From positions 1 through 64,000 of the forward strand of contig PLWV01000006.1 in the NCBI GenBank assembly GCA_003153155.1: a stretch of 64,000 nucleotides of DNA. The letters run 5' to 3'. The notes under the pieces were generated by a model. The model was not told the origin of the DNA. It saw only the letters and a list, made by a program, of their open reading frames with translations, and made no database searches. Shown here one piece after another: positions 1 to 64,000 of the stretch (positions within the stretch are counted from its first letter, which is position 1; every line of letters starts with the position of its first letter). The position numbers and the translations under genes were made by a program. The stretch is from Gallionella sp. GTDB lineage: Bacteria; Pseudomonadota; Gammaproteobacteria; Burkholderiales; Gallionellaceae.

Positions 1-36
1 CAGCGGGCGTTCAGGCGTATTCATGCTCGTATTGAA

Positions 37-2580
37 TCACCGCTGCCATAGAATTCGCGCGGCTTCAAGGGGAACCGCCACGCCGTCGCGGTGCGGTATG
101 AGTCGCGCCGTATAGTCCGTCGCCGGGCGGGCTGCAGGCACCCCTGCGCGATAGGCGTAGCTGTTTGTTGCGCCCGCCGGTTGTCGCACGCGCTTCATCT
201 CCACTCGCTCCGGTGCGGTACCGTTAACGCCATTGGCATAAAGTTCAACCCACACTGCCTCTGGGTCGAGATCATCGAGATACACTTGCACTTCAAATAC
301 GTGCTGCTCACCACGAGTCTCAACCTTCACTTCGCCGAAGCGTAGTGCGGTCCATTTTTGGTCCAGAGCATGCCGCCAACTAACCATATCCACACCAATT
401 GCGCCTTTGTCGGCAGCCCGCTCAAGGTAGGCTGAGGCCGCCGGGAGGTAGTGTTGCTCAGTGTACTCGCACACCGTGTGATTGGCGCAAAAACGCGGTG
501 TCAATCGCGCCATGCTTTCTCGCATCCGGTTCACCCAGGCGCTGGGGATACCTTGTTCATCGCGAGCATAGAACTCAGGGATCACCTCGCGTTCGAGCAG
601 GTCATAGAGGGCTTCAGCTTCGATAGCGTCCCAGGCGGGATCGTTATCATGTTCCTGACCATCCCCCAACGCCCACCCCACCTCCGGTGTGTAGGCCTCG
701 GCCCACCAGCCGTCCAATTCCGAGAGATTGATGCCGCCATTGACTAACACCTTCATGCCGCTGGTTCCACACGCCTCCCAAGGCCGCCGTGGCGTGTTAA
801 TCCAGACATCCACCCCCTGCACAAGGTACTCGCTCAAGAGCATGTTGTAGTCACTGAGGAAGACCACATGGCGTCGGGCATCGGGGCGCCGGATGAACTG
901 CGTCCACTGCTGAATGAGGGCCTGCCCTGCCAAGTCTGAGGGATGGGCCTTGCCAGCCATGATGAGCTGTACCGGGCGTTGCGGATTGGTCAACAGGCGC
1001 AGCAGCCGCTCCGGATCATGCAGCAGCAGATTGGGTCGCTTGTAGGTGGCGAAGCGACGCGCAAAGCCCAAGGTCAACACGTTGGGGTCGAAAAGGTGCC
1101 CCGCCTCCGCCTCCGCTTCGAGCGACGCGCCGGAGGCGGCCAACTGCATGGACAAGCGCTCGCGCACGTAGACCACAAAAGACTGTCTGGCTGCGATGCG
1201 GAATTGCCAGAGCCTGGCGTCGGAGACACGGCGCATGTCCTGCTCCAGGGTTTCTGTCGTCCCCAGCCAGCGGTCCTTGCCACAGGCCTCCGTCCAAAGA
1301 TCATCCGCTGCCGCGGAGTCCCAAGTCGGCATGTGGACTCCGTTCGTGATGTGGCCGATGGGCACCTCCGCCGTCGGCCAGTGCGGAAAGAGAGGCTCAA
1401 ACAGGTGCCGGCTCACCTGCCCATGCAAGCGACTTACGCCATTGACCGCCCCGCTCCCGCGGATCGCCAGATAGGCCATATTGAAACTTTCAGACGAGTC
1501 GTTCGGGTTCTGGCGGCCGAGCGCCAGCAGGTCGTGGAGCGTAAGGCCGAGCCTCCCGGCGTACCTACCGAGGTATTGTTCGATGAGGGCCGGAGCAAAA
1601 CGATCGAAGCCGGCGGGCACCGCCGTGTGCGTGGTGAACAAGTTGCCCGCTCGCGTAACGGCCAGAGCCACGTCAAAAGGCTGGCCTGTTTCCTCCATGA
1701 AATTCCGGGCGCGCTCCAGCACCGCGAAGGCCGCATGGCCTTCGTTGAGGTGACAGACTTCCGGCTGTAGGCCGAGTGCGCGGAGCAACCGCCACCCGCT
1801 GAGCCCGAGCACCAGCTCTTGTTTTAACCGCAACTCCGATCCGCCCCCGTACAACTCGCTGGTGATCCCACGATGCGCCGGGTAATTCGCTGCGTCATTG
1901 CTGTCCAGCAGGTACAGCTTCACGCGTCCGACCTGAACCTGCCAAGCGCGCAGCCAGACCGAGTAACCGGGTAATGCGACCTCTAATCGCAACCACTCCC
2001 CATTCGGTTTACGCAAGGGCGTGATCGGCAATTGCCCCGGATCGTTGTACGGATAAAGGGCCTGCTGGGCACCATCCTGGTCAATCACTTGGCGAAAATA
2101 GCCCTGCTGGTAGAGCAGCCCCACGCCAACCACCGGAACGCCCAGATCGCTGGCGGCTTTGAGCTGATCGCCGGCCACGTTGCCCAATCCTCCCGAATAG
2201 ATCGGGAGAGCTTCGCTCAACATAAATTCCATGCTGAAATACGCCACACAGGTCAGGGGCACCTCGGGATGATGTTGCTGAAACCACGCGGGCGCCTCCT
2301 CCGCCTGCTTCTTGGACTGCACAAGGGCATCGATCTTCTTGCGGAAGGCCGGATCGGCGAGCACGCGCCGGATCTTCTCCCGGGAGACCGTCTGCAGGAC
2401 ATCGCACGGGTGACGCGTCAGATCCCACAGTACCGGATCCAGTTGCCGCCACACCTCGTCGGTGGCATGATTCCACGTCCAGCGCATATCCAAGGCCAGC
2501 TCGACCAGGGAATCGAATCCCTCGACATCTGCGGGGAGCAGGTTATATAGCGGGTGTCTGATACGTGTTTGTTCGCTCAT
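37..2580 (-). CDS. glgP: Alpha-glucan (glycogen/maltodextrin) phosphorylase
   Basis: ORF track protein; start reassigned to MSEQTRIRHPLYNLLP at 2580 (SD AAGGAG just upstream); motifs YFSMEFMLSEALPIYSGGLGNVAGD and NTPRRPWEACGTSGMK typical of alpha-glucan phosphorylases. Confidence 0.93.
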   Translation of the reverse strand: MSEQTRIRHPLYNLLPADVEGFDSLVELALDMRWTWNHATDEVWRQLDPVLWDLTRHPCDVLQTVSREKIRRVLADPAFRKKIDALVQSKKQAEEAPAWFQQHHPEVPLTCVAYFSMEFMLSEALPIYSGGLGNVAGDQLKAASDLGVPVVGVGLLYQQGYFRQVIDQDGAQQALYPYNDPGQLPITPLRKPNGEWLRLEVALPGYSVWLRAWQVQVGRVKLYLLDSNDAANYPAHRGITSELYGGGSELRLKQELVLGLSGWRLLRALGLQPEVCHLNEGHAAFAVLERARNFMEETGQPFDVALAVTRAGNLFTTHTAVPAGFDRFAPALIEQYLGRYAGRLGLTLHDLLALGRQNPNDSSESFNMAYLAIRGSGAVNGVSRLHGQVSRHLFEPLFPHWPTAEVPIGHITNGVHMPTWDSAAADDLWTEACGKDRWLGTTETLEQDMRRVSDARLWQFRIAARQSFVVYVRERLSMQLAASGASLEAEAEAGHLFDPNVLTLGFARRFATYKRPNLLLHDPERLLRLLTNPQRPVQLIMAGKAHPSDLAGQALIQQWTQFIRRPDARRHVVFLSDYNMLLSEYLVQGVDVWINTPRRPWEACGTSGMKVLVNGGINLSELDGWWAEAYTPEVGWALGDGQEHDNDPAWDAIEAEALYDLLEREVIPEFYARDEQGIPSAWVNRMRESMARLTPRFCANHTVCEYTEQHYLPAASAYLERAADKGAIGVDMVSWRHALDQKWTALRFGEVKVETRGEQHVFEVQVYLDDLDPEAVWVELYANGVNGTAPERVEMKRVRQPAGATNSYAYRAGVPAARPATDYTARLIPHRDGVAVPLEAARILWQR

Positions 2581-2810
2581 AGTTTCTCCTTCAGTTTTGG
2601 CTCGGACGGAATCCCCGACTGCTGCATGGACGCCGCCAGCGCAGCACCGACGATGACCTGTGCTTCCGCCAGGATGCGGCGCAGATGATCCGCTCCCCTG
2701 AAGCTCTCCGCATAAATCTTGTAGATATTCTCGATCCCTGACGGACCCGCCGCGAACCATTCACTCTTGGTAATCACCTTCAACCCGCCGATGGGCATGC
2801 CGCCGCCTTT
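2577..2810 (-). pseudogene. C-terminal remnant of E. coli-type phosphoglucomutase
   Basis: 73-aa ORF MPIGGLKVITKSEWFAAGPSGIENIYKIYAESF...; resembles only the last ~70 aa of Pgm; the phosphate-binding loop normally ARPSGTE reads AGPSGIE. Stop overlaps glgP start (ATGA). Confidence 0.75.
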
Positions 2811-3172
2811 ATGGTGCCGGCGGTGTCGTCCGCGAGCAAGGGCGATACCTCCAGCGACACCCAGCCGTCAACACCGCCAGTGGCGTCGTGGATCGGCCGG
2901 AAAAGATCAGCAGCCCGGATTAAATCTTCCAACGCAAGTTCGAAGAACAACGCCTCACCCGACTTGCCCGCGAGTGCTTTTTTGCGGATGGCGTCATCGT
3001 AGAAATTACCATTTTTGATGGCGTGATCGAAGATCGTGGGATTGGAGGTGAGTCCCGTCACCGCAAAGTCCCTGATATAGCGGCTGAGCGTGCCGCTCGT
3101 CAGCAGCGCGCGCGTAATGTTGTCGAGCCAGAGACTTTGGCCCAGATACTGAAGCTGCTGTATAGCGTTCAT
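2790..3172 (-). pseudogene. N-terminal remnant of transaldolase (about 120 aa)
   Basis: MNAIQQLQYLGQSLWLDNITRALLTSGTLSRYIRDFAVTGLTSNPTIFDHAIKNG... is the N-terminus of Tal; homology stops at DDTAGTIKAA, then runs out of frame into the pgm remnant. Confidence 0.78.
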
Positions 3173-3262
3173 GTCGTCTCCTGTCCCCCATCAACGGCCC
3201 TAACAGACCTGAACAAAGCGGGAAAATCGTAATTATTGAGCTTTACATATTTCATGGCACTA

Positions 3263-3736
3263 CTTTACATATTTTATGACACTAAAACAAACCGGCTTGC
3301 TTCCAACAAGCCGCAATGAAATACGGGCGATGCTGAGTACTTTTGAGCTCGTTGCGGGCAGTCGTCTGCAACTCGGCGAAGTTGCCTGGGCAAAATTCGC
3401 CAACGCATTACGTTTGAGCCAAGCCCACAGATATTCGACCGGGTTGAAATCAGGCGAATACAGCGGCAGAAAATCGATCTGGATATGACCATCGGTGCTG
3501 TCCAAGTAATCCCTTACCAGTTTCGACCTGTACGCCTTGAGGCCATCCCAGATAATCAGGGGCCGCTGCTTGCGGTGAGATTCAGCCTGATACAGGAGTG
3601 GGCAGCCCGCGATAACATAGGACGGAAGCCCTGTAAATACGCGGGTTTTCGCGGGTTTCCTCGGTAAAGTGACAGCGCCGTTCGAGAGTTTGTTAAACCA
3701 CACCATCAGCTTCATAAAGTATTCGGCCATGTAAAG
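3263..3736 (-). mobile_element. Internally deleted IS630-family element (transposase C-terminal half with frameshift)
   Basis: PLIIWDGLKAYRSKLVRDYL...IDFLPLYSPDFNPVEYLWAWLKRNALANF is the IS630 DDE C-terminal region; a frameshift leads to NFAELQTTARNELKSTQHRPYFIAACWKQAGLF*. Ends CTTTACAT (3263-3270) and ATGTAAAG (3729-3736), flanked by TA at 3261-3262 and 3737-3738. Confidence 0.8.
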
Positions 3737-3788
3737 TATCGGATAGAATACGCACCTTGCATCCCAACTTACTTTTTAAGGACTCATC

Positions 3789-4481
3789 ATGTATCAAATC
3801 GCTCCGAGTATTCTTTCTGCCAATTTCGCCAAGCTGGGCGAGGAAGTTGACAATGTTCTTGCCGCCGGCGCTGACATAGTGCATTTCGATGTGATGGACA
3901 ACCACTATGTGCCGAACCTGACCATAGGTCCCTTGGTCTGCGAAGCGCTGCGCAAGCACGGCGTGACCGCTCCGATCGACGTGCATCTGATGGTCAAGCC
4001 GGTGGATCGCATCATTCCCGATTTCGCCAAGGCGGGCGCGACTTACATTACCTTTCACCCGGAAGCTTCCGAACACATCGACCGCACCATCGGCCTGATC
4101 AAGGAAAGCGGTTGCAAAGCCGGTCTGGTGTTCAACCCTGCCACGCCGCTGGAGATACTGGAATACACGCTGCCGAAATTGGATATGGTGTTGCTGATGT
4201 CGGTGAACCCCGGCTTCGGAGGGCAGAAATTCATTCCCCACGTGCTGGACAAGGCGCGCAAGGTACGCAAGATGATCGACGCAGCCGGTCTTAAGATTCG
4301 TCTGGAAATCGACGGCGGCGTGGGCCCTGCCAACATTCGCGAAGTGGCTGAAGCTGGCGTGGACACCTTCGTATCCGGTTCTGCGGTGTTTGGCGCAGGA
4401 AAAGATAGCGACAAACACCGCTACGACACTGTGATTGCCGCGCTGCGCGCCGAGCTGTCCAAGGTAAAGAAGCCAAAGTAA
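3789..4481 (+). CDS. rpe: Ribulose-phosphate 3-epimerase
   Basis: [48 protein letters not shown] motifs. Confidence 0.97.
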
Positions 4482-4485
4482 AGCA

Positions 4486-5175
4486 ATGGTACAGTCGCTA
4501 CATTTTCCCCTCAGCATTTCAGCAATCGTCATCGATCTCGATGGCACGATGCTGCATACCGCACCGGAACTGACGGAGGCGGCCAACCGCATGTTGCGCG
4601 ACATGGATTACCCGCCGGTGGCGCCGGAGTTGCTGATGAGCTACATCGGCAACGGCATCAGCTGGCTGGTCAAGCGCGCGCTGACCGGCGACATGCATGC
4701 CACGCCGGATGCCGCGCTGTATGACCACGCACTGCCGATTTTCGAAAAGCATTACACCGAGTTGCTGCTGAAAAGCAAACCGTTCAACGGTGTGATCGAA
4801 GGCCTGGACGCGATGCAGGCGGCGGGTTTCCGTTTAGGCTGCATCACTAACAAGGTGGCGCGTTACACCGAGCCGTTGCTGAAAGGTGTCGGCCTGGCGA
4901 AATATTTCGAGATCGTGCTATCCGGCGATACTTTGCCGGAGAAGAAACCGCATCCGCTGCCGCTGTTGCACGCAGCAAAATTTTTCGGCGTGCCGATCGA
5001 GAAATTGTTGCTGATCGGCGATTCGCTCAACGACACCGTCGCCGCGCGCGCCGCAGGTTGCCCGGTGTTCTGCGTGCCTTACGGCTATAATCACGGCGAA
5101 CCGGTCGACAGCTTATTTTTGGACGCGGTGATTGCCAATCTGCTCGCCGCTTTGCCTCTCATCAAACGCGTTTGA
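4486..5175 (+). CDS. gph: Phosphoglycolate phosphatase (HAD family)
   Basis: VIDLDGTMLHTAPEL HAD motif I, GDSLNDTVAARAAGCP motif; directly follows rpe. Confidence 0.92.
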   Translation: MVQSLHFPLSISAIVIDLDGTMLHTAPELTEAANRMLRDMDYPPVAPELLMSYIGNGISWLVKRALTGDMHATPDAALYDHALPIFEKHYTELLLKSKPFNGVIEGLDAMQAAGFRLGCITNKVARYTEPLLKGVGLAKYFEIVLSGDTLPEKKPHPLPLLHAAKFFGVPIEKLLLIGDSLNDTVAARAAGCPVFCVPYGYNHGEPVDSLFLDAVIANLLAALPLIKRV

Positions 5176-5241
5176 ATATGAAATTGAATAGCCTCCCCCG
5201 CTTCCCAGAAACCGCCGCTTGGCGATGGTGTTGATGCGATT

Positions 5242-5301
5242 GTAGGGGCGTAAGGCATTACGCCCTCACCTTCACCAAGGGCGTATGCCATACGCCCCTA
5301 C
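5242..5301. repeat. REPIN-like double palindrome with GTAG heads
   Basis: GTAGGGGCGTAAGGCATTACGCCC ... GGGCGTATGCCATACGCCCCTAC: two inverted hairpins, each with a 5' GTAG head. Confidence 0.7.
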
Positions 5302-5327
5302 GACACGACCAAACACCGGAGGTTTCA

Positions 5328-6815
5328 ATGCCGCACCCCATCACCGAACAAGAATTCAACGCACTTGCCGAGCAGGGCTATAACCGCATTCCTTTGGTAT
5401 GCGAAACCTTTGCCGATCTGGACACGCCGCTGTCGCTGTACCTCAAGCTCGCCAACCGACCGTATTCCTATCTGCTGGAATCGGTGCAGGGCGGCGAACG
5501 CTTCGGGCGTTATTCGTTCATCGGCCTGCCCGCCGACACCCGCATCACAGTACGCGGCAAGCAGGTCACACTGACGCATAAAGATGCCGAAACCACCCAC
5601 ATAGTCGAGAATCCGCTGGATTTCATCCGCGAATATCAAACACGTTTCAAGGTTGCATCTCTGCCCAATCTTCCGCGCTTCTGTGGCGGACTGGCGGGGT
5701 ATTTCGGCTATGAAACAATACGATATATCGAACCGCGCTTGGCCAAAGTTCACAAACCGGACGCAATAGCTACACCGGACATTCTGCTGATGCTCACCGA
5801 GCACTTGGCGGTGGTGGACAACCTCACCGGCAAACTCACTTTCATCGTCTATGCCAACCCGGAACAGGCCGACGCCTACGCGCAAGCCAAGCAACGTTTG
5901 CATGAACTGACCGTGCGCTTAAGACTACCCGTGAACATCCCGCACGCACCACCGATGCACGGTGGCGAAGCACATTCGGAATTTGGCGAAACCGCGTTCA
6001 AGAATGCAGTGGTAAAAGCTAAGCAATACATTTTCGATGGCGATATCATGCAAGTGGTGCTGTCCCAACGCATGGCACAACCCTTTCCCGCCGCGCCGCT
6101 TTCGCTGTATCGCGCGCTGCGCAGCGTGAATCCATCGCCGTATATGTTCTATTACGATATGGACGATCACCATGTGGTCGGCGCATCGCCGGAAATTCTG
6201 GTGCGGCTGGAAGGTGATGCGGTCACCGTGCGCCCCATCGCGGGAACCCGCCCGCGCGGCAAGACGCAGCAGCAGGATGCCAAACTCGCGCAAGATTTGT
6301 TGGCCGATCCGAAAGAGTTAGCCGAACACCTGATGCTGATCGATCTTGGCCGCAACGACATCGGACGTGTCGCACAAAACGGTACGGTGAAGCTCACCGA
6401 AAAAATGATCATCGAACGCTACTCGCACGTGATGCACATCGTCTCCAACGTCGAGGCCACGCTCAAACCCGGCTTCAACGCGATGGACGTGCTCAAGGCC
6501 ACCTTCCCCGCCGGCACGGTGAGCGGCGCGCCAAAAGTGCGCGCGATGGAAATCATCGATGAGCTGGAACCCAGCAAACGCGGCATCTACGCGGGTGCGG
6601 TCGGTTATCTCGGCTTCAACGGTGACATGGATCTGGCGATTGCGCTGCGCACCGCCGTGGTGAAAGACAACATGCTGTATGCGCAAGCCGGAGCAGGCAT
6701 CGTCGCCGACTCCGTGCCGGACAGCGAATGGCTGGAAACGCTGAACAAGGCGCGCGCCGTATTGCGCGCAACGGAAATGGTGCTGGCGGGGTTGGACAAC
6801 GATTGGGAACCGTAG
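5328..6815 (+). CDS. trpE: Anthranilate synthase component I
   Basis: [54 protein letters not shown] motifs. Confidence 0.97.
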
Positions 6816-6819
6816 CGCA

Positions 6820-8427
6820 ATGCTCAGGCTTACCGAAGTCAAACTCCCGCTGGCCCATGCCGAAGGCGAAATTAAGGCTGCGATTCTCGAGCGTCTTGGT
6901 ATCGCCGACGATGAGCTGATCAGCCACGTCGTTTTCAAACGTGGCGTGGATGCGCGCAAGTCTCACGCCATCCTGTTCACTTACACGCTGGATGTGGCGG
7001 TGCGCGATGAAGCGGTGATTCTGGCGCGATGCAAGAACGATCCGCACCTCTCCATCACGCCTGACACCAGCTACCACTTTGTGGCTTATGCTCCTGATGC
7101 ACTGTGCTCCAGACCAATAATCATCGGCATGGGGCCAGCAGGTTTGTTCGCCGGATTGATACTCGCGCAGATGGGCTTCCGCCCGCTGATCCTGGAGCGC
7201 GGCAAAGAAGTGCGCGAGCGCACCAAGGACACTTTCGGCTTGTGGCGGCAGGGCGTGCTCAACCCGGAATCCAACGTGCAGTTCGGCGAGGGCGGCGCGG
7301 GGACGTTCTCGGACGGCAAGTTGTATAGCCAGATCAAGGACCCGCGCTACCTGAGTCGGAAGGTGCTGGATGAATTCGTCAAGGCGGGCGCGCCGGAAGA
7401 AATTTTGTATGTGAGCCATCCGCACATCGGCACGTTCCGGCTGGTGGGCATGGTAGAGAAAATGCGCGAGACCATACAGTCTCTGGGCGGCGAGATACGC
7501 TTCAAGAGCCGCGTAGACAACATCGCAATCACGGACGGAAAAGTAACTGGTGTTGTACTCGCCAGCGGCGAATGCATCGCTACCGATCATCTGGTGCTGG
7601 CGGTCGGTCACAGCGCGCGCGACACCTTCGAGATGATCCACAAACGCGGCATCTATATCGAGGCCAAGCCGTTTTCGATCGGCCTGCGCATCGAGCATCC
7701 GCAGTCGCTGATCGATGCCGCACGCTATGGCAAGAACGCGGGCAATCCTCTGCTGGGCGCGGCGGATTACAAGCTGGTGCATCACGCCAGCAACGGACGT
7801 GCGGTGTACAGCTTCTGCATGTGCCCGGGCGGCACGGTAGTCGCGGCCACTTCCGAACCGGGGCGCGTGGTGACCAATGGCATGAGCCAGTATTCTCGCA
7901 ACGAGCGCAACGCCAACAGCGGCCTCGTGGTGGGCATTACGCCCGAGCAGGACTATCCCGGCGATGCATTGGCTGGGATGGAATTTCAACGCCGCTGGGA
8001 ATCGCGCGCATTTGAACTGGGCGGAGGAAACTATCAGGCGCCCGGACAACTGGTCGGCGATTTTCTCGCAGGCAAAGCTTCGACCGAATTTGGATCGGTG
8101 CAGCCGTCCTATACCCCCGGCGTGCATTTGTGCGATCTCAGCACCGCGCTGCCGGATTATGCGATTGCCGCGATACGCGAAGCCCTGCCTGCCTTCGCCA
8201 AGCAGATAAAAGGATTCGATTTGGCCGATGCGGTGCTGACGGGAGTGGAAACGCGCACCTCTTCGCCGATACGCATCAAGCGCAACGACGACGATTTGCA
8301 AAGTGTGAACACCAGAGGCTTGTATCCAACCGGCGAAGGCGCAGGCTATGCGGGCGGAATTCTTTCGGCAGCCGTGGACGGCATCAAGGTTGCCGAAGCG
8401 GTGGCTTTGAGTATGATAGGCAGATGA
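6820..8427 (+). CDS. FAD-dependent dehydrogenase/oxidoreductase (COG2509-like)
   Basis: GMGPAGLFAGLILAQMGFRPLILERG FAD-binding motif; ends GEGAGYAGGILSAAVDGIKVAEAV. Confidence 0.85.
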   Translation: MLRLTEVKLPLAHAEGEIKAAILERLGIADDELISHVVFKRGVDARKSHAILFTYTLDVAVRDEAVILARCKNDPHLSITPDTSYHFVAYAPDALCSRPIIIGMGPAGLFAGLILAQMGFRPLILERGKEVRERTKDTFGLWRQGVLNPESNVQFGEGGAGTFSDGKLYSQIKDPRYLSRKVLDEFVKAGAPEEILYVSHPHIGTFRLVGMVEKMRETIQSLGGEIRFKSRVDNIAITDGKVTGVVLASGECIATDHLVLAVGHSARDTFEMIHKRGIYIEAKPFSIGLRIEHPQSLIDAARYGKNAGNPLLGAADYKLVHHASNGRAVYSFCMCPGGTVVAATSEPGRVVTNGMSQYSRNERNANSGLVVGITPEQDYPGDALAGMEFQRRWESRAFELGGGNYQAPGQLVGDFLAGKASTEFGSVQPSYTPGVHLCDLSTALPDYAIAAIREALPAFAKQIKGFDLADAVLTGVETRTSSPIRIKRNDDDLQSVNTRGLYPTGEGAGYAGGILSAAVDGIKVAEAVALSMIGR

Positions 8428-8456
8428 ACTTCGCCAGCAATTAGATCGGAACAAAC

Positions 8457-9026
8457 ATGCTTTTGATGATCGACAATTATGATTCCTTCACCTACAACCT
8501 GGTGCAGTATTTCGCCGAACTGGGTGCGGAGGTGGTGGTGCATCGCAACGATGAAATCAGCGTGGCACAAATCGCCGCGCTCAACCCGCAAAACATCGTG
8601 GTGTCGCCCGGCCCGTGTACACCGAACGAAGCCGGCATCTCGGTCGCGGCGATCCAGCACTTCGCCGGAAAGATTCCGATTCTGGGTGTATGCCTCGGGC
8701 ACCAGAGCATTGGCCAAGCCTTCGGCGGACGCATCATTCACGCCAAACAGTTGATGCACGGCAAAACCTCGGCGATCCATCACAACAACACCAGCGTGTT
8801 TCACGGCCTGCCCAACCCGTTCACCGCGACGCGCTATCACTCGCTGGTGATCGAGCGCGAAACACTGCCGGAATGTCTGGAGATCACCGCTTGGACCGAT
8901 GATAACGAGATCATGGGGGTGCGCCACAAAACGCTGGCGGTGCATGGCGTGCAGTTCCATCCCGAGTCCATCCTCACCGAACATGGGCATGACATGCTGG
9001 CAAATTTTTTACGAGGGAATGTGTAG
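8457..9026 (+). CDS. trpG: Anthranilate synthase component II (glutamine amidotransferase)
   Basis: [56 protein letters not shown]. Confidence 0.97.
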
Positions 9027-9048
9027 GAGCGCATTTATAGAGGGCATC

Positions 9049-10074
9049 ATGAATTACCCACAAACATTAACGAAGCTAATTGATCGACATGACCTTCCGT
9101 TCGCTGAAATGCGCGGTCTGATGCAACACATAATGGGCGGGCAACTGACTCTGGCGCAAATCGCGGCGGTATTGATCGCGTTGCGCATGAAGGGCGAAAC
9201 CGTCAGCGAAATCGCGGCAGCCGCAACGGTGATGCGCGAACTATCCAGCAAGGTCAGCGTGAAAAAAACCGGTCACCTGATCGACACTTGCGGCACCGGC
9301 GGGGACAGCATGCAGACCTTCAACATCTCCACCGCCAGCGCGCTGGTTGCTGCGGCTGCGGGAGCTCATGTCGCCAAGCATGGCGGGCGCTCGGTTTCCA
9401 GCACCTGCGGCAGCGCGGACGTGCTGGAAAAGCTCGGCGTGAATGTGAGCCTCACCGCCGAACAAGTTGCCCAGTGCGTGGACAGCATCGGCATCGGTTT
9501 CATGTTTGCACCCAATCATCACAGCGCGATGAAGCACGCCGCACCGGTACGCCGCGAACTCGGCGTGCGCACGCTGTTCAACCTGCTCGGGCCGTTGACC
9601 AATCCTGCCGGCGCACAAAATCAGGTGCTCGGCGTGTTCCATCAATCTCTCACCGCCAAGCTCGCACAAGTGCTCGGTGAACTCGGCAGCCGTCATGTGC
9701 TGGTGGTCCACGGCGCGGATGGCATGGATGAAATCTCGATCAGCGAAGGCACTTACATCGCGGAATTAAAGAACGGCAAGGTCAGCGAATACACCGTGCA
9801 TCCCGATCTGTTCGGCCTCGCCAGCGCGCCACTTAATCTGCTGCGTGTTGCCAATATCGACGAGGCATGCGAAAAACTATTGGGTGTGTTGAACAATGAA
9901 GTCGGCGCGCCGCGCGACATCGTGCAATTGAATGCCGGTGCGGCGATTTATGTGGCGGGGCTGGCCAGCACACTGGAAGAAGGCGTGGAGAAAGCCGATC
10001 ATGTGATCGCCAGCGGCGCGGCAAAAACCAAGCTGGATCAGCTCATCGCGCTGAGCAACAGCTTCAAGGCTTAA
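9049..10074 (+). CDS. trpD: Anthranilate phosphoribosyltransferase
   Basis: Start reassigned to MNYPQTLTKLIDRHDL; DTCGTGGDSMQTFNIST, KHGGRSVSSTCGSADVLE motifs. Confidence 0.95.
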   Translation: MNYPQTLTKLIDRHDLPFAEMRGLMQHIMGGQLTLAQIAAVLIALRMKGETVSEIAAAATVMRELSSKVSVKKTGHLIDTCGTGGDSMQTFNISTASALVAAAAGAHVAKHGGRSVSSTCGSADVLEKLGVNVSLTAEQVAQCVDSIGIGFMFAPNHHSAMKHAAPVRRELGVRTLFNLLGPLTNPAGAQNQVLGVFHQSLTAKLAQVLGELGSRHVLVVHGADGMDEISISEGTYIAELKNGKVSEYTVHPDLFGLASAPLNLLRVANIDEACEKLLGVLNNEVGAPRDIVQLNAGAAIYVAGLASTLEEGVEKADHVIASGAAKTKLDQLIALSNSFKA

Positions 10075-10930
10075 CCTCAGCAAGCAAATCCGCCACCGTC
10101 GGATAACGCAGCGCCATCTTCAATTCCTGCTTCATGCGTTGATTGGTCAGCCGCCGTGATTCGTTCATGAATGACAGCAACGTTTCCGGCAGCACGCGCT
10201 GTGCCTCGGCACGGCTGATGCGCGGAACGCGCGGCAGACCGAACGCATCAGCCACGCTGTCGAAATATTCTCCCATCTTCAACTGGCTGTCGTCGCTGGC
10301 GTGATACACGCGACACGCTTTTCCACGCTGCAAAGCCGCGACGCTGATGCGCGCCAGATCATCGGTATGGATGTGGTTGGTGTAGCCGTCCTCGCTGGCG
10401 ATGATGCCCGGTGTGCCCTGCTGCACACGGCTTAGCGGCAGGCGGTCTGCGGCGTAGATGCCCGATACGCGCAGGATGCTGGCCTTCACCTGGTTGCGTC
10501 TGGCCCAGTTGCGTATCTGCATCTCGGCATCCACGCGCCGTTGTGAGCGTGGCGAGGTTGCCTTGAGCGGATGGGTCTCACTCACCCACGCTCCACCGCA
10601 ATCCCCATACACACCGCTGGTGCTGATGTACACCAGCCGCTTGGGCAATTTACCCTGCGACAGGGCGCTGAGCAGATTGCACGTGCGCGTGTCGTGAACA
10701 CCACTGTTCGGAGGCGGTGCAAGATGCAGCACCGCATCGGCTAATCCGGAGATGCGCGCGAGGCTGCTGCGGTCATCCAGATCGCCCAGTAGTGGCATCA
10801 CATCCAGTGCGCGCAATCTTGTGCAATAGGCGGGATTACGCACTAAAGCAAACACCTGATAGCCCTGCTTCAACAAGGGTATAGCGCGCAGCGCGACATC
10901 TCCGCAGCCAATAATCAACAAGCGTCTCAT
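10064..10930 (-). CDS. NAD(P)-dependent epimerase/dehydratase (SDR) family protein
   Basis: Start reassigned to MRRLLIIGCGDVALRAIPLL; YISTSGVYGDCGG motif. Confidence 0.83.
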   Translation of the reverse strand: MRRLLIIGCGDVALRAIPLLKQGYQVFALVRNPAYCTRLRALDVMPLLGDLDDRSSLARISGLADAVLHLAPPPNSGVHDTRTCNLLSALSQGKLPKRLVYISTSGVYGDCGGAWVSETHPLKATSPRSQRRVDAEMQIRNWARRNQVKASILRVSGIYAADRLPLSRVQQGTPGIIASEDGYTNHIHTDDLARISVAALQRGKACRVYHASDDSQLKMGEYFDSVADAFGLPRVPRISRAEAQRVLPETLLSFMNESRRLTNQRMKQELKMALRYPTVADLLAEVKP

Positions 10931-10982
10931 GGCGTGATTATGCGTTAAAATTCGCGCTTTAGCGCAACCTACAGCATTCATC

Positions 10983-11996
10983 ATGACGTTCCAAACGGTT
11001 ATTCAACCCAGCGGCCACAACTTCCCGATCGAAGCGCACGAGACTATCCTCGAGGCCGCTCTCAAGCACGGCTACACGCTGCCATACAGTTGCCGCGACG
11101 GGGTATGCGGAGCATGCAAGGGCAAGGTGATGACAGGGCAAGTGGATTACGGCAAGTATCAGGAAAGCACGTTGAGCGAGGCCGAAAAGGCTGCGGGCAT
11201 GGCACTGTTCTGCTGCGCCAAACCGCAGTCCGATCTGGTGCTGGAGTGCCGTGAAGTGAATGCGGTCAAGGACATCCCGGTCAAGACCATACCGTGCCGT
11301 GTGCAGAAAATGGAAAGGCCCGCACCGGATGTAATGGTGCTCTCGCTCAAGCTGCCCTCCAATGAGCGCTTGCAATTTCTGGCCGGACAATACATAGACA
11401 TTTTGCTCAAGGATCAAAAGCCGCGCAGTTTCTCGCTGGCCAATGCGCCGCATGACGATGAGTTTCTGGAACTGCATATCCGCAACATCACGGGCGGCGC
11501 ATTTACCCAACACGTTTTTGAAACCATGAAAGAGCGCGACATCCTGCGCTTCAGAGGTCCGCTCGGCACTTTTTTTCTGCGCGAAGACTTGGACAAGCCG
11601 ATCATCTTCGTCGCCAGCGGCACCGGCTTCGCCCCGATCAAGGCGATCATCGAACACGCGCTATATATCGGCGTAAAACGCCCGATGCACTTTTATTGGG
11701 GAGCGCGCAAGCTGGCGGATTTGTATATGCTGGACAAAGCCAGGCAATGGGAAAGAAACGGTATCAAATTTACTCCGGTACTCTCTGAAGCCTTGCCGGA
11801 AGATGCATGGCAAGGACGCACCGGGTTTGTTCATCAAGCGGTGCTAGATGACTACCGCGATTTATCGCCCTATGAGGTGTACACCTGTGGCGCACCCGTG
11901 GTCGTGGAAGCCGCACACCGCGACTTCACAACTCAGCGCGGGCTACCAAATGAAGCTTTCTTTTCGGATGCGTTTACGTTTGCGTCAAAAAACTAA
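10983..11996 (+). CDS. CDP-6-deoxy-delta-3,4-glucoseen reductase-like flavoprotein with N-terminal 2Fe-2S ferredoxin domain
   Basis: CRDGVCGACKGKV...LFCCAKP 2Fe-2S motif followed by an FAD/NAD reductase module (RSFSLANAP, GTGFAPIKAI). Confidence 0.83.
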   Translation: MTFQTVIQPSGHNFPIEAHETILEAALKHGYTLPYSCRDGVCGACKGKVMTGQVDYGKYQESTLSEAEKAAGMALFCCAKPQSDLVLECREVNAVKDIPVKTIPCRVQKMERPAPDVMVLSLKLPSNERLQFLAGQYIDILLKDQKPRSFSLANAPHDDEFLELHIRNITGGAFTQHVFETMKERDILRFRGPLGTFFLREDLDKPIIFVASGTGFAPIKAIIEHALYIGVKRPMHFYWGARKLADLYMLDKARQWERNGIKFTPVLSEALPEDAWQGRTGFVHQAVLDDYRDLSPYEVYTCGAPVVVEAAHRDFTTQRGLPNEAFFSDAFTFASKN

Positions 11997-12107
11997 TTAT
12001 TCCAATTTTCAATAAAAACGATAACTGTGTTGGCTTCGTCTTCGGCTCCTAGTCGTACTAAATTGTACTGTCTTCGTCGCCTCATCCTCGCTGCCTTGTT
12101 CTCCTTT

Positions 12108-12662
12108 CTATTGCGAATTGGAATTACGCGTCGAGATGCGCATTTCGCCGTTGTTTTGCTCTACCTTGAATTGCTGTAGAACATTCATGCCAAACAAAGG
12201 CTGGCTGAGGTTTTTGGATACTACCGCCGGGACATCCGTAAGCGTAAACGGCCCAAACATCAGTTTGGGAATAATGGTAGTACACGCTTCCGCAACGCCA
12301 TTTGCGGTCTGCATATATATTTTGTTCCTGCAATTTATTTTTACTAAAAGCGCAAATGACATCGGCAACGAAATTCCAGACGCACCTGTATCAACAAGGA
12401 ACGTTAGTGCCCTGTCATTAACCGTGGCCTCCAGGAAATAATGGCCGTTGCCGCGCTGTTTAAGGATAAGTATGCCGTCCAACTGCTGCATTTCTGCAGT
12501 GCCCCATGAAGCAATAGCTTGCACATCCGGTTTACAGGGAGACTCTTGATATATCAAATTGCCTTGTTGATTTTTACATTTGTATACAGAAGCTGCCCAT
12601 GCCTCTGCGCTGGGCAGCGCAAGGATAATGGCAGATAACATTGCAATGATATTTTTTTGCAT
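12108..12662 (-). CDS. DUF4124 + retropepsin-like aspartic protease domain protein
   Basis: Signal peptide, VYKCKNQQGNLIYQESPC (DUF4124-like), then ALTFLVDTGASGISLP retropepsin-like active site. Confidence 0.75.
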   Translation of the reverse strand: MQKNIIAMLSAIILALPSAEAWAASVYKCKNQQGNLIYQESPCKPDVQAIASWGTAEMQQLDGILILKQRGNGHYFLEATVNDRALTFLVDTGASGISLPMSFALLVKINCRNKIYMQTANGVAEACTTIIPKLMFGPFTLTDVPAVVSKNLSQPLFGMNVLQQFKVEQNNGEMRISTRNSNSQ

Positions 12663-12710
12663 AACCGTCTCCCCAAAACGTGAAAGGTGACGCGCCGCTT
12701 TGCGGCTTAG

Positions 12711-12780
12711 GTGAAAGGTGAAACGCAGAACTACTGCTTCGTTTCACCTTTCACAGCTTCACCTTTCACAGCTTCACCTT
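12711..12780. repeat. 15-bp inverted repeat plus tandem CACCTTTCACAGCTT units downstream of hemY
   Basis: gtgaaaggtgaaacg (12711-12725) / cgtttcacctttcac (12740-12754), followed by repeats of cacctttcacagctt. Confidence 0.65.
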
Positions 12781-12786
12781 CACGTT

Positions 12787-14016
12787 TCACTGTTTCGCCA
12801 CCGCCATCGCGTTCTGATAATACTTGAACGCCTCGTCAGATTTACCCAGGCGTTCCGCGAGCTGTCCTAGCGCGGTATAGGCGGCATGGCTGGGTGCGAT
12901 GCTGTTGCTGGCATCCAGATAGTTTTGCGCCTTGCCCCACAACTTTTGATGCAAACACAATTTGCCGAGCGCGAGCAGCAATCCGGCATCTTGTTTGTTC
13001 TGGATGAGCCATTTTTCGGCTTGCTCGATTTGCGCCACCACATCGCTGGATTGGCAATCACCATACAGCGCGACCAGTTCGCTGTCCCATTGCGCATTCA
13101 GACTATCTGTCAGTATTTGCTGCGCGAGGGTGACAGCAGAGCTGTCGGGCACACCGCGGCGTCCCCCTTGCGGGGGCTGTGCGAGTGAACCGCCACCGTG
13201 TTGAATCAGTGCGCGTGCGGCGGTTGCGGCAATCTTGCTGCGCCGCTTGAAATCGGCAGGAATATTTTTAAGGCAAGTGGTCAGACCCGCCAAATCTTCC
13301 TGCTGACGAATTTTTTCCAGCCAGGCTTGTTGGCGCAATTGCGCCGCCAGCGTCGCATCGATGGACGCACGTTTTTCCAGCTTGTCGAGCACGTTCAATA
13401 CCTCGTCCCAATTACCCGCCTGCTGATGCGCCTTCAGTTCCAGCGACATCGCGCCGATATGGCCCTTGACCCCACTGTCGCGCAATTCCTGCAAGGCGTC
13501 CAATGCGCCGCGCGGATCGCGTTGGTCGAGCAAGAATTTGCTGGTCGTCATCAAACGCATGGTGGAATCGCCAATCGTCTTGCCTTCGGCAGCGGACAAA
13601 TAAGCATCGCGTTTTTTGTATTCGCGCAATTCATGGGCGGAACGTGCTGCGATGATGGGATGCAAGGCGGAGGTGTCGCCCAATTCCATCGCGCGCGCTG
13701 CGGCTTTTTCCGAAGCAGCATAGCGGCCTTCGAAGAACGCGCCGAGCTCCTCGTCCAACAATTCGCGGGCATTGGCTTGTGCGCGCTCCAGACGAAATTT
13801 CCGCACATATGCCGGCAGTTGCAGGGCGGCGATTATCAGTCTCACCAGCCCGTAGCCAAACACGAAGGTCAGTAGCAACAGGACGATGAACAGCGTAAGC
13901 GACAGTTCGATGCGATAGGGTGGATACACCAACAGCACATAAGCCGGATTGTGCGCTGCAGTGGTGAGTGCCACCGCAGCGGCAAACAGTCCGAGTATCC
14001 ATACTAGGTATTTCAT
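12787..14016 (-). CDS. hemY: HemY-like heme biosynthesis-associated TPR protein
   Basis: MKYLVWILGLFAAAVALTTAAH...GYVLLVYPPYRIELSLTLFI-type N-terminus, TPR C-terminus, downstream of hemX. Confidence 0.88.
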   Translation of the reverse strand: MKYLVWILGLFAAAVALTTAAHNPAYVLLVYPPYRIELSLTLFIVLLLLTFVFGYGLVRLIIAALQLPAYVRKFRLERAQANARELLDEELGAFFEGRYAASEKAAARAMELGDTSALHPIIAARSAHELREYKKRDAYLSAAEGKTIGDSTMRLMTTSKFLLDQRDPRGALDALQELRDSGVKGHIGAMSLELKAHQQAGNWDEVLNVLDKLEKRASIDATLAAQLRQQAWLEKIRQQEDLAGLTTCLKNIPADFKRRSKIAATAARALIQHGGGSLAQPPQGGRRGVPDSSAVTLAQQILTDSLNAQWDSELVALYGDCQSSDVVAQIEQAEKWLIQNKQDAGLLLALGKLCLHQKLWGKAQNYLDASNSIAPSHAAYTALGQLAERLGKSDEAFKYYQNAMAVAKQ

Positions 14017-15236
14017 CGCGCCGACCTTGGCCGTCCCTCGAAACTAGCCTTTGGCTCGTTTGGCCGTCCCTCGAAACTAGCCTTTGGCTCGTTTTCACGC
14101 GTCAGGCGGTAGTTGCGCACCGCTTGCAAACTGGAGCTGATGTCCGGCAATTCGATGCTAATGTCGGACGCGGCAAGTTTTTTCAGCCCGTCCGACATCC
14201 GCATACCCTCGTTCGATTTGCCGTCGAAATAGCGTGCCGTCCAAAGTTGCGCGGTTTTCAGTTCCTGCCTGAAACTATCTTCGTCGCGCGACAACAGCGC
14301 GAGGCGTGCCGACAGCAAACGCAGCTTGAGATTCTCGCGCAGGAAAAATTCCTGATTGGGCGGCAACAGCGGAATCTCGGCCTTGCCGGTATTTTCAATA
14401 CGCACCAGCTGCTTCACCTCTTGCCAGATTTCACGCAGCAGCTTTTGCCAGACCGTTTCATCCGGGTGCCCGGCCAAATGCTCTCCGGATTTTGTCGGAA
14501 CGGCTTGCGCGACCACTTCATTCGGGTGCCCGGACAAAAGCTTTTCGTCTGCCGCGCGTTGCTGATAGGCCAACGGCATCTGATCCACAGCGGTGATCAG
14601 ATTATTGAGTTGAAAATTGATGCCGGTTATGTCCACGCTGGGCAGCGCGCGCAGCTTGTCCATATCCTGACTGATGGCCTTGCGCAGCCCGTTGAATGCC
14701 GGCCGGTTCATGCGCTGCAAACGTCCATCGGCACTCTGCATGGCAATCAGCGCGGCCTTTACATTGGCCGACAGTTGCAATTGCTGCGCGGCTATTAGTA
14801 GCATCTGTTCGACTTCCGCCAGCGCGGTTTCATCGCGGTTTACCGACAGGTCGTTATACAAAGTTTCCAGCGCGGCGCGCTGATTTTGCGACTCGGCATA
14901 GCGTGATTCCAGCGTTGCCACTTTGGCGAAAAGTTCGCGTGCCTGATCCTGGCTTTGTGTCAGCAACATCTGATTGGCCTTGCTGCTGCCGTCCATCTCG
15001 GCGATTTTTTTCGCCAGTTGCTGCTGCATGTCGCTGATGGCGCGATGCCCATCCAGCCATTGCCACAGGAAGATTATCACCAGCACCGCCAGCGTCAGCT
15101 GCGTGATGCTGATGTGCGCGATAACCTCCGCCACCGAGGTTTTATGCGCCGGGCGCGGCTGGTCAGGCAATACCGGGGTTTCTGGCTTGGCGCTATCCGG
15201 CCCGGCATTTTCAGGCTGTGAGATTTGCTCGCTCAT
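14013..15236 (-). CDS. hemX: HemX-like membrane protein (uroporphyrinogen-III C-methyltransferase family annotation)
   Basis: Single N-terminal TM and coiled-coil, LLREIWQEVKQLVRIENT; lies between hemD and hemY. Confidence 0.85.
   Translation of the reverse strand: MSEQISQPENAGPDSAKPETPVLPDQPRPAHKTSVAEVIAHISITQLTLAVLVIIFLWQWLDGHRAISDMQQQLAKKIAEMDGSSKANQMLLTQSQDQARELFAKVATLESRYAESQNQRAALETLYNDLSVNRDETALAEVEQMLLIAAQQLQLSANVKAALIAMQSADGRLQRMNRPAFNGLRKAISQDMDKLRALPSVDITGINFQLNNLITAVDQMPLAYQQRAADEKLLSGHPNEVVAQAVPTKSGEHLAGHPDETVWQKLLREIWQEVKQLVRIENTGKAEIPLLPPNQEFFLRENLKLRLLSARLALLSRDEDSFRQELKTAQLWTARYFDGKSNEGMRMSDGLKKLAASDISIELPDISSSLQAVRNYRLTRENEPKASFEGRPNEPKASFEGRPRSAR
14027..14092. repeat. Two tandem 33-bp in-frame repeats in hemX
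   Basis: ttggccgtccctcgaaactagcctttggctcgt at 14027 and again at 14060; encodes NEPKASFEGRP twice. Confidence 0.9.
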
Positions 15237-15321
15237 TCGATATCTTTCATAATAAGGACTAAGGTGCGGGGGCTGGGCGATGGGGGACTGGGCGCTGAGT
15301 GTGCGGGTTTACCCAAAATCC

Positions 15322-16269
15322 TCAGTCCTCGGTCCTCAGTCCTGCGTTGCCCTTTGTCCTCTGACCGGCCCATGTTATCAAAGCGGATAGCAATCCGTCA
15401 TCCCCGGATGCCGTCAATTGCACCTGAAGCCAACCTTGCTCGCGGGCCAGCCCGGCAATGCGTGCATGCGGCACGAATAACGGTATGTCGCGTATTACTT
15501 GTTGAGATTTACTATCCAGCATCTGCCACAGATAGCCCAAGGCCTCGCTGCTGGTCACGGTGATCGCATCCGGCACGGCGGACAGCAACGCACTTGCATC
15601 CTGTTGCGGCTTGCTGCGCTGGTAGCAGGTGGCATATTCCACCGTCGCACCGCGCGCCTTGAGTGTGTCGCCCAACAACTCGCGTCCGCCATCGCCGCGA
15701 AAAATCATCACGCGCCATCCGGCAACATTCTGCAATTCCGGCAAAGCCAGCAAACCTTCGCTGTCGAAATGTTCGGTGGGTGCAATGACGTTGGAGATAC
15801 CCGATTCGCGCAAGGCTTTCGCACTGCTTTGTCCGACCGTGGCAATTTTCAACTCCCCTCTCCCGCTTGTGGGAGAGGGGTTGTAACCAGCGACTTGGCT
15901 GGCGTTGTTGGGCAGCCTAGTCGAATGGCTATAACCAATGACTTGCCCAGCGTCTTTTGCTGGGTTAGTCAGATGGCTAGTAGTCATATCAGTAGTTCCA
16001 TCAGGGGAGAGGGATGCGCCCGCTGCACGTATCGCCGCGATACCGTAGTGCACGGCGTTCGGACTGATAAAGATGGCGAGGTTGAATTGTCCGAGACGGG
16101 CGATTTGTTCGTGCAGTGTTTTGGTATCTTGCACCGCCGTTATGTCCAGCAACGGGAACAGCAGCGGAATGCCGCCCGCCTGTTCGATACGCCGTGCCAA
16201 TTGCACAGCCTGGTCACGCGGCCGCGTGACGACGATCTTCAGTCCGGTCAGCGGGAGGTCGTTAGTCAT
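15322..16269 (-). CDS. hemD: Uroporphyrinogen-III synthase, with in-frame repeat insertion
   Basis: LTGLKIVVTRPRDQAVQLARRIEQAGG, IATVGQSSAKALRESG, ITVTSSEALGYL; ~54 extra residues of repeat-derived sequence at about 15854-16015. Confidence 0.9.
   Translation of the reverse strand: MTNDLPLTGLKIVVTRPRDQAVQLARRIEQAGGIPLLFPLLDITAVQDTKTLHEQIARLGQFNLAIFISPNAVHYGIAAIRAAGASLSPDGTTDMTTSHLTNPAKDAGQVIGYSHSTRLPNNASQVAGYNPSPTSGRGELKIATVGQSSAKALRESGISNVIAPTEHFDSEGLLALPELQNVAGWRVMIFRGDGGRELLGDTLKARGATVEYATCYQRSKPQQDASALLSAVPDAITVTSSEALGYLWQMLDSKSQQVIRDIPLFVPHARIAGLAREQGWLQVQLTASGDDGLLSALITWAGQRTKGNAGLRTED
15881..15930 (+). repeat. Dispersed hairpin repeat, copy A1 (subtype I), inside hemD
   Basis: ttgtaaccagCGACTtGGCTG...CAGCCtAGTCGaatggct. 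Confidence 0.85.
15931..16003 (+). repeat. Dispersed hairpin repeat, copy A2 (subtype II), inside hemD
   Basis: ataaccaaTGACTtgCCCAGC gtctttt GCTGGGttAGTCAgatggctagtagtcatatcagtagttccatca. Confidence 0.88.
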
Positions 16270-16329
16270 TTTCTGCCAACATAATGCATTTCAGTTTGGC
16301 AAATGGGCCGCAGGTTTTGCGGGAGTAGT

Positions 16330-17292
16330 TTAACCGTGACTTGCGGTCACGTTTAAAATTGCGGCAAGGATTTCATCTGCACCTTGCGCACGCAGCGCAT
16401 CGGCGACTTTATTTCCCAGTGCTTCGGGATTGGCGATCTCGCCGGTCAACTCGGCGTGCGTCATGCGCTTCCCATCCGGGCTGGCAACGAAGCCGCGCAT
16501 CCGCAGCTTGCCATTCTTTACTTCGGCAAAGCCGCCCAACGGCACTTGGCAGCTACCCGCCAGCGCGCGGCTCAGGGCGCGCTCAGCCAATACACAGGTG
16601 GCGGTATCGTGATGGTGCAACGGCTGCAGCAAGGCGATTATATCGGCGCGATCAGCGCGACATTCGATGCCCAATGCGCCTTGCCCGACCGCGGGCAGAC
16701 TGTCTTCGCTGCTGATCAGAGCGCGGATGCGCTTACCCAGCCCCAAGCGTTTCAGCCCGGCGGCGGCGAGGATGATGGCGGCGTATTGCCCTTCGTCCAG
16801 CTTGCGCAAACGGGTTTGCACGTTGCCGCGCAACGGCTCGATGTTGATATGCGGAAAGCGCGCACGCAACTGGCTTTCGCGGCGCAGGCTGGAGGTGCCC
16901 ACCACACTGCCGGCCGGCAACGCGGCCAAATTCTCATGTTTGTTCGAAACGAACGCATCGTGCGGGTCTTCGCGTTCGCCGATGGCGGCCAGGACAAAAC
17001 CTTCCGGAAGGTGCATCGGCACGTCTTTCAGCGAATGCACGGCGAGGTCGGCGCGGCCGTCTTCAAGCGCGGTTTCCAGCTCTTTCACGAACAGTCCCTT
17101 GCCGCCGATCTTGGACAGCGTGACGTCGAGAATCTGGTCGCCCTGCGTGGTCATGCCCAATATACTAACCTCTGTTTGCGGATATAATGCGCGCAGCCTG
17201 TCCCGGATATGCTCTGCCTGCCACATCGCCAGCGCGCTTTCACGCGAAGCGATCACTAAACGGGAAGGGAGGGTTGGGGATATTTGACTCAT
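16330..17292 (-). CDS. hemC: Porphobilinogen deaminase (hydroxymethylbilane synthase)
   Basis: Start reassigned to [56 protein letters not shown]. Confidence 0.96.
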
Positions 17293-17341
17293 CAAAATTT
17301 CCTGAATTTTAATTAAAAATACGCGGCGCATTCTAGCATAA

Positions 17342-17494
17342 GGGCATCTCTAAAAATTCGATCAAGCCGATGATGGCAAGGCGAAAACGGGCGCAAAAGC
17401 GGAGTTTACACGAAGTATATCGCTGCGCGACCCCGCATTTTGAGCCCGTTTTCAACGCCGCCAGCGCGGCTTTAGCGGATTTTTAGAGGTGCCC
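17342..17494. mobile_element. MITE-like 153-bp element with terminal inverted repeats and ATAA target duplication
   Basis: gggcatctctaaaaattcg ... cggatttttagaggtgccc (17/19 bp inverted), internal inverted repeat aaaacgggc.caaaa.cgg, flanked by ataa at 17338-17341 and 17495-17498. Confidence 0.8.
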
Positions 17495-17525
17495 ATAAGG
17501 TGCGCCGTACTTTTGTTCCGAAAAC

Positions 17526-20321
17526 GTGATGAATTTGATTGCCGCCCCTACCGATATTTCCAGCAAGGATTTGCCGCTGCGCGATGATGTGCGCCTGCTT
17601 GGTCGCATTCTCGGCGACACGCTGCGCGAACAAGAGGGCGAAGCATCCTACCAGTTGATCGAGAACGTGCGCCGCGCCGCGGTACGTTTCCGCAAGACGC
17701 AGGACGACCGCGACCGCGTGCAACTCGAGCAAACGCTGGACGCGCTGTCGCCCAGTGAAACGCTGGTGGTGGTGCGCGCCTTCAGCTACTTTTCGCAGCT
17801 GTCCAACATCGCCGAAGACCTGCATCACAACCGCCGTCATCGTGCCCACCTCAAAGCGGGAACCGCGCCAAAAGACGGCAGCCTGCTGCTGGCACTGGAG
17901 CGCATCGGGGAGAAACACATCAGCAAGGAAACGCTGCAATCATTTTTGAACAGCGCGCTGATCTCACCGGTATTGACCGCGCATCCCACCGAAGTGCAGC
18001 GCAAAAGCATCCTCGATTGCCAGTTGATCATTTCGCGCCTGCTGTCCGATCGTGATCGCGTGGACATGACGCCGGATGATCTGGCCGACAACGAGGAGAC
18101 CCTGCATCGCTTCGTACTGATTTTGTGGCAAACACGCATGTTGCGCACCACCAAGTTAACCGTGCGTGACGAGATCAAGAACGGCCTGGAGTTCTACCGC
18201 TACACCTTCCTCAGCGAAATCCCCAAGATTTACGCCAACATGGAAAAGCAACTGGAAGCGCGCTTCGACAAGAACATCCGCATTCCGCCGTTGTTGCGCG
18301 TGGGCAGTTGGATCGGCGGCGATCGCGACGGCAACCCCTTCGTCACCCACGATGTGATGCTGGACGCGGTGCAGCAGCATTCATCGCTAGCCTTTGAGCA
18401 TTACTTGGGTGAGACGCACCTGCTGGGCACCCGCCTGAGCCTGACCGATCGTTTGGTGGAGGTCAGCGATGAGTTGCGCAAGCTTTCCGATGAATCGCCG
18501 GATAAGTCCGCCGGTCGCGCTGATGAACCTTATCGCCGCGCGCTGATTCTGATTTATTCGCGCCTGATGGCCACCGCCCAACAACTGGGTCACAAAATTT
18601 CGCATCTGCCGCCGGTGGACAAACATGCGCAGCCTTATGCCACACCGCAAGATTTCATCAACGATATGGATGTGCTGATCGACTCGCTATTCAAGCATGG
18701 GGCGGTGTATCTGGCACGCGGACGTCTCGCCTATTTGCGCCGCGCCGTGGAAGTATTCGGTTTTCATCTTGCCCCGCTGGACATGCGCCAGCACAGCGCG
18801 ATCCACGAACAAACTGTAACAGAGCTTTTCTCCCATAACAGCGGCCAAGCCCACTATAAAGACTTGGACGAAGCCGCGCGCCGCGAAGTATTGCTGGCCG
18901 CATTGCAAGCTGGCAAACCGTTACTGAGCGACGCTTTATCATCTGATAGCCTTGGGCAATACTCCGACTTGGCGCAAAGCGAGTTGCGCATCATGCAAGC
19001 CGCTGCGGAAATTCATCAGCGCTTTGGCCGCGCCGCACTGCCCAACCACATCATCTCCAAGACTGATGCCGTCAGCGACATGCTGGAGCTCGCCCTGATG
19101 CTGCAACAGGTAGGCCTGCTTGAAAGTGGCAAAAATCCTGTGCTGCACGTCAACATCATCCCTTTGTTCGAGACCATCGAAGACCTGCGCGGTTGCGGGA
19201 CGATCATGGGCGAGTTGTTCTCGATCCCCTACTACCGCAAACTGCTGAGCAGTCGCGGCAATACGCAGGAAGTGATGCTCGGCTATTCCGACAGCAACAA
19301 GGACGGCGGCTATCTCACCGCCAATTGGGAACTGTACAAAGCCGAGGTCGAGCTGGTGAAAGTGTTCGCCAAACACGGCATCGAGATGCGCCTGTTCCAC
19401 GGCCGCGGCGGCACCGTCGGGCGCGGCGGCGGCCCCAGCTACGACGCGATCCTGGCGCAACCGCCGGGCAGCGTGAATGGACAAATCCGCATCACCGAAC
19501 AAGGCGAAGTCATTTCCAGCAAATACTCCAATCCCGAGATTGGCCGGCGCAACCTGGAGACACTGATCGCCGCCACCATGGAAGCCACACTGCTGCATCA
19601 TCACGGCGCGGACAGCACCATGCCGGAATACCATCGCATCATGGAAGCATTAAGCCGCGATGCCTTCACCGCCTACCGCAAGCTGGTATATGAAACTCCC
19701 GGCTTCACCGAATATTTTTTCTCCGCCACACCGATACGCGAAATCGCCGAACTCAACATCGGCAGCCGCCCTTCGGCGCGCAAGGCATCCGACCGCATCG
19801 AGGATTTGCGCGCGATTCCCTGGGTGTTCAGCTGGGGCTTGAACCGCACGCTGTTGCCGGGCTGGTTCGGCTTCGGCAGTGCGGTAAAGCGATTCATCGC
19901 TCGCGAGGGCGATACCGGTTTGGCTCAACTTCAAGCGATGTACAAGAACTGGGCATTCTTCCGCGGCTTGATGTCCAATATGGATATGGTGCTTTCCAAA
20001 ACCGACATGGGCATCGCCTCGAGCTATGCCGAGCTGGTGGATGACGTCGCAATGCGCGAGCGAATTTTCGGCGCGATCAACAACGAATGGGAAAGCACCG
20101 TGGAAATGCTGTTCGCGGTAACCGGTAACACCACGCTGTTGCAGGACAACCCGGCATTTGCGCGCAGCCTGCTGACCCGCACACCCTACATTGATCCGCT
20201 CAACCATTTGCAGGTTGCGCTGCTGCAACGCCATCGCGCCGGAGACAATGACGTACTGGTGAAGCGCGCCATTCATCTCACCATCAACGGCATTGCAACC
20301 GGGTTGCGCAACAGCGGATAA
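17526..20321 (+). CDS. ppc: Phosphoenolpyruvate carboxylase
   Basis: [46 protein letters not shown] motifs; 931 aa. Confidence 0.98.
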
Positions 20322-20486
20322 CATTTGGCGTATTGACACTACCACTCTTTGTAGGGAAACTGCCGGACAGTTTTGGTTTGGTGCATATGGGTGGTCTGAC
20401 CCGATTTTTCATGGGCAAGCAGAAATCGTTGTTTACCTCCCATTACGAACAATTTGATAGCAGACACTTTTAATAGGAGCAGCACT

Positions 20487-21671
20487 ATGCACGCGCAAAA
20501 ACATCATGCTTGGGTATTTATTTTCGGCGGTTTGCTCAGTTTGCTACTGGCGGGCTGCGCGGCCAACGTGGGCAAAACCATTAAGGTTTCTGATGAGCAA
20601 TTAGCCAAGTATGGCACTCTCTCAGCGGCTGACGCCATTGCCGCGCTTGAAAAGCGCATTAACGAGGCGAAGAATGCCAACATGCCGTTTCTTGCACCCG
20701 ATTATTTTCGCGGAGCATCCGAGATTTTGAGCGACGCTCAGAAATCATCGGACAAAAAACCAAAGGACGAGTTGATCAGCCACATCGCCAAGGCTGATGC
20801 CATCCTCGATAAAGGCCAAACCATTATGGCAATCGTGCAGAGTCGTTTGGTCAATGAACTCGCGCTGAAAAACCAACTGGATAAAGATAACGTCGTCAAG
20901 GTTTACCCCAAAGAATATGAAAAATCCGTCAGCGAACTTTCAAGCCTGATTAAAAAAGTAGAACTCGAGAAGGCGGATAATCTCGACAAAGACAAGATCG
21001 AGCTGATCAAAATGATGCAGGCTTTGGACGTCAAGACTATTCAATACACCGCGCTGCATGAAAGCGAAGTGATCAACGAAGACACAAAGAGCAAGGATGG
21101 CGAGAAACAGGCGCCCGCCACTTTGGCCGAGGCACTGCGTGTTTACCTGGATGCCGGGAATCGGATCGTCCAAGCCCCGCATGATGAGGCGTTGGTGCAA
21201 CGCGCCGGAGCCGACGCATTGTTTGCGGCACGCCATGCGCGCTATGTGAGCGAGCGTGTGCTGGCTTTGCAAAATAAATTCAAAGAATCCGTAGAACCTA
21301 TCGTGCTGGAGGAAGAAAAGCGCTTACTCGATATTTCCACCGCATTGGGTCACAAAGACCCGCGCGATCAGCCCATAGAGAAACAGGCCGAAGAGATTGC
21401 GCAGGTCGCCGGAGAGATCGTGCAAGGACAGCAGAAGTCCAAACAGTCAATCGGGGCTGTGAATGACCAAAGTAAAGTTATGGAGAAGCGCCTGAAAGAG
21501 GCCAATGCGCAACTCGCTGAAAAGGACGCACAGATCTCCGGAAAAGATGCGCAGCTTAAAATCCTGAACGATCAAATCGCGCAATTAGAGGAACAAAATA
21601 AATCACTGGTCGCAGCGAAAGCCGCCAAGGCCAAGACAACCAAGGCTCAACGAAAAAGCTCCACCCAGTGA
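20487..21671 (+). CDS. Predicted lipoprotein with C-terminal coiled-coil (DUF4398-like N-terminal region)
   Basis: Start reassigned to MHAQKHHAWVF after taggagc; lipobox SLLLAGCAA. Confidence 0.7.
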   Translation: MHAQKHHAWVFIFGGLLSLLLAGCAANVGKTIKVSDEQLAKYGTLSAADAIAALEKRINEAKNANMPFLAPDYFRGASEILSDAQKSSDKKPKDELISHIAKADAILDKGQTIMAIVQSRLVNELALKNQLDKDNVVKVYPKEYEKSVSELSSLIKKVELEKADNLDKDKIELIKMMQALDVKTIQYTALHESEVINEDTKSKDGEKQAPATLAEALRVYLDAGNRIVQAPHDEALVQRAGADALFAARHARYVSERVLALQNKFKESVEPIVLEEEKRLLDISTALGHKDPRDQPIEKQAEEIAQVAGEIVQGQQKSKQSIGAVNDQSKVMEKRLKEANAQLAEKDAQISGKDAQLKILNDQIAQLEEQNKSLVAAKAAKAKTTKAQRKSSTQ

Positions 21672-22288
21672 AGCCCGCGCGGGATATGGAGAGCCATCAA
21701 ACCCCGGGGTCAATTTCACCTGGCGTGAAAAAGATCATTGTGTCGGACATTCATAACCAGTTATCCGCACCTTCATTCCGTATGCCGCGCGTTCACTGTT
21801 TCGCCCCGATTGAGGACACTGCCGCAATAGTGCTTGTTCTGGGGAGTATGCCCGGGAAGGCCTCTCTTGCAGCGGGCGAGTACTATGCCCATCCGCGAAA
21901 CGTTTTCTGGACTCTCATGGGCGAACTCGTCGGTGCTCATCCTGATATTCCCTACGAAGACCGGCTCAAAATTCTACGATCTTCCGGAATCGCGTTATGG
22001 GACGTACTTGGGTCATGCGTCCGCAACAGCAGTCTCGATTCTCACATTGAGGTGGACTCCGCAGTCCCAAACGATTTCAAGTCTTTCTTCTTGCGGCATC
22101 CAAATATCACGCATGTATTCTTTAATGGAGCCAAAGCTGAGCAGTGTTTTTTAAAGTATGTCCAGCCTTCGCTCAAATCGACCTCGCTGCAATATCAGCG
22201 GCTGCCATCAACGAGCCCGGCTAATGCAGGAATACCGTATGGGCAAAAACTGCTTGCCTGGCAGTCCGTTATGCGACGGTGCTCCTGA
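21668..22288 (+). CDS. DNA-deoxyinosine/hypoxanthine-DNA glycosylase (uracil-DNA glycosylase superfamily)
   Basis: FAPIEDTAAIVLVLGSMPGKASLAAGEYYAHPRNVFWTLM...FNGAKAEQCF; true start possibly MPRVHCFAPI near 21782. Confidence 0.78.
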   Translation: MKPARDMESHQTPGSISPGVKKIIVSDIHNQLSAPSFRMPRVHCFAPIEDTAAIVLVLGSMPGKASLAAGEYYAHPRNVFWTLMGELVGAHPDIPYEDRLKILRSSGIALWDVLGSCVRNSSLDSHIEVDSAVPNDFKSFFLRHPNITHVFFNGAKAEQCFLKYVQPSLKSTSLQYQRLPSTSPANAGIPYGQKLLAWQSVMRRCS

Positions 22289-22356
22289 AAGCTAATAAAA
22301 ACCTGATGAAAAGATGCAAGAAGCAGACTGCTGTTTTTTTCCCGCCATGATTCGGC

Positions 22357-23115
22357 TCAACTGAACTCCTTGACGATATGCTGCTGACGGCGGCTGATTG
22401 CAAGCAGCTCGTCCAAGCCTTTCAGCTTCACCATCCATCCGCTTTCACCTTCGTCGCCGCCCTTTTCAAAGCCCGCAATCGCATCTTTTGCGATCAGGCT
22501 GTTGCGGTGGATGCGCACGAAACGTGCGGCGAATTCTTTTTCCAATTCAGTGAGCGATTCCTCGAGAAGATATTCGCGTTCGGCGGTGCGCACCGTGATG
22601 TATTTCAACTCGGCGCGCAGATACAGCACTTGCTCGATGGGTATCAGGTGAATCTTGCCGCGCTCGTGGATGGATAAATTTTTGCGCGGTTCAGGCAACA
22701 AGTCGCGCAACACTTCGGTTTGCACCGGCACCGCTACACGCGCGCGATTCAGTGCCTCGAACAAACGCCCCAAACGTATCGGCTTTAGCAAATAATCGAT
22801 CGCGTGCAGATCGAATGCTTTGATCGCGTATGCATCGTAAGCGGTGGTAAAAATGACCACCGGCGGCTTGGGCAGTTTGTTCAGATGTTGTGCGAGTTCG
22901 ATACCGTCCATTTGCGGCATGCGGATGTCCAGCAACACCACATCGGCAGGGATTTCCGTGAGCTTGTCCAATGCTTCTTGGCCATTGCCCGCTTCGCCCA
23001 CCACATCCAGTGCCAACTGTTCGCTGCAATCATTCAACAAATCGCGCAGCCGATTGCGTGCCGGGGGCTCGTCATCCACGATGAAAACGCGCAGGGCCAA
23101 TTCGATGTCATTCAT
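22357..23115 (-). CDS. LytTR-family response regulator (AlgR-like)
   Basis: Receiver domain (FIVDDEPPARNRLRDLL, VLLDIRMPQMDGIE) plus LytTR domain (RFVRIHRNSLIA). Confidence 0.92.
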   Translation of the reverse strand: MNDIELALRVFIVDDEPPARNRLRDLLNDCSEQLALDVVGEAGNGQEALDKLTEIPADVVLLDIRMPQMDGIELAQHLNKLPKPPVVIFTTAYDAYAIKAFDLHAIDYLLKPIRLGRLFEALNRARVAVPVQTEVLRDLLPEPRKNLSIHERGKIHLIPIEQVLYLRAELKYITVRTAEREYLLEESLTELEKEFAARFVRIHRNSLIAKDAIAGFEKGGDEGESGWMVKLKGLDELLAISRRQQHIVKEFS

Positions 23116-24245
23116 GATGTTCGCTCCTTTACACCGGACACATAAGGGAAAATGATTTCCACACGATAAAAGTCTTTGCCGCTTTCGACCTGATAGCGCG
23201 CCTCGACATCGAACAGCAAGTCCAGTCGTTCGCGGATGTTGCGCAATGCGACCCTGTTGCCGCGATGCGGTGGTGACAATTTCTCAAGCACGTAAGAGCT
23301 TAGAGAATTGCCTGCACCCTCCGAGTGCAAGAACCCCTGCGGGGCCTTTGGTGCATCAGCGCGCACCGGGCAGGGATTCTCCACCTTGAGATGCAATTCA
23401 TCGCCGCTGCGACGCAGCACGATATGGATGCTGCCGCCTTGCGACAATGGCTCGATACCATGATAAACGGCATTCTCCAACAACGGTTGCAACAACAGCG
23501 GCGGAATCAGCACGTCATCAGGCACGTCCTGAATTTGCCAATCCACGCGCAGCCGTTCGCCCATACGCAATTGCTCCAGGGCCACATATTGTTTGCTCAA
23601 CTGAATTTCCCGGCCCAGCGGCACGAGGTCCTGCGCATCCGACATCGCCATGCGAAACAAGTCTGCCATGTCTTCCAGCGCAGTTTCGGCTTGCTTGGGT
23701 TGGGCGCGCACAATGCCAAGCACGGCATTAATGGTATTAAATAAAAAGTGCGGCCGGATGCGCGCGCGCAATACCTGCAAACGAGCATCATTCAAAGCAC
23801 GCGACAACACCTTGGAACGCAGCCGGAAATACTGCAGCAAAATGCCGCACTCAATCACGCTGAGCAGCCCATATCGCACCATATTGAAATAGCTGTCACC
23901 TCCATCCAGCGGACGATATATCTCTCCGCCGAAGTAATAAATGGACAGCGTCAACACGACCACCAATGCGGTCACCGCCAGCACGCCGCGCCGGTAGGAC
24001 AGCCGGTTTAGCCACGGTTGTGCCACCCATAGCAGCAGCAAACTGGTGAGCAGAACCGGTGTGAGCAGCGTGGCGATCTGCATCATGCGCTGCGCCACGT
24101 CCGTCCATGCGCTCGCCAGCAGGATTGCCTGCAACAATGCCAGACCGTTGCTGATCAGCAGAATGCGCAGCAGGGTGCCGACGTTGCGAAAGTTCGGCAA
24201 CCCATCGGGCCGGGCATTTTGTTTTATACTGCGCGCCTTATTCAT
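23112..24245 (-). CDS. LytS/AlgZ-type sensor histidine kinase
   Basis: Start reassigned to [38 protein letters not shown] His-kinase box; overlaps the response-regulator start. Confidence 0.88.
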
Positions 24246-24308
24246 GGTGTAGACCTCGGGTTTCACGCTTTGGAGGTTACCTTTATTCTGGGACAAGTGG
24301 GGGCAGCA

Positions 24309-25691
24309 ATGCAAGATAAAGATACCTGGTCGGGACGATTCGCTGAACCGGTGGCGGAATTGGTGAAGCGCTACACCGCATCGGTGGGCTTCGATCACAA
24401 GCTGGCCATGTTTGATATTCAAGGCTCGCTGGCGCACGCGCAAATGCTGGCAGCTTGCGGCATCATCGCCACACATGACCTGAATGACATCAAGCGAGGC
24501 CTCGCGCAAATCGAAAACGAAATCATCAGCGGCGAATTCGTCTGGTCGCTGGATATGGAGGACGTGCACCTCAACATCGAAAAGCGGCTTACCACATTGG
24601 TCGGCGATGCCGGGAAACGCTTGCACACCGGACGTTCGCGCAACGACCAGGTGGCGACCGATATACGGCTGTATTTGCGCCATGCGATAGATGACCTGCT
24701 CGGACTAATCAAGGCGTTGCAAAGCGCGCTGCTCGACTTGGCCTCGCAGCACACGAACACCATCATGCCCGGCTTCACCCATTTGCAAGTCGCCCAACCG
24801 GTCAGCTTTGCGCATCACCTGATGGCCTATTTCGAAATGCTCAAGCGCGATGCGGAACGTCTGCGGGATTGCCGCAAGCGCGTGAACCGCTTGCCGTTGG
24901 GCGCGGCAGCATTGGCCGGAACCGGCTATCCGATCAAGCGCGAAATGGTCGCAGAGTTACTGGGCTTTGACGGCGTGTGCGAGAACTCGCTGGATGCGGT
25001 TTCGGATCGCGACTTCGCCATCGAATTCACCGCTTGCGCCGCGCTGATCATGACGCATCTGTCGCGCTTTTCCGAAGAACTGATTCTGTGGATGAACCCG
25101 CGTTTCGGCTTTATCGATATCGCCGATCGCTTCTGCACCGGCTCTTCCATCATGCCGCAGAAGAAGAATCCCGATGTGCCGGAACTGGTGCGTGGCAAGA
25201 CCGGGCGCGTGAACGGTCATCTGGTCGCGTTGCTCACGCTGATGAAGGGCCAGCCTCTGGCTTACAACAAGGACAATCAGGAAGACAAGGAGCCGCTGTT
25301 CGACACCGTGGAAACGCTGACGCAAACCCTGCGTGTCTACGCCGACATGATTACCGGCATCCAGGTCAAGCCGGAAGCCATGCGCAGCGCGGCTTTGCAG
25401 GGCCACGCCACCGCCACCGATCTAGCCGATTATCTGGTGAAAAAAGGCGTGCCGTTCCGCGATGCCCATGAAACCGTGGCTGTCGCGGTGCGCTTCGCCG
25501 AACAACGCAGCTGCGATTTAAGTGCCATCAGCCTTGCCGAATTGCAGCATTTCTCCGCTCTCATCGGAGAGGATGTGTATCAGGTGCTTACGCTGGAGGG
25601 ATCCCTTGCCAGCCGCAACCATACCGGCGGCACTGCGCCGCAGCAAGTCGCTGCGGCGATCGCGCGGGCACGTGCCAGTCTCACGGAATAA
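24309..25691 (+). CDS. argH: Argininosuccinate lyase
   Basis: Start reassigned to [26 protein letters not shown] signature. Confidence 0.97.
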
Positions 25692-25807
25692 CTCCAATTC
25701 CATGGCGTCACTTTCTTCTAAAACGCCGTACTGTGTTGATGTAGCAGATTCATAAGTATCGGCACAAAGGCCACTTAAGGCCTGCTGAAAAATCCGATCA
25801 ACCGCAC

Positions 25808-28303
25808 TCATTCACCCCCGCTGCTGTGCCCGATGTGATCCGAAACGTCTGTAAGCTCTGGCTTTGTTAGTAAGGCAGTAAATTCCTCCATTGGCACAGG
25901 TCTGCCGAACAGATACCCCTGATAGAGCCTGCATCCTGCCCCCCAGAGGAAATCACGTTGAGCATGGGTTTCCACCCCTTCGGCAATCACTTCGATGCCC
26001 AGATTATTGGCCATGCCGATAATAGTTTGAACAATCATCGAATCAGTAGATTTTGTGCCGATGTTGCGCACGAACGACTGGTCAATCTTCAATTGGTCGA
26101 GTGGCAATTGTGTCAGATATGCCAGCGATGAATAACCCGTACCAAAATCATCCATGGAGAAGCGCACACCAATCAGTTTCAATGCATGCATCTTGGCAAT
26201 GGTATCGACAACATTTTCGAGCACCGTGCTCTCGGTCAATTCAAGTTTGAGACGCGATGGATTGATAAGGGTTTGCTCGATCATTTCTCTCACTTGTTTA
26301 ACGAAACCCGGTTGACGGAACTGCCTCGCACTGACGTTGACAGCAAGCGACAATTCGCGAGTGAGTGGATTGCTTTCCCATTCTTTAAGTTGTGCGCAGG
26401 CTGTCTGTAACACCCACTGGCCGAGAGGCAGAATCAGCCCGGTGTCTTCCGCAACAGGAATGAATTTGGCGGGGCTGATCATACCTTGCTCCGGATGTTC
26501 CCAGCGGATTAGTGCCTCTGCACCAATGGGGCGTTGCTTGCTATCAACCTGCACCTGGTAGTAAAGCCTGAATTCGTGTTTTGGCAATGCCTTCCGCATT
26601 CCAGCTTCGAGTTGGCTGTGAATTTCCAGCGCTTCCTGCATTGCGGGATCAAAGAAGCGCAAGGTGTTGCGCCCGGATTTCTTTGCTGCGTACATGGCTG
26701 TGTCAGCCTGTTTGAGCAAATCGTCGAGATTTTGTCTGTAATTGGCAAACAAGGAGATGCCTATACTAGCCGAACTGTAATGCTCGATATCTTTGAGCAT
26801 GTAAGGCTGGTTAATGGCCTTGAGCATTTTTTCTCCCACCCCCCTCGCCTGCACGGCAGCCTGCGTTCTGTCTTCGCTTAACCCCTCCAATAACACCACG
26901 AATTCATCTCCGCCCAAACGCGCTAAAGTGTCGATCTCACGTATGCAGGTTCGCAGGCGCTGGCCCACCTCGATCAATAGCAGGTCGCCGATGTCGTGTC
27001 CTCTGGTGTCGTTCAATGTTTTGAAATTATCGAGATCAATGAACAGGAGTCCGGCGCAGGTCTGGTTGCGTGCGCTGGTTGTGACCGCCTGATGGAGACG
27101 GTCAAACAGCAGCCGCCGGTTGGGCAATTGGCAGAGTGGGTCATAAAAGGCAAGATTGTGAATTTTATCTTCAGCTTGCTTGCGTTCGGTGATGTCAAAA
27201 AACGCACAAATATAATTCGTGATTTTGCCATCTTTGCCGACAACGGCGGTAATGGTCAACCATTCCGGATAAATTTCTTCGTTCTTGCGGCGGTTCCAGA
27301 TTTCCCCTTGCCAGTAATTGTCGCGATACAGGATTTCCCGCATACGTGGGTAGAACTCCGCATCATGGTGATCAGACTTGAGCATGCTCAGGTTTTTGCC
27401 GATAGCTTCTTCGGCACTGTAGCCGGTCAGTTTCGTGAAAACACGGTTGACTCGAATAATCACCTCATCCTGATCAGTTACGATCATGCCTTCCTCAATC
27501 TCAAAGGCAATGGCGGCAACACTCAAAGCTGCCTCGCGCTCTTCCAGCACCACCATCATGCTATTAAAGGCATAAGCCATATCGGCGATGTCCTTCGGTC
27601 CGGTGAGCACGGCTCGCACCTCCGATTCGCCTGCCTTGGCACGCCCCATGCTTGCCGACAACTGGTTAAGTGGCCGCGTCATGCGGTTGGTCAGGAAGCG
27701 GATCAGGAACAGGAACAGCAGCGCGAAGGAAAACGACGTGACCATGTTGGCGACAAAAATGTCGGTAGTCGTCTGAGAAAGCGCCGCCTTGCTCATCACC
27801 ACCGAAACATGGCCGAGTAACTGGGGTGCGGCTGTTTGCACATCGAATGGCGAATCGGCAGAAGGCTGTGTATACACCGGCGCAGCAAAACGCCATGCAT
27901 TCCGGCTTTCCGAATCGAGAACGGCTGCGGCCTGCACCCAATTGGCTCGCTCGTCTACAGTGGGAAATTCGGCGGGGTCGGCGCTGCCGCGTGTCAACAA
28001 TGTGCGCTGGTTGACATCGCGTATTTCCAAACTGACCACGCCTGGGAAAGCCATGGTCGCGTTCGCTGCCTCAGCGGCGTTATCAGCCGAGGCGTAAATC
28101 AGCGCCAAGGCGCTCTGATGGGCCAGATTCTCAGTGATGCGCTGACCCTGCTCAAGAAGGTTAAGGCGTACCCGCTCGTTACTCTGCCACGATCCCACCA
28201 GAGAGGAAAACAACGCCAGAAACAGAACACCGAGCGTAACCATAATGCCAAGCTGGCGCTCAAAAGTGAACTTTTGGAGAAATTCGTTGAGAATCTTCTT
28301 CAT
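25808..28303 (-). CDS. Membrane HAMP-PAS-GGDEF-EAL c-di-GMP signalling protein
   Basis: RLGGDEFVVL and GAEALIRWEHPE motifs, PAS/PAC region (YSAEEAIGKNLSMLKSDHHD), HAMP and periplasmic N-terminal region. Confidence 0.94.
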   Translation of the reverse strand: MKKILNEFLQKFTFERQLGIMVTLGVLFLALFSSLVGSWQSNERVRLNLLEQGQRITENLAHQSALALIYASADNAAEAANATMAFPGVVSLEIRDVNQRTLLTRGSADPAEFPTVDERANWVQAAAVLDSESRNAWRFAAPVYTQPSADSPFDVQTAAPQLLGHVSVVMSKAALSQTTTDIFVANMVTSFSFALLFLFLIRFLTNRMTRPLNQLSASMGRAKAGESEVRAVLTGPKDIADMAYAFNSMMVVLEEREAALSVAAIAFEIEEGMIVTDQDEVIIRVNRVFTKLTGYSAEEAIGKNLSMLKSDHHDAEFYPRMREILYRDNYWQGEIWNRRKNEEIYPEWLTITAVVGKDGKITNYICAFFDITERKQAEDKIHNLAFYDPLCQLPNRRLLFDRLHQAVTTSARNQTCAGLLFIDLDNFKTLNDTRGHDIGDLLLIEVGQRLRTCIREIDTLARLGGDEFVVLLEGLSEDRTQAAVQARGVGEKMLKAINQPYMLKDIEHYSSASIGISLFANYRQNLDDLLKQADTAMYAAKKSGRNTLRFFDPAMQEALEIHSQLEAGMRKALPKHEFRLYYQVQVDSKQRPIGAEALIRWEHPEQGMISPAKFIPVAEDTGLILPLGQWVLQTACAQLKEWESNPLTRELSLAVNVSARQFRQPGFVKQVREMIEQTLINPSRLKLELTESTVLENVVDTIAKMHALKLIGVRFSMDDFGTGYSSLAYLTQLPLDQLKIDQSFVRNIGTKSTDSMIVQTIIGMANNLGIEVIAEGVETHAQRDFLWGAGCRLYQGYLFGRPVPMEEFTALLTKPELTDVSDHIGHSSGGE

Positions 28304-28315
28304 GGGTGAGTACGT

Positions 28316-29326
28316 TTATTGTTCGGGGAATGTCGTGTCGAAACCCTGCTGACGGCCTGGATTGAGCCCCAAGTGCTTGGCAGTGCGCAGGTTGACAGCA
28401 CTTTGCACGTCGCGCAATGGCATCATGCCACGCCTTCCATTTTCACCCGAGATCAAAATGCCTTGAGCCAAACCGGCAAGACTCCTCCCCAGCGCCACGT
28501 TGTCAGGATAAAGCGAAAATAGTACACCACGCCGGACGTGGCCGGAATTGCTGGAAAAAACGGCGATGCCTTGATTCCATGATTCCTGCAGCACCAGAGG
28601 CAGTATTGAGCTTTCCTCCACCGTGGTGGAATCCTGCGGCAACCATAAGACATCGCTGTGTCCCTCAGCCGCAGAAAAAATTTCCTGATAGAACCGTACC
28701 GCACTGCGCAGATCCTGCGCCTCGTACGCCACCAACTCCAGCCCCTGGACACGAGCGGCTTCTTTGGCCAATTTTATCAGCCAGCCGTTGAAACCGGGAT
28801 CGTAGACGACGAACACACGCTTCGCCGCCGGCATCAGCGCCTTCATGCGGGCGAACAACAGCGCAGGATCCGGCGACAGGCTGATCACCGGTTGTCCGCG
28901 CGCCTCGTTTTCCGGCACTGTCAACACGCCGCCCACCACCACCCCGATATCGTTGTTCAGCGCCGTTGCGGTCTTCATGCCCTGCCGGCCAAGGGCGATC
29001 ACTACCTTGGTATTCTGGCGAAGCAGACTGGCTTTCAGCACACCGATATCCGTGTCAGAGCGCAGCGGATAATTCGCTACCCGGCTACCGACCTTGTCCT
29101 CGATGCCCTCGATTATTTTCGCGAATATCTCCCGATAAGGCTCACCGATGTCGGGATAAATCACTGCAATCATAACTTCCCCCTCTGCCCATGCTGGTGA
29201 TGTAACGACCAACGCTGTGAAGAACAGCAGCACGACGCCCAGCAACGGCGCGACGAGCCGGCATTTGAATTCGGCGTGACCGGTGAAAACGGGCATGCCC
29301 GGCGAAAATATCGGGGCGTTAGCCAT
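28316..29326 (-). CDS. Periplasmic substrate-binding protein-like (ABC-type)
   Basis: Signal-like N-terminus, ...VMIAVIYPDIGEPYREIFAKIIEGIEDKV..., KVVIALGRQGMKTATAL; no ABC permease or ATPase adjacent. Confidence 0.72.
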   Translation of the reverse strand: MANAPIFSPGMPVFTGHAEFKCRLVAPLLGVVLLFFTALVVTSPAWAEGEVMIAVIYPDIGEPYREIFAKIIEGIEDKVGSRVANYPLRSDTDIGVLKASLLRQNTKVVIALGRQGMKTATALNNDIGVVVGGVLTVPENEARGQPVISLSPDPALLFARMKALMPAAKRVFVVYDPGFNGWLIKLAKEAARVQGLELVAYEAQDLRSAVRFYQEIFSAAEGHSDVLWLPQDSTTVEESSILPLVLQESWNQGIAVFSSNSGHVRRGVLFSLYPDNVALGRSLAGLAQGILISGENGRRGMMPLRDVQSAVNLRTAKHLGLNPGRQQGFDTTFPEQ

Positions 29327-31431
29327 CAGAGTTGGTGGCTCAGCTCAACGCGCCATGCTCGTCCGGCCAGCGGCAAGTCATAGGGAATCGGCACGAATGG
29401 CGTCCCGAACGGGCTGGGCTCGCGCGCGTCGGCATTGAACAGGTTGAGCACCTTGAACGAAATACCCCAGTCGCCACTGCGATTCTGGCTGCGCAGCGTG
29501 AGGTCCACGGTGTGGTAATCGGCGATGTCGGGACGGGTGTCGCCTGGCGTACGCTTGCGGTCGGCAACATAGTTGAGTTGCGTGTCCAGAGTCCAGCGGG
29601 GCACGAAGCGCCAGTCCGCGCGAGCATAGACGTGGTGCCGGGGTGCGTTGCCTGCATCCTGGTTGGTAGCCTCATCGATAGAGTGTTGCTGCGCATAATT
29701 GCCGGACAACCGCAGGCTGGCGCTCGCATCCCAGACCAGTTCGGTTTCAAAGCCGTCGCCGTGCTGGTTGCCGGCATTTTGCATAATATTGCTGGAATCC
29801 GGGCGCAGGATATCTTTCCACAGGTAGTGGAACAGGTTCAGGTTCGCCTGCAAGTTGGTGGTCGCCTGCCAGACGAAAGCCAGTTCCGTGGATTGGTTGG
29901 TTTCGGGCTTGAGATTGGGATTGCCTATCAGAACCGGATTAGTAGTGTTGTATAGTTCGGAGAATGACGGCGGACGGAAAGCACGGCCATAGAGCAGCTT
30001 GCTGGTGAGGTTATAAGCCGTTTCCCATACCAATGCCAGGCGCGGATTGGTGGTACCGCCGAAATCGGAATACTGGTCATGGCGCACACCGGCGGTCAGA
30101 TACCAGTCCTTGGTGAAAGCCCATTCGTCTTGCGCGTAAACATAGTTCACGCGGCGGCTGTGCGGGAGCAGGAAAGGAGTCACTTCGATCACCGGTCCCG
30201 GATTTAGAGTAGAGTAATTATTGGTTTCCTCTGTGCGATACAGGTCATCGTCCTGAGTGCCGGTGCCGAAGCGCAGCTTGTGGCTTTGCAAGCCGTTATA
30301 AACAGCCGACATGTTGAGGCGCAAGTGACGCTCCCACTTGTCGGGATTACCGATCACGCCGTTGGGAAACGTAACCGGATTCAAAGTATAAGGATAAAAT
30401 GGATTAGAGCCTGGCGGATAAAGCGTCAGATTGGATTGCTCGGTGATGTACAGATAGCTTGCTTGGGCGGTCACGTCCAGATCAGGTATAAAGTTCGAAT
30501 CTTGATAGGTAAGATCGGTGTTGACACGTTCGCCATAATTGCTGCCGGCAGGATCCAGCGCCGAAGCGATACCGGCGCCGGTACCTACATTGGAACGCTG
30601 CTGATAGCCGGCGCGCAGCCGCCATTTGTCACGCGACAAGTCAATACGGCCGTCGATCGCATTGACGCCGAGGTTGACCGGCCCGGGCGCCAGGCTTGCA
30701 GAGGTAAGAAAGCTGGGATTTTTGTCAATAGAGCTCTGAGCATCTGCAGAGATGATCTGCCGCTGGCCATCGGTATGGCCCGCCCGCAAATAGCCGGCAA
30801 CATCAAATCCGCCCCATGTGCCGCCATGCTGCACCCATGCATCGCGGCTGTTGAACGAACCGGCGCTCAAACCGAGCTGGGTGCCGTCTACGTCTGCGGA
30901 AGTCTTGGTGATGATGTTGATCACGCCGGAGAAAGCGTCCGCTCCATACAATGCGGAACCAGGGCCGCGTATCACCTCGATGCGCGCGATATTCCCTACT
31001 GGCATACCCCCCCAGACTATGGAACGGTCGCCGAAAGTCACGCCGGTGATGGGTATGCCGTTGATCAGCATCAACACCTGCGGATTGTACTGGGTGGAGA
31101 TGCCACGGATGATATAGATCGGGTCATAGCCTAAAGGAGAACGTGCCACGTGCAGGCCCGGCACAGTTTCCAGCACTTCGTCCAGGTCCGCCGCGCCTAT
31201 GGCTGCGATGTCTTCCGCGGTGACCACGGTGGCGACCGACGGCGCCCGCGCAATGGGTTGCCGGGTGCCGCTGGCGATGGTGACGAAGGACTTGTCGCCA
31301 TAGGCCATCGCCAATTCTTCTTCCTCGGCTTGTGCCAGATCCACTTTGTCGGACTGTGGAGCTGCATGAACAGGTACAGTGCTAATCAATGCCAGCAACA
31401 TGGCAGGCAACAACTCAATAAATCGTTTCAT
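29326..31431 (-). CDS. TonB-dependent outer-membrane receptor
   Basis: Plug domain (APSVATVVTAEDIAAIGAADLDEVLETVPGLHV, IEVIRGPGSALYGADAFSGVINIITK) and terminal aromatic-rich beta-barrel. Confidence 0.93.
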   Translation of the reverse strand: MKRFIELLPAMLLALISTVPVHAAPQSDKVDLAQAEEEELAMAYGDKSFVTIASGTRQPIARAPSVATVVTAEDIAAIGAADLDEVLETVPGLHVARSPLGYDPIYIIRGISTQYNPQVLMLINGIPITGVTFGDRSIVWGGMPVGNIARIEVIRGPGSALYGADAFSGVINIITKTSADVDGTQLGLSAGSFNSRDAWVQHGGTWGGFDVAGYLRAGHTDGQRQIISADAQSSIDKNPSFLTSASLAPGPVNLGVNAIDGRIDLSRDKWRLRAGYQQRSNVGTGAGIASALDPAGSNYGERVNTDLTYQDSNFIPDLDVTAQASYLYITEQSNLTLYPPGSNPFYPYTLNPVTFPNGVIGNPDKWERHLRLNMSAVYNGLQSHKLRFGTGTQDDDLYRTEETNNYSTLNPGPVIEVTPFLLPHSRRVNYVYAQDEWAFTKDWYLTAGVRHDQYSDFGGTTNPRLALVWETAYNLTSKLLYGRAFRPPSFSELYNTTNPVLIGNPNLKPETNQSTELAFVWQATTNLQANLNLFHYLWKDILRPDSSNIMQNAGNQHGDGFETELVWDASASLRLSGNYAQQHSIDEATNQDAGNAPRHHVYARADWRFVPRWTLDTQLNYVADRKRTPGDTRPDIADYHTVDLTLRSQNRSGDWGISFKVLNLFNADAREPSPFGTPFVPIPYDLPLAGRAWRVELSHQL

Positions 31432-31499
31432 TGCAAACCCCTTTCAATTTGCGTATATCATTCTCGATACATTGTAGCCCACCCATACATCAAGAGCAG

Positions 31500-32330
31500 T
31501 TAACCATCGGCAAGGTCAGATTTTTCTAATGGTTTCCAACGGCGGCTTGAGACACCTTCATACAGCATAATGCGGCAAGGCAGCGGAAACAACAGCCCTT
31601 CAGATTTTTCTGCCGCGTCCAGATAGCACGGCGGCATGCCGGCGAGAAAAGCCGGAATACCAAAGAAATAATACTCGCGCGGCGACATGCCGAAATCAGC
31701 CGCCAGCGCCGCCGCCAGCGCCGCATAATTCATATGCAATCGCCAGCGTCCGGCGAGCAGAATTTTTTCCACCTCGAACGCGAGCTTAAGATGCTCGCCG
31801 CCGTCCAGCCCCTGCTCGCGCACCAGCGCCATCATCGGCGCGATGCGCTCGTCCGCCGAGACGATCGGCCGCCCGTAGCCGGCGATGCCCCGCTCGCTTT
31901 CCAGCTCTGCGCGCACCAGTTCCTTCAGGTCTTCGCCAGCATCCACACGGATTCTGGCGCGGGTCAGGAACTCGCTGGCACGCAGAGCCGCGCCCCAGCC
32001 GTAAATCTGCGCCTCGGAAACAGCCAGCGCGGCGGCGATGCCGAGGTTACCGGTGCTGCGCGCCGTGCCCGCCAGCGCCGCCACACGGTTATTCCACAGG
32101 CGCGCGTCGGGGTAACTGGTATAAGTCCACAGAGCATGCAGCACCTTCATCTGCTGCAGTGTGTAGCGGCGGCCGGTGATGCCGAACAAATAAAGTTCCA
32201 GCCAGTCCAAGTCCTTGAGCGATGCGTGCAAGTCGTGGCCGCGGAACACGGCGCGTTCGCCTGGGAAAAATGCGCCGGCACTGGTGACGAGCCGACCGAC
32301 ATGCTGTTCCAGCAGTTCAGGTCCTTTCAT
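31500..32330 (-). CDS. Citrate synthase superfamily-like protein
   Basis: Helical citrate-synthase-like pattern: NNRVAALAGTARSTGNLGIAAALAVSEAQIYGWGAALRA, ESERGIAGYGRPIVSADERI. Confidence 0.6.
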   Translation of the reverse strand: MKGPELLEQHVGRLVTSAGAFFPGERAVFRGHDLHASLKDLDWLELYLFGITGRRYTLQQMKVLHALWTYTSYPDARLWNNRVAALAGTARSTGNLGIAAALAVSEAQIYGWGAALRASEFLTRARIRVDAGEDLKELVRAELESERGIAGYGRPIVSADERIAPMMALVREQGLDGGEHLKLAFEVEKILLAGRWRLHMNYAALAAALAADFGMSPREYYFFGIPAFLAGMPPCYLDAAEKSEGLLFPLPCRIMLYEGVSSRRWKPLEKSDLADG

Positions 32331-33145
32331 GCCACGTCCTCTGCATGAGCCAATATATCTTGTGCAGGACCGGGGTCATTTTCCAGTTCGACACTGAAAA
32401 ACGGGAATTTTTTGTAACCGTAATCCTTTTGCTCCAGCGCATGCACCGCAGCGCCCGGCAGCCGCAGCAACAGGTGCAGCATTTCTCCCTGCGCCGGTGT
32501 GAATCCAAGATCGTGCAACGCCGCCGCCGCCACGCCGGACATCGCCAGCGGTAGCCGGGTGGCGGATTCCAGAGGTAACCGGTTCAACTGTAGCCAGGCG
32601 AGAGACGTCCCACAATCCATGCTTGAGAGATGTGTCAGCGTTTGTAGAACCGGCGCGGTGCAGCGCACACCGTGCGGATCGAAGCCTGCAGGATGGCCGG
32701 GCGCTGGCCAGACATCGGCAGGATCATCAATCGGCTTTACCGCCAGACCAGTTTGCCACAGCGTCAGATCAGTGCCGCGTGCTAGCCAGTCTTCCATGGC
32801 AATGAACACTTCCCGCGCACCGCCGGATGCGCCCGCGCCCACCGCCAGCGCGGCCATCAAACAGGATGCCGAAGTGGAGCCGCCGACTCCGCCGCACATT
32901 GCGGCGTGCACCGCCGCATCGCGCGGCCCCGGGTTGGCCAGTGCCATGGCCAAACCCTCCAGCAGTCTGGCCTGCTGCGGTGACGGCGCCTCGCCGCGAA
33001 ACAGCAGGAACAAGTACTCGATCCAGCTTGCATTGATCAGCAGGTCGCCGTAAACATCGTAGCCATGGCAATGACAGGACAGTGCCGCGAACGCATTGTC
33101 GGGCTCGGCTTCTTCCTGCCAGATGCGGGTGCGGATGGTTTCCAT
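32327..33145 (-). CDS. Citrate synthase/citryl-CoA lyase superfamily-like protein
   Basis: Start reassigned to METIRTRIWQEEAEPDNAF; GYDVYGDLLINASWIEYLFLLFRGEAPS, GGVGGSTSASCLMAALAVGAGASGGAREVF. Confidence 0.65.
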   Translation of the reverse strand: METIRTRIWQEEAEPDNAFAALSCHCHGYDVYGDLLINASWIEYLFLLFRGEAPSPQQARLLEGLAMALANPGPRDAAVHAAMCGGVGGSTSASCLMAALAVGAGASGGAREVFIAMEDWLARGTDLTLWQTGLAVKPIDDPADVWPAPGHPAGFDPHGVRCTAPVLQTLTHLSSMDCGTSLAWLQLNRLPLESATRLPLAMSGVAAAALHDLGFTPAQGEMLHLLLRLPGAAVHALEQKDYGYKKFPFFSVELENDPGPAQDILAHAEDVA

Positions 33146-33152
33146 GCTTATC

Positions 33153-34901
33153 TCACCTACCCAGAGTTCTGAGCCGCAGTTCCATGGGCGGGGCTTCCTC
33201 CCTGTCAACGCGCACGTCAAGGACGGTCGGGCCCGGATTGCTCAGGATCGCGTCCAGATCCAAATTTTCGAAGTCCTGCGCGGTATGAATCACATGACCC
33301 GGGATGCCCATGGATTCGGCCAGTAGCCTGAAATCTACTGTCGGCAGTTCGAAGCCGATCTGCTCCGCACCGGCCAGGCGCTGGCCGTGCTTCACCATGC
33401 CCAGTGCCGCGTCGTTGAGGATCACGAATAGCACGGTGAGCTTCTCGGTCAGCGCCACGGTCATTTCCTGGCCGTTCATCAGCAGGCTGCCGTCCCCGGT
33501 GATGCAGACTACCGGCACAGCGCGGTTGGCCAGTGCGGTACCTACCGCGCCGCCGATGGCCCAGCCCATGGGAGCGAAATTCATCGTGACGCGCATCCAG
33601 CCCCCTTTGCTGGGCCGGTGGTCATGCATACCCAGATGGTGGATCGCCCAGATCGTACTGTTGCCGGTATCAGTCAGGAAGCGCGTATCGGGCGGACTGC
33701 GCCAGCCGAGTTCGCGCATCAGGTACTGCGGTTTGATGGGTGCTTCGACGGACGCAGGCTTGAACGGATCGTCAACCGAGATTTTTTTGAATCTTAGCTT
33801 TTCACCAACCGAAATCTCTTTCGTACCATCCCTGCGCAACGTTCGCAACAGCCGCTCGAACACCGGGCGGATACCACCGCGTACATGCAGACGCGCCATC
33901 GGCGAGCGCGCCAGGTGCGCCTCGCAGGAATCAATATGCACCAGCCGGTTGTTCAACACCGCTTCACTCCAGCCGTTGCTGGTCCATTCACTCAGATTGG
34001 AGCCGACTACCAGAATCAGGTCCACACTCTTATTCTCCATCGCCGCAACGGCGGACCGGTGGCCGGCGAACCCGAACACGCCACGGTACAAAGGGTGGCG
34101 CGGGCTGATAAATCCCTTGGCGTCGGGTGTGACGACGAAAACCGCACCCATCCTCTCCACCAACTCGATGATGAGGTCAATGGCCTCTCCGCAGCCGCTG
34201 CCGATCAGTACCACCACCCGTTGCGCCTGCGCCAATTGCGCCTGTAATTCCCGAACCGCCGCGTCATCAACAGCAGACAGCGGCTGTAGCAGATGCGCCA
34301 AATTGTAGGACGGCCCGCACTTTAACAGCGAGCGATGCACGTCCATCGGAATGCTGAGGTGAACCGGACCGGGTGTCGGCTGGTACGCGCTCAGCAGTGC
34401 ATTGGTCAGTTGTCTTTCCAGTTGATCAGGATGGGATATCAGCGCGCTGTAGCGTGTGCAGGTGCGAAACATGGCGACTGTGTCAATGCCGGCGCCGGAT
34501 GATTCCTGCAACGACCCCCGGCCCATCATAAGCAGCGAGGGCTGGCCGGTGATGACCAGTAGCGGAATTTCGTTTTCATAAGCGCAGGCTACGCCGGTGA
34601 TGAGATTGGTGGCACCCGGGCCGGAAGTGGCACAGCACACACCGATTTTGCCCGTTTCACGAGCGTAGCCATCGGCCATGAAAGCGGCCCCTGTTTCATG
34701 GCGCGCTACTATCGGGCGCGGCCCGCCGCGCCGGGCACTTCGCGCGAGCGCGTTGTACAGCGGCTCGATGGCGGCGCCGGGCACACCGAATACATACTCG
34801 ACACCGATTTGTTCCAGATAAGCGACCAGCAGGTCGGCCGCTTCCATGGGTTGTGGTTGTGGTGCTGCTTCGAGGTCTTGTTCTTGCTGTATTTTTGTCA
34901 T
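33153..34901 (-). CDS. Thiamine-pyrophosphate-dependent enzyme, acetolactate-synthase-like
   Basis: GVEYVFGVPGAAIEPLYNAL, RHETGAAFMADGYAR, GDGSLLMNGQEMTVA. Confidence 0.9.
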   Translation of the reverse strand: MTKIQQEQDLEAAPQPQPMEAADLLVAYLEQIGVEYVFGVPGAAIEPLYNALARSARRGGPRPIVARHETGAAFMADGYARETGKIGVCCATSGPGATNLITGVACAYENEIPLLVITGQPSLLMMGRGSLQESSGAGIDTVAMFRTCTRYSALISHPDQLERQLTNALLSAYQPTPGPVHLSIPMDVHRSLLKCGPSYNLAHLLQPLSAVDDAAVRELQAQLAQAQRVVVLIGSGCGEAIDLIIELVERMGAVFVVTPDAKGFISPRHPLYRGVFGFAGHRSAVAAMENKSVDLILVVGSNLSEWTSNGWSEAVLNNRLVHIDSCEAHLARSPMARLHVRGGIRPVFERLLRTLRRDGTKEISVGEKLRFKKISVDDPFKPASVEAPIKPQYLMRELGWRSPPDTRFLTDTGNSTIWAIHHLGMHDHRPSKGGWMRVTMNFAPMGWAIGGAVGTALANRAVPVVCITGDGSLLMNGQEMTVALTEKLTVLFVILNDAALGMVKHGQRLAGAEQIGFELPTVDFRLLAESMGIPGHVIHTAQDFENLDLDAILSNPGPTVLDVRVDREEAPPMELRLRTLGR

Positions 34902-35294
34902 TGGCTGATCACTGATCCAGTTTCAAAACGCATCACCTCCCCATCGTTCCAACCTTGGCTTTGCATCTCCGCCGCGAACGAAGGATCTGCTGTTCCGCGA
35001 TGCAAACGTAACTGTAGCACAGAGAGCACACTACACCGAACAGCGTGGCTGATATTTAACCACATCAGCGTTGCCGGGTTGCAGTAATTTTTATTGCACA
35101 TTGAAGTGTGTGCAGGTGCTAGCGCTGGAAGAGGTGCGCGCGCCAGCCTCACGAGAGCCGTTCACAATTTCATTGCAGCTATCGTTCCTTCCTTGTTGCA
35201 TGGGCAAGATTAAGACGGTATTCCAGATGGAATGAAGAATTCTGCAGTTCGTTAATCGATCAGCCGAAATGCGAATATCTTTCAGCCTTCCCGT

Positions 35295-35525
35295 CTGATG
35301 AAACAACTGATATAACAACTGATATAACTGCTAGCCATCTGACTAACCCAGCAAACAGCTTTGCATAGCCATCTGACTAAGTTGGCAAACTACGCCAACT
35401 AAGTCATTGGTTAACGCCAAGTAAGTCGCCAGTCAACGCCAGCCAAGTACACTCGCAAGGGGTAGCTTTGCAGGCGACTTGCAACCAGCCGGAGGCTGAG
35501 CAAGTCGTCACCGCCGTGGTTGTAA
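35295..35525 (-). repeat. Tandem/degenerate array of the dispersed hairpin repeat (copy E)
   Basis: On the minus strand: ttaaccaaTGACTtAGTTGGC gtagttt GCCAACTtAGTCAgatggct, then a partial copy ...gctgggttagtcagatggctagcagttatatcagttgttatatcagttgtttcatcag, plus a related CGACTTGC...GCAAGTCG hairpin. Confidence 0.75.
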
Positions 35526-35609
35526 GGGGCTAATAACAAAGTTAGGCAATTTGCTACTCAATAAATTGAGTGCAAAGTTGACACAGCCCCAACAACACAC
35601 GCAGGCTGA

Positions 35610-35918
35610 TTATAGCAACTGTTTGAGTTCCCCGTTCTGATACATCTCAGTCATGATGTCAGAACCGCCGACGAATTCGCCCTTGATGTAAAGCTGCGGG
35701 ATGGTCGGCCAATTGGCGTATTCCTTGATGCCCTGACGGATGTCGGCGTCTTGCAACACATCCACAGTGAATAATTCTTTCACGCCCAGCGTATTGAGTA
35801 TGCGCACCGCGTTGGCGGAAAACCCGCACTGCGGAAACTGCGGATTGCCTTTCATGTACAGCACTACCGGATGCGTGGTGACTTGCTCGCGGATACGTTG
35901 TTGAGTGTCTTTGCTCAT
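35610..35918 (-). CDS. grxD: Monothiol glutaredoxin (Grx4 type)
   Basis: MKGNPQFPQCGFSANAVRIL, WPTIPQLYIKGEFVGGSDIM. Confidence 0.96.
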   Translation of the reverse strand: MSKDTQQRIREQVTTHPVVLYMKGNPQFPQCGFSANAVRILNTLGVKELFTVDVLQDADIRQGIKEYANWPTIPQLYIKGEFVGGSDIMTEMYQNGELKQLL

Positions 35919-36122
35919 GATGTCATTACCCGAATTAAACAGTCGGGAAGTCTAACGGCGCGGTGACCGCAACGTCAAGCGTGTTGGAAGCGTTGTTTAA
36001 TTTCGCACAAGCCTCCCTGATGACCCGGCAGATCGATATTTTTGGTAAAGTGTACCAACTGGACACGCCGTTGCATAACGAGTGTGGACGATGACCAAAC
36101 CAAAACAATAATCAAGGACGCA

Positions 36123-37358
36123 ATGGAATCCTCTGTCTCACTGGAATTGGCCAAGCACGCACTGTTGATGTTCGGCATCATCCTTGCCGTTGGAACTTTC
36201 TCCGGTTTGATCGCCCGGCTGGTGCGGATACCCGATGTGGCGGTGTTTCTGCTGGTGGGCATGTTGCTCGGACCCGGCGTGTTGGGACTGGTGAACATCA
36301 AGGCCGATTCCACCATCAATCAGTTGATCCTGATTTTCGGCTCCAGCTACATCTTGTTTGACGGCGGTGCCTCGATCCGCCTCAAGGTGTTGAAAGAAGT
36401 GTGGATCACCATCGTGATAATTTCCACCGCCGGGGTGCTGATTACTGCCGCCATCACCGGGGTGGCTGCCTATTACTTCCTTGGGGTTGCGCCTATCGTC
36501 GCACTGCTGCTCGGCGCCGTGATCGCCTCCACCGATCCGGCTACGCTGGTTCCCGTATTCAAACAGGTGCGCATCAAGGAGCGCGTGGCTCAGACAGTGA
36601 TGAGCGAATCTGCTTTCAACGACGCGATGGGCGCCATCCTCACCTTCACCGTGCTGGGTGTGGCGATGGGTGCGGGTGAATTCTCTATTGGCGATGCTAT
36701 CACCGACCTGTTCAAACAATCGCTGCTAGGTATCCTCATCGGCGGGGTATTGGGTTATCTGGCGGCTTTTTTTATCGCGCATGAAAAATTCGGTTTCCTC
36801 TCCGAATTCGCCCCGGTGGTCACCTTGATGGCGGTGATCGGCGCTTACATGGGTGCAGATGGACTTCAATCCAGCGGATTCATGGCGGTGTTCGTGTTCG
36901 GCATCATGCTCGGCAATCAGGAATCGCTGGGCTTCAAGCTCACCCAGCATGAAGATAACCTACTGGAAGACTACGTGATGACTACTGCCTTCATCATGCG
37001 CTTGTTTATCTTCATCCTGCTTGGCACGCAGGTGGATTTCGGCCTGATGAACCAATACCTATACAGCGGCGTGGCGGTGGTGATCGTGTTCATGCTGGTG
37101 GCACGCCCGGTCACCGTGTTCCTGTGTGCCTTGCCAGACCGACGCGCCAAGTGGAGCTTCAGGGAGCTAGCGTTCATGTGCTGGACGCGCGAGACCGGAG
37201 TAATTCCCGGCGCGCTGGCCGGCATGCTGGTGGGTATGAAAGCACCCGGCGCGCAGATCATCGCCTCGGTGACTTTCATCGCCATCCTGATGACCATATT
37301 GATTCAGGCGACTACCACCAAGTGGCTGGCGAAGAAGCTGGGGTTGCTGGTGGAATAA
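36123..37358 (+). CDS. Cation/proton antiporter (CPA family)
   Basis: Start reassigned to MESSVSLELAKHALLMFG; GVIASTDPATLVPVF and polytopic Na+/H+ exchanger pattern. Confidence 0.87.
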   Translation: MESSVSLELAKHALLMFGIILAVGTFSGLIARLVRIPDVAVFLLVGMLLGPGVLGLVNIKADSTINQLILIFGSSYILFDGGASIRLKVLKEVWITIVIISTAGVLITAAITGVAAYYFLGVAPIVALLLGAVIASTDPATLVPVFKQVRIKERVAQTVMSESAFNDAMGAILTFTVLGVAMGAGEFSIGDAITDLFKQSLLGILIGGVLGYLAAFFIAHEKFGFLSEFAPVVTLMAVIGAYMGADGLQSSGFMAVFVFGIMLGNQESLGFKLTQHEDNLLEDYVMTTAFIMRLFIFILLGTQVDFGLMNQYLYSGVAVVIVFMLVARPVTVFLCALPDRRAKWSFRELAFMCWTRETGVIPGALAGMLVGMKAPGAQIIASVTFIAILMTILIQATTTKWLAKKLGLLVE

Positions 37359-37371
37359 ACCTGAAAATAAA

Positions 37372-38001
37372 TCAACCCTTCCGCAACACGATCCCGCGAA
37401 ACCAGCCTCCGGCGAGCAACGGCACGTCGCTGACCACCTGTAGTTGTGGCACTACACTTAACACCTCTTCAAACACTACATCCATCCTTGTGGCAATGCG
37501 GCGCGACAATGGATTGAGCGCGCGGCGCAGCGGGGCGGTTTGTTGCGGACGCAGAAATTTGTCGAGAATGATGATGGTGCCGCCGGGTTTGAGCACGCGT
37601 GCCGCCTCACTCAGACATTGCGCGGGTTGCGGCACGACGGCAAGGATGAGGTGCAGCACGACGTGATCGAAATGCGCATCGGCAAACGGCAAGGCCATGC
37701 TGTCGCCTAACACCCACTCCACTTGCAAACCTGCGCCACGCGGCTTGGCTCGCTCCAGCATTGCGGCATTGAAGTCGATCGCGGTGTAGTGATGCAGTTT
37801 CGGCAGCAAGGGTAGATCAAGACCCGTTCCGATACCGCTTAACAACACTTTCTTTGCCTGATCTGCCGGCAAAGTGCGCAGCGACTGGGTGCGCGCGCGC
37901 AACAGCGGACGCGACACCACCAGATCGTAGAGCGGCGCGATCAGGCTGTAGCTCCATCTGAGCATGGGGTTTTCGCGGTAGGGCTGGTCGTGTGGGCTCA
38001 T
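37372..38001 (-). CDS. Class I SAM-dependent methyltransferase
   Basis: VLLSGIGTGLDLPLLP SAM-binding motif; start may be MLRWSYSLIAPLYD at 37965. Confidence 0.85.
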   Translation of the reverse strand: MSPHDQPYRENPMLRWSYSLIAPLYDLVVSRPLLRARTQSLRTLPADQAKKVLLSGIGTGLDLPLLPKLHHYTAIDFNAAMLERAKPRGAGLQVEWVLGDSMALPFADAHFDHVVLHLILAVVPQPAQCLSEAARVLKPGGTIIILDKFLRPQQTAPLRRALNPLSRRIATRMDVVFEEVLSVVPQLQVVSDVPLLAGGWFRGIVLRKG

Positions 38002-38029
38002 GGCAAATTATCCATTAGAACCGCACCCG

Positions 38030-38138
38030 TTTCTTCCCCTTGCAAGGGGGAAGGTTAGGATGGGGGTTGGCTCGGTGGAAGTGCTGCGTTTCTACCCCCT
38101 CCCTAGCCCTCCCCCTGCAAGGGGGAGGGGGCATTGGG
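38030..38138. repeat. C-rich/G-rich palindromic intergenic repeat
   Basis: cccttgcaaggggg, and ctccccctgcaagggggag after taccccctccctagc. Confidence 0.55.
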
Positions 38139-38157
38139 CATAACGGATTATCTGGGT

Positions 38158-39063
38158 TCATGACAAATGTCGGACTCCAGTGATTTTGGTTTGAGCAATG
38201 GCTTTGGTCAACGCCTCGATAGCCTGCCCGCGAGCAAAGCTCTTGCGCCATGCCAGCGCGATCCGCCGTGACGGTGCGGGATTGGTGAATGGAATTACCT
38301 TCAGTAACTTGCTGCGATAGCGCGCGCTGTTGGCCGAAGCGGGCAGAACTGTGATGCCCAGACCGGAAGCGACCATATTGCGTATTGTTTCCAGCGAAGT
38401 ACCCTGCTGAATCTCCGCGCCTTTACGGTTGAGTTCCGGGCAGGCTTCGGCAACCTGATTGCTGAAGCAATGCCCGGAATCGAGCAGCAGCACTTTTTCA
38501 GCGGAAAGTTCCTGTGCCTTGATGCTGCGCCGATTGGCCCAGTGATGGTCATTGCTGACCACCACCTCGAACTGCTCGTCATACAAGGGTTGAGTAAGGA
38601 TGCCTGCATCGCCGAACGGCAACGCGATGATAATGGCATCCAGCTTGCCGTTGCGCAGCAAGTTGTCCAGATTGTTTGTTATATTCTCCTCCACTTCCAG
38701 CGGCATTTTCGGGGCGAGTTTTTTCAGTGCAGGAATCAGATCGGGCAGCAGATAGGGGCCGACGCTGTAGATGATGCCGACACGTAATGTGCCGGCCAGT
38801 TGGTCGTTGCCCTGCCTGGCGATTTCACGGATGCGCGCGGCCGCTTCCAAGGTGCGCTGGGCTTGCTCGACGATCTGCGCGCCGATTGGTGTGATGGAGA
38901 CTTCGCTTTTGCCGCGCTCGAAGATCTGCACACCCAGTTCCTCTTCGAGCTTCTGTATTGCCAGCGATAACGCGGGCTGGCTGATGAAGGACTTTTCTGC
39001 GGCGCGGCGGAAATTGAGTTCCTGCGCGACCGCGACGATATAACGCAGTTCGTTGAGAGTCAT
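38158..39063 (-). CDS. oxyR: OxyR hydrogen peroxide-sensing LysR-type regulator
   Basis: Start reassigned to MTLNELRYIVAVAQELNFRRAAEKSF; redox Cys pair in LLLDSGHCFSNQVAEAC with OxyR-like spacing; divergent from catalase. Confidence 0.92.
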   Translation of the reverse strand: MTLNELRYIVAVAQELNFRRAAEKSFISQPALSLAIQKLEEELGVQIFERGKSEVSITPIGAQIVEQAQRTLEAAARIREIARQGNDQLAGTLRVGIIYSVGPYLLPDLIPALKKLAPKMPLEVEENITNNLDNLLRNGKLDAIIIALPFGDAGILTQPLYDEQFEVVVSNDHHWANRRSIKAQELSAEKVLLLDSGHCFSNQVAEACPELNRKGAEIQQGTSLETIRNMVASGLGITVLPASANSARYRSKLLKVIPFTNPAPSRRIALAWRKSFARGQAIEALTKAIAQTKITGVRHLS

Positions 39064-39192
39064 GTCGATATCTCCTAGTGATTTGTATAGTAAATCACAT
39101 TCGTTTAAACAATCAATTAGATTTATTGATTCATAAAGCCTAAATTGCGTCCGTGAGCAACGAACCACGCAACCCAATTCAAGGAGAACATC

Positions 39193-40647
39193 ATGAATAA
39201 ATGTCCCGTTATGACTACCGCTGCCGGAAATCCCGTTGGCGACAACCAGAACAGCCTTACCGCCGGCCCTCGCGGCCCGGTGCTGATGGCCGATTATCAA
39301 TTGATGGAGAAAATGGCGCACTTCAACCGCGAGCGCGTCCCGGAGCGGGTCGTCCACGCCAAGGGGACGGGCGCTTACGGAAAGTTCACTGTCACCGGCG
39401 ACATCTCCAAATACACCTGCGCAAAGATTTTTGCCAAGGTGGGCAACAGTTGCGAGACCTTTGCGCGATTTTCGACCGTGGCGGGCGAGTTGGGTTCGCC
39501 CGATACTGCACGTGACCCTCGAGGGTTCGCAGTGAAGTTCTACACCGAAGAGGGCAATTGGGACATGGTGGGCAACAACACGCCGGTGTTCTTTATCCGC
39601 GATCCCCTCAAGTTTTCGGATTTCATCCATTCGCAAAAGCGCGACCCGCAAACCGGGATGCGCGACAACACCATGCAATGGGACTACTGGAGCCTTTCGC
39701 CGGAATCCTTGCATCAAATTACTGCTTTGTTTTCGGATCGCGGCATCCCCGCCACGTTGCGGAATATGCACGGTTTTTCATCGCATACCTTCAGCCTGTG
39801 GAATGAAAAGGGCGAACGCTACTGGGTGAAATGGCACTTCAAAACCATGCAGGGCATCAAAACGCTGACGCAGGCAGAAGCCAACAAAATCGCCGGCGAA
39901 GATTTGGACTATCATCGGCGCGATTTGTTTGCAGCAATCGAACGAGGCGACTTTCCGAAGTGGCGGGTGATGGTGCAAATCATGCCTGAACGCGATGCAG
40001 AAACCTACCCGATCAATCCTTTCGATTTGACCAAGGTGTGGCCGCACAAGGACTATCCGCTGGTTGAAGTTGGTGTGCTGGAACTGAATCGCAACCCGCA
40101 GAATCATTTTGCCGAAGTCGAGCAAGCCGCTTTCGAACCCGGCAATATGCCGCCTGGCATGGGTGCTTCACCGGACAAGGTGCTGCAAGCGCGGTTGTTG
40201 TCCTACCCGGACGCACATCGCTATCGCATCGGGGTGAATTATGCCGCGCTGGACGTCAACAAACCGCGCTGCCCGGGGCATCACTATCACCGTGATGGGC
40301 AGACACGATTCGATGGCAACTTCGGCAGCGCGGTTAACTACCAACCCAACAGCTTCGATGGGCCGATTGAGGATGCCAGGTACAAAGAGCCTCCGCTGAA
40401 AATCTCCGGTGATGCGAATCGCTACGACCACCGCATCGGAAACGACGATTACACTCAGGCAGGCAATTTATTCCGTCTGATGAGTGCCGATCAAAAACGT
40501 CAGTTGATCGACAATCTGGTGGGGGCGATGCGTAGCGTGCCCAAGTTCATTCAGGTGCGCCAATTGAAACACTTCTACAAGGCAGACCCTGATTACGGCA
40601 AAGGCGTGGCGGCGGGCTTGAGCGTTGATGCCAAGGAAATCGTTTAG
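39193..40647 (+). CDS. katA: Monofunctional heme catalase
   Basis: [20 protein letters not shown] and [33 protein letters not shown] signatures; RVGVNY-like heme region. Confidence 0.96.
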
Positions 40648-40705
40648 CAGTTAAACCGGCTGCGCTGTCGAATGGATGGCGCAGCCGCCAGTTCAGGAGA
40701 AAATC

Positions 40706-40855
40706 ATGAACACATTGATATATCTTTCACATCAAGGTACGTTACTGCTGCAAACATTTGTGGCAACATTAGCCATGCTGGGGCTGGGCTTGGAAGGGCT
40801 GCCAGCAGAACAGGAAATTCAGTTTATGCAGGAGGCCAAGACTCCGCCTGCTTGA
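40706..40855 (+). CDS. Unlisted 49-aa small protein between katA and dps
   Basis: SD caggag then ATG; MNTLIYLSHQGTLLLQTFVATLAMLGLGLEGLPAEQEIQFMQEAKTPPA*. Confidence 0.5.
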   Translation: MNTLIYLSHQGTLLLQTFVATLAMLGLGLEGLPAEQEIQFMQEAKTPPA

Positions 40856-40908
40856 TTGGGGTCCGTTGGGCTGAACATCTGTGCATTCTTTAATTGAAGG
40901 AGAACACC

Positions 40909-41403
40909 ATGAGCAAAATAAAAACCAATCCATCCAGCATCAACATCGGCATCTCGGAGAAAGACCGCAAGAAGATCGCCGACGGCCTCGAGCGCATGTT
41001 GGCCGACACCTACACGCTGTATCTCAAGACCCACAATTTTCACTGGAACGTGACCGGGCCGATGTTCCAGACTTTGCACCTGATGTTCATGGCGCAATAC
41101 AACGAAATCTGGATGGCGGTGGACTTGGTTGCCGAGCGCATCCGTGCTCTGGGTTTTCCCGCACCGGGAACCTACAAGGAATTGTCCAGGCTGACCACAA
41201 TCAAGGACAGCAACGGCGTGCCGAATGCAAAAGAAATGATCAGGCAGTTGGTCACCGGACAAGAGTCGGTGGTGCGCACCGCGCGGGAACTTTTGCCGAT
41301 TGCAGAAAAAGCGGGTGACCAGCCAACAGTCGATCTGCTCTCCGCGCGTATGATGGTGCATGAGCAGAATGCGTGGATGTTGCGCAGTTTGCTGGAGGAA
41401 TAA
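40909..41403 (+). CDS. dps: Dps-family ferritin-like DNA-protection protein
   Basis: Start reassigned to MSKIKTNPSSINIGIS; LYLKTHNFHWNVTGPMFQTLHLMFMAQYNEIWMAVDLVAERIRALG. Confidence 0.92.
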   Translation: MSKIKTNPSSINIGISEKDRKKIADGLERMLADTYTLYLKTHNFHWNVTGPMFQTLHLMFMAQYNEIWMAVDLVAERIRALGFPAPGTYKELSRLTTIKDSNGVPNAKEMIRQLVTGQESVVRTARELLPIAEKAGDQPTVDLLSARMMVHEQNAWMLRSLLEE

Positions 41404-41457
41404 ACCCGGAAGGTTCATTAGCCGCATTCAATTTGTCATTGAAACAGAAACCTTGCA

Positions 41458-41505
41458 GGAGCGGGCCATGCCCGCGAATAAGGGTTCGCGGGCATGGCCC
41501 GCTCC
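41458..41505. repeat. REPIN-like perfect 21-bp inverted repeat
   Basis: ggagcgggccatgcccgcgaa / ttcgcgggcatggcccgctcc, GTAG head on the right arm (minus strand). Confidence 0.75.
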
Positions 41506-41546
41506 TACACATACCCTCCGCGATTTCTTTCAGTGCGTCTAAAGCG

Positions 41547-42419
41547 CTACTGGGTGCGTGTCAGATAATCCAGCACAATGCCCACAAACACCGCCGCGCC
41601 CAGCCAGTTGTTGTGCAGGAATGCTGCAAAGCATGCCTCGCGCTGGCGGTGTTTGATCAAGCTGTAGTGGTATAGCGCAATGCCCGCAGCCAGCATCAGC
41701 CCGGCGTAATAAAACCATCCTGAGACTATCATTTGCCCAACCGTTGCAAGCAAGACTAGCGTAATGGCGTAGCAGCTCATCACCGCAGCCACATCGTATT
41801 TGCCGAACAGCAATGCCGAAGAATGGAGGCCGAGATGTATGTCGTCGTCTCTGTCCACCATCGCGTATTCAGTGTCATAGGCTATCGCCCAGAACACATT
41901 GGCGATGAGCAACAGCCACGCCACCAGCGGCACGCTACCTTGCTGTGCGGCGAATGCCATCGGGATGCCGAATCCGAACGCGATGCCGAGATAGGCTTGC
42001 GGAATTGCGAAGTAGCGTTTGCTGAACGGGTAGCTGGCGGCGAGAAATACGGCGGGAACGGAGAGCAGCAGCGTCAATGTGTTGAGCGGAAGTATCAGTA
42101 GCAAAGCGATGAGTGCGAGGATTGCCGCCAGCCACAGCGCTTCGCGCGGGGCGATGCGTCCGCTGGTGACGGGACGATCCCGGGTGCGTTTGACGTGGCG
42201 ATCAAAGTCGCGGTCGGCGTAGTCGTTGATGGCGCATCCGGCGGAGCGCATCAGCACCGTGCCCAGCACGAAGATGAGCACGATGTGCCATGACGGATGC
42301 CCCGCGCCGGCGATCCATACGGCCCACAACGTCGGCCACAGCAGCAGCAGGATGCCGATGGGACGGTTCAATCGGGTGAGTTGCAGGTATAGCGATAGAC
42401 GTTCTGCGAGAGTCATCAC
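41547..42419 (-). CDS. ubiA: 4-hydroxybenzoate octaprenyltransferase
   Basis: [46 protein letters not shown]. Confidence 0.96.
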
Positions 42420-42439
42420 TCAATGAAAATTAAAATCGT

Positions 42440-43756
42440 TTAACCGTGCATCAGGTTGAGCTGTTTGGCGATGATGTCGTGATTCAGCCAAAGTACCGGC
42501 GCAGCAGGATTGGATGTCTCATGGAACATCAGTGGCCCGGTTCCTTCCAGCACCAGAGAACTCAACAGGCCGGTAACCAATTCTTTACGGTCCCTATGCA
42601 TCTGGGTGATTTCTTCCGATGTGCCTATCATTATTTCCGCCAGCGCCGCCGAGTTGTCCATCGGCCAGGCTGCGAAATTGCGGAACCCTTTCATCACGCT
42701 GCTTGCGTTGTAGCCATCAATTTTTTGCAATAGGTTTTCGAGCGAGGTGCCTTCCTGCAATAACACGCGACAGGCTTGCCACTGTGCTTCTGCCCAGGCG
42801 CCTCCATTTTCCTTCTTCAATGCCTTGAGCAGCGCGAACAGGGAGAGTTCAACGCCGACGAAGATGTCGGAAGAGTTGGTGCGGATCTCCGGACAGTTGT
42901 AAACCGTGGCCTTGATGCCCCGAGCCCAGGCTGCCTCGGCAACACGTTCAAGGCGCATCTTGGCCGGGCCTTGCGAGTAGTTGGTGTAGGTTTGCCATTG
43001 GTATTGGCCATCGATCAGAATCTCGGTGCCGTGGTAGCCGTAGGCCGTATAGCGCACCTGACCACCGGTCTTTTCCATCCGCGCGCGGATCGCCGCGCTG
43101 CCGTCGATGAGATACTGAAACGTATTCGCGGTGACCTCGTCGAAATTCATCAGGATCAGTTTGCCGAGGTCGCTGTCGAGCAGCGCGCGCGAGGACATGA
43201 AGCGGTCACCCCGACCCTTGTAGATGCGGTTCGCGATGGCAAGAAACACCTTCACCTTGGGAATGCCACCCGCCATGGTATGGGCAAAAAAGACGTTGCT
43301 ACCGTCTGCGATCATGCCATCAAGCTCGGCCATCACCTTGGTCACGGAATCCTTGAAACGTTTTACGCCCGCCTCGCGGCATTTTTCGATGTGTTTCCAA
43401 TCGAGCTTGTCGTCCTGCCAGCTCTTGAGCGTCATGTCGGCAAGCAGATCGGTTGGGGTGGGCCCGCCTGCAGGAGCATCCAGATCGAATCCGGCCATCA
43501 GGGGCACGTTGATAATGCGTCCGCCCAGATTGGACTCGGCCACGGCCAGTTCCTCATCGGTCAGCGGGCGCAAGGCGCTGTTTTCGTCGCGGCGGCCAAC
43601 GGTAATGCCGACAATAGTCATTCCTGCCTTGCGAGCCTCGTTAATCAAGCCGTTGGCGTAACCGCGGCCAAACAGCTCACCGAAGAGCACAAAGACATCG
43701 CCTTTGCGAAAAATATTGGTCTGTGGAATATCACGTAATGAAATGGGTGCGATCAT
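42440..43756 (-). CDS. Conserved ~438-aa protein, possible enoyl-ACP reductase-like (function uncertain)
   Basis: Long clean ORF; N-terminal GDVFVLFGELFGRGYANGLINEARKAGMTIVGITVGRR suggests a nucleotide-binding fold. Confidence 0.6.
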   Translation of the reverse strand: MIAPISLRDIPQTNIFRKGDVFVLFGELFGRGYANGLINEARKAGMTIVGITVGRRDENSALRPLTDEELAVAESNLGGRIINVPLMAGFDLDAPAGGPTPTDLLADMTLKSWQDDKLDWKHIEKCREAGVKRFKDSVTKVMAELDGMIADGSNVFFAHTMAGGIPKVKVFLAIANRIYKGRGDRFMSSRALLDSDLGKLILMNFDEVTANTFQYLIDGSAAIRARMEKTGGQVRYTAYGYHGTEILIDGQYQWQTYTNYSQGPAKMRLERVAEAAWARGIKATVYNCPEIRTNSSDIFVGVELSLFALLKALKKENGGAWAEAQWQACRVLLQEGTSLENLLQKIDGYNASSVMKGFRNFAAWPMDNSAALAEIMIGTSEEITQMHRDRKELVTGLLSSLVLEGTGPLMFHETSNPAAPVLWLNHDIIAKQLNLMHG

Positions 43757-43976
43757 GAAAATTGACTCCAGTCTGGCGAATTCCGCGAATTGTAATTTGA
43801 ATTGCTAGCCGCATCCTAAAAAACTTGGAAACAGGAAAGCGATGCATAAAATTGCAGTATTGAAACGCAACCGGCACACGTAATATTTTGGAGCAGAAAA
43901 ACAATTCGAACCCGACCCCTTTAATTTCACGCTACAGCCCATAAACCCTCCACACTGGATTCCATGCGCCCTTCAA

Positions 43977-44534
43977 TTAGTGACCCAACTTGTTCCATAC
44001 AGGGTCTGTCAGCAGCAAAATCCCCGGCAAGAATACTTCTGTGACCAGTAGCGGTGCGTCGTGCAAATAGAACAGCGAACGGCGTGCCCATAGACTGTGC
44101 GGCGGGTCACTTAACACTGCAACAGCACGTTGATACAGCGGGTGTGTGTTGCGCAGTGCTTTGTAATGCAGCGGCTTGCGTTCCACCAGCGGATGCGCGA
44201 ACAGCAATGCGCCGAGCGGTTTATTGCCCAGCGTGCGCACGGCCGACCATGCGCTGCGCAGATGTTCGCGGGCGAGCGCGCTGTGCGCGAATACCACCGG
44301 CTGATCGTCGGCATACAAGAACACTTCGCGCGAGTAGGCGTGTTGCTGCGGCACGATACCCAACAGCGCAGATTCGTCCAGCGCGATGCGCGCCAAGCCG
44401 CTGTGCACGCCGCGTACCGCAAAATGCGTGCAACGTTGCTGAATGCGTTGCGTCAAGGAACCGCGATCTCGCAGCCAAGGTGCGAGATCGGCTCCGCAAC
44501 CCAGTGCTGCACCGTGCCAGAATTCGTCAGACAT
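43977..44534 (-). CDS. ubiC: Chorismate--pyruvate lyase
   Basis: DRGSLTQRIQQRC..., LLTEVFLPGI..PVW pattern; 3' end of recG and start of ubiC overlap. Confidence 0.82.
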   Translation of the reverse strand: MSDEFWHGAALGCGADLAPWLRDRGSLTQRIQQRCTHFAVRGVHSGLARIALDESALLGIVPQQHAYSREVFLYADDQPVVFAHSALAREHLRSAWSAVRTLGNKPLGALLFAHPLVERKPLHYKALRNTHPLYQRAVAVLSDPPHSLWARRSLFYLHDAPLLVTEVFLPGILLLTDPVWNKLGH

Positions 44535-46593
44535 GCAAGTAATCATGTTTGTTTGCCATCCAGCGTTGCAAATGCCCCCGCGCCGCTTCGGGAAAATCGC
44601 GTAGCAATTCGTCGGCGACTTGCCGTGCGTAATTCAAAAGATCTTCATCCGCGCTGATGTCGGCAAAGCGCAGCATCGCCACACCGCTTTGCCGCGCGCC
44701 GAGCAATTCGCCCGGACCGCGCAATTGTAAATCCTGCTGCGCGATGGCGAAGCCGTCGTTGCTCTCGAAAATAATTTTCAGGCGCGCCCGCGCCAGTTCG
44801 GAGAGCGGTTGCTGATACAGCAGGATGCACAGGCTTTGTGCCGTTCCGCGCCCTACCCTGCCGCGCAATTGGTGCAGCTGCGCCAGCCCCATGCGCTCGG
44901 CGTGGTCGATCACCATCAGGCTGGCGTTCGGCACATCCACGCCGACTTCGATGACCGTGGTGGCGACCAGCAGTTGCAACTCGCCCGCCTTGAACGCCGC
45001 CATCACGCGCGCTTTTTCGATATTATCGAGCTTGCCATGCACCAGACCCACGCGCAGCTCCGGGAAGGTTTGCGTGAGCAGCTGAAAAGTCTCCAGCGCG
45101 GTTTGCAATTGCAGTGTTTCTGATTCATCGATCAACGGGCACACCCAATAGGCTTGCTGTCCTGCCACGCAAGCGGCGCGCACTCTGGCTATCACCTCGT
45201 CGCGGCGTTCATCGCTGACCAGCTTGGTGATCACCGGCGTGCGCCCGGGCGGCAATTCGTCGATCACCGACACATCCAGATCGGCGTAATAGCTCATCGC
45301 CAATGTTCTAGGTATGGGAGTTGCGCTCATCATTAGTTGATGAGGTTCATTCGAATTTAATTTCATCGATGAACTGGAGTTCGCATCCGTGCCTTTGTTG
45401 CGCAACGCAAGACGTTGCTGCACGCCGAACTTGTGCTGCTCGTCGACGATCGCCAGACCGAGTTTGTGAAAGCTGATCTGTTCCTGGAACAACGCGTGCG
45501 TGCCGATGGCGAGCAGCGTTTCGCCGGAAGCGATGCGTCCGGCGGCGAGTTGCTTGTCCTTTTTTTTCAGGCTGCCGGACAGCCACACCGGCGTGATGGC
45601 TAGCGGCTCCAGCCAGTCGCGCAGTTTGAGGTAATGTTGCTCGGCTAGGATTTCGGTGGGCGCCATCAGCGCGACTTGATAGCCGTTTTCGATCGCCTGC
45701 AACGCGGCCAGTGCCGCGACGATGGTCTTGCCGCTGCCGACATCGCCGAGCAGCAAGCGCTGCATCGGATGCGGCTGCGCGAGGTCACGGCTGATTTCGG
45801 CAAAGGTGCGCTGTTGCGCTTTGGTCAACGCGAACGGCAAGTCTTTTATCAGGCGGGCGGTAAATTGCCGGTGTGGCGCAAGAGTCGGTGCGATGCGTTT
45901 GCTGCGTTCGCGGTGATGCACGCGCATCGACAGCTGTTGCGCCAGCAGCTCGTCGAACTTGATGCGCCGCCAGGCGGCGTGACTGCGCTCTTCCAGCGTA
46001 CTGGCGGCAATATCCGGGGTGGGGTTATGCAGCAGCCGGATGCTTTCTGCGAAGCTCGCCAGATGCAGCCTTTGCAATAGCGCTTCCGGCAGCGTATCGC
46101 TCAATGGCAAAGTTTCCAGCGCGTTGCCGATCAGCTTGCGCAGGATGGGTTGCGACAGCCCCGCCGTGGTCGGGTAAACCGGGGTGAGGCTTTGTTGCAG
46201 CGGCGTGTCGTCATCCACTGCGCGGCATTTCGGGTGCACCATCTCCAGCCCGTAATAGCCCATGCGCACCTCGCCAATGGCGCGTATCTGCTTGCCGACG
46301 GCGAGTTGTTTCTGCTGGCTGGGATAGAAATTCAGGAAGCGCAGATACAACTCGCCACCATTGTCCTCCAGGCGGCAAACCAACGTGCGACGCGGACGAA
46401 AGGCGATTCCGCTGTGGGTGATCGCTCCCTGCACTTGCGCATTCGATCCCGGTTGCACGGTAGCAATCGGCGCGAGATGGGTTTCATCCTCATAGCGCAA
46501 CGGCAGATGCAACAGCAGATCGGCGCGATGATGGATGCCGAGCTTGGCGAGTTTGCTTAGTGTGGCAGGTGAGATTTTTGCAGGAGCGTTCAA
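44527..46593 (-). CDS. recG: ATP-dependent DNA helicase RecG
   Basis: LLLGDVGSGKTIVAALAAL, LAIVDEQHKFGVQQR, HQLRGRVGRG motifs. Confidence 0.97.
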   Translation of the reverse strand: MNAPAKISPATLSKLAKLGIHHRADLLLHLPLRYEDETHLAPIATVQPGSNAQVQGAITHSGIAFRPRRTLVCRLEDNGGELYLRFLNFYPSQQKQLAVGKQIRAIGEVRMGYYGLEMVHPKCRAVDDDTPLQQSLTPVYPTTAGLSQPILRKLIGNALETLPLSDTLPEALLQRLHLASFAESIRLLHNPTPDIAASTLEERSHAAWRRIKFDELLAQQLSMRVHHRERSKRIAPTLAPHRQFTARLIKDLPFALTKAQQRTFAEISRDLAQPHPMQRLLLGDVGSGKTIVAALAALQAIENGYQVALMAPTEILAEQHYLKLRDWLEPLAITPVWLSGSLKKKDKQLAAGRIASGETLLAIGTHALFQEQISFHKLGLAIVDEQHKFGVQQRLALRNKGTDANSSSSMKLNSNEPHQLMMSATPIPRTLAMSYYADLDVSVIDELPPGRTPVITKLVSDERRDEVIARVRAACVAGQQAYWVCPLIDESETLQLQTALETFQLLTQTFPELRVGLVHGKLDNIEKARVMAAFKAGELQLLVATTVIEVGVDVPNASLMVIDHAERMGLAQLHQLRGRVGRGTAQSLCILLYQQPLSELARARLKIIFESNDGFAIAQQDLQLRGPGELLGARQSGVAMLRFADISADEDLLNYARQVADELLRDFPEAARGHLQRWMANKHDYLHV

Positions 46594-46642
46594 TGGGTGT
46601 TTATTACGATGCGTTTTGACTATCCTTTGAGTCTCACTAATT

Positions 46643-46730
46643 CGTCATTCCGGCGGATAACCAGCGACTTGGTTGGCGTCTTTTGACAATCTTGTCGAAT
46701 GGCTAGTAGTTTCATCAGGCCGGAATGACG
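46643..46730. repeat. Palindrome CGTCATTCCGGC/GCCGGAATGACG enclosing a dispersed hairpin repeat
   Basis: Perfect 12-bp inverted arms 46643-46654 and 46719-46730 directly abut the 64-bp repeat. Confidence 0.85.
46655..46718 (+). repeat. Dispersed hairpin repeat, copy B (subtype I)
   Basis: ggataaccagcgacttggttggcgtcttttgacaatcttgtcgaatggctagtagtttcatcag. Confidence 0.9.
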
Positions 46731-46738
46731 AAGCTCCC

Positions 46739-47125
46739 TTAATCCTGGACGACCAGCACGCCATCCATCTCCACCAGCGCACCGCGCGGCAGTGCGGCCA
46801 CACCCACTGCGGCGCGTGCCGGATAGGGCTGGCGGAAATAGCTGGCCATGATTTCGTTCACTTTGGCGAAATGGCCGAGGTCGGTGAGATATACATTCAA
46901 TTTTACCAGATCGTTGAAGCTGCTGTCGGCAGCACTCGACACCGCGCGTAAATTCTGGAACACGCGATGGATCTGCGCTTCGACACCCTCCACCATCTGC
47001 ATCGTGCTCGGGTCGAGTCCGATCTGGCCGGACAGATAGACCGTGTCGCCGACGCGTACCGCTTGCGAATAGGTGCCGATTGCGGCGGGCGCGTCGGGGG
47101 TTTGGATGATTTTTTTGTGCGCCAT
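46739..47125 (-). CDS. ridA: RidA family enamine/imine deaminase
   Basis: [24 protein letters not shown]..., [20 protein letters not shown]. Confidence 0.94.
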
Positions 47126-47197
47126 GTTGTCCTCTGCATCAAGATAGGCCGCGCTGCATGCAGCGCGGCCAGTTAGCCGAATCGCAATTATAGCCGC

Positions 47198-48844
<1,647 letters not shown>

Positions 48845-48981
48845 TTATTGTGATTTTCTCATTTCATTTTACCACCTGCCCGGCAGATATAAGGCAAATG
48901 CAAAGTTGGCATTCCCCAAAGCGCCCAATTCCTGCAATAATCACGAACGCAAATGAATAATATTGAAAGAGAGCAAGTAAA

Positions 48982-49644
48982 ATGACGAATCAGGATGATT
49001 TGAAGCGCGCAGTCGCCAGGGCTGCGATTGAGTATGTGCCGTTCGATTGTATCGTCGGCGTGGGCACCGGTTCCACCGCCAACTTTTTCATTGATGAACT
49101 AGCCAAGATCAAGCACAAGATACGCGCCGCGGTCGCCAGTTCGGAGGCTTCGGCGAAGCGTTTGGCGGGACATGGCATCGAGGTGTTGTCGCTCAACGAT
49201 GCGGGCAGCCTGCAGGTGTATGTGGACGGAGCGGACGAGATCACGCGCCATCTGCACATGATCAAGGGCGGGGGGGGCGCGCTGACCCGTGAAAAAATCG
49301 TGGCGGCTGCCAGCAAAAAATTCATCTGCGTGTGCGATGCCAGCAAACTGGTGGATATACTGGGCAATTTTCCGTTGCCCATTGAAGTGATTCCGATGGC
49401 GCGCAGTTCGGTGGCGCGCCAACTGGTCGCGTTGGGCGGACAGCCCAAGTTGCGCGAAGGTTTTACCACCGATAATGGCAACATCATTCTCGATGTGCAT
49501 GGACTGACCATCATGAATCCGGTGGAGCTGGAATCCACGCTGGATCACATCGCAGGTGTAGTTACCAACGGCTTGTTCGCGCGCCGTGCCGCCGATGTGC
49601 TGCTGCTCGGCACAGCGGAAGGCGTGAAGACGATGACAGCGTAA
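48982..49644 (+). CDS. rpiA: Ribose-5-phosphate isomerase A
   Basis: [37 protein letters not shown]. Confidence 0.97.
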
Positions 49645-49702
49645 AAGTTCTTAATCCCCTTCCCAAACGGGGAAGGGACGATTGCCTCCTCTACCGCTTG
49701 CG

Positions 49703-49766
49703 GGATAACCAGCGACTTGGTTATCGTTTTTTGATAGCCTAGTCGAATGGCTAGTGGTTTCATCAG
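49703..49766 (+). repeat. Dispersed hairpin repeat, copy C (subtype I)
   Basis: ggataaccagCGACTtGGTTATCgttttttGATAGCCtAGTCGaatggctagtggtttcatcag. Confidence 0.9.
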
Positions 49767-49854
49767 AGGATTGAGGTGAGGGGTGGTGTGGCTGTCATTT
49801 TCCCTTCACATTTGTCGCCTATGCTACGCAGTTGCTTAACACAAGGAATACATC

Positions 49855-50562
49855 ATGGCCAATAGTGAACATATCTCCCGGCAGTTCGATGCCGATCTCG
49901 AAGCCATCCGCGCTTACGTATTGCAGATGGGGGGATTGGTTGAAAGCCAGATCAAGAGTGCCGTCGAGTCGCTCGTCAGCGGCGATGTGGCTCTGATGAC
50001 CCGTGTGATCAATGACGACCATCGCGTCAACGCCATGGAGGTGAAGATAGACGAAGCGTGCAGCCAGGTGATTGCGCGTCGCCAGCCGGCGGCGGGTGAT
50101 TTACGTTTGGTAATGGCGGTAATCAAGACCATTACCGATCTGGAGCGCATTGGCGATGAGGCCGAGAAGATCGCCCGTATGGCCAAGCTGCTGTCGCAAA
50201 AGCAGGGGCTTGCCATCCCGCGTTATCATGAAATAAAACATGCTTCGGATATCGCCCTGGACATGCTGCGTAAATCGCTGGATGCTTTTGCACGCCTTGA
50301 TGTGGTGATGGCCGCGCAAGTGGTGCGGCAGGACGACCAGGTGGATGAAGAATTCCGCGCCATCATGCGTTATCTCATCACCTTCATGATGGAAGACCCG
50401 CGCACCATTTCCACTTCGCTGGAAATCCTGTTCGTGGCGAAGGCGATCGAGCGCATCGGCGACCATGCCAAGAACATGTCCGAGTATGTCATCTACATGG
50501 TCAAGGGGCGCGACGTGCGCCACATCACCGTGGACGAAGTCGAGCGCGAAGTTCAGCTGTAG
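49855..50562 (+). CDS. phoU: Phosphate transport system accessory protein PhoU
   Basis: ISRQFDADLEAIRAYVLQMGG, KTITDLERIGDEAEKIA. Confidence 0.96.
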   Translation: MANSEHISRQFDADLEAIRAYVLQMGGLVESQIKSAVESLVSGDVALMTRVINDDHRVNAMEVKIDEACSQVIARRQPAAGDLRLVMAVIKTITDLERIGDEAEKIARMAKLLSQKQGLAIPRYHEIKHASDIALDMLRKSLDAFARLDVVMAAQVVRQDDQVDEEFRAIMRYLITFMMEDPRTISTSLEILFVAKAIERIGDHAKNMSEYVIYMVKGRDVRHITVDEVEREVQL

Positions 50563-52037
50563 TGCGGCAACAGCCCATCCTCGCCGCAGTTGATCTGGGG
50601 TCGAACAGTTTTCGGCTGCAGGTTGCCCGGGTCGAGGGAGATCAGCTGTACATGCTGGACGGGTTGCGCGAACCGGTGCGGCTTGCCGCCGGACTCACTG
50701 CCGACAAGTACCTTGATGCCGAAGCACAGCAACGCGCGCTGGCCGCATTGGGACGATTTGCCGAACGCTTGCGCGACTTGCCGCGCGAAGCCGTGCGCGT
50801 GGTAGGCACCAACTCACTGCGCGTGGCCAAGAATGCCGCCGACTTCATTCCTCAGGCCGAGCACACTCTGGGGTTCCCAATCGAAGTCATCGCCGGACGC
50901 GAAGAAGCGCGCCTGATCTACCTCGGCGTGGCGCATGGTTTGCCGCAATCGAAACACAACCGTCTGGTGATAGACATCGGCGGCGGCTCCACCGAATTCA
51001 TCATCGGCAACGGACTCACCCCACTTAAACTGGAAAGCCTGTACATGGGCTGCGTCAGCTTCAGCAGCCGTTTTTTTCCGGACGGAAAAATCACCAAACA
51101 AAATCTCAAGCAGGCCGAACTCGCCGCGCGCAATGAATTACAAACCATCGTCGCCGACTACAAGGGGCAGTGGCAGCAGGCTCTCGGCTCGTCTGGGACG
51201 GCAAGGGCCATTGCCGAAATATTGGAGCTGAACCGCTACAGCAAGGGCGGTATCACGCGCGAAGGACTCGACAAGCTGCGCGCCCATTTGCTCAATGCGG
51301 GCGACGTGCATAAACTCAATCTGCAGGGCTTGCGGCCGGATCGCATACCCACGCTGGCGGGCGGCTTTGCCATCATGTACGCGGCCTTTTGTGAATTGGA
51401 CATTACTCACATGGACACCGCCTTGGGCGCGTTGCGTGAAGGCGTGTTGTACGACTTGTTGGGACGCTTTCATAACAACGACATGCGCAACGTGACAGTG
51501 CAGCAATTCATGCAGCGTTATCGCGTTGATGCCAAACAAGCCGGGCGCGTAGCAAAACTGGCGCAGATATTTGCGCAGCAATTTTTCGACAGTGAAATCG
51601 ACGAAGCCGCGCAGCATATACTCAACTGGGCAGCCAGTCTGCACGAGATCGGCATCAGCGTCGCACACAGCGGCTATCACAAACATACCGCCTACATCAC
51701 AGCCAACGCCGACATGCCGGGCTTCTCAAAAAAGGAACAGGCGCGCCTGAGCCTGCTTACGTTGGCACAGCGCGGCAGCCTGAACAAGCTGCAGGGACAA
51801 CTGAAAAATGCCGCAGATTACGTGTTGGCAATGAGCCTGCGCTTGGCTGTGCTGTTCTATCGCAACCGCAGCGACAGCGGTTTACCCGCTTTGCACGGGC
51901 GTTTCAGCGGCACAAAATTTCACCTCTCGATAGACCCGGACTGGCTAGCACAAAATCCCTTGACCGAAACCGCGTTGCAGGATGAAGTAAAACAGTGGAA
52001 GGCGTTAGGAGTCAGTTTGCAGGTTGTGGAGGGGTGA
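50562..52037 (+). CDS. ppx: Exopolyphosphatase (Ppx/GppA)
   Basis: GTG start overlapping phoU stop; AAVDLGSNSFRLQVARV, VIDIGGGSTEFIIG. Confidence 0.95.
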   Translation: MRQQPILAAVDLGSNSFRLQVARVEGDQLYMLDGLREPVRLAAGLTADKYLDAEAQQRALAALGRFAERLRDLPREAVRVVGTNSLRVAKNAADFIPQAEHTLGFPIEVIAGREEARLIYLGVAHGLPQSKHNRLVIDIGGGSTEFIIGNGLTPLKLESLYMGCVSFSSRFFPDGKITKQNLKQAELAARNELQTIVADYKGQWQQALGSSGTARAIAEILELNRYSKGGITREGLDKLRAHLLNAGDVHKLNLQGLRPDRIPTLAGGFAIMYAAFCELDITHMDTALGALREGVLYDLLGRFHNNDMRNVTVQQFMQRYRVDAKQAGRVAKLAQIFAQQFFDSEIDEAAQHILNWAASLHEIGISVAHSGYHKHTAYITANADMPGFSKKEQARLSLLTLAQRGSLNKLQGQLKNAADYVLAMSLRLAVLFYRNRSDSGLPALHGRFSGTKFHLSIDPDWLAQNPLTETALQDEVKQWKALGVSLQVVEG

Positions 52038-52091
52038 TTCCATTTCAAAGGTAAAACAATCCGTAGGTCGGGGTTCGTGCCTTGCCCAAGG

Positions 52092-52991
52092 CTACGATTT
52101 CTCCAGCACTTCGCTCAACATGCGCGCCACACCGGTTTGCCACGATGGAAGGTTCAAATCGAAAGTGTGTTGCAGCTTCGTCGTATCCATCCGCGAATTG
52201 TGAGGGCGTCTGGCGGGCGTGGGAAAAGCGCTGGTGGGCACGGGCCGGATGGCATCAGGCGCAACTTTGAGCGTGATGCCTGCGCTTCGGGCAAAATCGA
52301 GTACGAAGCTGGCGTAGCCGTGCCACGAAGTTTCACCTCCGGCAACCAGATGATACAGGCCGGACAGCTCCGGTCGCTGCCGGGCAGTGCGGATCGCGTG
52401 GGCGGTGATGTCGGCCAGCAAATCCGCCCCGGTGGGTGCGCCGATCTGATCGTCGATGACGGTAAGACTCTCGCGCACTTGGGCCAGTCGCAGCATGGTT
52501 TTGGCAAAATTGCCGCCGCGCGCGCCATACACCCAACTGGTGCGGAAAATGAGGTGCCGGCAACCCGCTTGCCGGATGAACTGCTCGCCTTCCAGCTTGG
52601 TTGCGCCATACACGCTCAGCGGAGCGACAGGGTCGGTTTCTAACCAGGGTTTGTCACCACTTCCGTCAAACACATAGTCGGTGGAATAATGGATCAGCCA
52701 TGCATTGGCACGCTTGGCTTCCTGTGCCAGCACACCGGGTGCAAGTGCGTTGATAGTGCGGACCAGCTCCGGTTCGCTCTCTGCCTTGTCCACCGCCGTG
52801 TGCGCGGCTGCATTTACGATCACATCCGGTGCGATGGAACGAACCGTTCGGGCGAGACCTTCCAGATCGGTGAAATCGCCACACAGCTCCTGGCTATCGG
52901 CATCCACCGCGATCAACTCTCCCAATGGCGCAAGACTGCGCTGCAGTTCCCAGCCGACCTGGCCGTTTTTGCCGAGGAGAAGGATCTTCAT
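52092..52991 (-). CDS. rfbD: dTDP-4-dehydrorhamnose reductase
   Basis: MKILLLGKNGQVGWELQRSL, STDYVFDG, TSWVYGARGGNFAKTMLRLA. Confidence 0.96.
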   Translation of the reverse strand: MKILLLGKNGQVGWELQRSLAPLGELIAVDADSQELCGDFTDLEGLARTVRSIAPDVIVNAAAHTAVDKAESEPELVRTINALAPGVLAQEAKRANAWLIHYSTDYVFDGSGDKPWLETDPVAPLSVYGATKLEGEQFIRQAGCRHLIFRTSWVYGARGGNFAKTMLRLAQVRESLTVIDDQIGAPTGADLLADITAHAIRTARQRPELSGLYHLVAGGETSWHGYASFVLDFARSAGITLKVAPDAIRPVPTSAFPTPARRPHNSRMDTTKLQHTFDLNLPSWQTGVARMLSEVLEKS

Positions 52992-53011
52992 CAGAATGCA
53001 ACCTCACAATT

Positions 53012-53126
53012 CGTCATTCCCGCGCAGGCGGGAATCCAGTCAACAACAAAAGCCCCGCAACGCGGGGACAAAACCTCAAGGCATATTGGATAAAACCGCT
53101 GGATTCCCGCCTGCGCGGGAATGACG
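53012..53126. repeat. Inverted 28-bp repeat pair between rfbD and rfbB
   Basis: CGTCATTCCCGCGCAGGCGGGAATCCAG (53012-53039) and exact reverse complement at 53099-53126; internal agccccgcaacgcggggac hairpin. Confidence 0.9.
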
Positions 53127-53151
53127 GTATTAGAATGTTTTAAGGTTTTCA

Positions 53152-54216
53152 CTAAGCACGTCCCGCGTAATTCTTTTCTACCCACTGCCGGTAGTTTCCG
53201 GACTGCACGCTGCTCACCCAGTCCTGATTTTCAAGGTACCACTTTACAGTTTTGCGGATGCCGGTCTCAAAAGTCTCGAGGGGTTTCCAGCCCAGCTCGC
53301 GTTCGATCTTGCGCGCATCGATGGCATAGCGGCGGTCGTGGCCGGGACGGTCGGTGACAAAGACGATCTGTTCGCGGTAAGACTTGCCGTCAGCTCGTGA
53401 ACAGAGTTCGTCGAGCAGCGCGCAAACCGTGTGCACGATGTCGAGATTGGCTTTTTCATTCCAGCCGCCGATGTTGTAGACCTCGCCCGGCTTGCCTTTT
53501 GTCAATACACAGCGTATCGCGGCGCAGTGATCCTTGACGTACAACCAGTCGCGGATTTGCTGGCCGTCGCCATATACCGGCAGCGATTTCCCCGCCAGCG
53601 CATTGACGATCATCAGCGGGATGAGCTTTTCCGGAAAGTGGTACGGACCATAGTTGTTGGAACAGTTGGTGGTCAGCACCGGCAAGCCGTAGGTGTGGTG
53701 ATAAGCCCGCACCAGATGGTCGCTGGCGGCCTTGCTGGCGGAGTAAGGGCTGTTCGGTTCGTAGCGTCTGGTTTCACTAAACGCCGGCTCGTCCTTAGCG
53801 AGCGAGCCATACACTTCGTCGGTGGAGACATGCAAAAAGCGGAAGCCGGATTTTTCCGCATCCGCCAAACCGTACCAGTAGGCGCGCACCGCCTCAAGCA
53901 AATGGAAAGTGCCGACGATGTTGGTTTGAATGAAATCTCCGGGGCCGTGGATGGAACGATCCACATGGCTTTCCGCCGCAAAATTGACGGCGGCGCGCGG
54001 GCGATGTTCGGCAAGCAGCTTGCCCACCAATTGCGCGTCGCCGATGTCGCCGCGCACAAAGATGTGGCGCGGGTCATTCTTGAGCGTAGCGAGGTTTTCC
54101 AGATTGCCCGCGTAAGTCAGCTTATCCAGATTGATTACGGTCTCATCGCTTTGCGCGAACCAGTCGAGGACGAAATTCGAACCAATAAAACCTGCGCCAC
54201 CAGTCACTAATATCAT
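53152..54216 (-). CDS. rfbB: dTDP-glucose 4,6-dehydratase
   Basis: [45 protein letters not shown]. Confidence 0.97.
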
Positions 54217-54399
54217 GTTATTTACCGCCTCGGACGAGGCGCGTTATGTCCCAAATGTGGCGCGATTATATTCGATGCGCTCAGTCAGTCATACATGCCA
54301 ATACTTCGCACAACTTTTTCAAGTTAACCGTAGGAACCACTTCCACATTCGGACCGAACGGCTAGCATTTTCTCAGACGTGAAATCACCTGCGCAATCA

Positions 54400-54985
54400 G
54401 CGAAGATGCCGGCTACGATACCATTCTGCCGTGGCGCGCAAGCCTTGCTCCAGCTTATATGGCGGAAACCAGGCCAATTCTCTTCATATCTTTTCATCAT
54501 TGACGCGCAACGAACCGAGCAATCTATCAACCTGCTCCGCGCGCGTCCCAATGCAGCAGCCATGACACCCAGCAGGGCGGGCGGAAAATAAAATCCGGCT
54601 ATTGCAACCCAATGCCCGGGCAATCTTTTCCACCAGCATCGCCGTCGAAACATCATCGCCATCACTGACCAAATAAGTCTGTCCGACGGCAGCGGGATGT
54701 GTCGCACAGGCGATCAAAGTATCCGCCAAATTGCCCACATATACCAGACTGCGCACATTGTTCGCGCCCGCCAGCGGCAATGGAATTCCTCGATCGATTG
54801 CGGCCAGCAGGCTGATGAAATTCCCTTTCAAACCGGGACCATAAACCAACGGCGGGCGCACGATCACGACCTCAAGCCCGGTTTCTTGTGAATGCGCTGC
54901 AAGTCTTGTTCGGCCCGCCATTTCGAGATGGCGTAAGGATCTTGCGGATTGGGTTCCTCTGACTCCGCAAAGCGTTGCGCTAAAG
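54400..54985 (-). pseudogene. Decayed NAD-dependent epimerase/dehydratase fragment
   Basis: VVIVRPPLVYGPGLKGNFISLLAAIDRGIPLPLAGANNVRSLVYVGNLADTLIAC is mid/C-terminal epimerase; N-terminal Rossmann part absent; in-frame TGA (VNDEKI*RELAWFPPYKLEQGLRATAEWYRS) and apparent frameshifts. Confidence 0.8.
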
Positions 54986-55190
54986 ACCAGAGTAAACACC
55001 AGCATGATAAGTAATGGGCGCGCCAATGCCCACGTGATGCAAATGGTGGTCTTGTAGCTCACAAGAATATCGCGCCAAGCCAAAAAGAAGAACAGTTCGC
55101 GGTAACGCCACAGGTCTCGCCAGTAATGGCGCCGTCCTGCCTGCCTCGATAACTAGTGTTGACTGATTAGCGTGTGGATTGATCATGCAA
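54986..55190 (-). pseudogene. N-terminal fragment of ABC-2 polysaccharide export permease (Wzm-like), frameshifted
   Basis: [17 protein letters not shown] then, in another frame, RHYWRDLWRYRELFFFLAWRDILVSYKTTICITWALARPLLIMLVFTLVFS; fused to the epimerase remnant. Confidence 0.78.
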
Positions 55191-55728
55191 ACAATTCCGC
55201 TGCACTAAAGTTTTTACCTTGCGCATCTTTACCGGAAACTACCGGGGCAGCCTGCAGCTTCCAATCTATCGCCAGCTTCTGATCATCCCAACGTATGCAG
55301 CGTTCGTGCTCCGGGAACCAGTAATCGGTGGTCTTGTACAAAAATTCTGCGGTCTCTGAAAGGACAAGGAAGCCATGCGCAAAACCTTCCGGTATCCACA
55401 GCATGAGCTTGTTCTCGGCCGATAATTCCAGCGAGACATGCCGCCCGAAAGTCGGTGAATCTTTCCGGATATCCACCGCAATATCGAGCACCGCGCCTTG
55501 CACCACGCGCACCAATTTGCCTTGCGGATGCTGGATCTGATAGTGCAATCCGCGCAGCACATTTTGAGCAGAGCGCGAGTGGTTGTCCTGCACGAAATCC
55601 ACATCACGGCCAGTCAGCTCGGCGAACCTGCGCCGATTGAAACTTTCAAAAAAGAAGCCGCGATCATCGCCAAATACTTTGGGTTCGAAGATCAGCAGGT
55701 CGGGGATGGCGGTATGAATCAGTTTCAT
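55183..55728 (-). CDS. rfbC: dTDP-4-dehydrorhamnose 3,5-epimerase
   Basis: [36 protein letters not shown]. Confidence 0.97.
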
Positions 55729-56627
55729 TCTGGCGCACCCTTTTCCTTAAGCACCCGCATCAAGTAGGCGCCATAGCCGCTCTTAAGCAGGGGTGCGGCG
55801 AGCTTCTCCAGTTGCGCAGCATTGACAAATCCCATGTGATAGGCGATCTCTTCCGGGCAGGCGATCTTGAGTCCCTGGCGATGTTCGATGGTCTGGATGA
55901 ACTGGCTGGCTTCGAGCAATGATTCGTGCGTGCCGGTATCCAGCCAAGCGTAGCCGCGCCCCATGATTTCAACGGACAAGCTGGAGCGCGCCAGATAGAG
56001 GCGGTTGACATCGGTGATTTCCAATTCACCGCGCGGGGAAGGTTTGAGGTTGGCGGCAATATCCACGACGGTATTGTCGTAAAAGTAGAGGCCGGTGACG
56101 GCATAATTGGACTTGGGCTGCGCGGGTTTTTCTTCCAGCGAAACAGCATGTCCGTTCGCATCGAACTCCACCACCCCATACCGCTCCGGGTCGCGCACAT
56201 GATAGGCGAACACGGTCGCGCCTGTTGCGCGCCGTGCCGCGTTTGCCAATTGATGCTGGAAGGCATGCCCGTAAAAGATGTTGTCCCCCAGCACCAGCGC
56301 GGAAGGGTGGTTGCCGATGAAGTCACGCCCGATGATGAAGGCCTGCGCCAGGCCGTCCGGCGAGGGTTGCACGGCATATTGCAGATTCAGTCCCCACGCG
56401 CTGCCATCGCCCAGCAATTGCTGGAATCGCGGCGTGTCTTGCGGCGTGGAGATGATCAGGATGTCGCGTATCCCCGCCAGCATGAGGGTGGACAGTGGAT
56501 AATAGATCATCGGCTTATCGTAAATGGGCAGCAGTTGCTTGGATACCGCCAGAGTCACCGGATGCAGGCGTGTGCCGGAACCACCGGCGAGGATGATGCC
56601 TTTTCTGGCAAGCTGGGAATGGCTCAT
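55725..56627 (-). CDS. rfbA: Glucose-1-phosphate thymidylyltransferase
   Basis: [44 protein letters not shown]. Confidence 0.97.
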
Positions 56628-56738
56628 GCTGCGCTTCCTTTGCTGCGCGGGCCGGTCAGTGATTTTCCGGTGCGGCCGGTTGATCTTAAAGTGATGCGAT
56701 CTGGGGTCGCCAAGCCTGTCCTGAGCTTGATAAAACGA

Positions 56739-56802
56739 CTGATGAAGCTACTAGCCATCTGACTAAGCCGCCAAACTACGGCAGCTAAGTCATTGGTTAT
56801 GT
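56739..56802 (-). repeat. Dispersed hairpin repeat, copy D (subtype II)
   Basis: Minus strand: cataaccaaTGACTtAGCTGCC gtagttt GGCGGCTtAGTCAgatggctagtagcttcatcag. Confidence 0.88.
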
Positions 56803-56841
56803 CGAAGTGGTCGGGCATGGCCAAGTCGAACATAATGGTTT

Positions 56842-57801
56842 TCATAATTGCGGCTCGCTGAATATTTTGTAAGTCAGATTAATTCCTTCTTTCAGGCTTG
56901 TTTTTGCCTTCCATCCCAAGCCTTGAATTTTGCCTACATCGAGCACTTTGCGCATCGTGCCATCCGGCTTTGAGGTGTCTTGAACGAACTTGCCCCTGTA
57001 GCCGACCACATCGGCTATCGCTTCTGCCAGTTCCCGGATGGTCAGGTCTGCACCCGTGCCCACGTTTATCAGCGGACATTGCGACGGCTCCACCAGGGCG
57101 TTGTAGCGTTCGTCATCCAGGGTGGCGAGGAACACCAGCGCGTTCGCCAGATCGTCCACGTACAGAAACTCGCGCTTGGGCGTGCCGCTACCCCAGAGCA
57201 CCACCTCGGCCGCACCGGATATTTTCGCTTCGTGCATTTTGCGAATCAGAGCGGGCAGGACATGGGAGTTGTTCAGGTCATAGTTGTCGCCCGGTCCGTA
57301 CAAATTGGTCGGCATGGCCGCCAGCCACTTCGTGCCATATTGGCGATTGTACGACCAGCACATTTCGATGCCGGCGATCTTCGCCAGCGCGTAAGGCCGG
57401 TTGGTCGCTTCCAGCGGGCCGGTAAGCAGGTATTCTTCCTTGATCGGTTGCGGGCAGTCGCGCGGGTAGATGCAGGAACTGCCTAGGAAGATCAGGCGTT
57501 TGACTTGCGCGCGATGCGCGGCACGGCAGATATTGGCTTCGATGAGCAAGTTGCTCATCAGGAAATCCACCGGGTAGCTGTTGTTGGCATGAATGCCCCC
57601 GACTTTGGCGGCGGCCAGAAACACCACTTCGGGACGTTCTTGCTCGAAGAATTTTTGCGTGGCGGCCGCGTCTTCCAGGTCTAACTCGGCATGCGTTCGA
57701 ATCACGATGTTAGTGTAGCCTTGCCGCTGCAACTCGCGCGCGATCGCGCTGCCTGCCAGGCCGCGATGGCCGGCGATGTAGATTTTGGTTTTCCTGTCCA
57801 T
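56842..57801 (-). CDS. fcl: GDP-L-fucose synthase
   Basis: KIYIAGHRGLAGSAIARELQRQGY, FLGSSCIYPRDCPQPIKEEYLLTGPLEATNRPYALAKIAGIEMCWSYNRQYG. Confidence 0.97.
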   Translation of the reverse strand: MDRKTKIYIAGHRGLAGSAIARELQRQGYTNIVIRTHAELDLEDAAATQKFFEQERPEVVFLAAAKVGGIHANNSYPVDFLMSNLLIEANICRAAHRAQVKRLIFLGSSCIYPRDCPQPIKEEYLLTGPLEATNRPYALAKIAGIEMCWSYNRQYGTKWLAAMPTNLYGPGDNYDLNNSHVLPALIRKMHEAKISGAAEVVLWGSGTPKREFLYVDDLANALVFLATLDDERYNALVEPSQCPLINVGTGADLTIRELAEAIADVVGYRGKFVQDTSKPDGTMRKVLDVGKIQGLGWKAKTSLKEGINLTYKIFSEPQL

Positions 57802-57812
57802 CGTAGCTTTGT

Positions 57813-58928
57813 CTATTCGTGGTAATCGTAAGCCGCGAAGCCGTGCTTCTTGACCAACTCGTCACGCTTGGCACTCTTGAAATCTTCACGCATCATTTCA
57901 GCCACCAGTTCGTGGAAGGTGATCTTGGGTGTCCAGCCGAGCTTTTGTTTTGCCTTGGTTGGGTCGCCCAGCAAGGTCTCGACTTCAGTAGGACGGAAGT
58001 AGCGCGAATCGACTTGAACGATGCACTTGCCGGCGGCGTCGTAGCCTTTTTCGTCCACTCCTTTGCCTTTCCATTTGATGCTGATGTCCAATTCACGCGC
58101 GGCGATTTCGACGAACTGGCGCACGCTGTATTGCACACCCGATGCAATGACGAAGTCTTCCGGTTGATCTTGTTGCAGCATCAGCCACTGCATTTCAACG
58201 TAGTCTTTGGCATGTCCCCAATCGCGCAAGGCTTCAAGATTGCCGAGGTAGAGGCAATCCTGCAATCCGAGCTTGATGCGCGCCAGCGCGCGGGTGATCT
58301 TGCGCGTGACGAAGGTTTCGCCACGGACCGGACTTTCATGATTGAACAGGATGCCATTGCAAGCGTAGATGCCGTATGCCTCGCGGTAATTGACGGTGAT
58401 CCAGTAAGCATAAAGCTTGGCGACCGCATAAGGACTGCGCGGATAGAACGGGGTGGTTTCCTTTTGCGGAGTCTCCTGCACCAACCCGTACAGTTCGGAA
58501 GTGGATGCCTGGTAGAAGCGGGCCTTCTTTTCCAGACCAAGGATGCGGATCGCTTCGAGGATGCGCAGTGTGCCGATGCCGTCCGCATTGGCGGTGTATT
58601 CCGGGGTTTCAAACGACACTGCCACGTGGCTCATCGCAGCGAGGTTGTAGATCTCGTCCGGTTGCACTTGCTGGATGATGCGGATCAGGTTGGTGGAGTC
58701 GGTGAGGTCGCCGTAGTGCAAGATGAAGCTGGCCTTTTTGACATGCGGGTCTTGGTAAAGATGATCGATACGATCGGTGTTGAACAAGGATGAACGGCGC
58801 TTTACGCCATGCACCACATAGCCCTTTTTGAGCAATAACTCTGCGAGGTAGGCACCGTCCTGGCCGGTGATGCCGGTGATCAACGCGACCTTGGGTCGCT
58901 GAGAGCTCAGGGCTGTGGATTTGGTCAT
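57813..58928 (-). CDS. gmd: GDP-mannose 4,6-dehydratase
   Basis: [45 protein letters not shown]. Confidence 0.97.
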
Positions 58929-59154
58929 TTGTTGTCTCTCTGTTCTTTAAACGGCGGTACGCAGGCCATCTATGATGCGCGAAAGTTCGCTGGTACTGCT
59001 GTTCATGGGATCAATTGTTTTCTGGTTAATATATCCGGCATCACGGGCGGCATAGTTGCCAGAGCGAACTTCGGCAAATGTGTGCTATTGCAGTTACTCA
59101 TGAACGTTCTCCAGCAGTTTTTCTCTTTGAACCTTTTACCTTGTCCCTATCATC

Positions 59155-60561
59155 TTAATGGAGCGTCTGATTGACTTTGCTCAGGTCTTCTTCGCCCAGC
59201 GAACCCACTGCCTGTTTCAGGCGCAGTTGGCTGAGAAGGTAATCGTATTGAGCCTGATAAAGATCTCGGCGGGTGGAAAAAAGCTGCTGCTGCGCATTCA
59301 GCACATCGAGGTTGGTGCGCACGCCGACTTCTTGTCCCAGCTTGCTGGCCTCCAGTACGCTTTCGCTGGAGGTGAGCGCTTGTTGCAACGCCTGGACTTG
59401 GGCGACACCGCTGACCACACCCAGATAGGCTTGGCGGGCTTGCTGCGCGACGTTGCGGCGGCCATTTTCCAATTCTTGCCTGGCACGCTCGCGATTGGCT
59501 TCCGCTTCGCGCCATTTGGAATTCACCACACCACCCTGGAACAGCGGCATATTCAGTTGCAGGCCAATGGTCTTGTTGGTGCTTTCGGTGCCCAGGATAA
59601 GGCTGCCGACGTTGGTATTCCTGGAATAGTTCGCCATGATATCCACCGTCGGATAGTGCCCACCCCGGTTACGCGCTACTTCTTTCTCGGCGATCTCGGC
59701 ACTCGCCTGAGCGATAGCAAGCTGCAAATTGTTCAACTGCGCTTCTTCCACCCACTTCTCCATGTTGGCGGGTTGCGGTACTTCCAGCTTGAATTCTTTG
59801 CCGAGGGGGGTGAGGTCGCCCGGCGTGGCATTGATCAGTTGCTGCAAGGCACTGCGTTTGATTTCCAGATTGTTCTGCGCAGCGATCTCCTGCGCGCCGG
59901 TCAGGTCATAACGCGCTTGCGCCTCAAGGGTGTCGGTGATGGTGGCAGTGCCTACCTCGAAATTGCGCTTGGCTTGTGCGTGCTGTTCGGAAATAGCGGT
60001 CTTCTGCGCATTAACTAGCTGCACGCTGTCTTGCGCGATCAGCACGTCGAAGTAGGCTTGTGCGACGCGCAACATCAAATCCTGTTCGGCGATCTTGAGT
60101 TGTAACTCGGCTTGCGCTGCCTGCAATTCGGACTCGGTATAGACCAGCCAGTATTGCTGGCGGAACAACGGCTGCACCAGGCTCACACCATAGCTATGGC
60201 TGTTGAAACGGGACTCGCTTGGAAATATGACCGCGAACGCGGGAGGCACTGATTGAAGTGCAGCGCCGTACTGCACATTTTGATCGTTATACGTAGTGTT
60301 CGCGTTGAGATTGATCGAGGGCATCAACAACGAACGGCCCTGCGGTAACTTTTCCTGACCGGCTTGTTGAGTGGCGCGCGCAGCGGCAAACACCGGGTCG
60401 TTTGCTTGTGCGGCACGGAAGGTTTCCAACAGATCGGCAGCCTGTGCCCAGCCGCTTGCGACTAGAAATGTTGCCAGGAAAAGTGGTTTTAGTTTTATCA
60501 ATTTTTGCACAACCAATATATTAGAAGTTGCTAATATACATCTTATCACCGCAACGCGCAA
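59155..60561 (-). CDS. tolC: TolC family outer-membrane efflux protein
   Basis: DLLETFRAAQANDPVFAAARA, repeated coiled-coil OEP pattern, LDVLNAQQQLFSTRRDLYQAQYDYLLSQLRLKQAVGSL; start uncertain. Confidence 0.94.
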   Translation of the reverse strand: MRVAVIRCILATSNILVVQKLIKLKPLFLATFLVASGWAQAADLLETFRAAQANDPVFAAARATQQAGQEKLPQGRSLLMPSINLNANTTYNDQNVQYGAALQSVPPAFAVIFPSESRFNSHSYGVSLVQPLFRQQYWLVYTESELQAAQAELQLKIAEQDLMLRVAQAYFDVLIAQDSVQLVNAQKTAISEQHAQAKRNFEVGTATITDTLEAQARYDLTGAQEIAAQNNLEIKRSALQQLINATPGDLTPLGKEFKLEVPQPANMEKWVEEAQLNNLQLAIAQASAEIAEKEVARNRGGHYPTVDIMANYSRNTNVGSLILGTESTNKTIGLQLNMPLFQGGVVNSKWREAEANRERARQELENGRRNVAQQARQAYLGVVSGVAQVQALQQALTSSESVLEASKLGQEVGVRTNLDVLNAQQQLFSTRRDLYQAQYDYLLSQLRLKQAVGSLGEEDLSKVNQTLH

Positions 60562-60573
60562 TCTCGGACAAGC

Positions 60574-61257
60574 TCAGAACACGAACCGCTTGGGCTGCAG
60601 CGCATTTTGCAGCGGTGCGACGCAGGCTTCCATGATGTTGAGGGTCTCAAAGGCATCCGCTGCGACGCGAGTGATCAGCCTGGCTTCCATCACCGGCGCA
60701 TCGCCGACGATAGCGAACAACCGCCCGCCAATATTCAGGCTGTTCTGAAACGCTACCGGCAGCACTGGCGTCGAACCGGTCAGCACGATGACATCATAAC
60801 TCGCACCGGTGCCGGGATAAGAGTCATTCATACCGCCGCTCCAGCCGCGTGCTGCGTCACCGATTTCCAGTGTGATGTGATCGCGATGGTAAGCATACAG
60901 GTGTTGCTTGGCCATGGCACTCAATTCCGGCACGATCTCGACCGAAGTCACATGCCCCGCCAACAAAGAGAGCAGCGCGGTCAGATAGCCGCTCCCGGTA
61001 CCCACCTCCAGCACCTTGTCGCTGCGGGTAAGGTGCAACTCTTGTACCGTACGCGCTTCCAGCTTGGGCTGCCACATGGATGCACCATAGCCCAATGGGA
61101 TTTCCATATCCATGAAAGCCATTTCGCGCTTGCCCTCCGGCACAAAGTGCTCGCGGCGAACGTGTTTGAGCAACTCCAGAATTCGTTCTTCCAGCACTTC
61201 GCATGGGCGGATCTGCTGCTCTATCATATTGAAGCGCGCCTGTTCCATATCTAGCAT
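60574..61257 (-). CDS. Protein-L-isoaspartate O-methyltransferase family protein
   Basis: Start reassigned to MLDMEQARFNMIEQQIRP; VLEVGTGSGYLTALLSLLAGHVTSVEI. Confidence 0.9.
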   Translation of the reverse strand: MLDMEQARFNMIEQQIRPCEVLEERILELLKHVRREHFVPEGKREMAFMDMEIPLGYGASMWQPKLEARTVQELHLTRSDKVLEVGTGSGYLTALLSLLAGHVTSVEIVPELSAMAKQHLYAYHRDHITLEIGDAARGWSGGMNDSYPGTGASYDVIVLTGSTPVLPVAFQNSLNIGGRLFAIVGDAPVMEARLITRVAADAFETLNIMEACVAPLQNALQPKRFVF

Positions 61258-61387
61258 TTCTCTCTCCCAATTATGCTGCATTTATCGGTGTGCATTTCTG
61301 CGGCAGTATAGCAAGCCCTCCCCTATGGCTCAATGTTGCCCTATTTGGCTTGCTTTTCGCCGACCTTTCCATTACCTTGCGGGCTTC

Positions 61388-61474
61388 GCTAGGGGTCTTC
61401 GCCAGCATCTCAAATAATGGGCGGAGTGAGATACACCCTTTGAACCTGTACGGGTAATGCCGTCGTAGGGAAGC
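61388..61474 (+). promoter_or_regulatory. TPP riboswitch (thi box) upstream of thiC
   Basis: aggggtcttcgcc...gagtgagatacaccctttgaacctgtacgggtaatgccgtcgtagggaag matches the THI-element core (CTGAGA-like, ACCCTTTGAACCTG, GGGTAATGCC, CGTAGGGA). Confidence 0.92.
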
Positions 61475-61500
61475 ATCTACTAGATGCTTCCCGAATTTTT
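61468..61500 (+). terminator. Putative attenuator hairpin of the thiC riboswitch
   Basis: GGGAAGCATCT act AGATGCTTCCC followed by gaattttt; lies just before the thiC SD aggagc. Confidence 0.75.
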
Positions 61501-61502
61501 AG

Positions 61503-63413
<1,911 letters not shown>

Positions 63414-63414
63414 T

Positions 63415-64000
63415 GTGGATTTGATTTACTGGAAAGCCCTGATACTGGGCATCGTCGAGGGACTGACTGAGTTTTTACCGGTCTCCTCCACCGGACATTT
63501 GATCCTGGCTGGCGACCTGCTCGATTTCAACGACGAGAAGGGCAAGGTGTTCGAGATCGTGATCCAGTTCGCGGCGATCTTGGCGGTGTGCTGGGAATAT
63601 CGCGCCAAGCTGGGCTCGGTAGTCAGCGGCCTGGTGCAAAAACAGGAAGCCGCGCAACGCTTCACGGCCAATCTGTTCATCGCATTTTTACCCGCAGCGA
63701 TTCTGGGATTATTATTCGCCGGCAAAATCAAGCAACATTTATTCGCGCCGGTTCCAGTGGCTCTGGCGTTCATCGTGGGCGGCCTGTTCATCCTGTGGGC
63801 AGAAAAGCGCGATCACAAGATCACCGTCGAAACGGTGGACGACATGGGCTGGAAGGATGCGTTGAAGGTAGGCTGCGCGCAAGCATTGGCGCTGATTCCG
63901 GGCACTTCGCGTTCCGGCGCCACCATCATCGGCGGATTGTTCTTTGGGCTTTCACGCAAGGCGGCGACGGAGTTTTCTTTTTTCCTCGCCATTCCCACAT
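63415..64000 (+). CDS. uppP: Undecaprenyl-diphosphatase (partial, runs off window end)
   Basis: GTG start; [55 protein letters not shown]. Confidence 0.93.

What the first reader, a model, noticed from the sequence alone, without database searches (positions are those of the whole stretch)
15881..56802. Dispersed ~64-bp structured repeat family with covarying stems and a conserved T.T mismatch
Seen directly at five loci: 15881-15930 and 15931-16003 (tandem), 35295-35420 (array, minus), 46655-46718, 49703-49766 and 56739-56802 (minus). Consensus: (G)GATAACCA-R-YGACT-T-N(5-7)-loop(often GTNNTTT)-N'(5-7)-T-AGTCR-RA-TGGCTAGTAGTTTCATCAG. The ends are nearly fixed while the inner stem differs in sequence yet stays paired: GGCTG/CAGCC, CCCAGC/GCTGGG, GGTTATC/GATAGCC, AGCTGCC/GGCGGCT, AGTTGGC/GCCAACT. 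Two subtypes swap a base pair in concert: CCAG-CGACT...AGTCG-AATGG versus CCAA-TGACT...AGTCA-GATGG. A T.T mismatch sits at the same stem position in every copy. Compensatory change with a fixed mismatch implies selection on a folded RNA or single-stranded DNA hairpin. Inference: a mobilised hairpin unit comparable to REP/RAYT, IS200/IS605 end hairpins or attC-like folded sites, but I recognise no described family with this consensus.
Basis: partly seen in the sequence, partly recalled or inferred. Interest (0 to 1): 0.88.

Follow-up and report, generated by a model that had tools for sequence, protein, structure and literature searches.

The report
Tiny 60-base self-nesting jumping hairpin
Iron-oxidising Gallionella-type bacteria carry up to about 160 copies of a 60-base DNA hairpin that has jumped, to the exact base, into intergenic DNA, genes and other copies of itself, and two natural versions with different tails land at different target sites, which makes it a good test case for how the smallest mobile DNAs move and choose targets.

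Summary
The repeat is real and mobile. The unit is exactly 60 nt, TAACCA-[mismatched hairpin]-TGGCTAGTNGTTTCATCA; 106 of 111 full-length copies extracted from the host genome have this length. A covariance model finds 160 matches in the 2.75-Mb genome and copies in 40 of 41 sampled genomes of the genus (Gallionellaceae), but none in 16 genomes from other families of the order.

The stem covaries strongly, the T.T mismatch is nearly fixed, and G.T wobbles occur mainly on the written strand (129 versus 19), so that strand is the one that folds. Copies sit between A and G with no target duplication. Removing an inner copy restores an exact 60-mer in 23 nested cases, and intact empty sites exist. 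In the window, two nested copies form part of an in-frame insertion in hemD that some relatives lack.

A second version keeps the same hairpin core but has the tail TGCARAGC, and it inserts at GT^Y instead of A^G. Tail and target change together.

Best model: a single-hairpin, non-autonomous element of the REP/IS200-IS605 kind, moved in trans by a Y1 HUH enzyme. The enzyme is not identified: no Y1 gene is systematically linked or co-distributed, the 5' GTAG tag is absent, and no replication-strand bias was found.

The parts
15884..15931 (+). Outer type I copy, first 48 nt (hairpin core TAACCA...TGGCTA); its target sits beside a palindromic repeat inside hemD
   Evidence: cmsearch 50.3 bits; removing the inner copy restores an exact 60-mer (via L396)
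15932..15991 (+). Inner type I copy, complete 60 nt, inserted at GGCTA^GTAG of the outer copy
   Evidence: cmsearch 77.1 bits; the identical 60-mer occurs 7 times in the genome, in clearly different host copies in at least four of them
15992..16003 (+). Displaced 12-nt tail (GTAGTTCCATCA) of the outer type I copy
   Evidence: sequence; excision test
15322..16269 (-). hemD (uroporphyrinogen-III synthase) reading frame carrying the nested copies in frame as about 50 extra residues (87-138)
   Evidence: PF02602 in two stretches; hemD of several congeners lacks these residues
35358..35413 (-). Type II copy, 56 nt: same core, tail TGCAAAGC, inserted at GT^T in the loop of a type I copy
   Evidence: window - 28587; cmsearch 53.1 bits
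35414..35435 (-). 5' 22 nt of the degenerate type I host copy interrupted by the type II copy
   Evidence: sequence; 22 + 38 nt rejoin to 60 nt
35320..35357 (-). 3' 38 nt of the same host copy
   Evidence: sequence; weak model match 35320-35345
35296..35319 (-). Two further displaced 12-nt tails (GTTGTTATATCA, GTTGTTTCATCA), remnants of outer copies
   Evidence: sequence
46658..46717 (+). Complete type I copy, inserted at GGA^GG in the middle of a palindrome (CGTCATTCCGGC/GCCGGAATGACG arms)
   Evidence: cmsearch 80.7 bits; sequence; an empty counterpart of this target type is in the genome (L053 row)
49706..49765 (+). Complete type I copy, inserted at GGGA^GAGG beside a palindromic repeat
   Evidence: cmsearch 87.5 bits; sequence
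56740..56799 (-). Complete type I copy, TGACT/AGTCA subtype, between genes
   Evidence: cmsearch 79.7 bits; sequence

Best explanation
This is a miniature, non-autonomous, single-hairpin mobile element restricted, as far as sampled, to Gallionellaceae. SHOWN: a fixed unit (60 nt type I; 54-57 nt type II) with exact ends, present in 1 to about 160 copies per genome. It inserts cleanly at a short target (A^G for type I, GT^Y for type II) with no duplication or loss, often into other copies of itself. The written strand is the one kept foldable. The foot, the T.T mismatch and the opposed G.A pair are conserved, while the inner stem need only pair. The 3' tail and the target specificity change together between the two types. 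INFERRED: an enzyme binds the folded single strand at its foot and mismatches. It cuts just 5' of TAACCA and just after the tail's last base, and rejoins the excised strand into a matching site; the tail supplies bases that pair with the nucleotides left of the cut. For example T50 would pair with A or G in type I, and G50 with C or T in type II. This is the logic of Y1 HUH transposases (IS200/IS605 TnpA, TnpA-REP). The Y1 enzyme is assumed to act in trans and is not identified.
For: Exact length: 106 of 111 copies are 60 nt. Target: A 38/44 and G 40/44 around the cut at unique sites; A^G 206 of 253. Excising inner copies restores exact 60-mer hosts in 23 cases, at positions 36 and 48 (type I, plus one at 6) and 22 (type II). 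17 of 52 targets have an empty counterpart in the sampled part of the same genome, including exact A^G joins. hemD of several congeners lacks the insertion. Covariation. G.T 129 versus A.C 19 in 216 distinct copies, p=3e-21. DNA fold z=-6.3. Two tail types with different targets: type II has T 31/34 and C 2/34 at -1, and G 30/34 at -2. Published rules fit: TnpA-REP cuts at CT or CA on either side of the hairpin, GTAG positions 2 and 4 select CA, a stem bulge is needed and the upper stem is non-specific (PMC8266576); IS608 target choice can be reprogrammed through its own DNA (PMC5934647 abstract). Type I keeps T50 and G52 while position 51 is free. Y1 genes are common in the genus.
Against: No Y1 gene is systematically flanked by the element. 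Those examined have their own GTAG REPs, or GGGGACAGACCACGG-type repeats. Presence does not track Y1 genes: G023 has Y1 genes but no copies, while G022 (83% complete, 110 copies), G006 and G053 (99% complete) have copies and no Y1 hit in either search. Orientation relative to replication is 67/119, p=0.20; one genome, G056, leans one way. There is one hairpin, not two. The putative guide lies 3' of the hairpin, whereas known guides lie 5'. Targets are not more foldable than random AG sites (p=0.22).
Confidence: 0.62

Rival explanations
1. The element is mobilised by another HUH enzyme of the rolling-circle kind (IS91/ISCR or Helitron-like), which also inserts without target duplication and ends near a hairpin.
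For: No duplication; a hairpin lies 12 nt from the 3' end; Helitrons insert between two fixed bases (A^T) with a hairpin about 10-12 nt from their 3' end (own knowledge).
Against: Both ends lie at one hairpin and the 5' cut is right at its foot; the length is fixed at 60 nt, whereas rolling-circle ends slip; two tails with two targets fit a guide better. Y2 genes were not searched.
Confidence: 0.13
2. A site-specific (tyrosine or serine) recombinase acts on the folded strand, as integron integrases do on attC.
For: Folded, mismatched hairpin with a sequence-free inner stem and a strand-specific fold, as in attC.
Against: No attC core boxes; insertions at A^G or GT^Y, not G^TT; no shared overlap longer than one base between ends and targets; two specificities with one hairpin core.
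Confidence: 0.1
3. The element spreads through an RNA copy (reverse transcription or reverse splicing of a small structured RNA).
For: G.T (G.U) wobbles are kept mainly on one strand; the sequence is structured and short.
Against: No A-tail, no target duplication, no intron-like ribozyme; no Rfam match; precise insertion in either orientation relative to genes.
Confidence: 0.06
4. It is not mobile by itself: an old structured repeat spread by recombination, gene conversion or as passenger of other repeats.
For: Composite arrays do move as units: in G055 an outer element carrying a nested 60-mer is amplified; many targets are other repeats.
Against: Identical inner copies sit in different host copies, and copies sit at unrelated unique sites with exact joins.
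Confidence: 0.04

Closest known systems
REP sequences and TnpA-REP/RAYT (TnpAY1 subclass 2.2; E. coli REPtron, Marinomonas REPs)
   Same: Short single-strand hairpins in high copy, mostly intergenic, with conserved stem mismatches and a sequence-tolerant upper stem; TnpA-REP cuts at CT or CA on either side (PMC8266576); REP insertions that keep reading frames are known (PMC6006769).
   Different: No GTAG/GT[AG]G at the 5' foot; no linked RAYT; longer (60 nt) with an unpaired 3' tail that defines the end; ends and targets can be read to the base; two tail types with different targets.
IS200/IS605 elements and their non-autonomous derivatives (IS608, ISDra2)
   Same: No target duplication; the bases left of the insertion resemble the element's own 3' end; mismatched subterminal hairpins; target choice depends on element DNA (PMC5934647).
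   Different: One hairpin instead of a left and a right one; no tnpA or tnpB; putative guide 3' of the hairpin; no lagging-strand bias found.
REPINs
   Same: Miniature, non-autonomous, REP-based mobile DNA proposed to be moved by RAYTs in trans (PMC3116915).
   Different: REPINs are pairs of inverted REPs; this is one hairpin that nests in itself at fixed points.
Rickettsia palindromic elements and enterobacterial small mobile repeats
   Same: Small elements inserted in genes, mobiliser unknown (own knowledge for Rickettsia; PMC2759123 for intragenic RU elements).
   Different: Different sequence and host; exact A^G or GT^Y targets and self-nesting here.

Membership tests
GTAG-tagged REP family | GTAG or GT[AG]G directly 5' of the hairpin foot | tested here: not met
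   The 5' foot is TAACCA with the variable host flank before it; GTNG occurs only 3' of the hairpin
GTAG-tagged REP family | Short palindrome in high copy, mainly extragenic | tested here: met
   160 matches; 11 of 67 copies inside open frames of 200 aa or more against 390 of 600 random positions
GTAG-tagged REP family | Cognate RAYT gene flanked by the repeat (REPtron) | tested here: not met
   Y1 genes of the genus carry other REPs; nearby 60-mers are insertions into those REPs
GTAG-tagged REP family | Conserved mismatch or bulge in the stem (subclass 2.2 REPs) | tested here: met
   T.T nearly fixed, G.A/A.G opposed, A3.C46
IS200/IS605-derived miniature element | Insertion without target duplication, with left target bases matching the element's 3' end | tested here: met
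   CA end with A/G at -1; GC end with T/C at -1; exact joins
IS200/IS605-derived miniature element | Left and right subterminal hairpins | tested here: not met
   One hairpin only
IS200/IS605-derived miniature element | Preference for the lagging-strand template | tested here: inconclusive
   67/119, p=0.20 over parts of three genomes
IS200/IS605-derived miniature element | Autonomous relative with the same ends | tested here: inconclusive
   Scan for separated left and right halves in about 150 loci found none; whole genomes were not scanned for this
Integron attC site | RYYYAAC / GTTRRRY core boxes and G^TT crossover | tested here: not met
   Sequence and insertion points
Any Rfam RNA family | Match above the gathering score | tested here: not met
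   Only a TPP riboswitch elsewhere in the window
Y1 HUH-mobilised element (mechanism) | Cleavage of the folded strand by a Y1 enzyme | not testable with these tools
   Needs biochemistry

The most novel reading that the evidence does not exclude
A distinct class of single-hairpin mobile DNA whose short 3' tail, not a tetranucleotide 5' of the hairpin, programs the target by pairing. Natural tail exchange on a constant hairpin core has retargeted it from A^G to GT^Y, and it is moved in trans by an enzyme not yet associated with any repeat.
Probability: 0.3. Interest if true: 0.86.

Novelty: new variant of a known kind. Interest (0 to 1): 0.7.

Why it matters
Whether and how REP-like hairpins transpose is a long-standing question, partly because their ends and insertion sites are hard to read. 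Here the ends, the empty sites and the nested hosts can all be read to the base in dozens of cases. Two natural tail types on the same hairpin core give a ready retargeting experiment: swap the tails and ask whether the target follows. If a short tail really sets the target, this would be among the smallest DNA units known to choose a landing site by pairing. The in-frame insertion in hemD also shows how such units can add protein sequence.

Tried and rejected
Nearby Y1 gene L009 (243 aa) with a TAACCAGCG...TTCATCA-like stretch upstream: rejected as partner, because homologues lack that stretch, carry GGGGACAGACCACGG or GGGGTCAGACTCGA repeats, and match subclass 2.1 of PMC6006769. RAYTs L010/L011 and about 30 others: most have their own GTAG REPs, and nearby 60-mers are insertions in those REPs. 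Contig-end copies in G055 looked like the ends of a larger IS, but proved to be an outer repeat with a nested 60-mer. Autonomous version: none found. Replication-strand bias: G056 alone leaned one way, lost when three genomes were pooled. Preference for foldable targets: not significant. Presence in plasmid and phage records: none. Literature searches for these hosts with repeat terms found no description; subscription papers are not covered. One off-by -6 nested case, and 215+31 copies whose host is not a clean 60-mer, are uninformative for the excision test.
Full report
WHAT WAS CHECKED. A covariance model built from 11 copies finds the window copies with E-values from 1.6e-25 to 0.0034, and 160 matches in the 2.75-Mb genome. 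The 11-mer TGGCTAGTAGT occurs 105 times in that genome, against 2 for the reversed-pattern control. No Rfam family matches.

THE UNIT. 111 full-length copies were extracted from the host genome and 106 are exactly 60 nt: TAACCA-[hairpin]-TGGCTA-GTNGTTTCATCA. Columns 1-6, 43-48, 52 and 59-60 are invariant in these 106. The fold of a consensus-like 60-mer as single-stranded DNA has z = -6.3.

STRUCTURE. In 92 distinct copies from 80 loci of relatives, 97.7% of stem cells pair. The covariation score is 0.429 against 0.168 in shuffles and at most 0.094 when the arms are slid. Both the outer stem (pairs 8-40 and 9-39) and the inner stem (14-34 to 20-28) compensate, the T.T mismatch is present in 96/104 own and 113/115 relatives' copies, and position 7 against 41 swaps G.A for A.G. 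G.T wobbles on the written strand outnumber A.C (which would be G.T on the other strand) 129 to 19 across 216 distinct copies, p = 3e-21. Excluding the pair with most wobbles still leaves 67 to 18. Copies are related, so the p-value is not exact, but the direction is clear: the written strand is the one kept foldable.

DISTRIBUTION. Of the 41 genomes of the genus sampled over three searches, all but G023 have at least one match, from 1 to about 160 per genome. None of 16 genomes from other families of the order has one. Two viral contigs hold a copy; plasmid and phage records hold none.

MOBILITY. Insertion lies between A and G: at 44 unique non-self sites A is 38/44 before and G 40/44 after the cut, with nothing else strongly conserved. 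When the base before is not A it is G; because the right end keeps its own final A in those cases, the boundary is fixed. 17 of 52 targets have an empty counterpart in the sampled part of the same genome, several exact, for example AGGGGGAGGGCTA^GGGAGGGGGTAGA and TTCGACAAGCTCA^GGGCGAACGG. Copies sit inside copies. Taking the inner one out restores an exact 60-mer in 23 cases, and the insertion points are positions 48 (11 cases), 36 (8), 6 (1) and, for the second type, 22 (3). One identical 60-mer occurs seven times, nested in clearly different hosts in at least four cases, which implies independent insertions.

TWO TAILS, TWO TARGETS. 34 further copies share the 48-nt core TAACCA...TGGCTA but end in TGCARAGC or close variants (54-57 nt in all). 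They insert at GT^Y: T 31/34 or C 2/34 at -1, G 30/34 at -2. Many lie in hairpin loops, either the GT^CTTTT loop of type I copies or loops of GTAG REPs. The window copy at 35358-35413 is one of these. So the element's last bases (CA or GC) and the bases left of the target (A/G or T/C) belong together. A simple reading, which is inference, is that position 50 of the element (T in type I, G in type II) pairs with the base left of the cut, wobbles included. In the one TnpA-REP system of PMC8266576 that cuts at both CT and CA, GTAG positions 2 and 4 select CA cuts and position 3 can vary; type I GTNG keeps T50 and G52 and lets 51 vary. The known guides lie 5' of the hairpin, and this one lies 3', which is a real difference.

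GENES. Copies are mostly intergenic: 11/67 lie in open frames of 200 aa or more, against 390/600 random positions. The tandem at 15881-16003 is part of an in-frame insertion of about 50 residues in hemD (Pfam HEM4 in two stretches). hemD of several congeners lacks those residues; two other congeners have different insertions in the same linker.

WHO MOVES IT. Y1 (HUH) genes are common in the genus. The host genome has three: two look like TnpAY1 subclass 2.2 and one like subclass 2.1, by the motifs in PMC6006769. Their flanks carry other repeats. Copy number does not track Y1 presence: G023 has Y1 genes and no copies; G022 (83% complete), G006 and G053 have copies and no Y1 hit in either search. 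No gene-bearing version turned up. Orientation relative to replication is 67/119, p = 0.20. The mobiliser is therefore unknown; a Y1 enzyme acting in trans, possibly lost in some lineages, is the best guess from the exact joins and the tail-target rule. Y2, integrase and RT families were not searched.

VERDICT. It works like a REP/IS200-IS605 hairpin, but it cannot be filed as a GTAG REP (tag and linked RAYT tested, not met) or as an IS200/IS605 miniature (two hairpins tested, not met). It is a new variant of a known kind, with an unusual 3' tail that appears to set the target.

Noticed in passing
window 14463-14488 and 14523-14548; 109 places in the genome: A second short repeat, CGGGTGCCCGG[AC]CAAAAGYTYTTCG[TG], about 26 nt, with 109 exact matches to its first 11 bases against 0 for the control. 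Base 12 and the last base covary (A-T or C-G). It is also found inside 60-mers, and the 60-mer inserts into it at CA^AAAG.
   Followed up: partly
G055 loci L316-L335: An outer repeat (TTAACGTGAAAC...GCCATGCCCGTTAG) carrying a nested 60-mer is amplified almost identically and breaks contigs. Its 3' hairpin is also seen in the host genome (L004).
   Followed up: partly
L397 and L398 (G012, G013 hemD): hemD of two congeners has different insertions in the same linker, as if this linker is a recurrent safe site.
   Followed up: no
L260, L261 (viral contigs): Two viral contigs carry a copy, one beside phage tail genes; phages could carry the element between hosts.
   Followed up: no
Y1 loci such as L268, L425-L437: Gallionellaceae genomes hold many RAYTs, most with their own GTAG REP (GTAGGATGGGTTGAGC.., GTAGGGTGGATAAGCG.., GTAGGGCGGGT..).
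   Followed up: partly
window 14027-14092: Exact 33-bp tandem duplication inside a reading frame.
   Followed up: no
window 61381-61488: TPP riboswitch, 56.9 bits, upstream of the gene at 61512.
   Followed up: no
window 53012-53126: Perfect 28-nt inverted repeat with 59 nt between the arms, CGTCATTCCCGCGCAGGCGGGAATCCAG, another REP-like palindrome.
   Followed up: no
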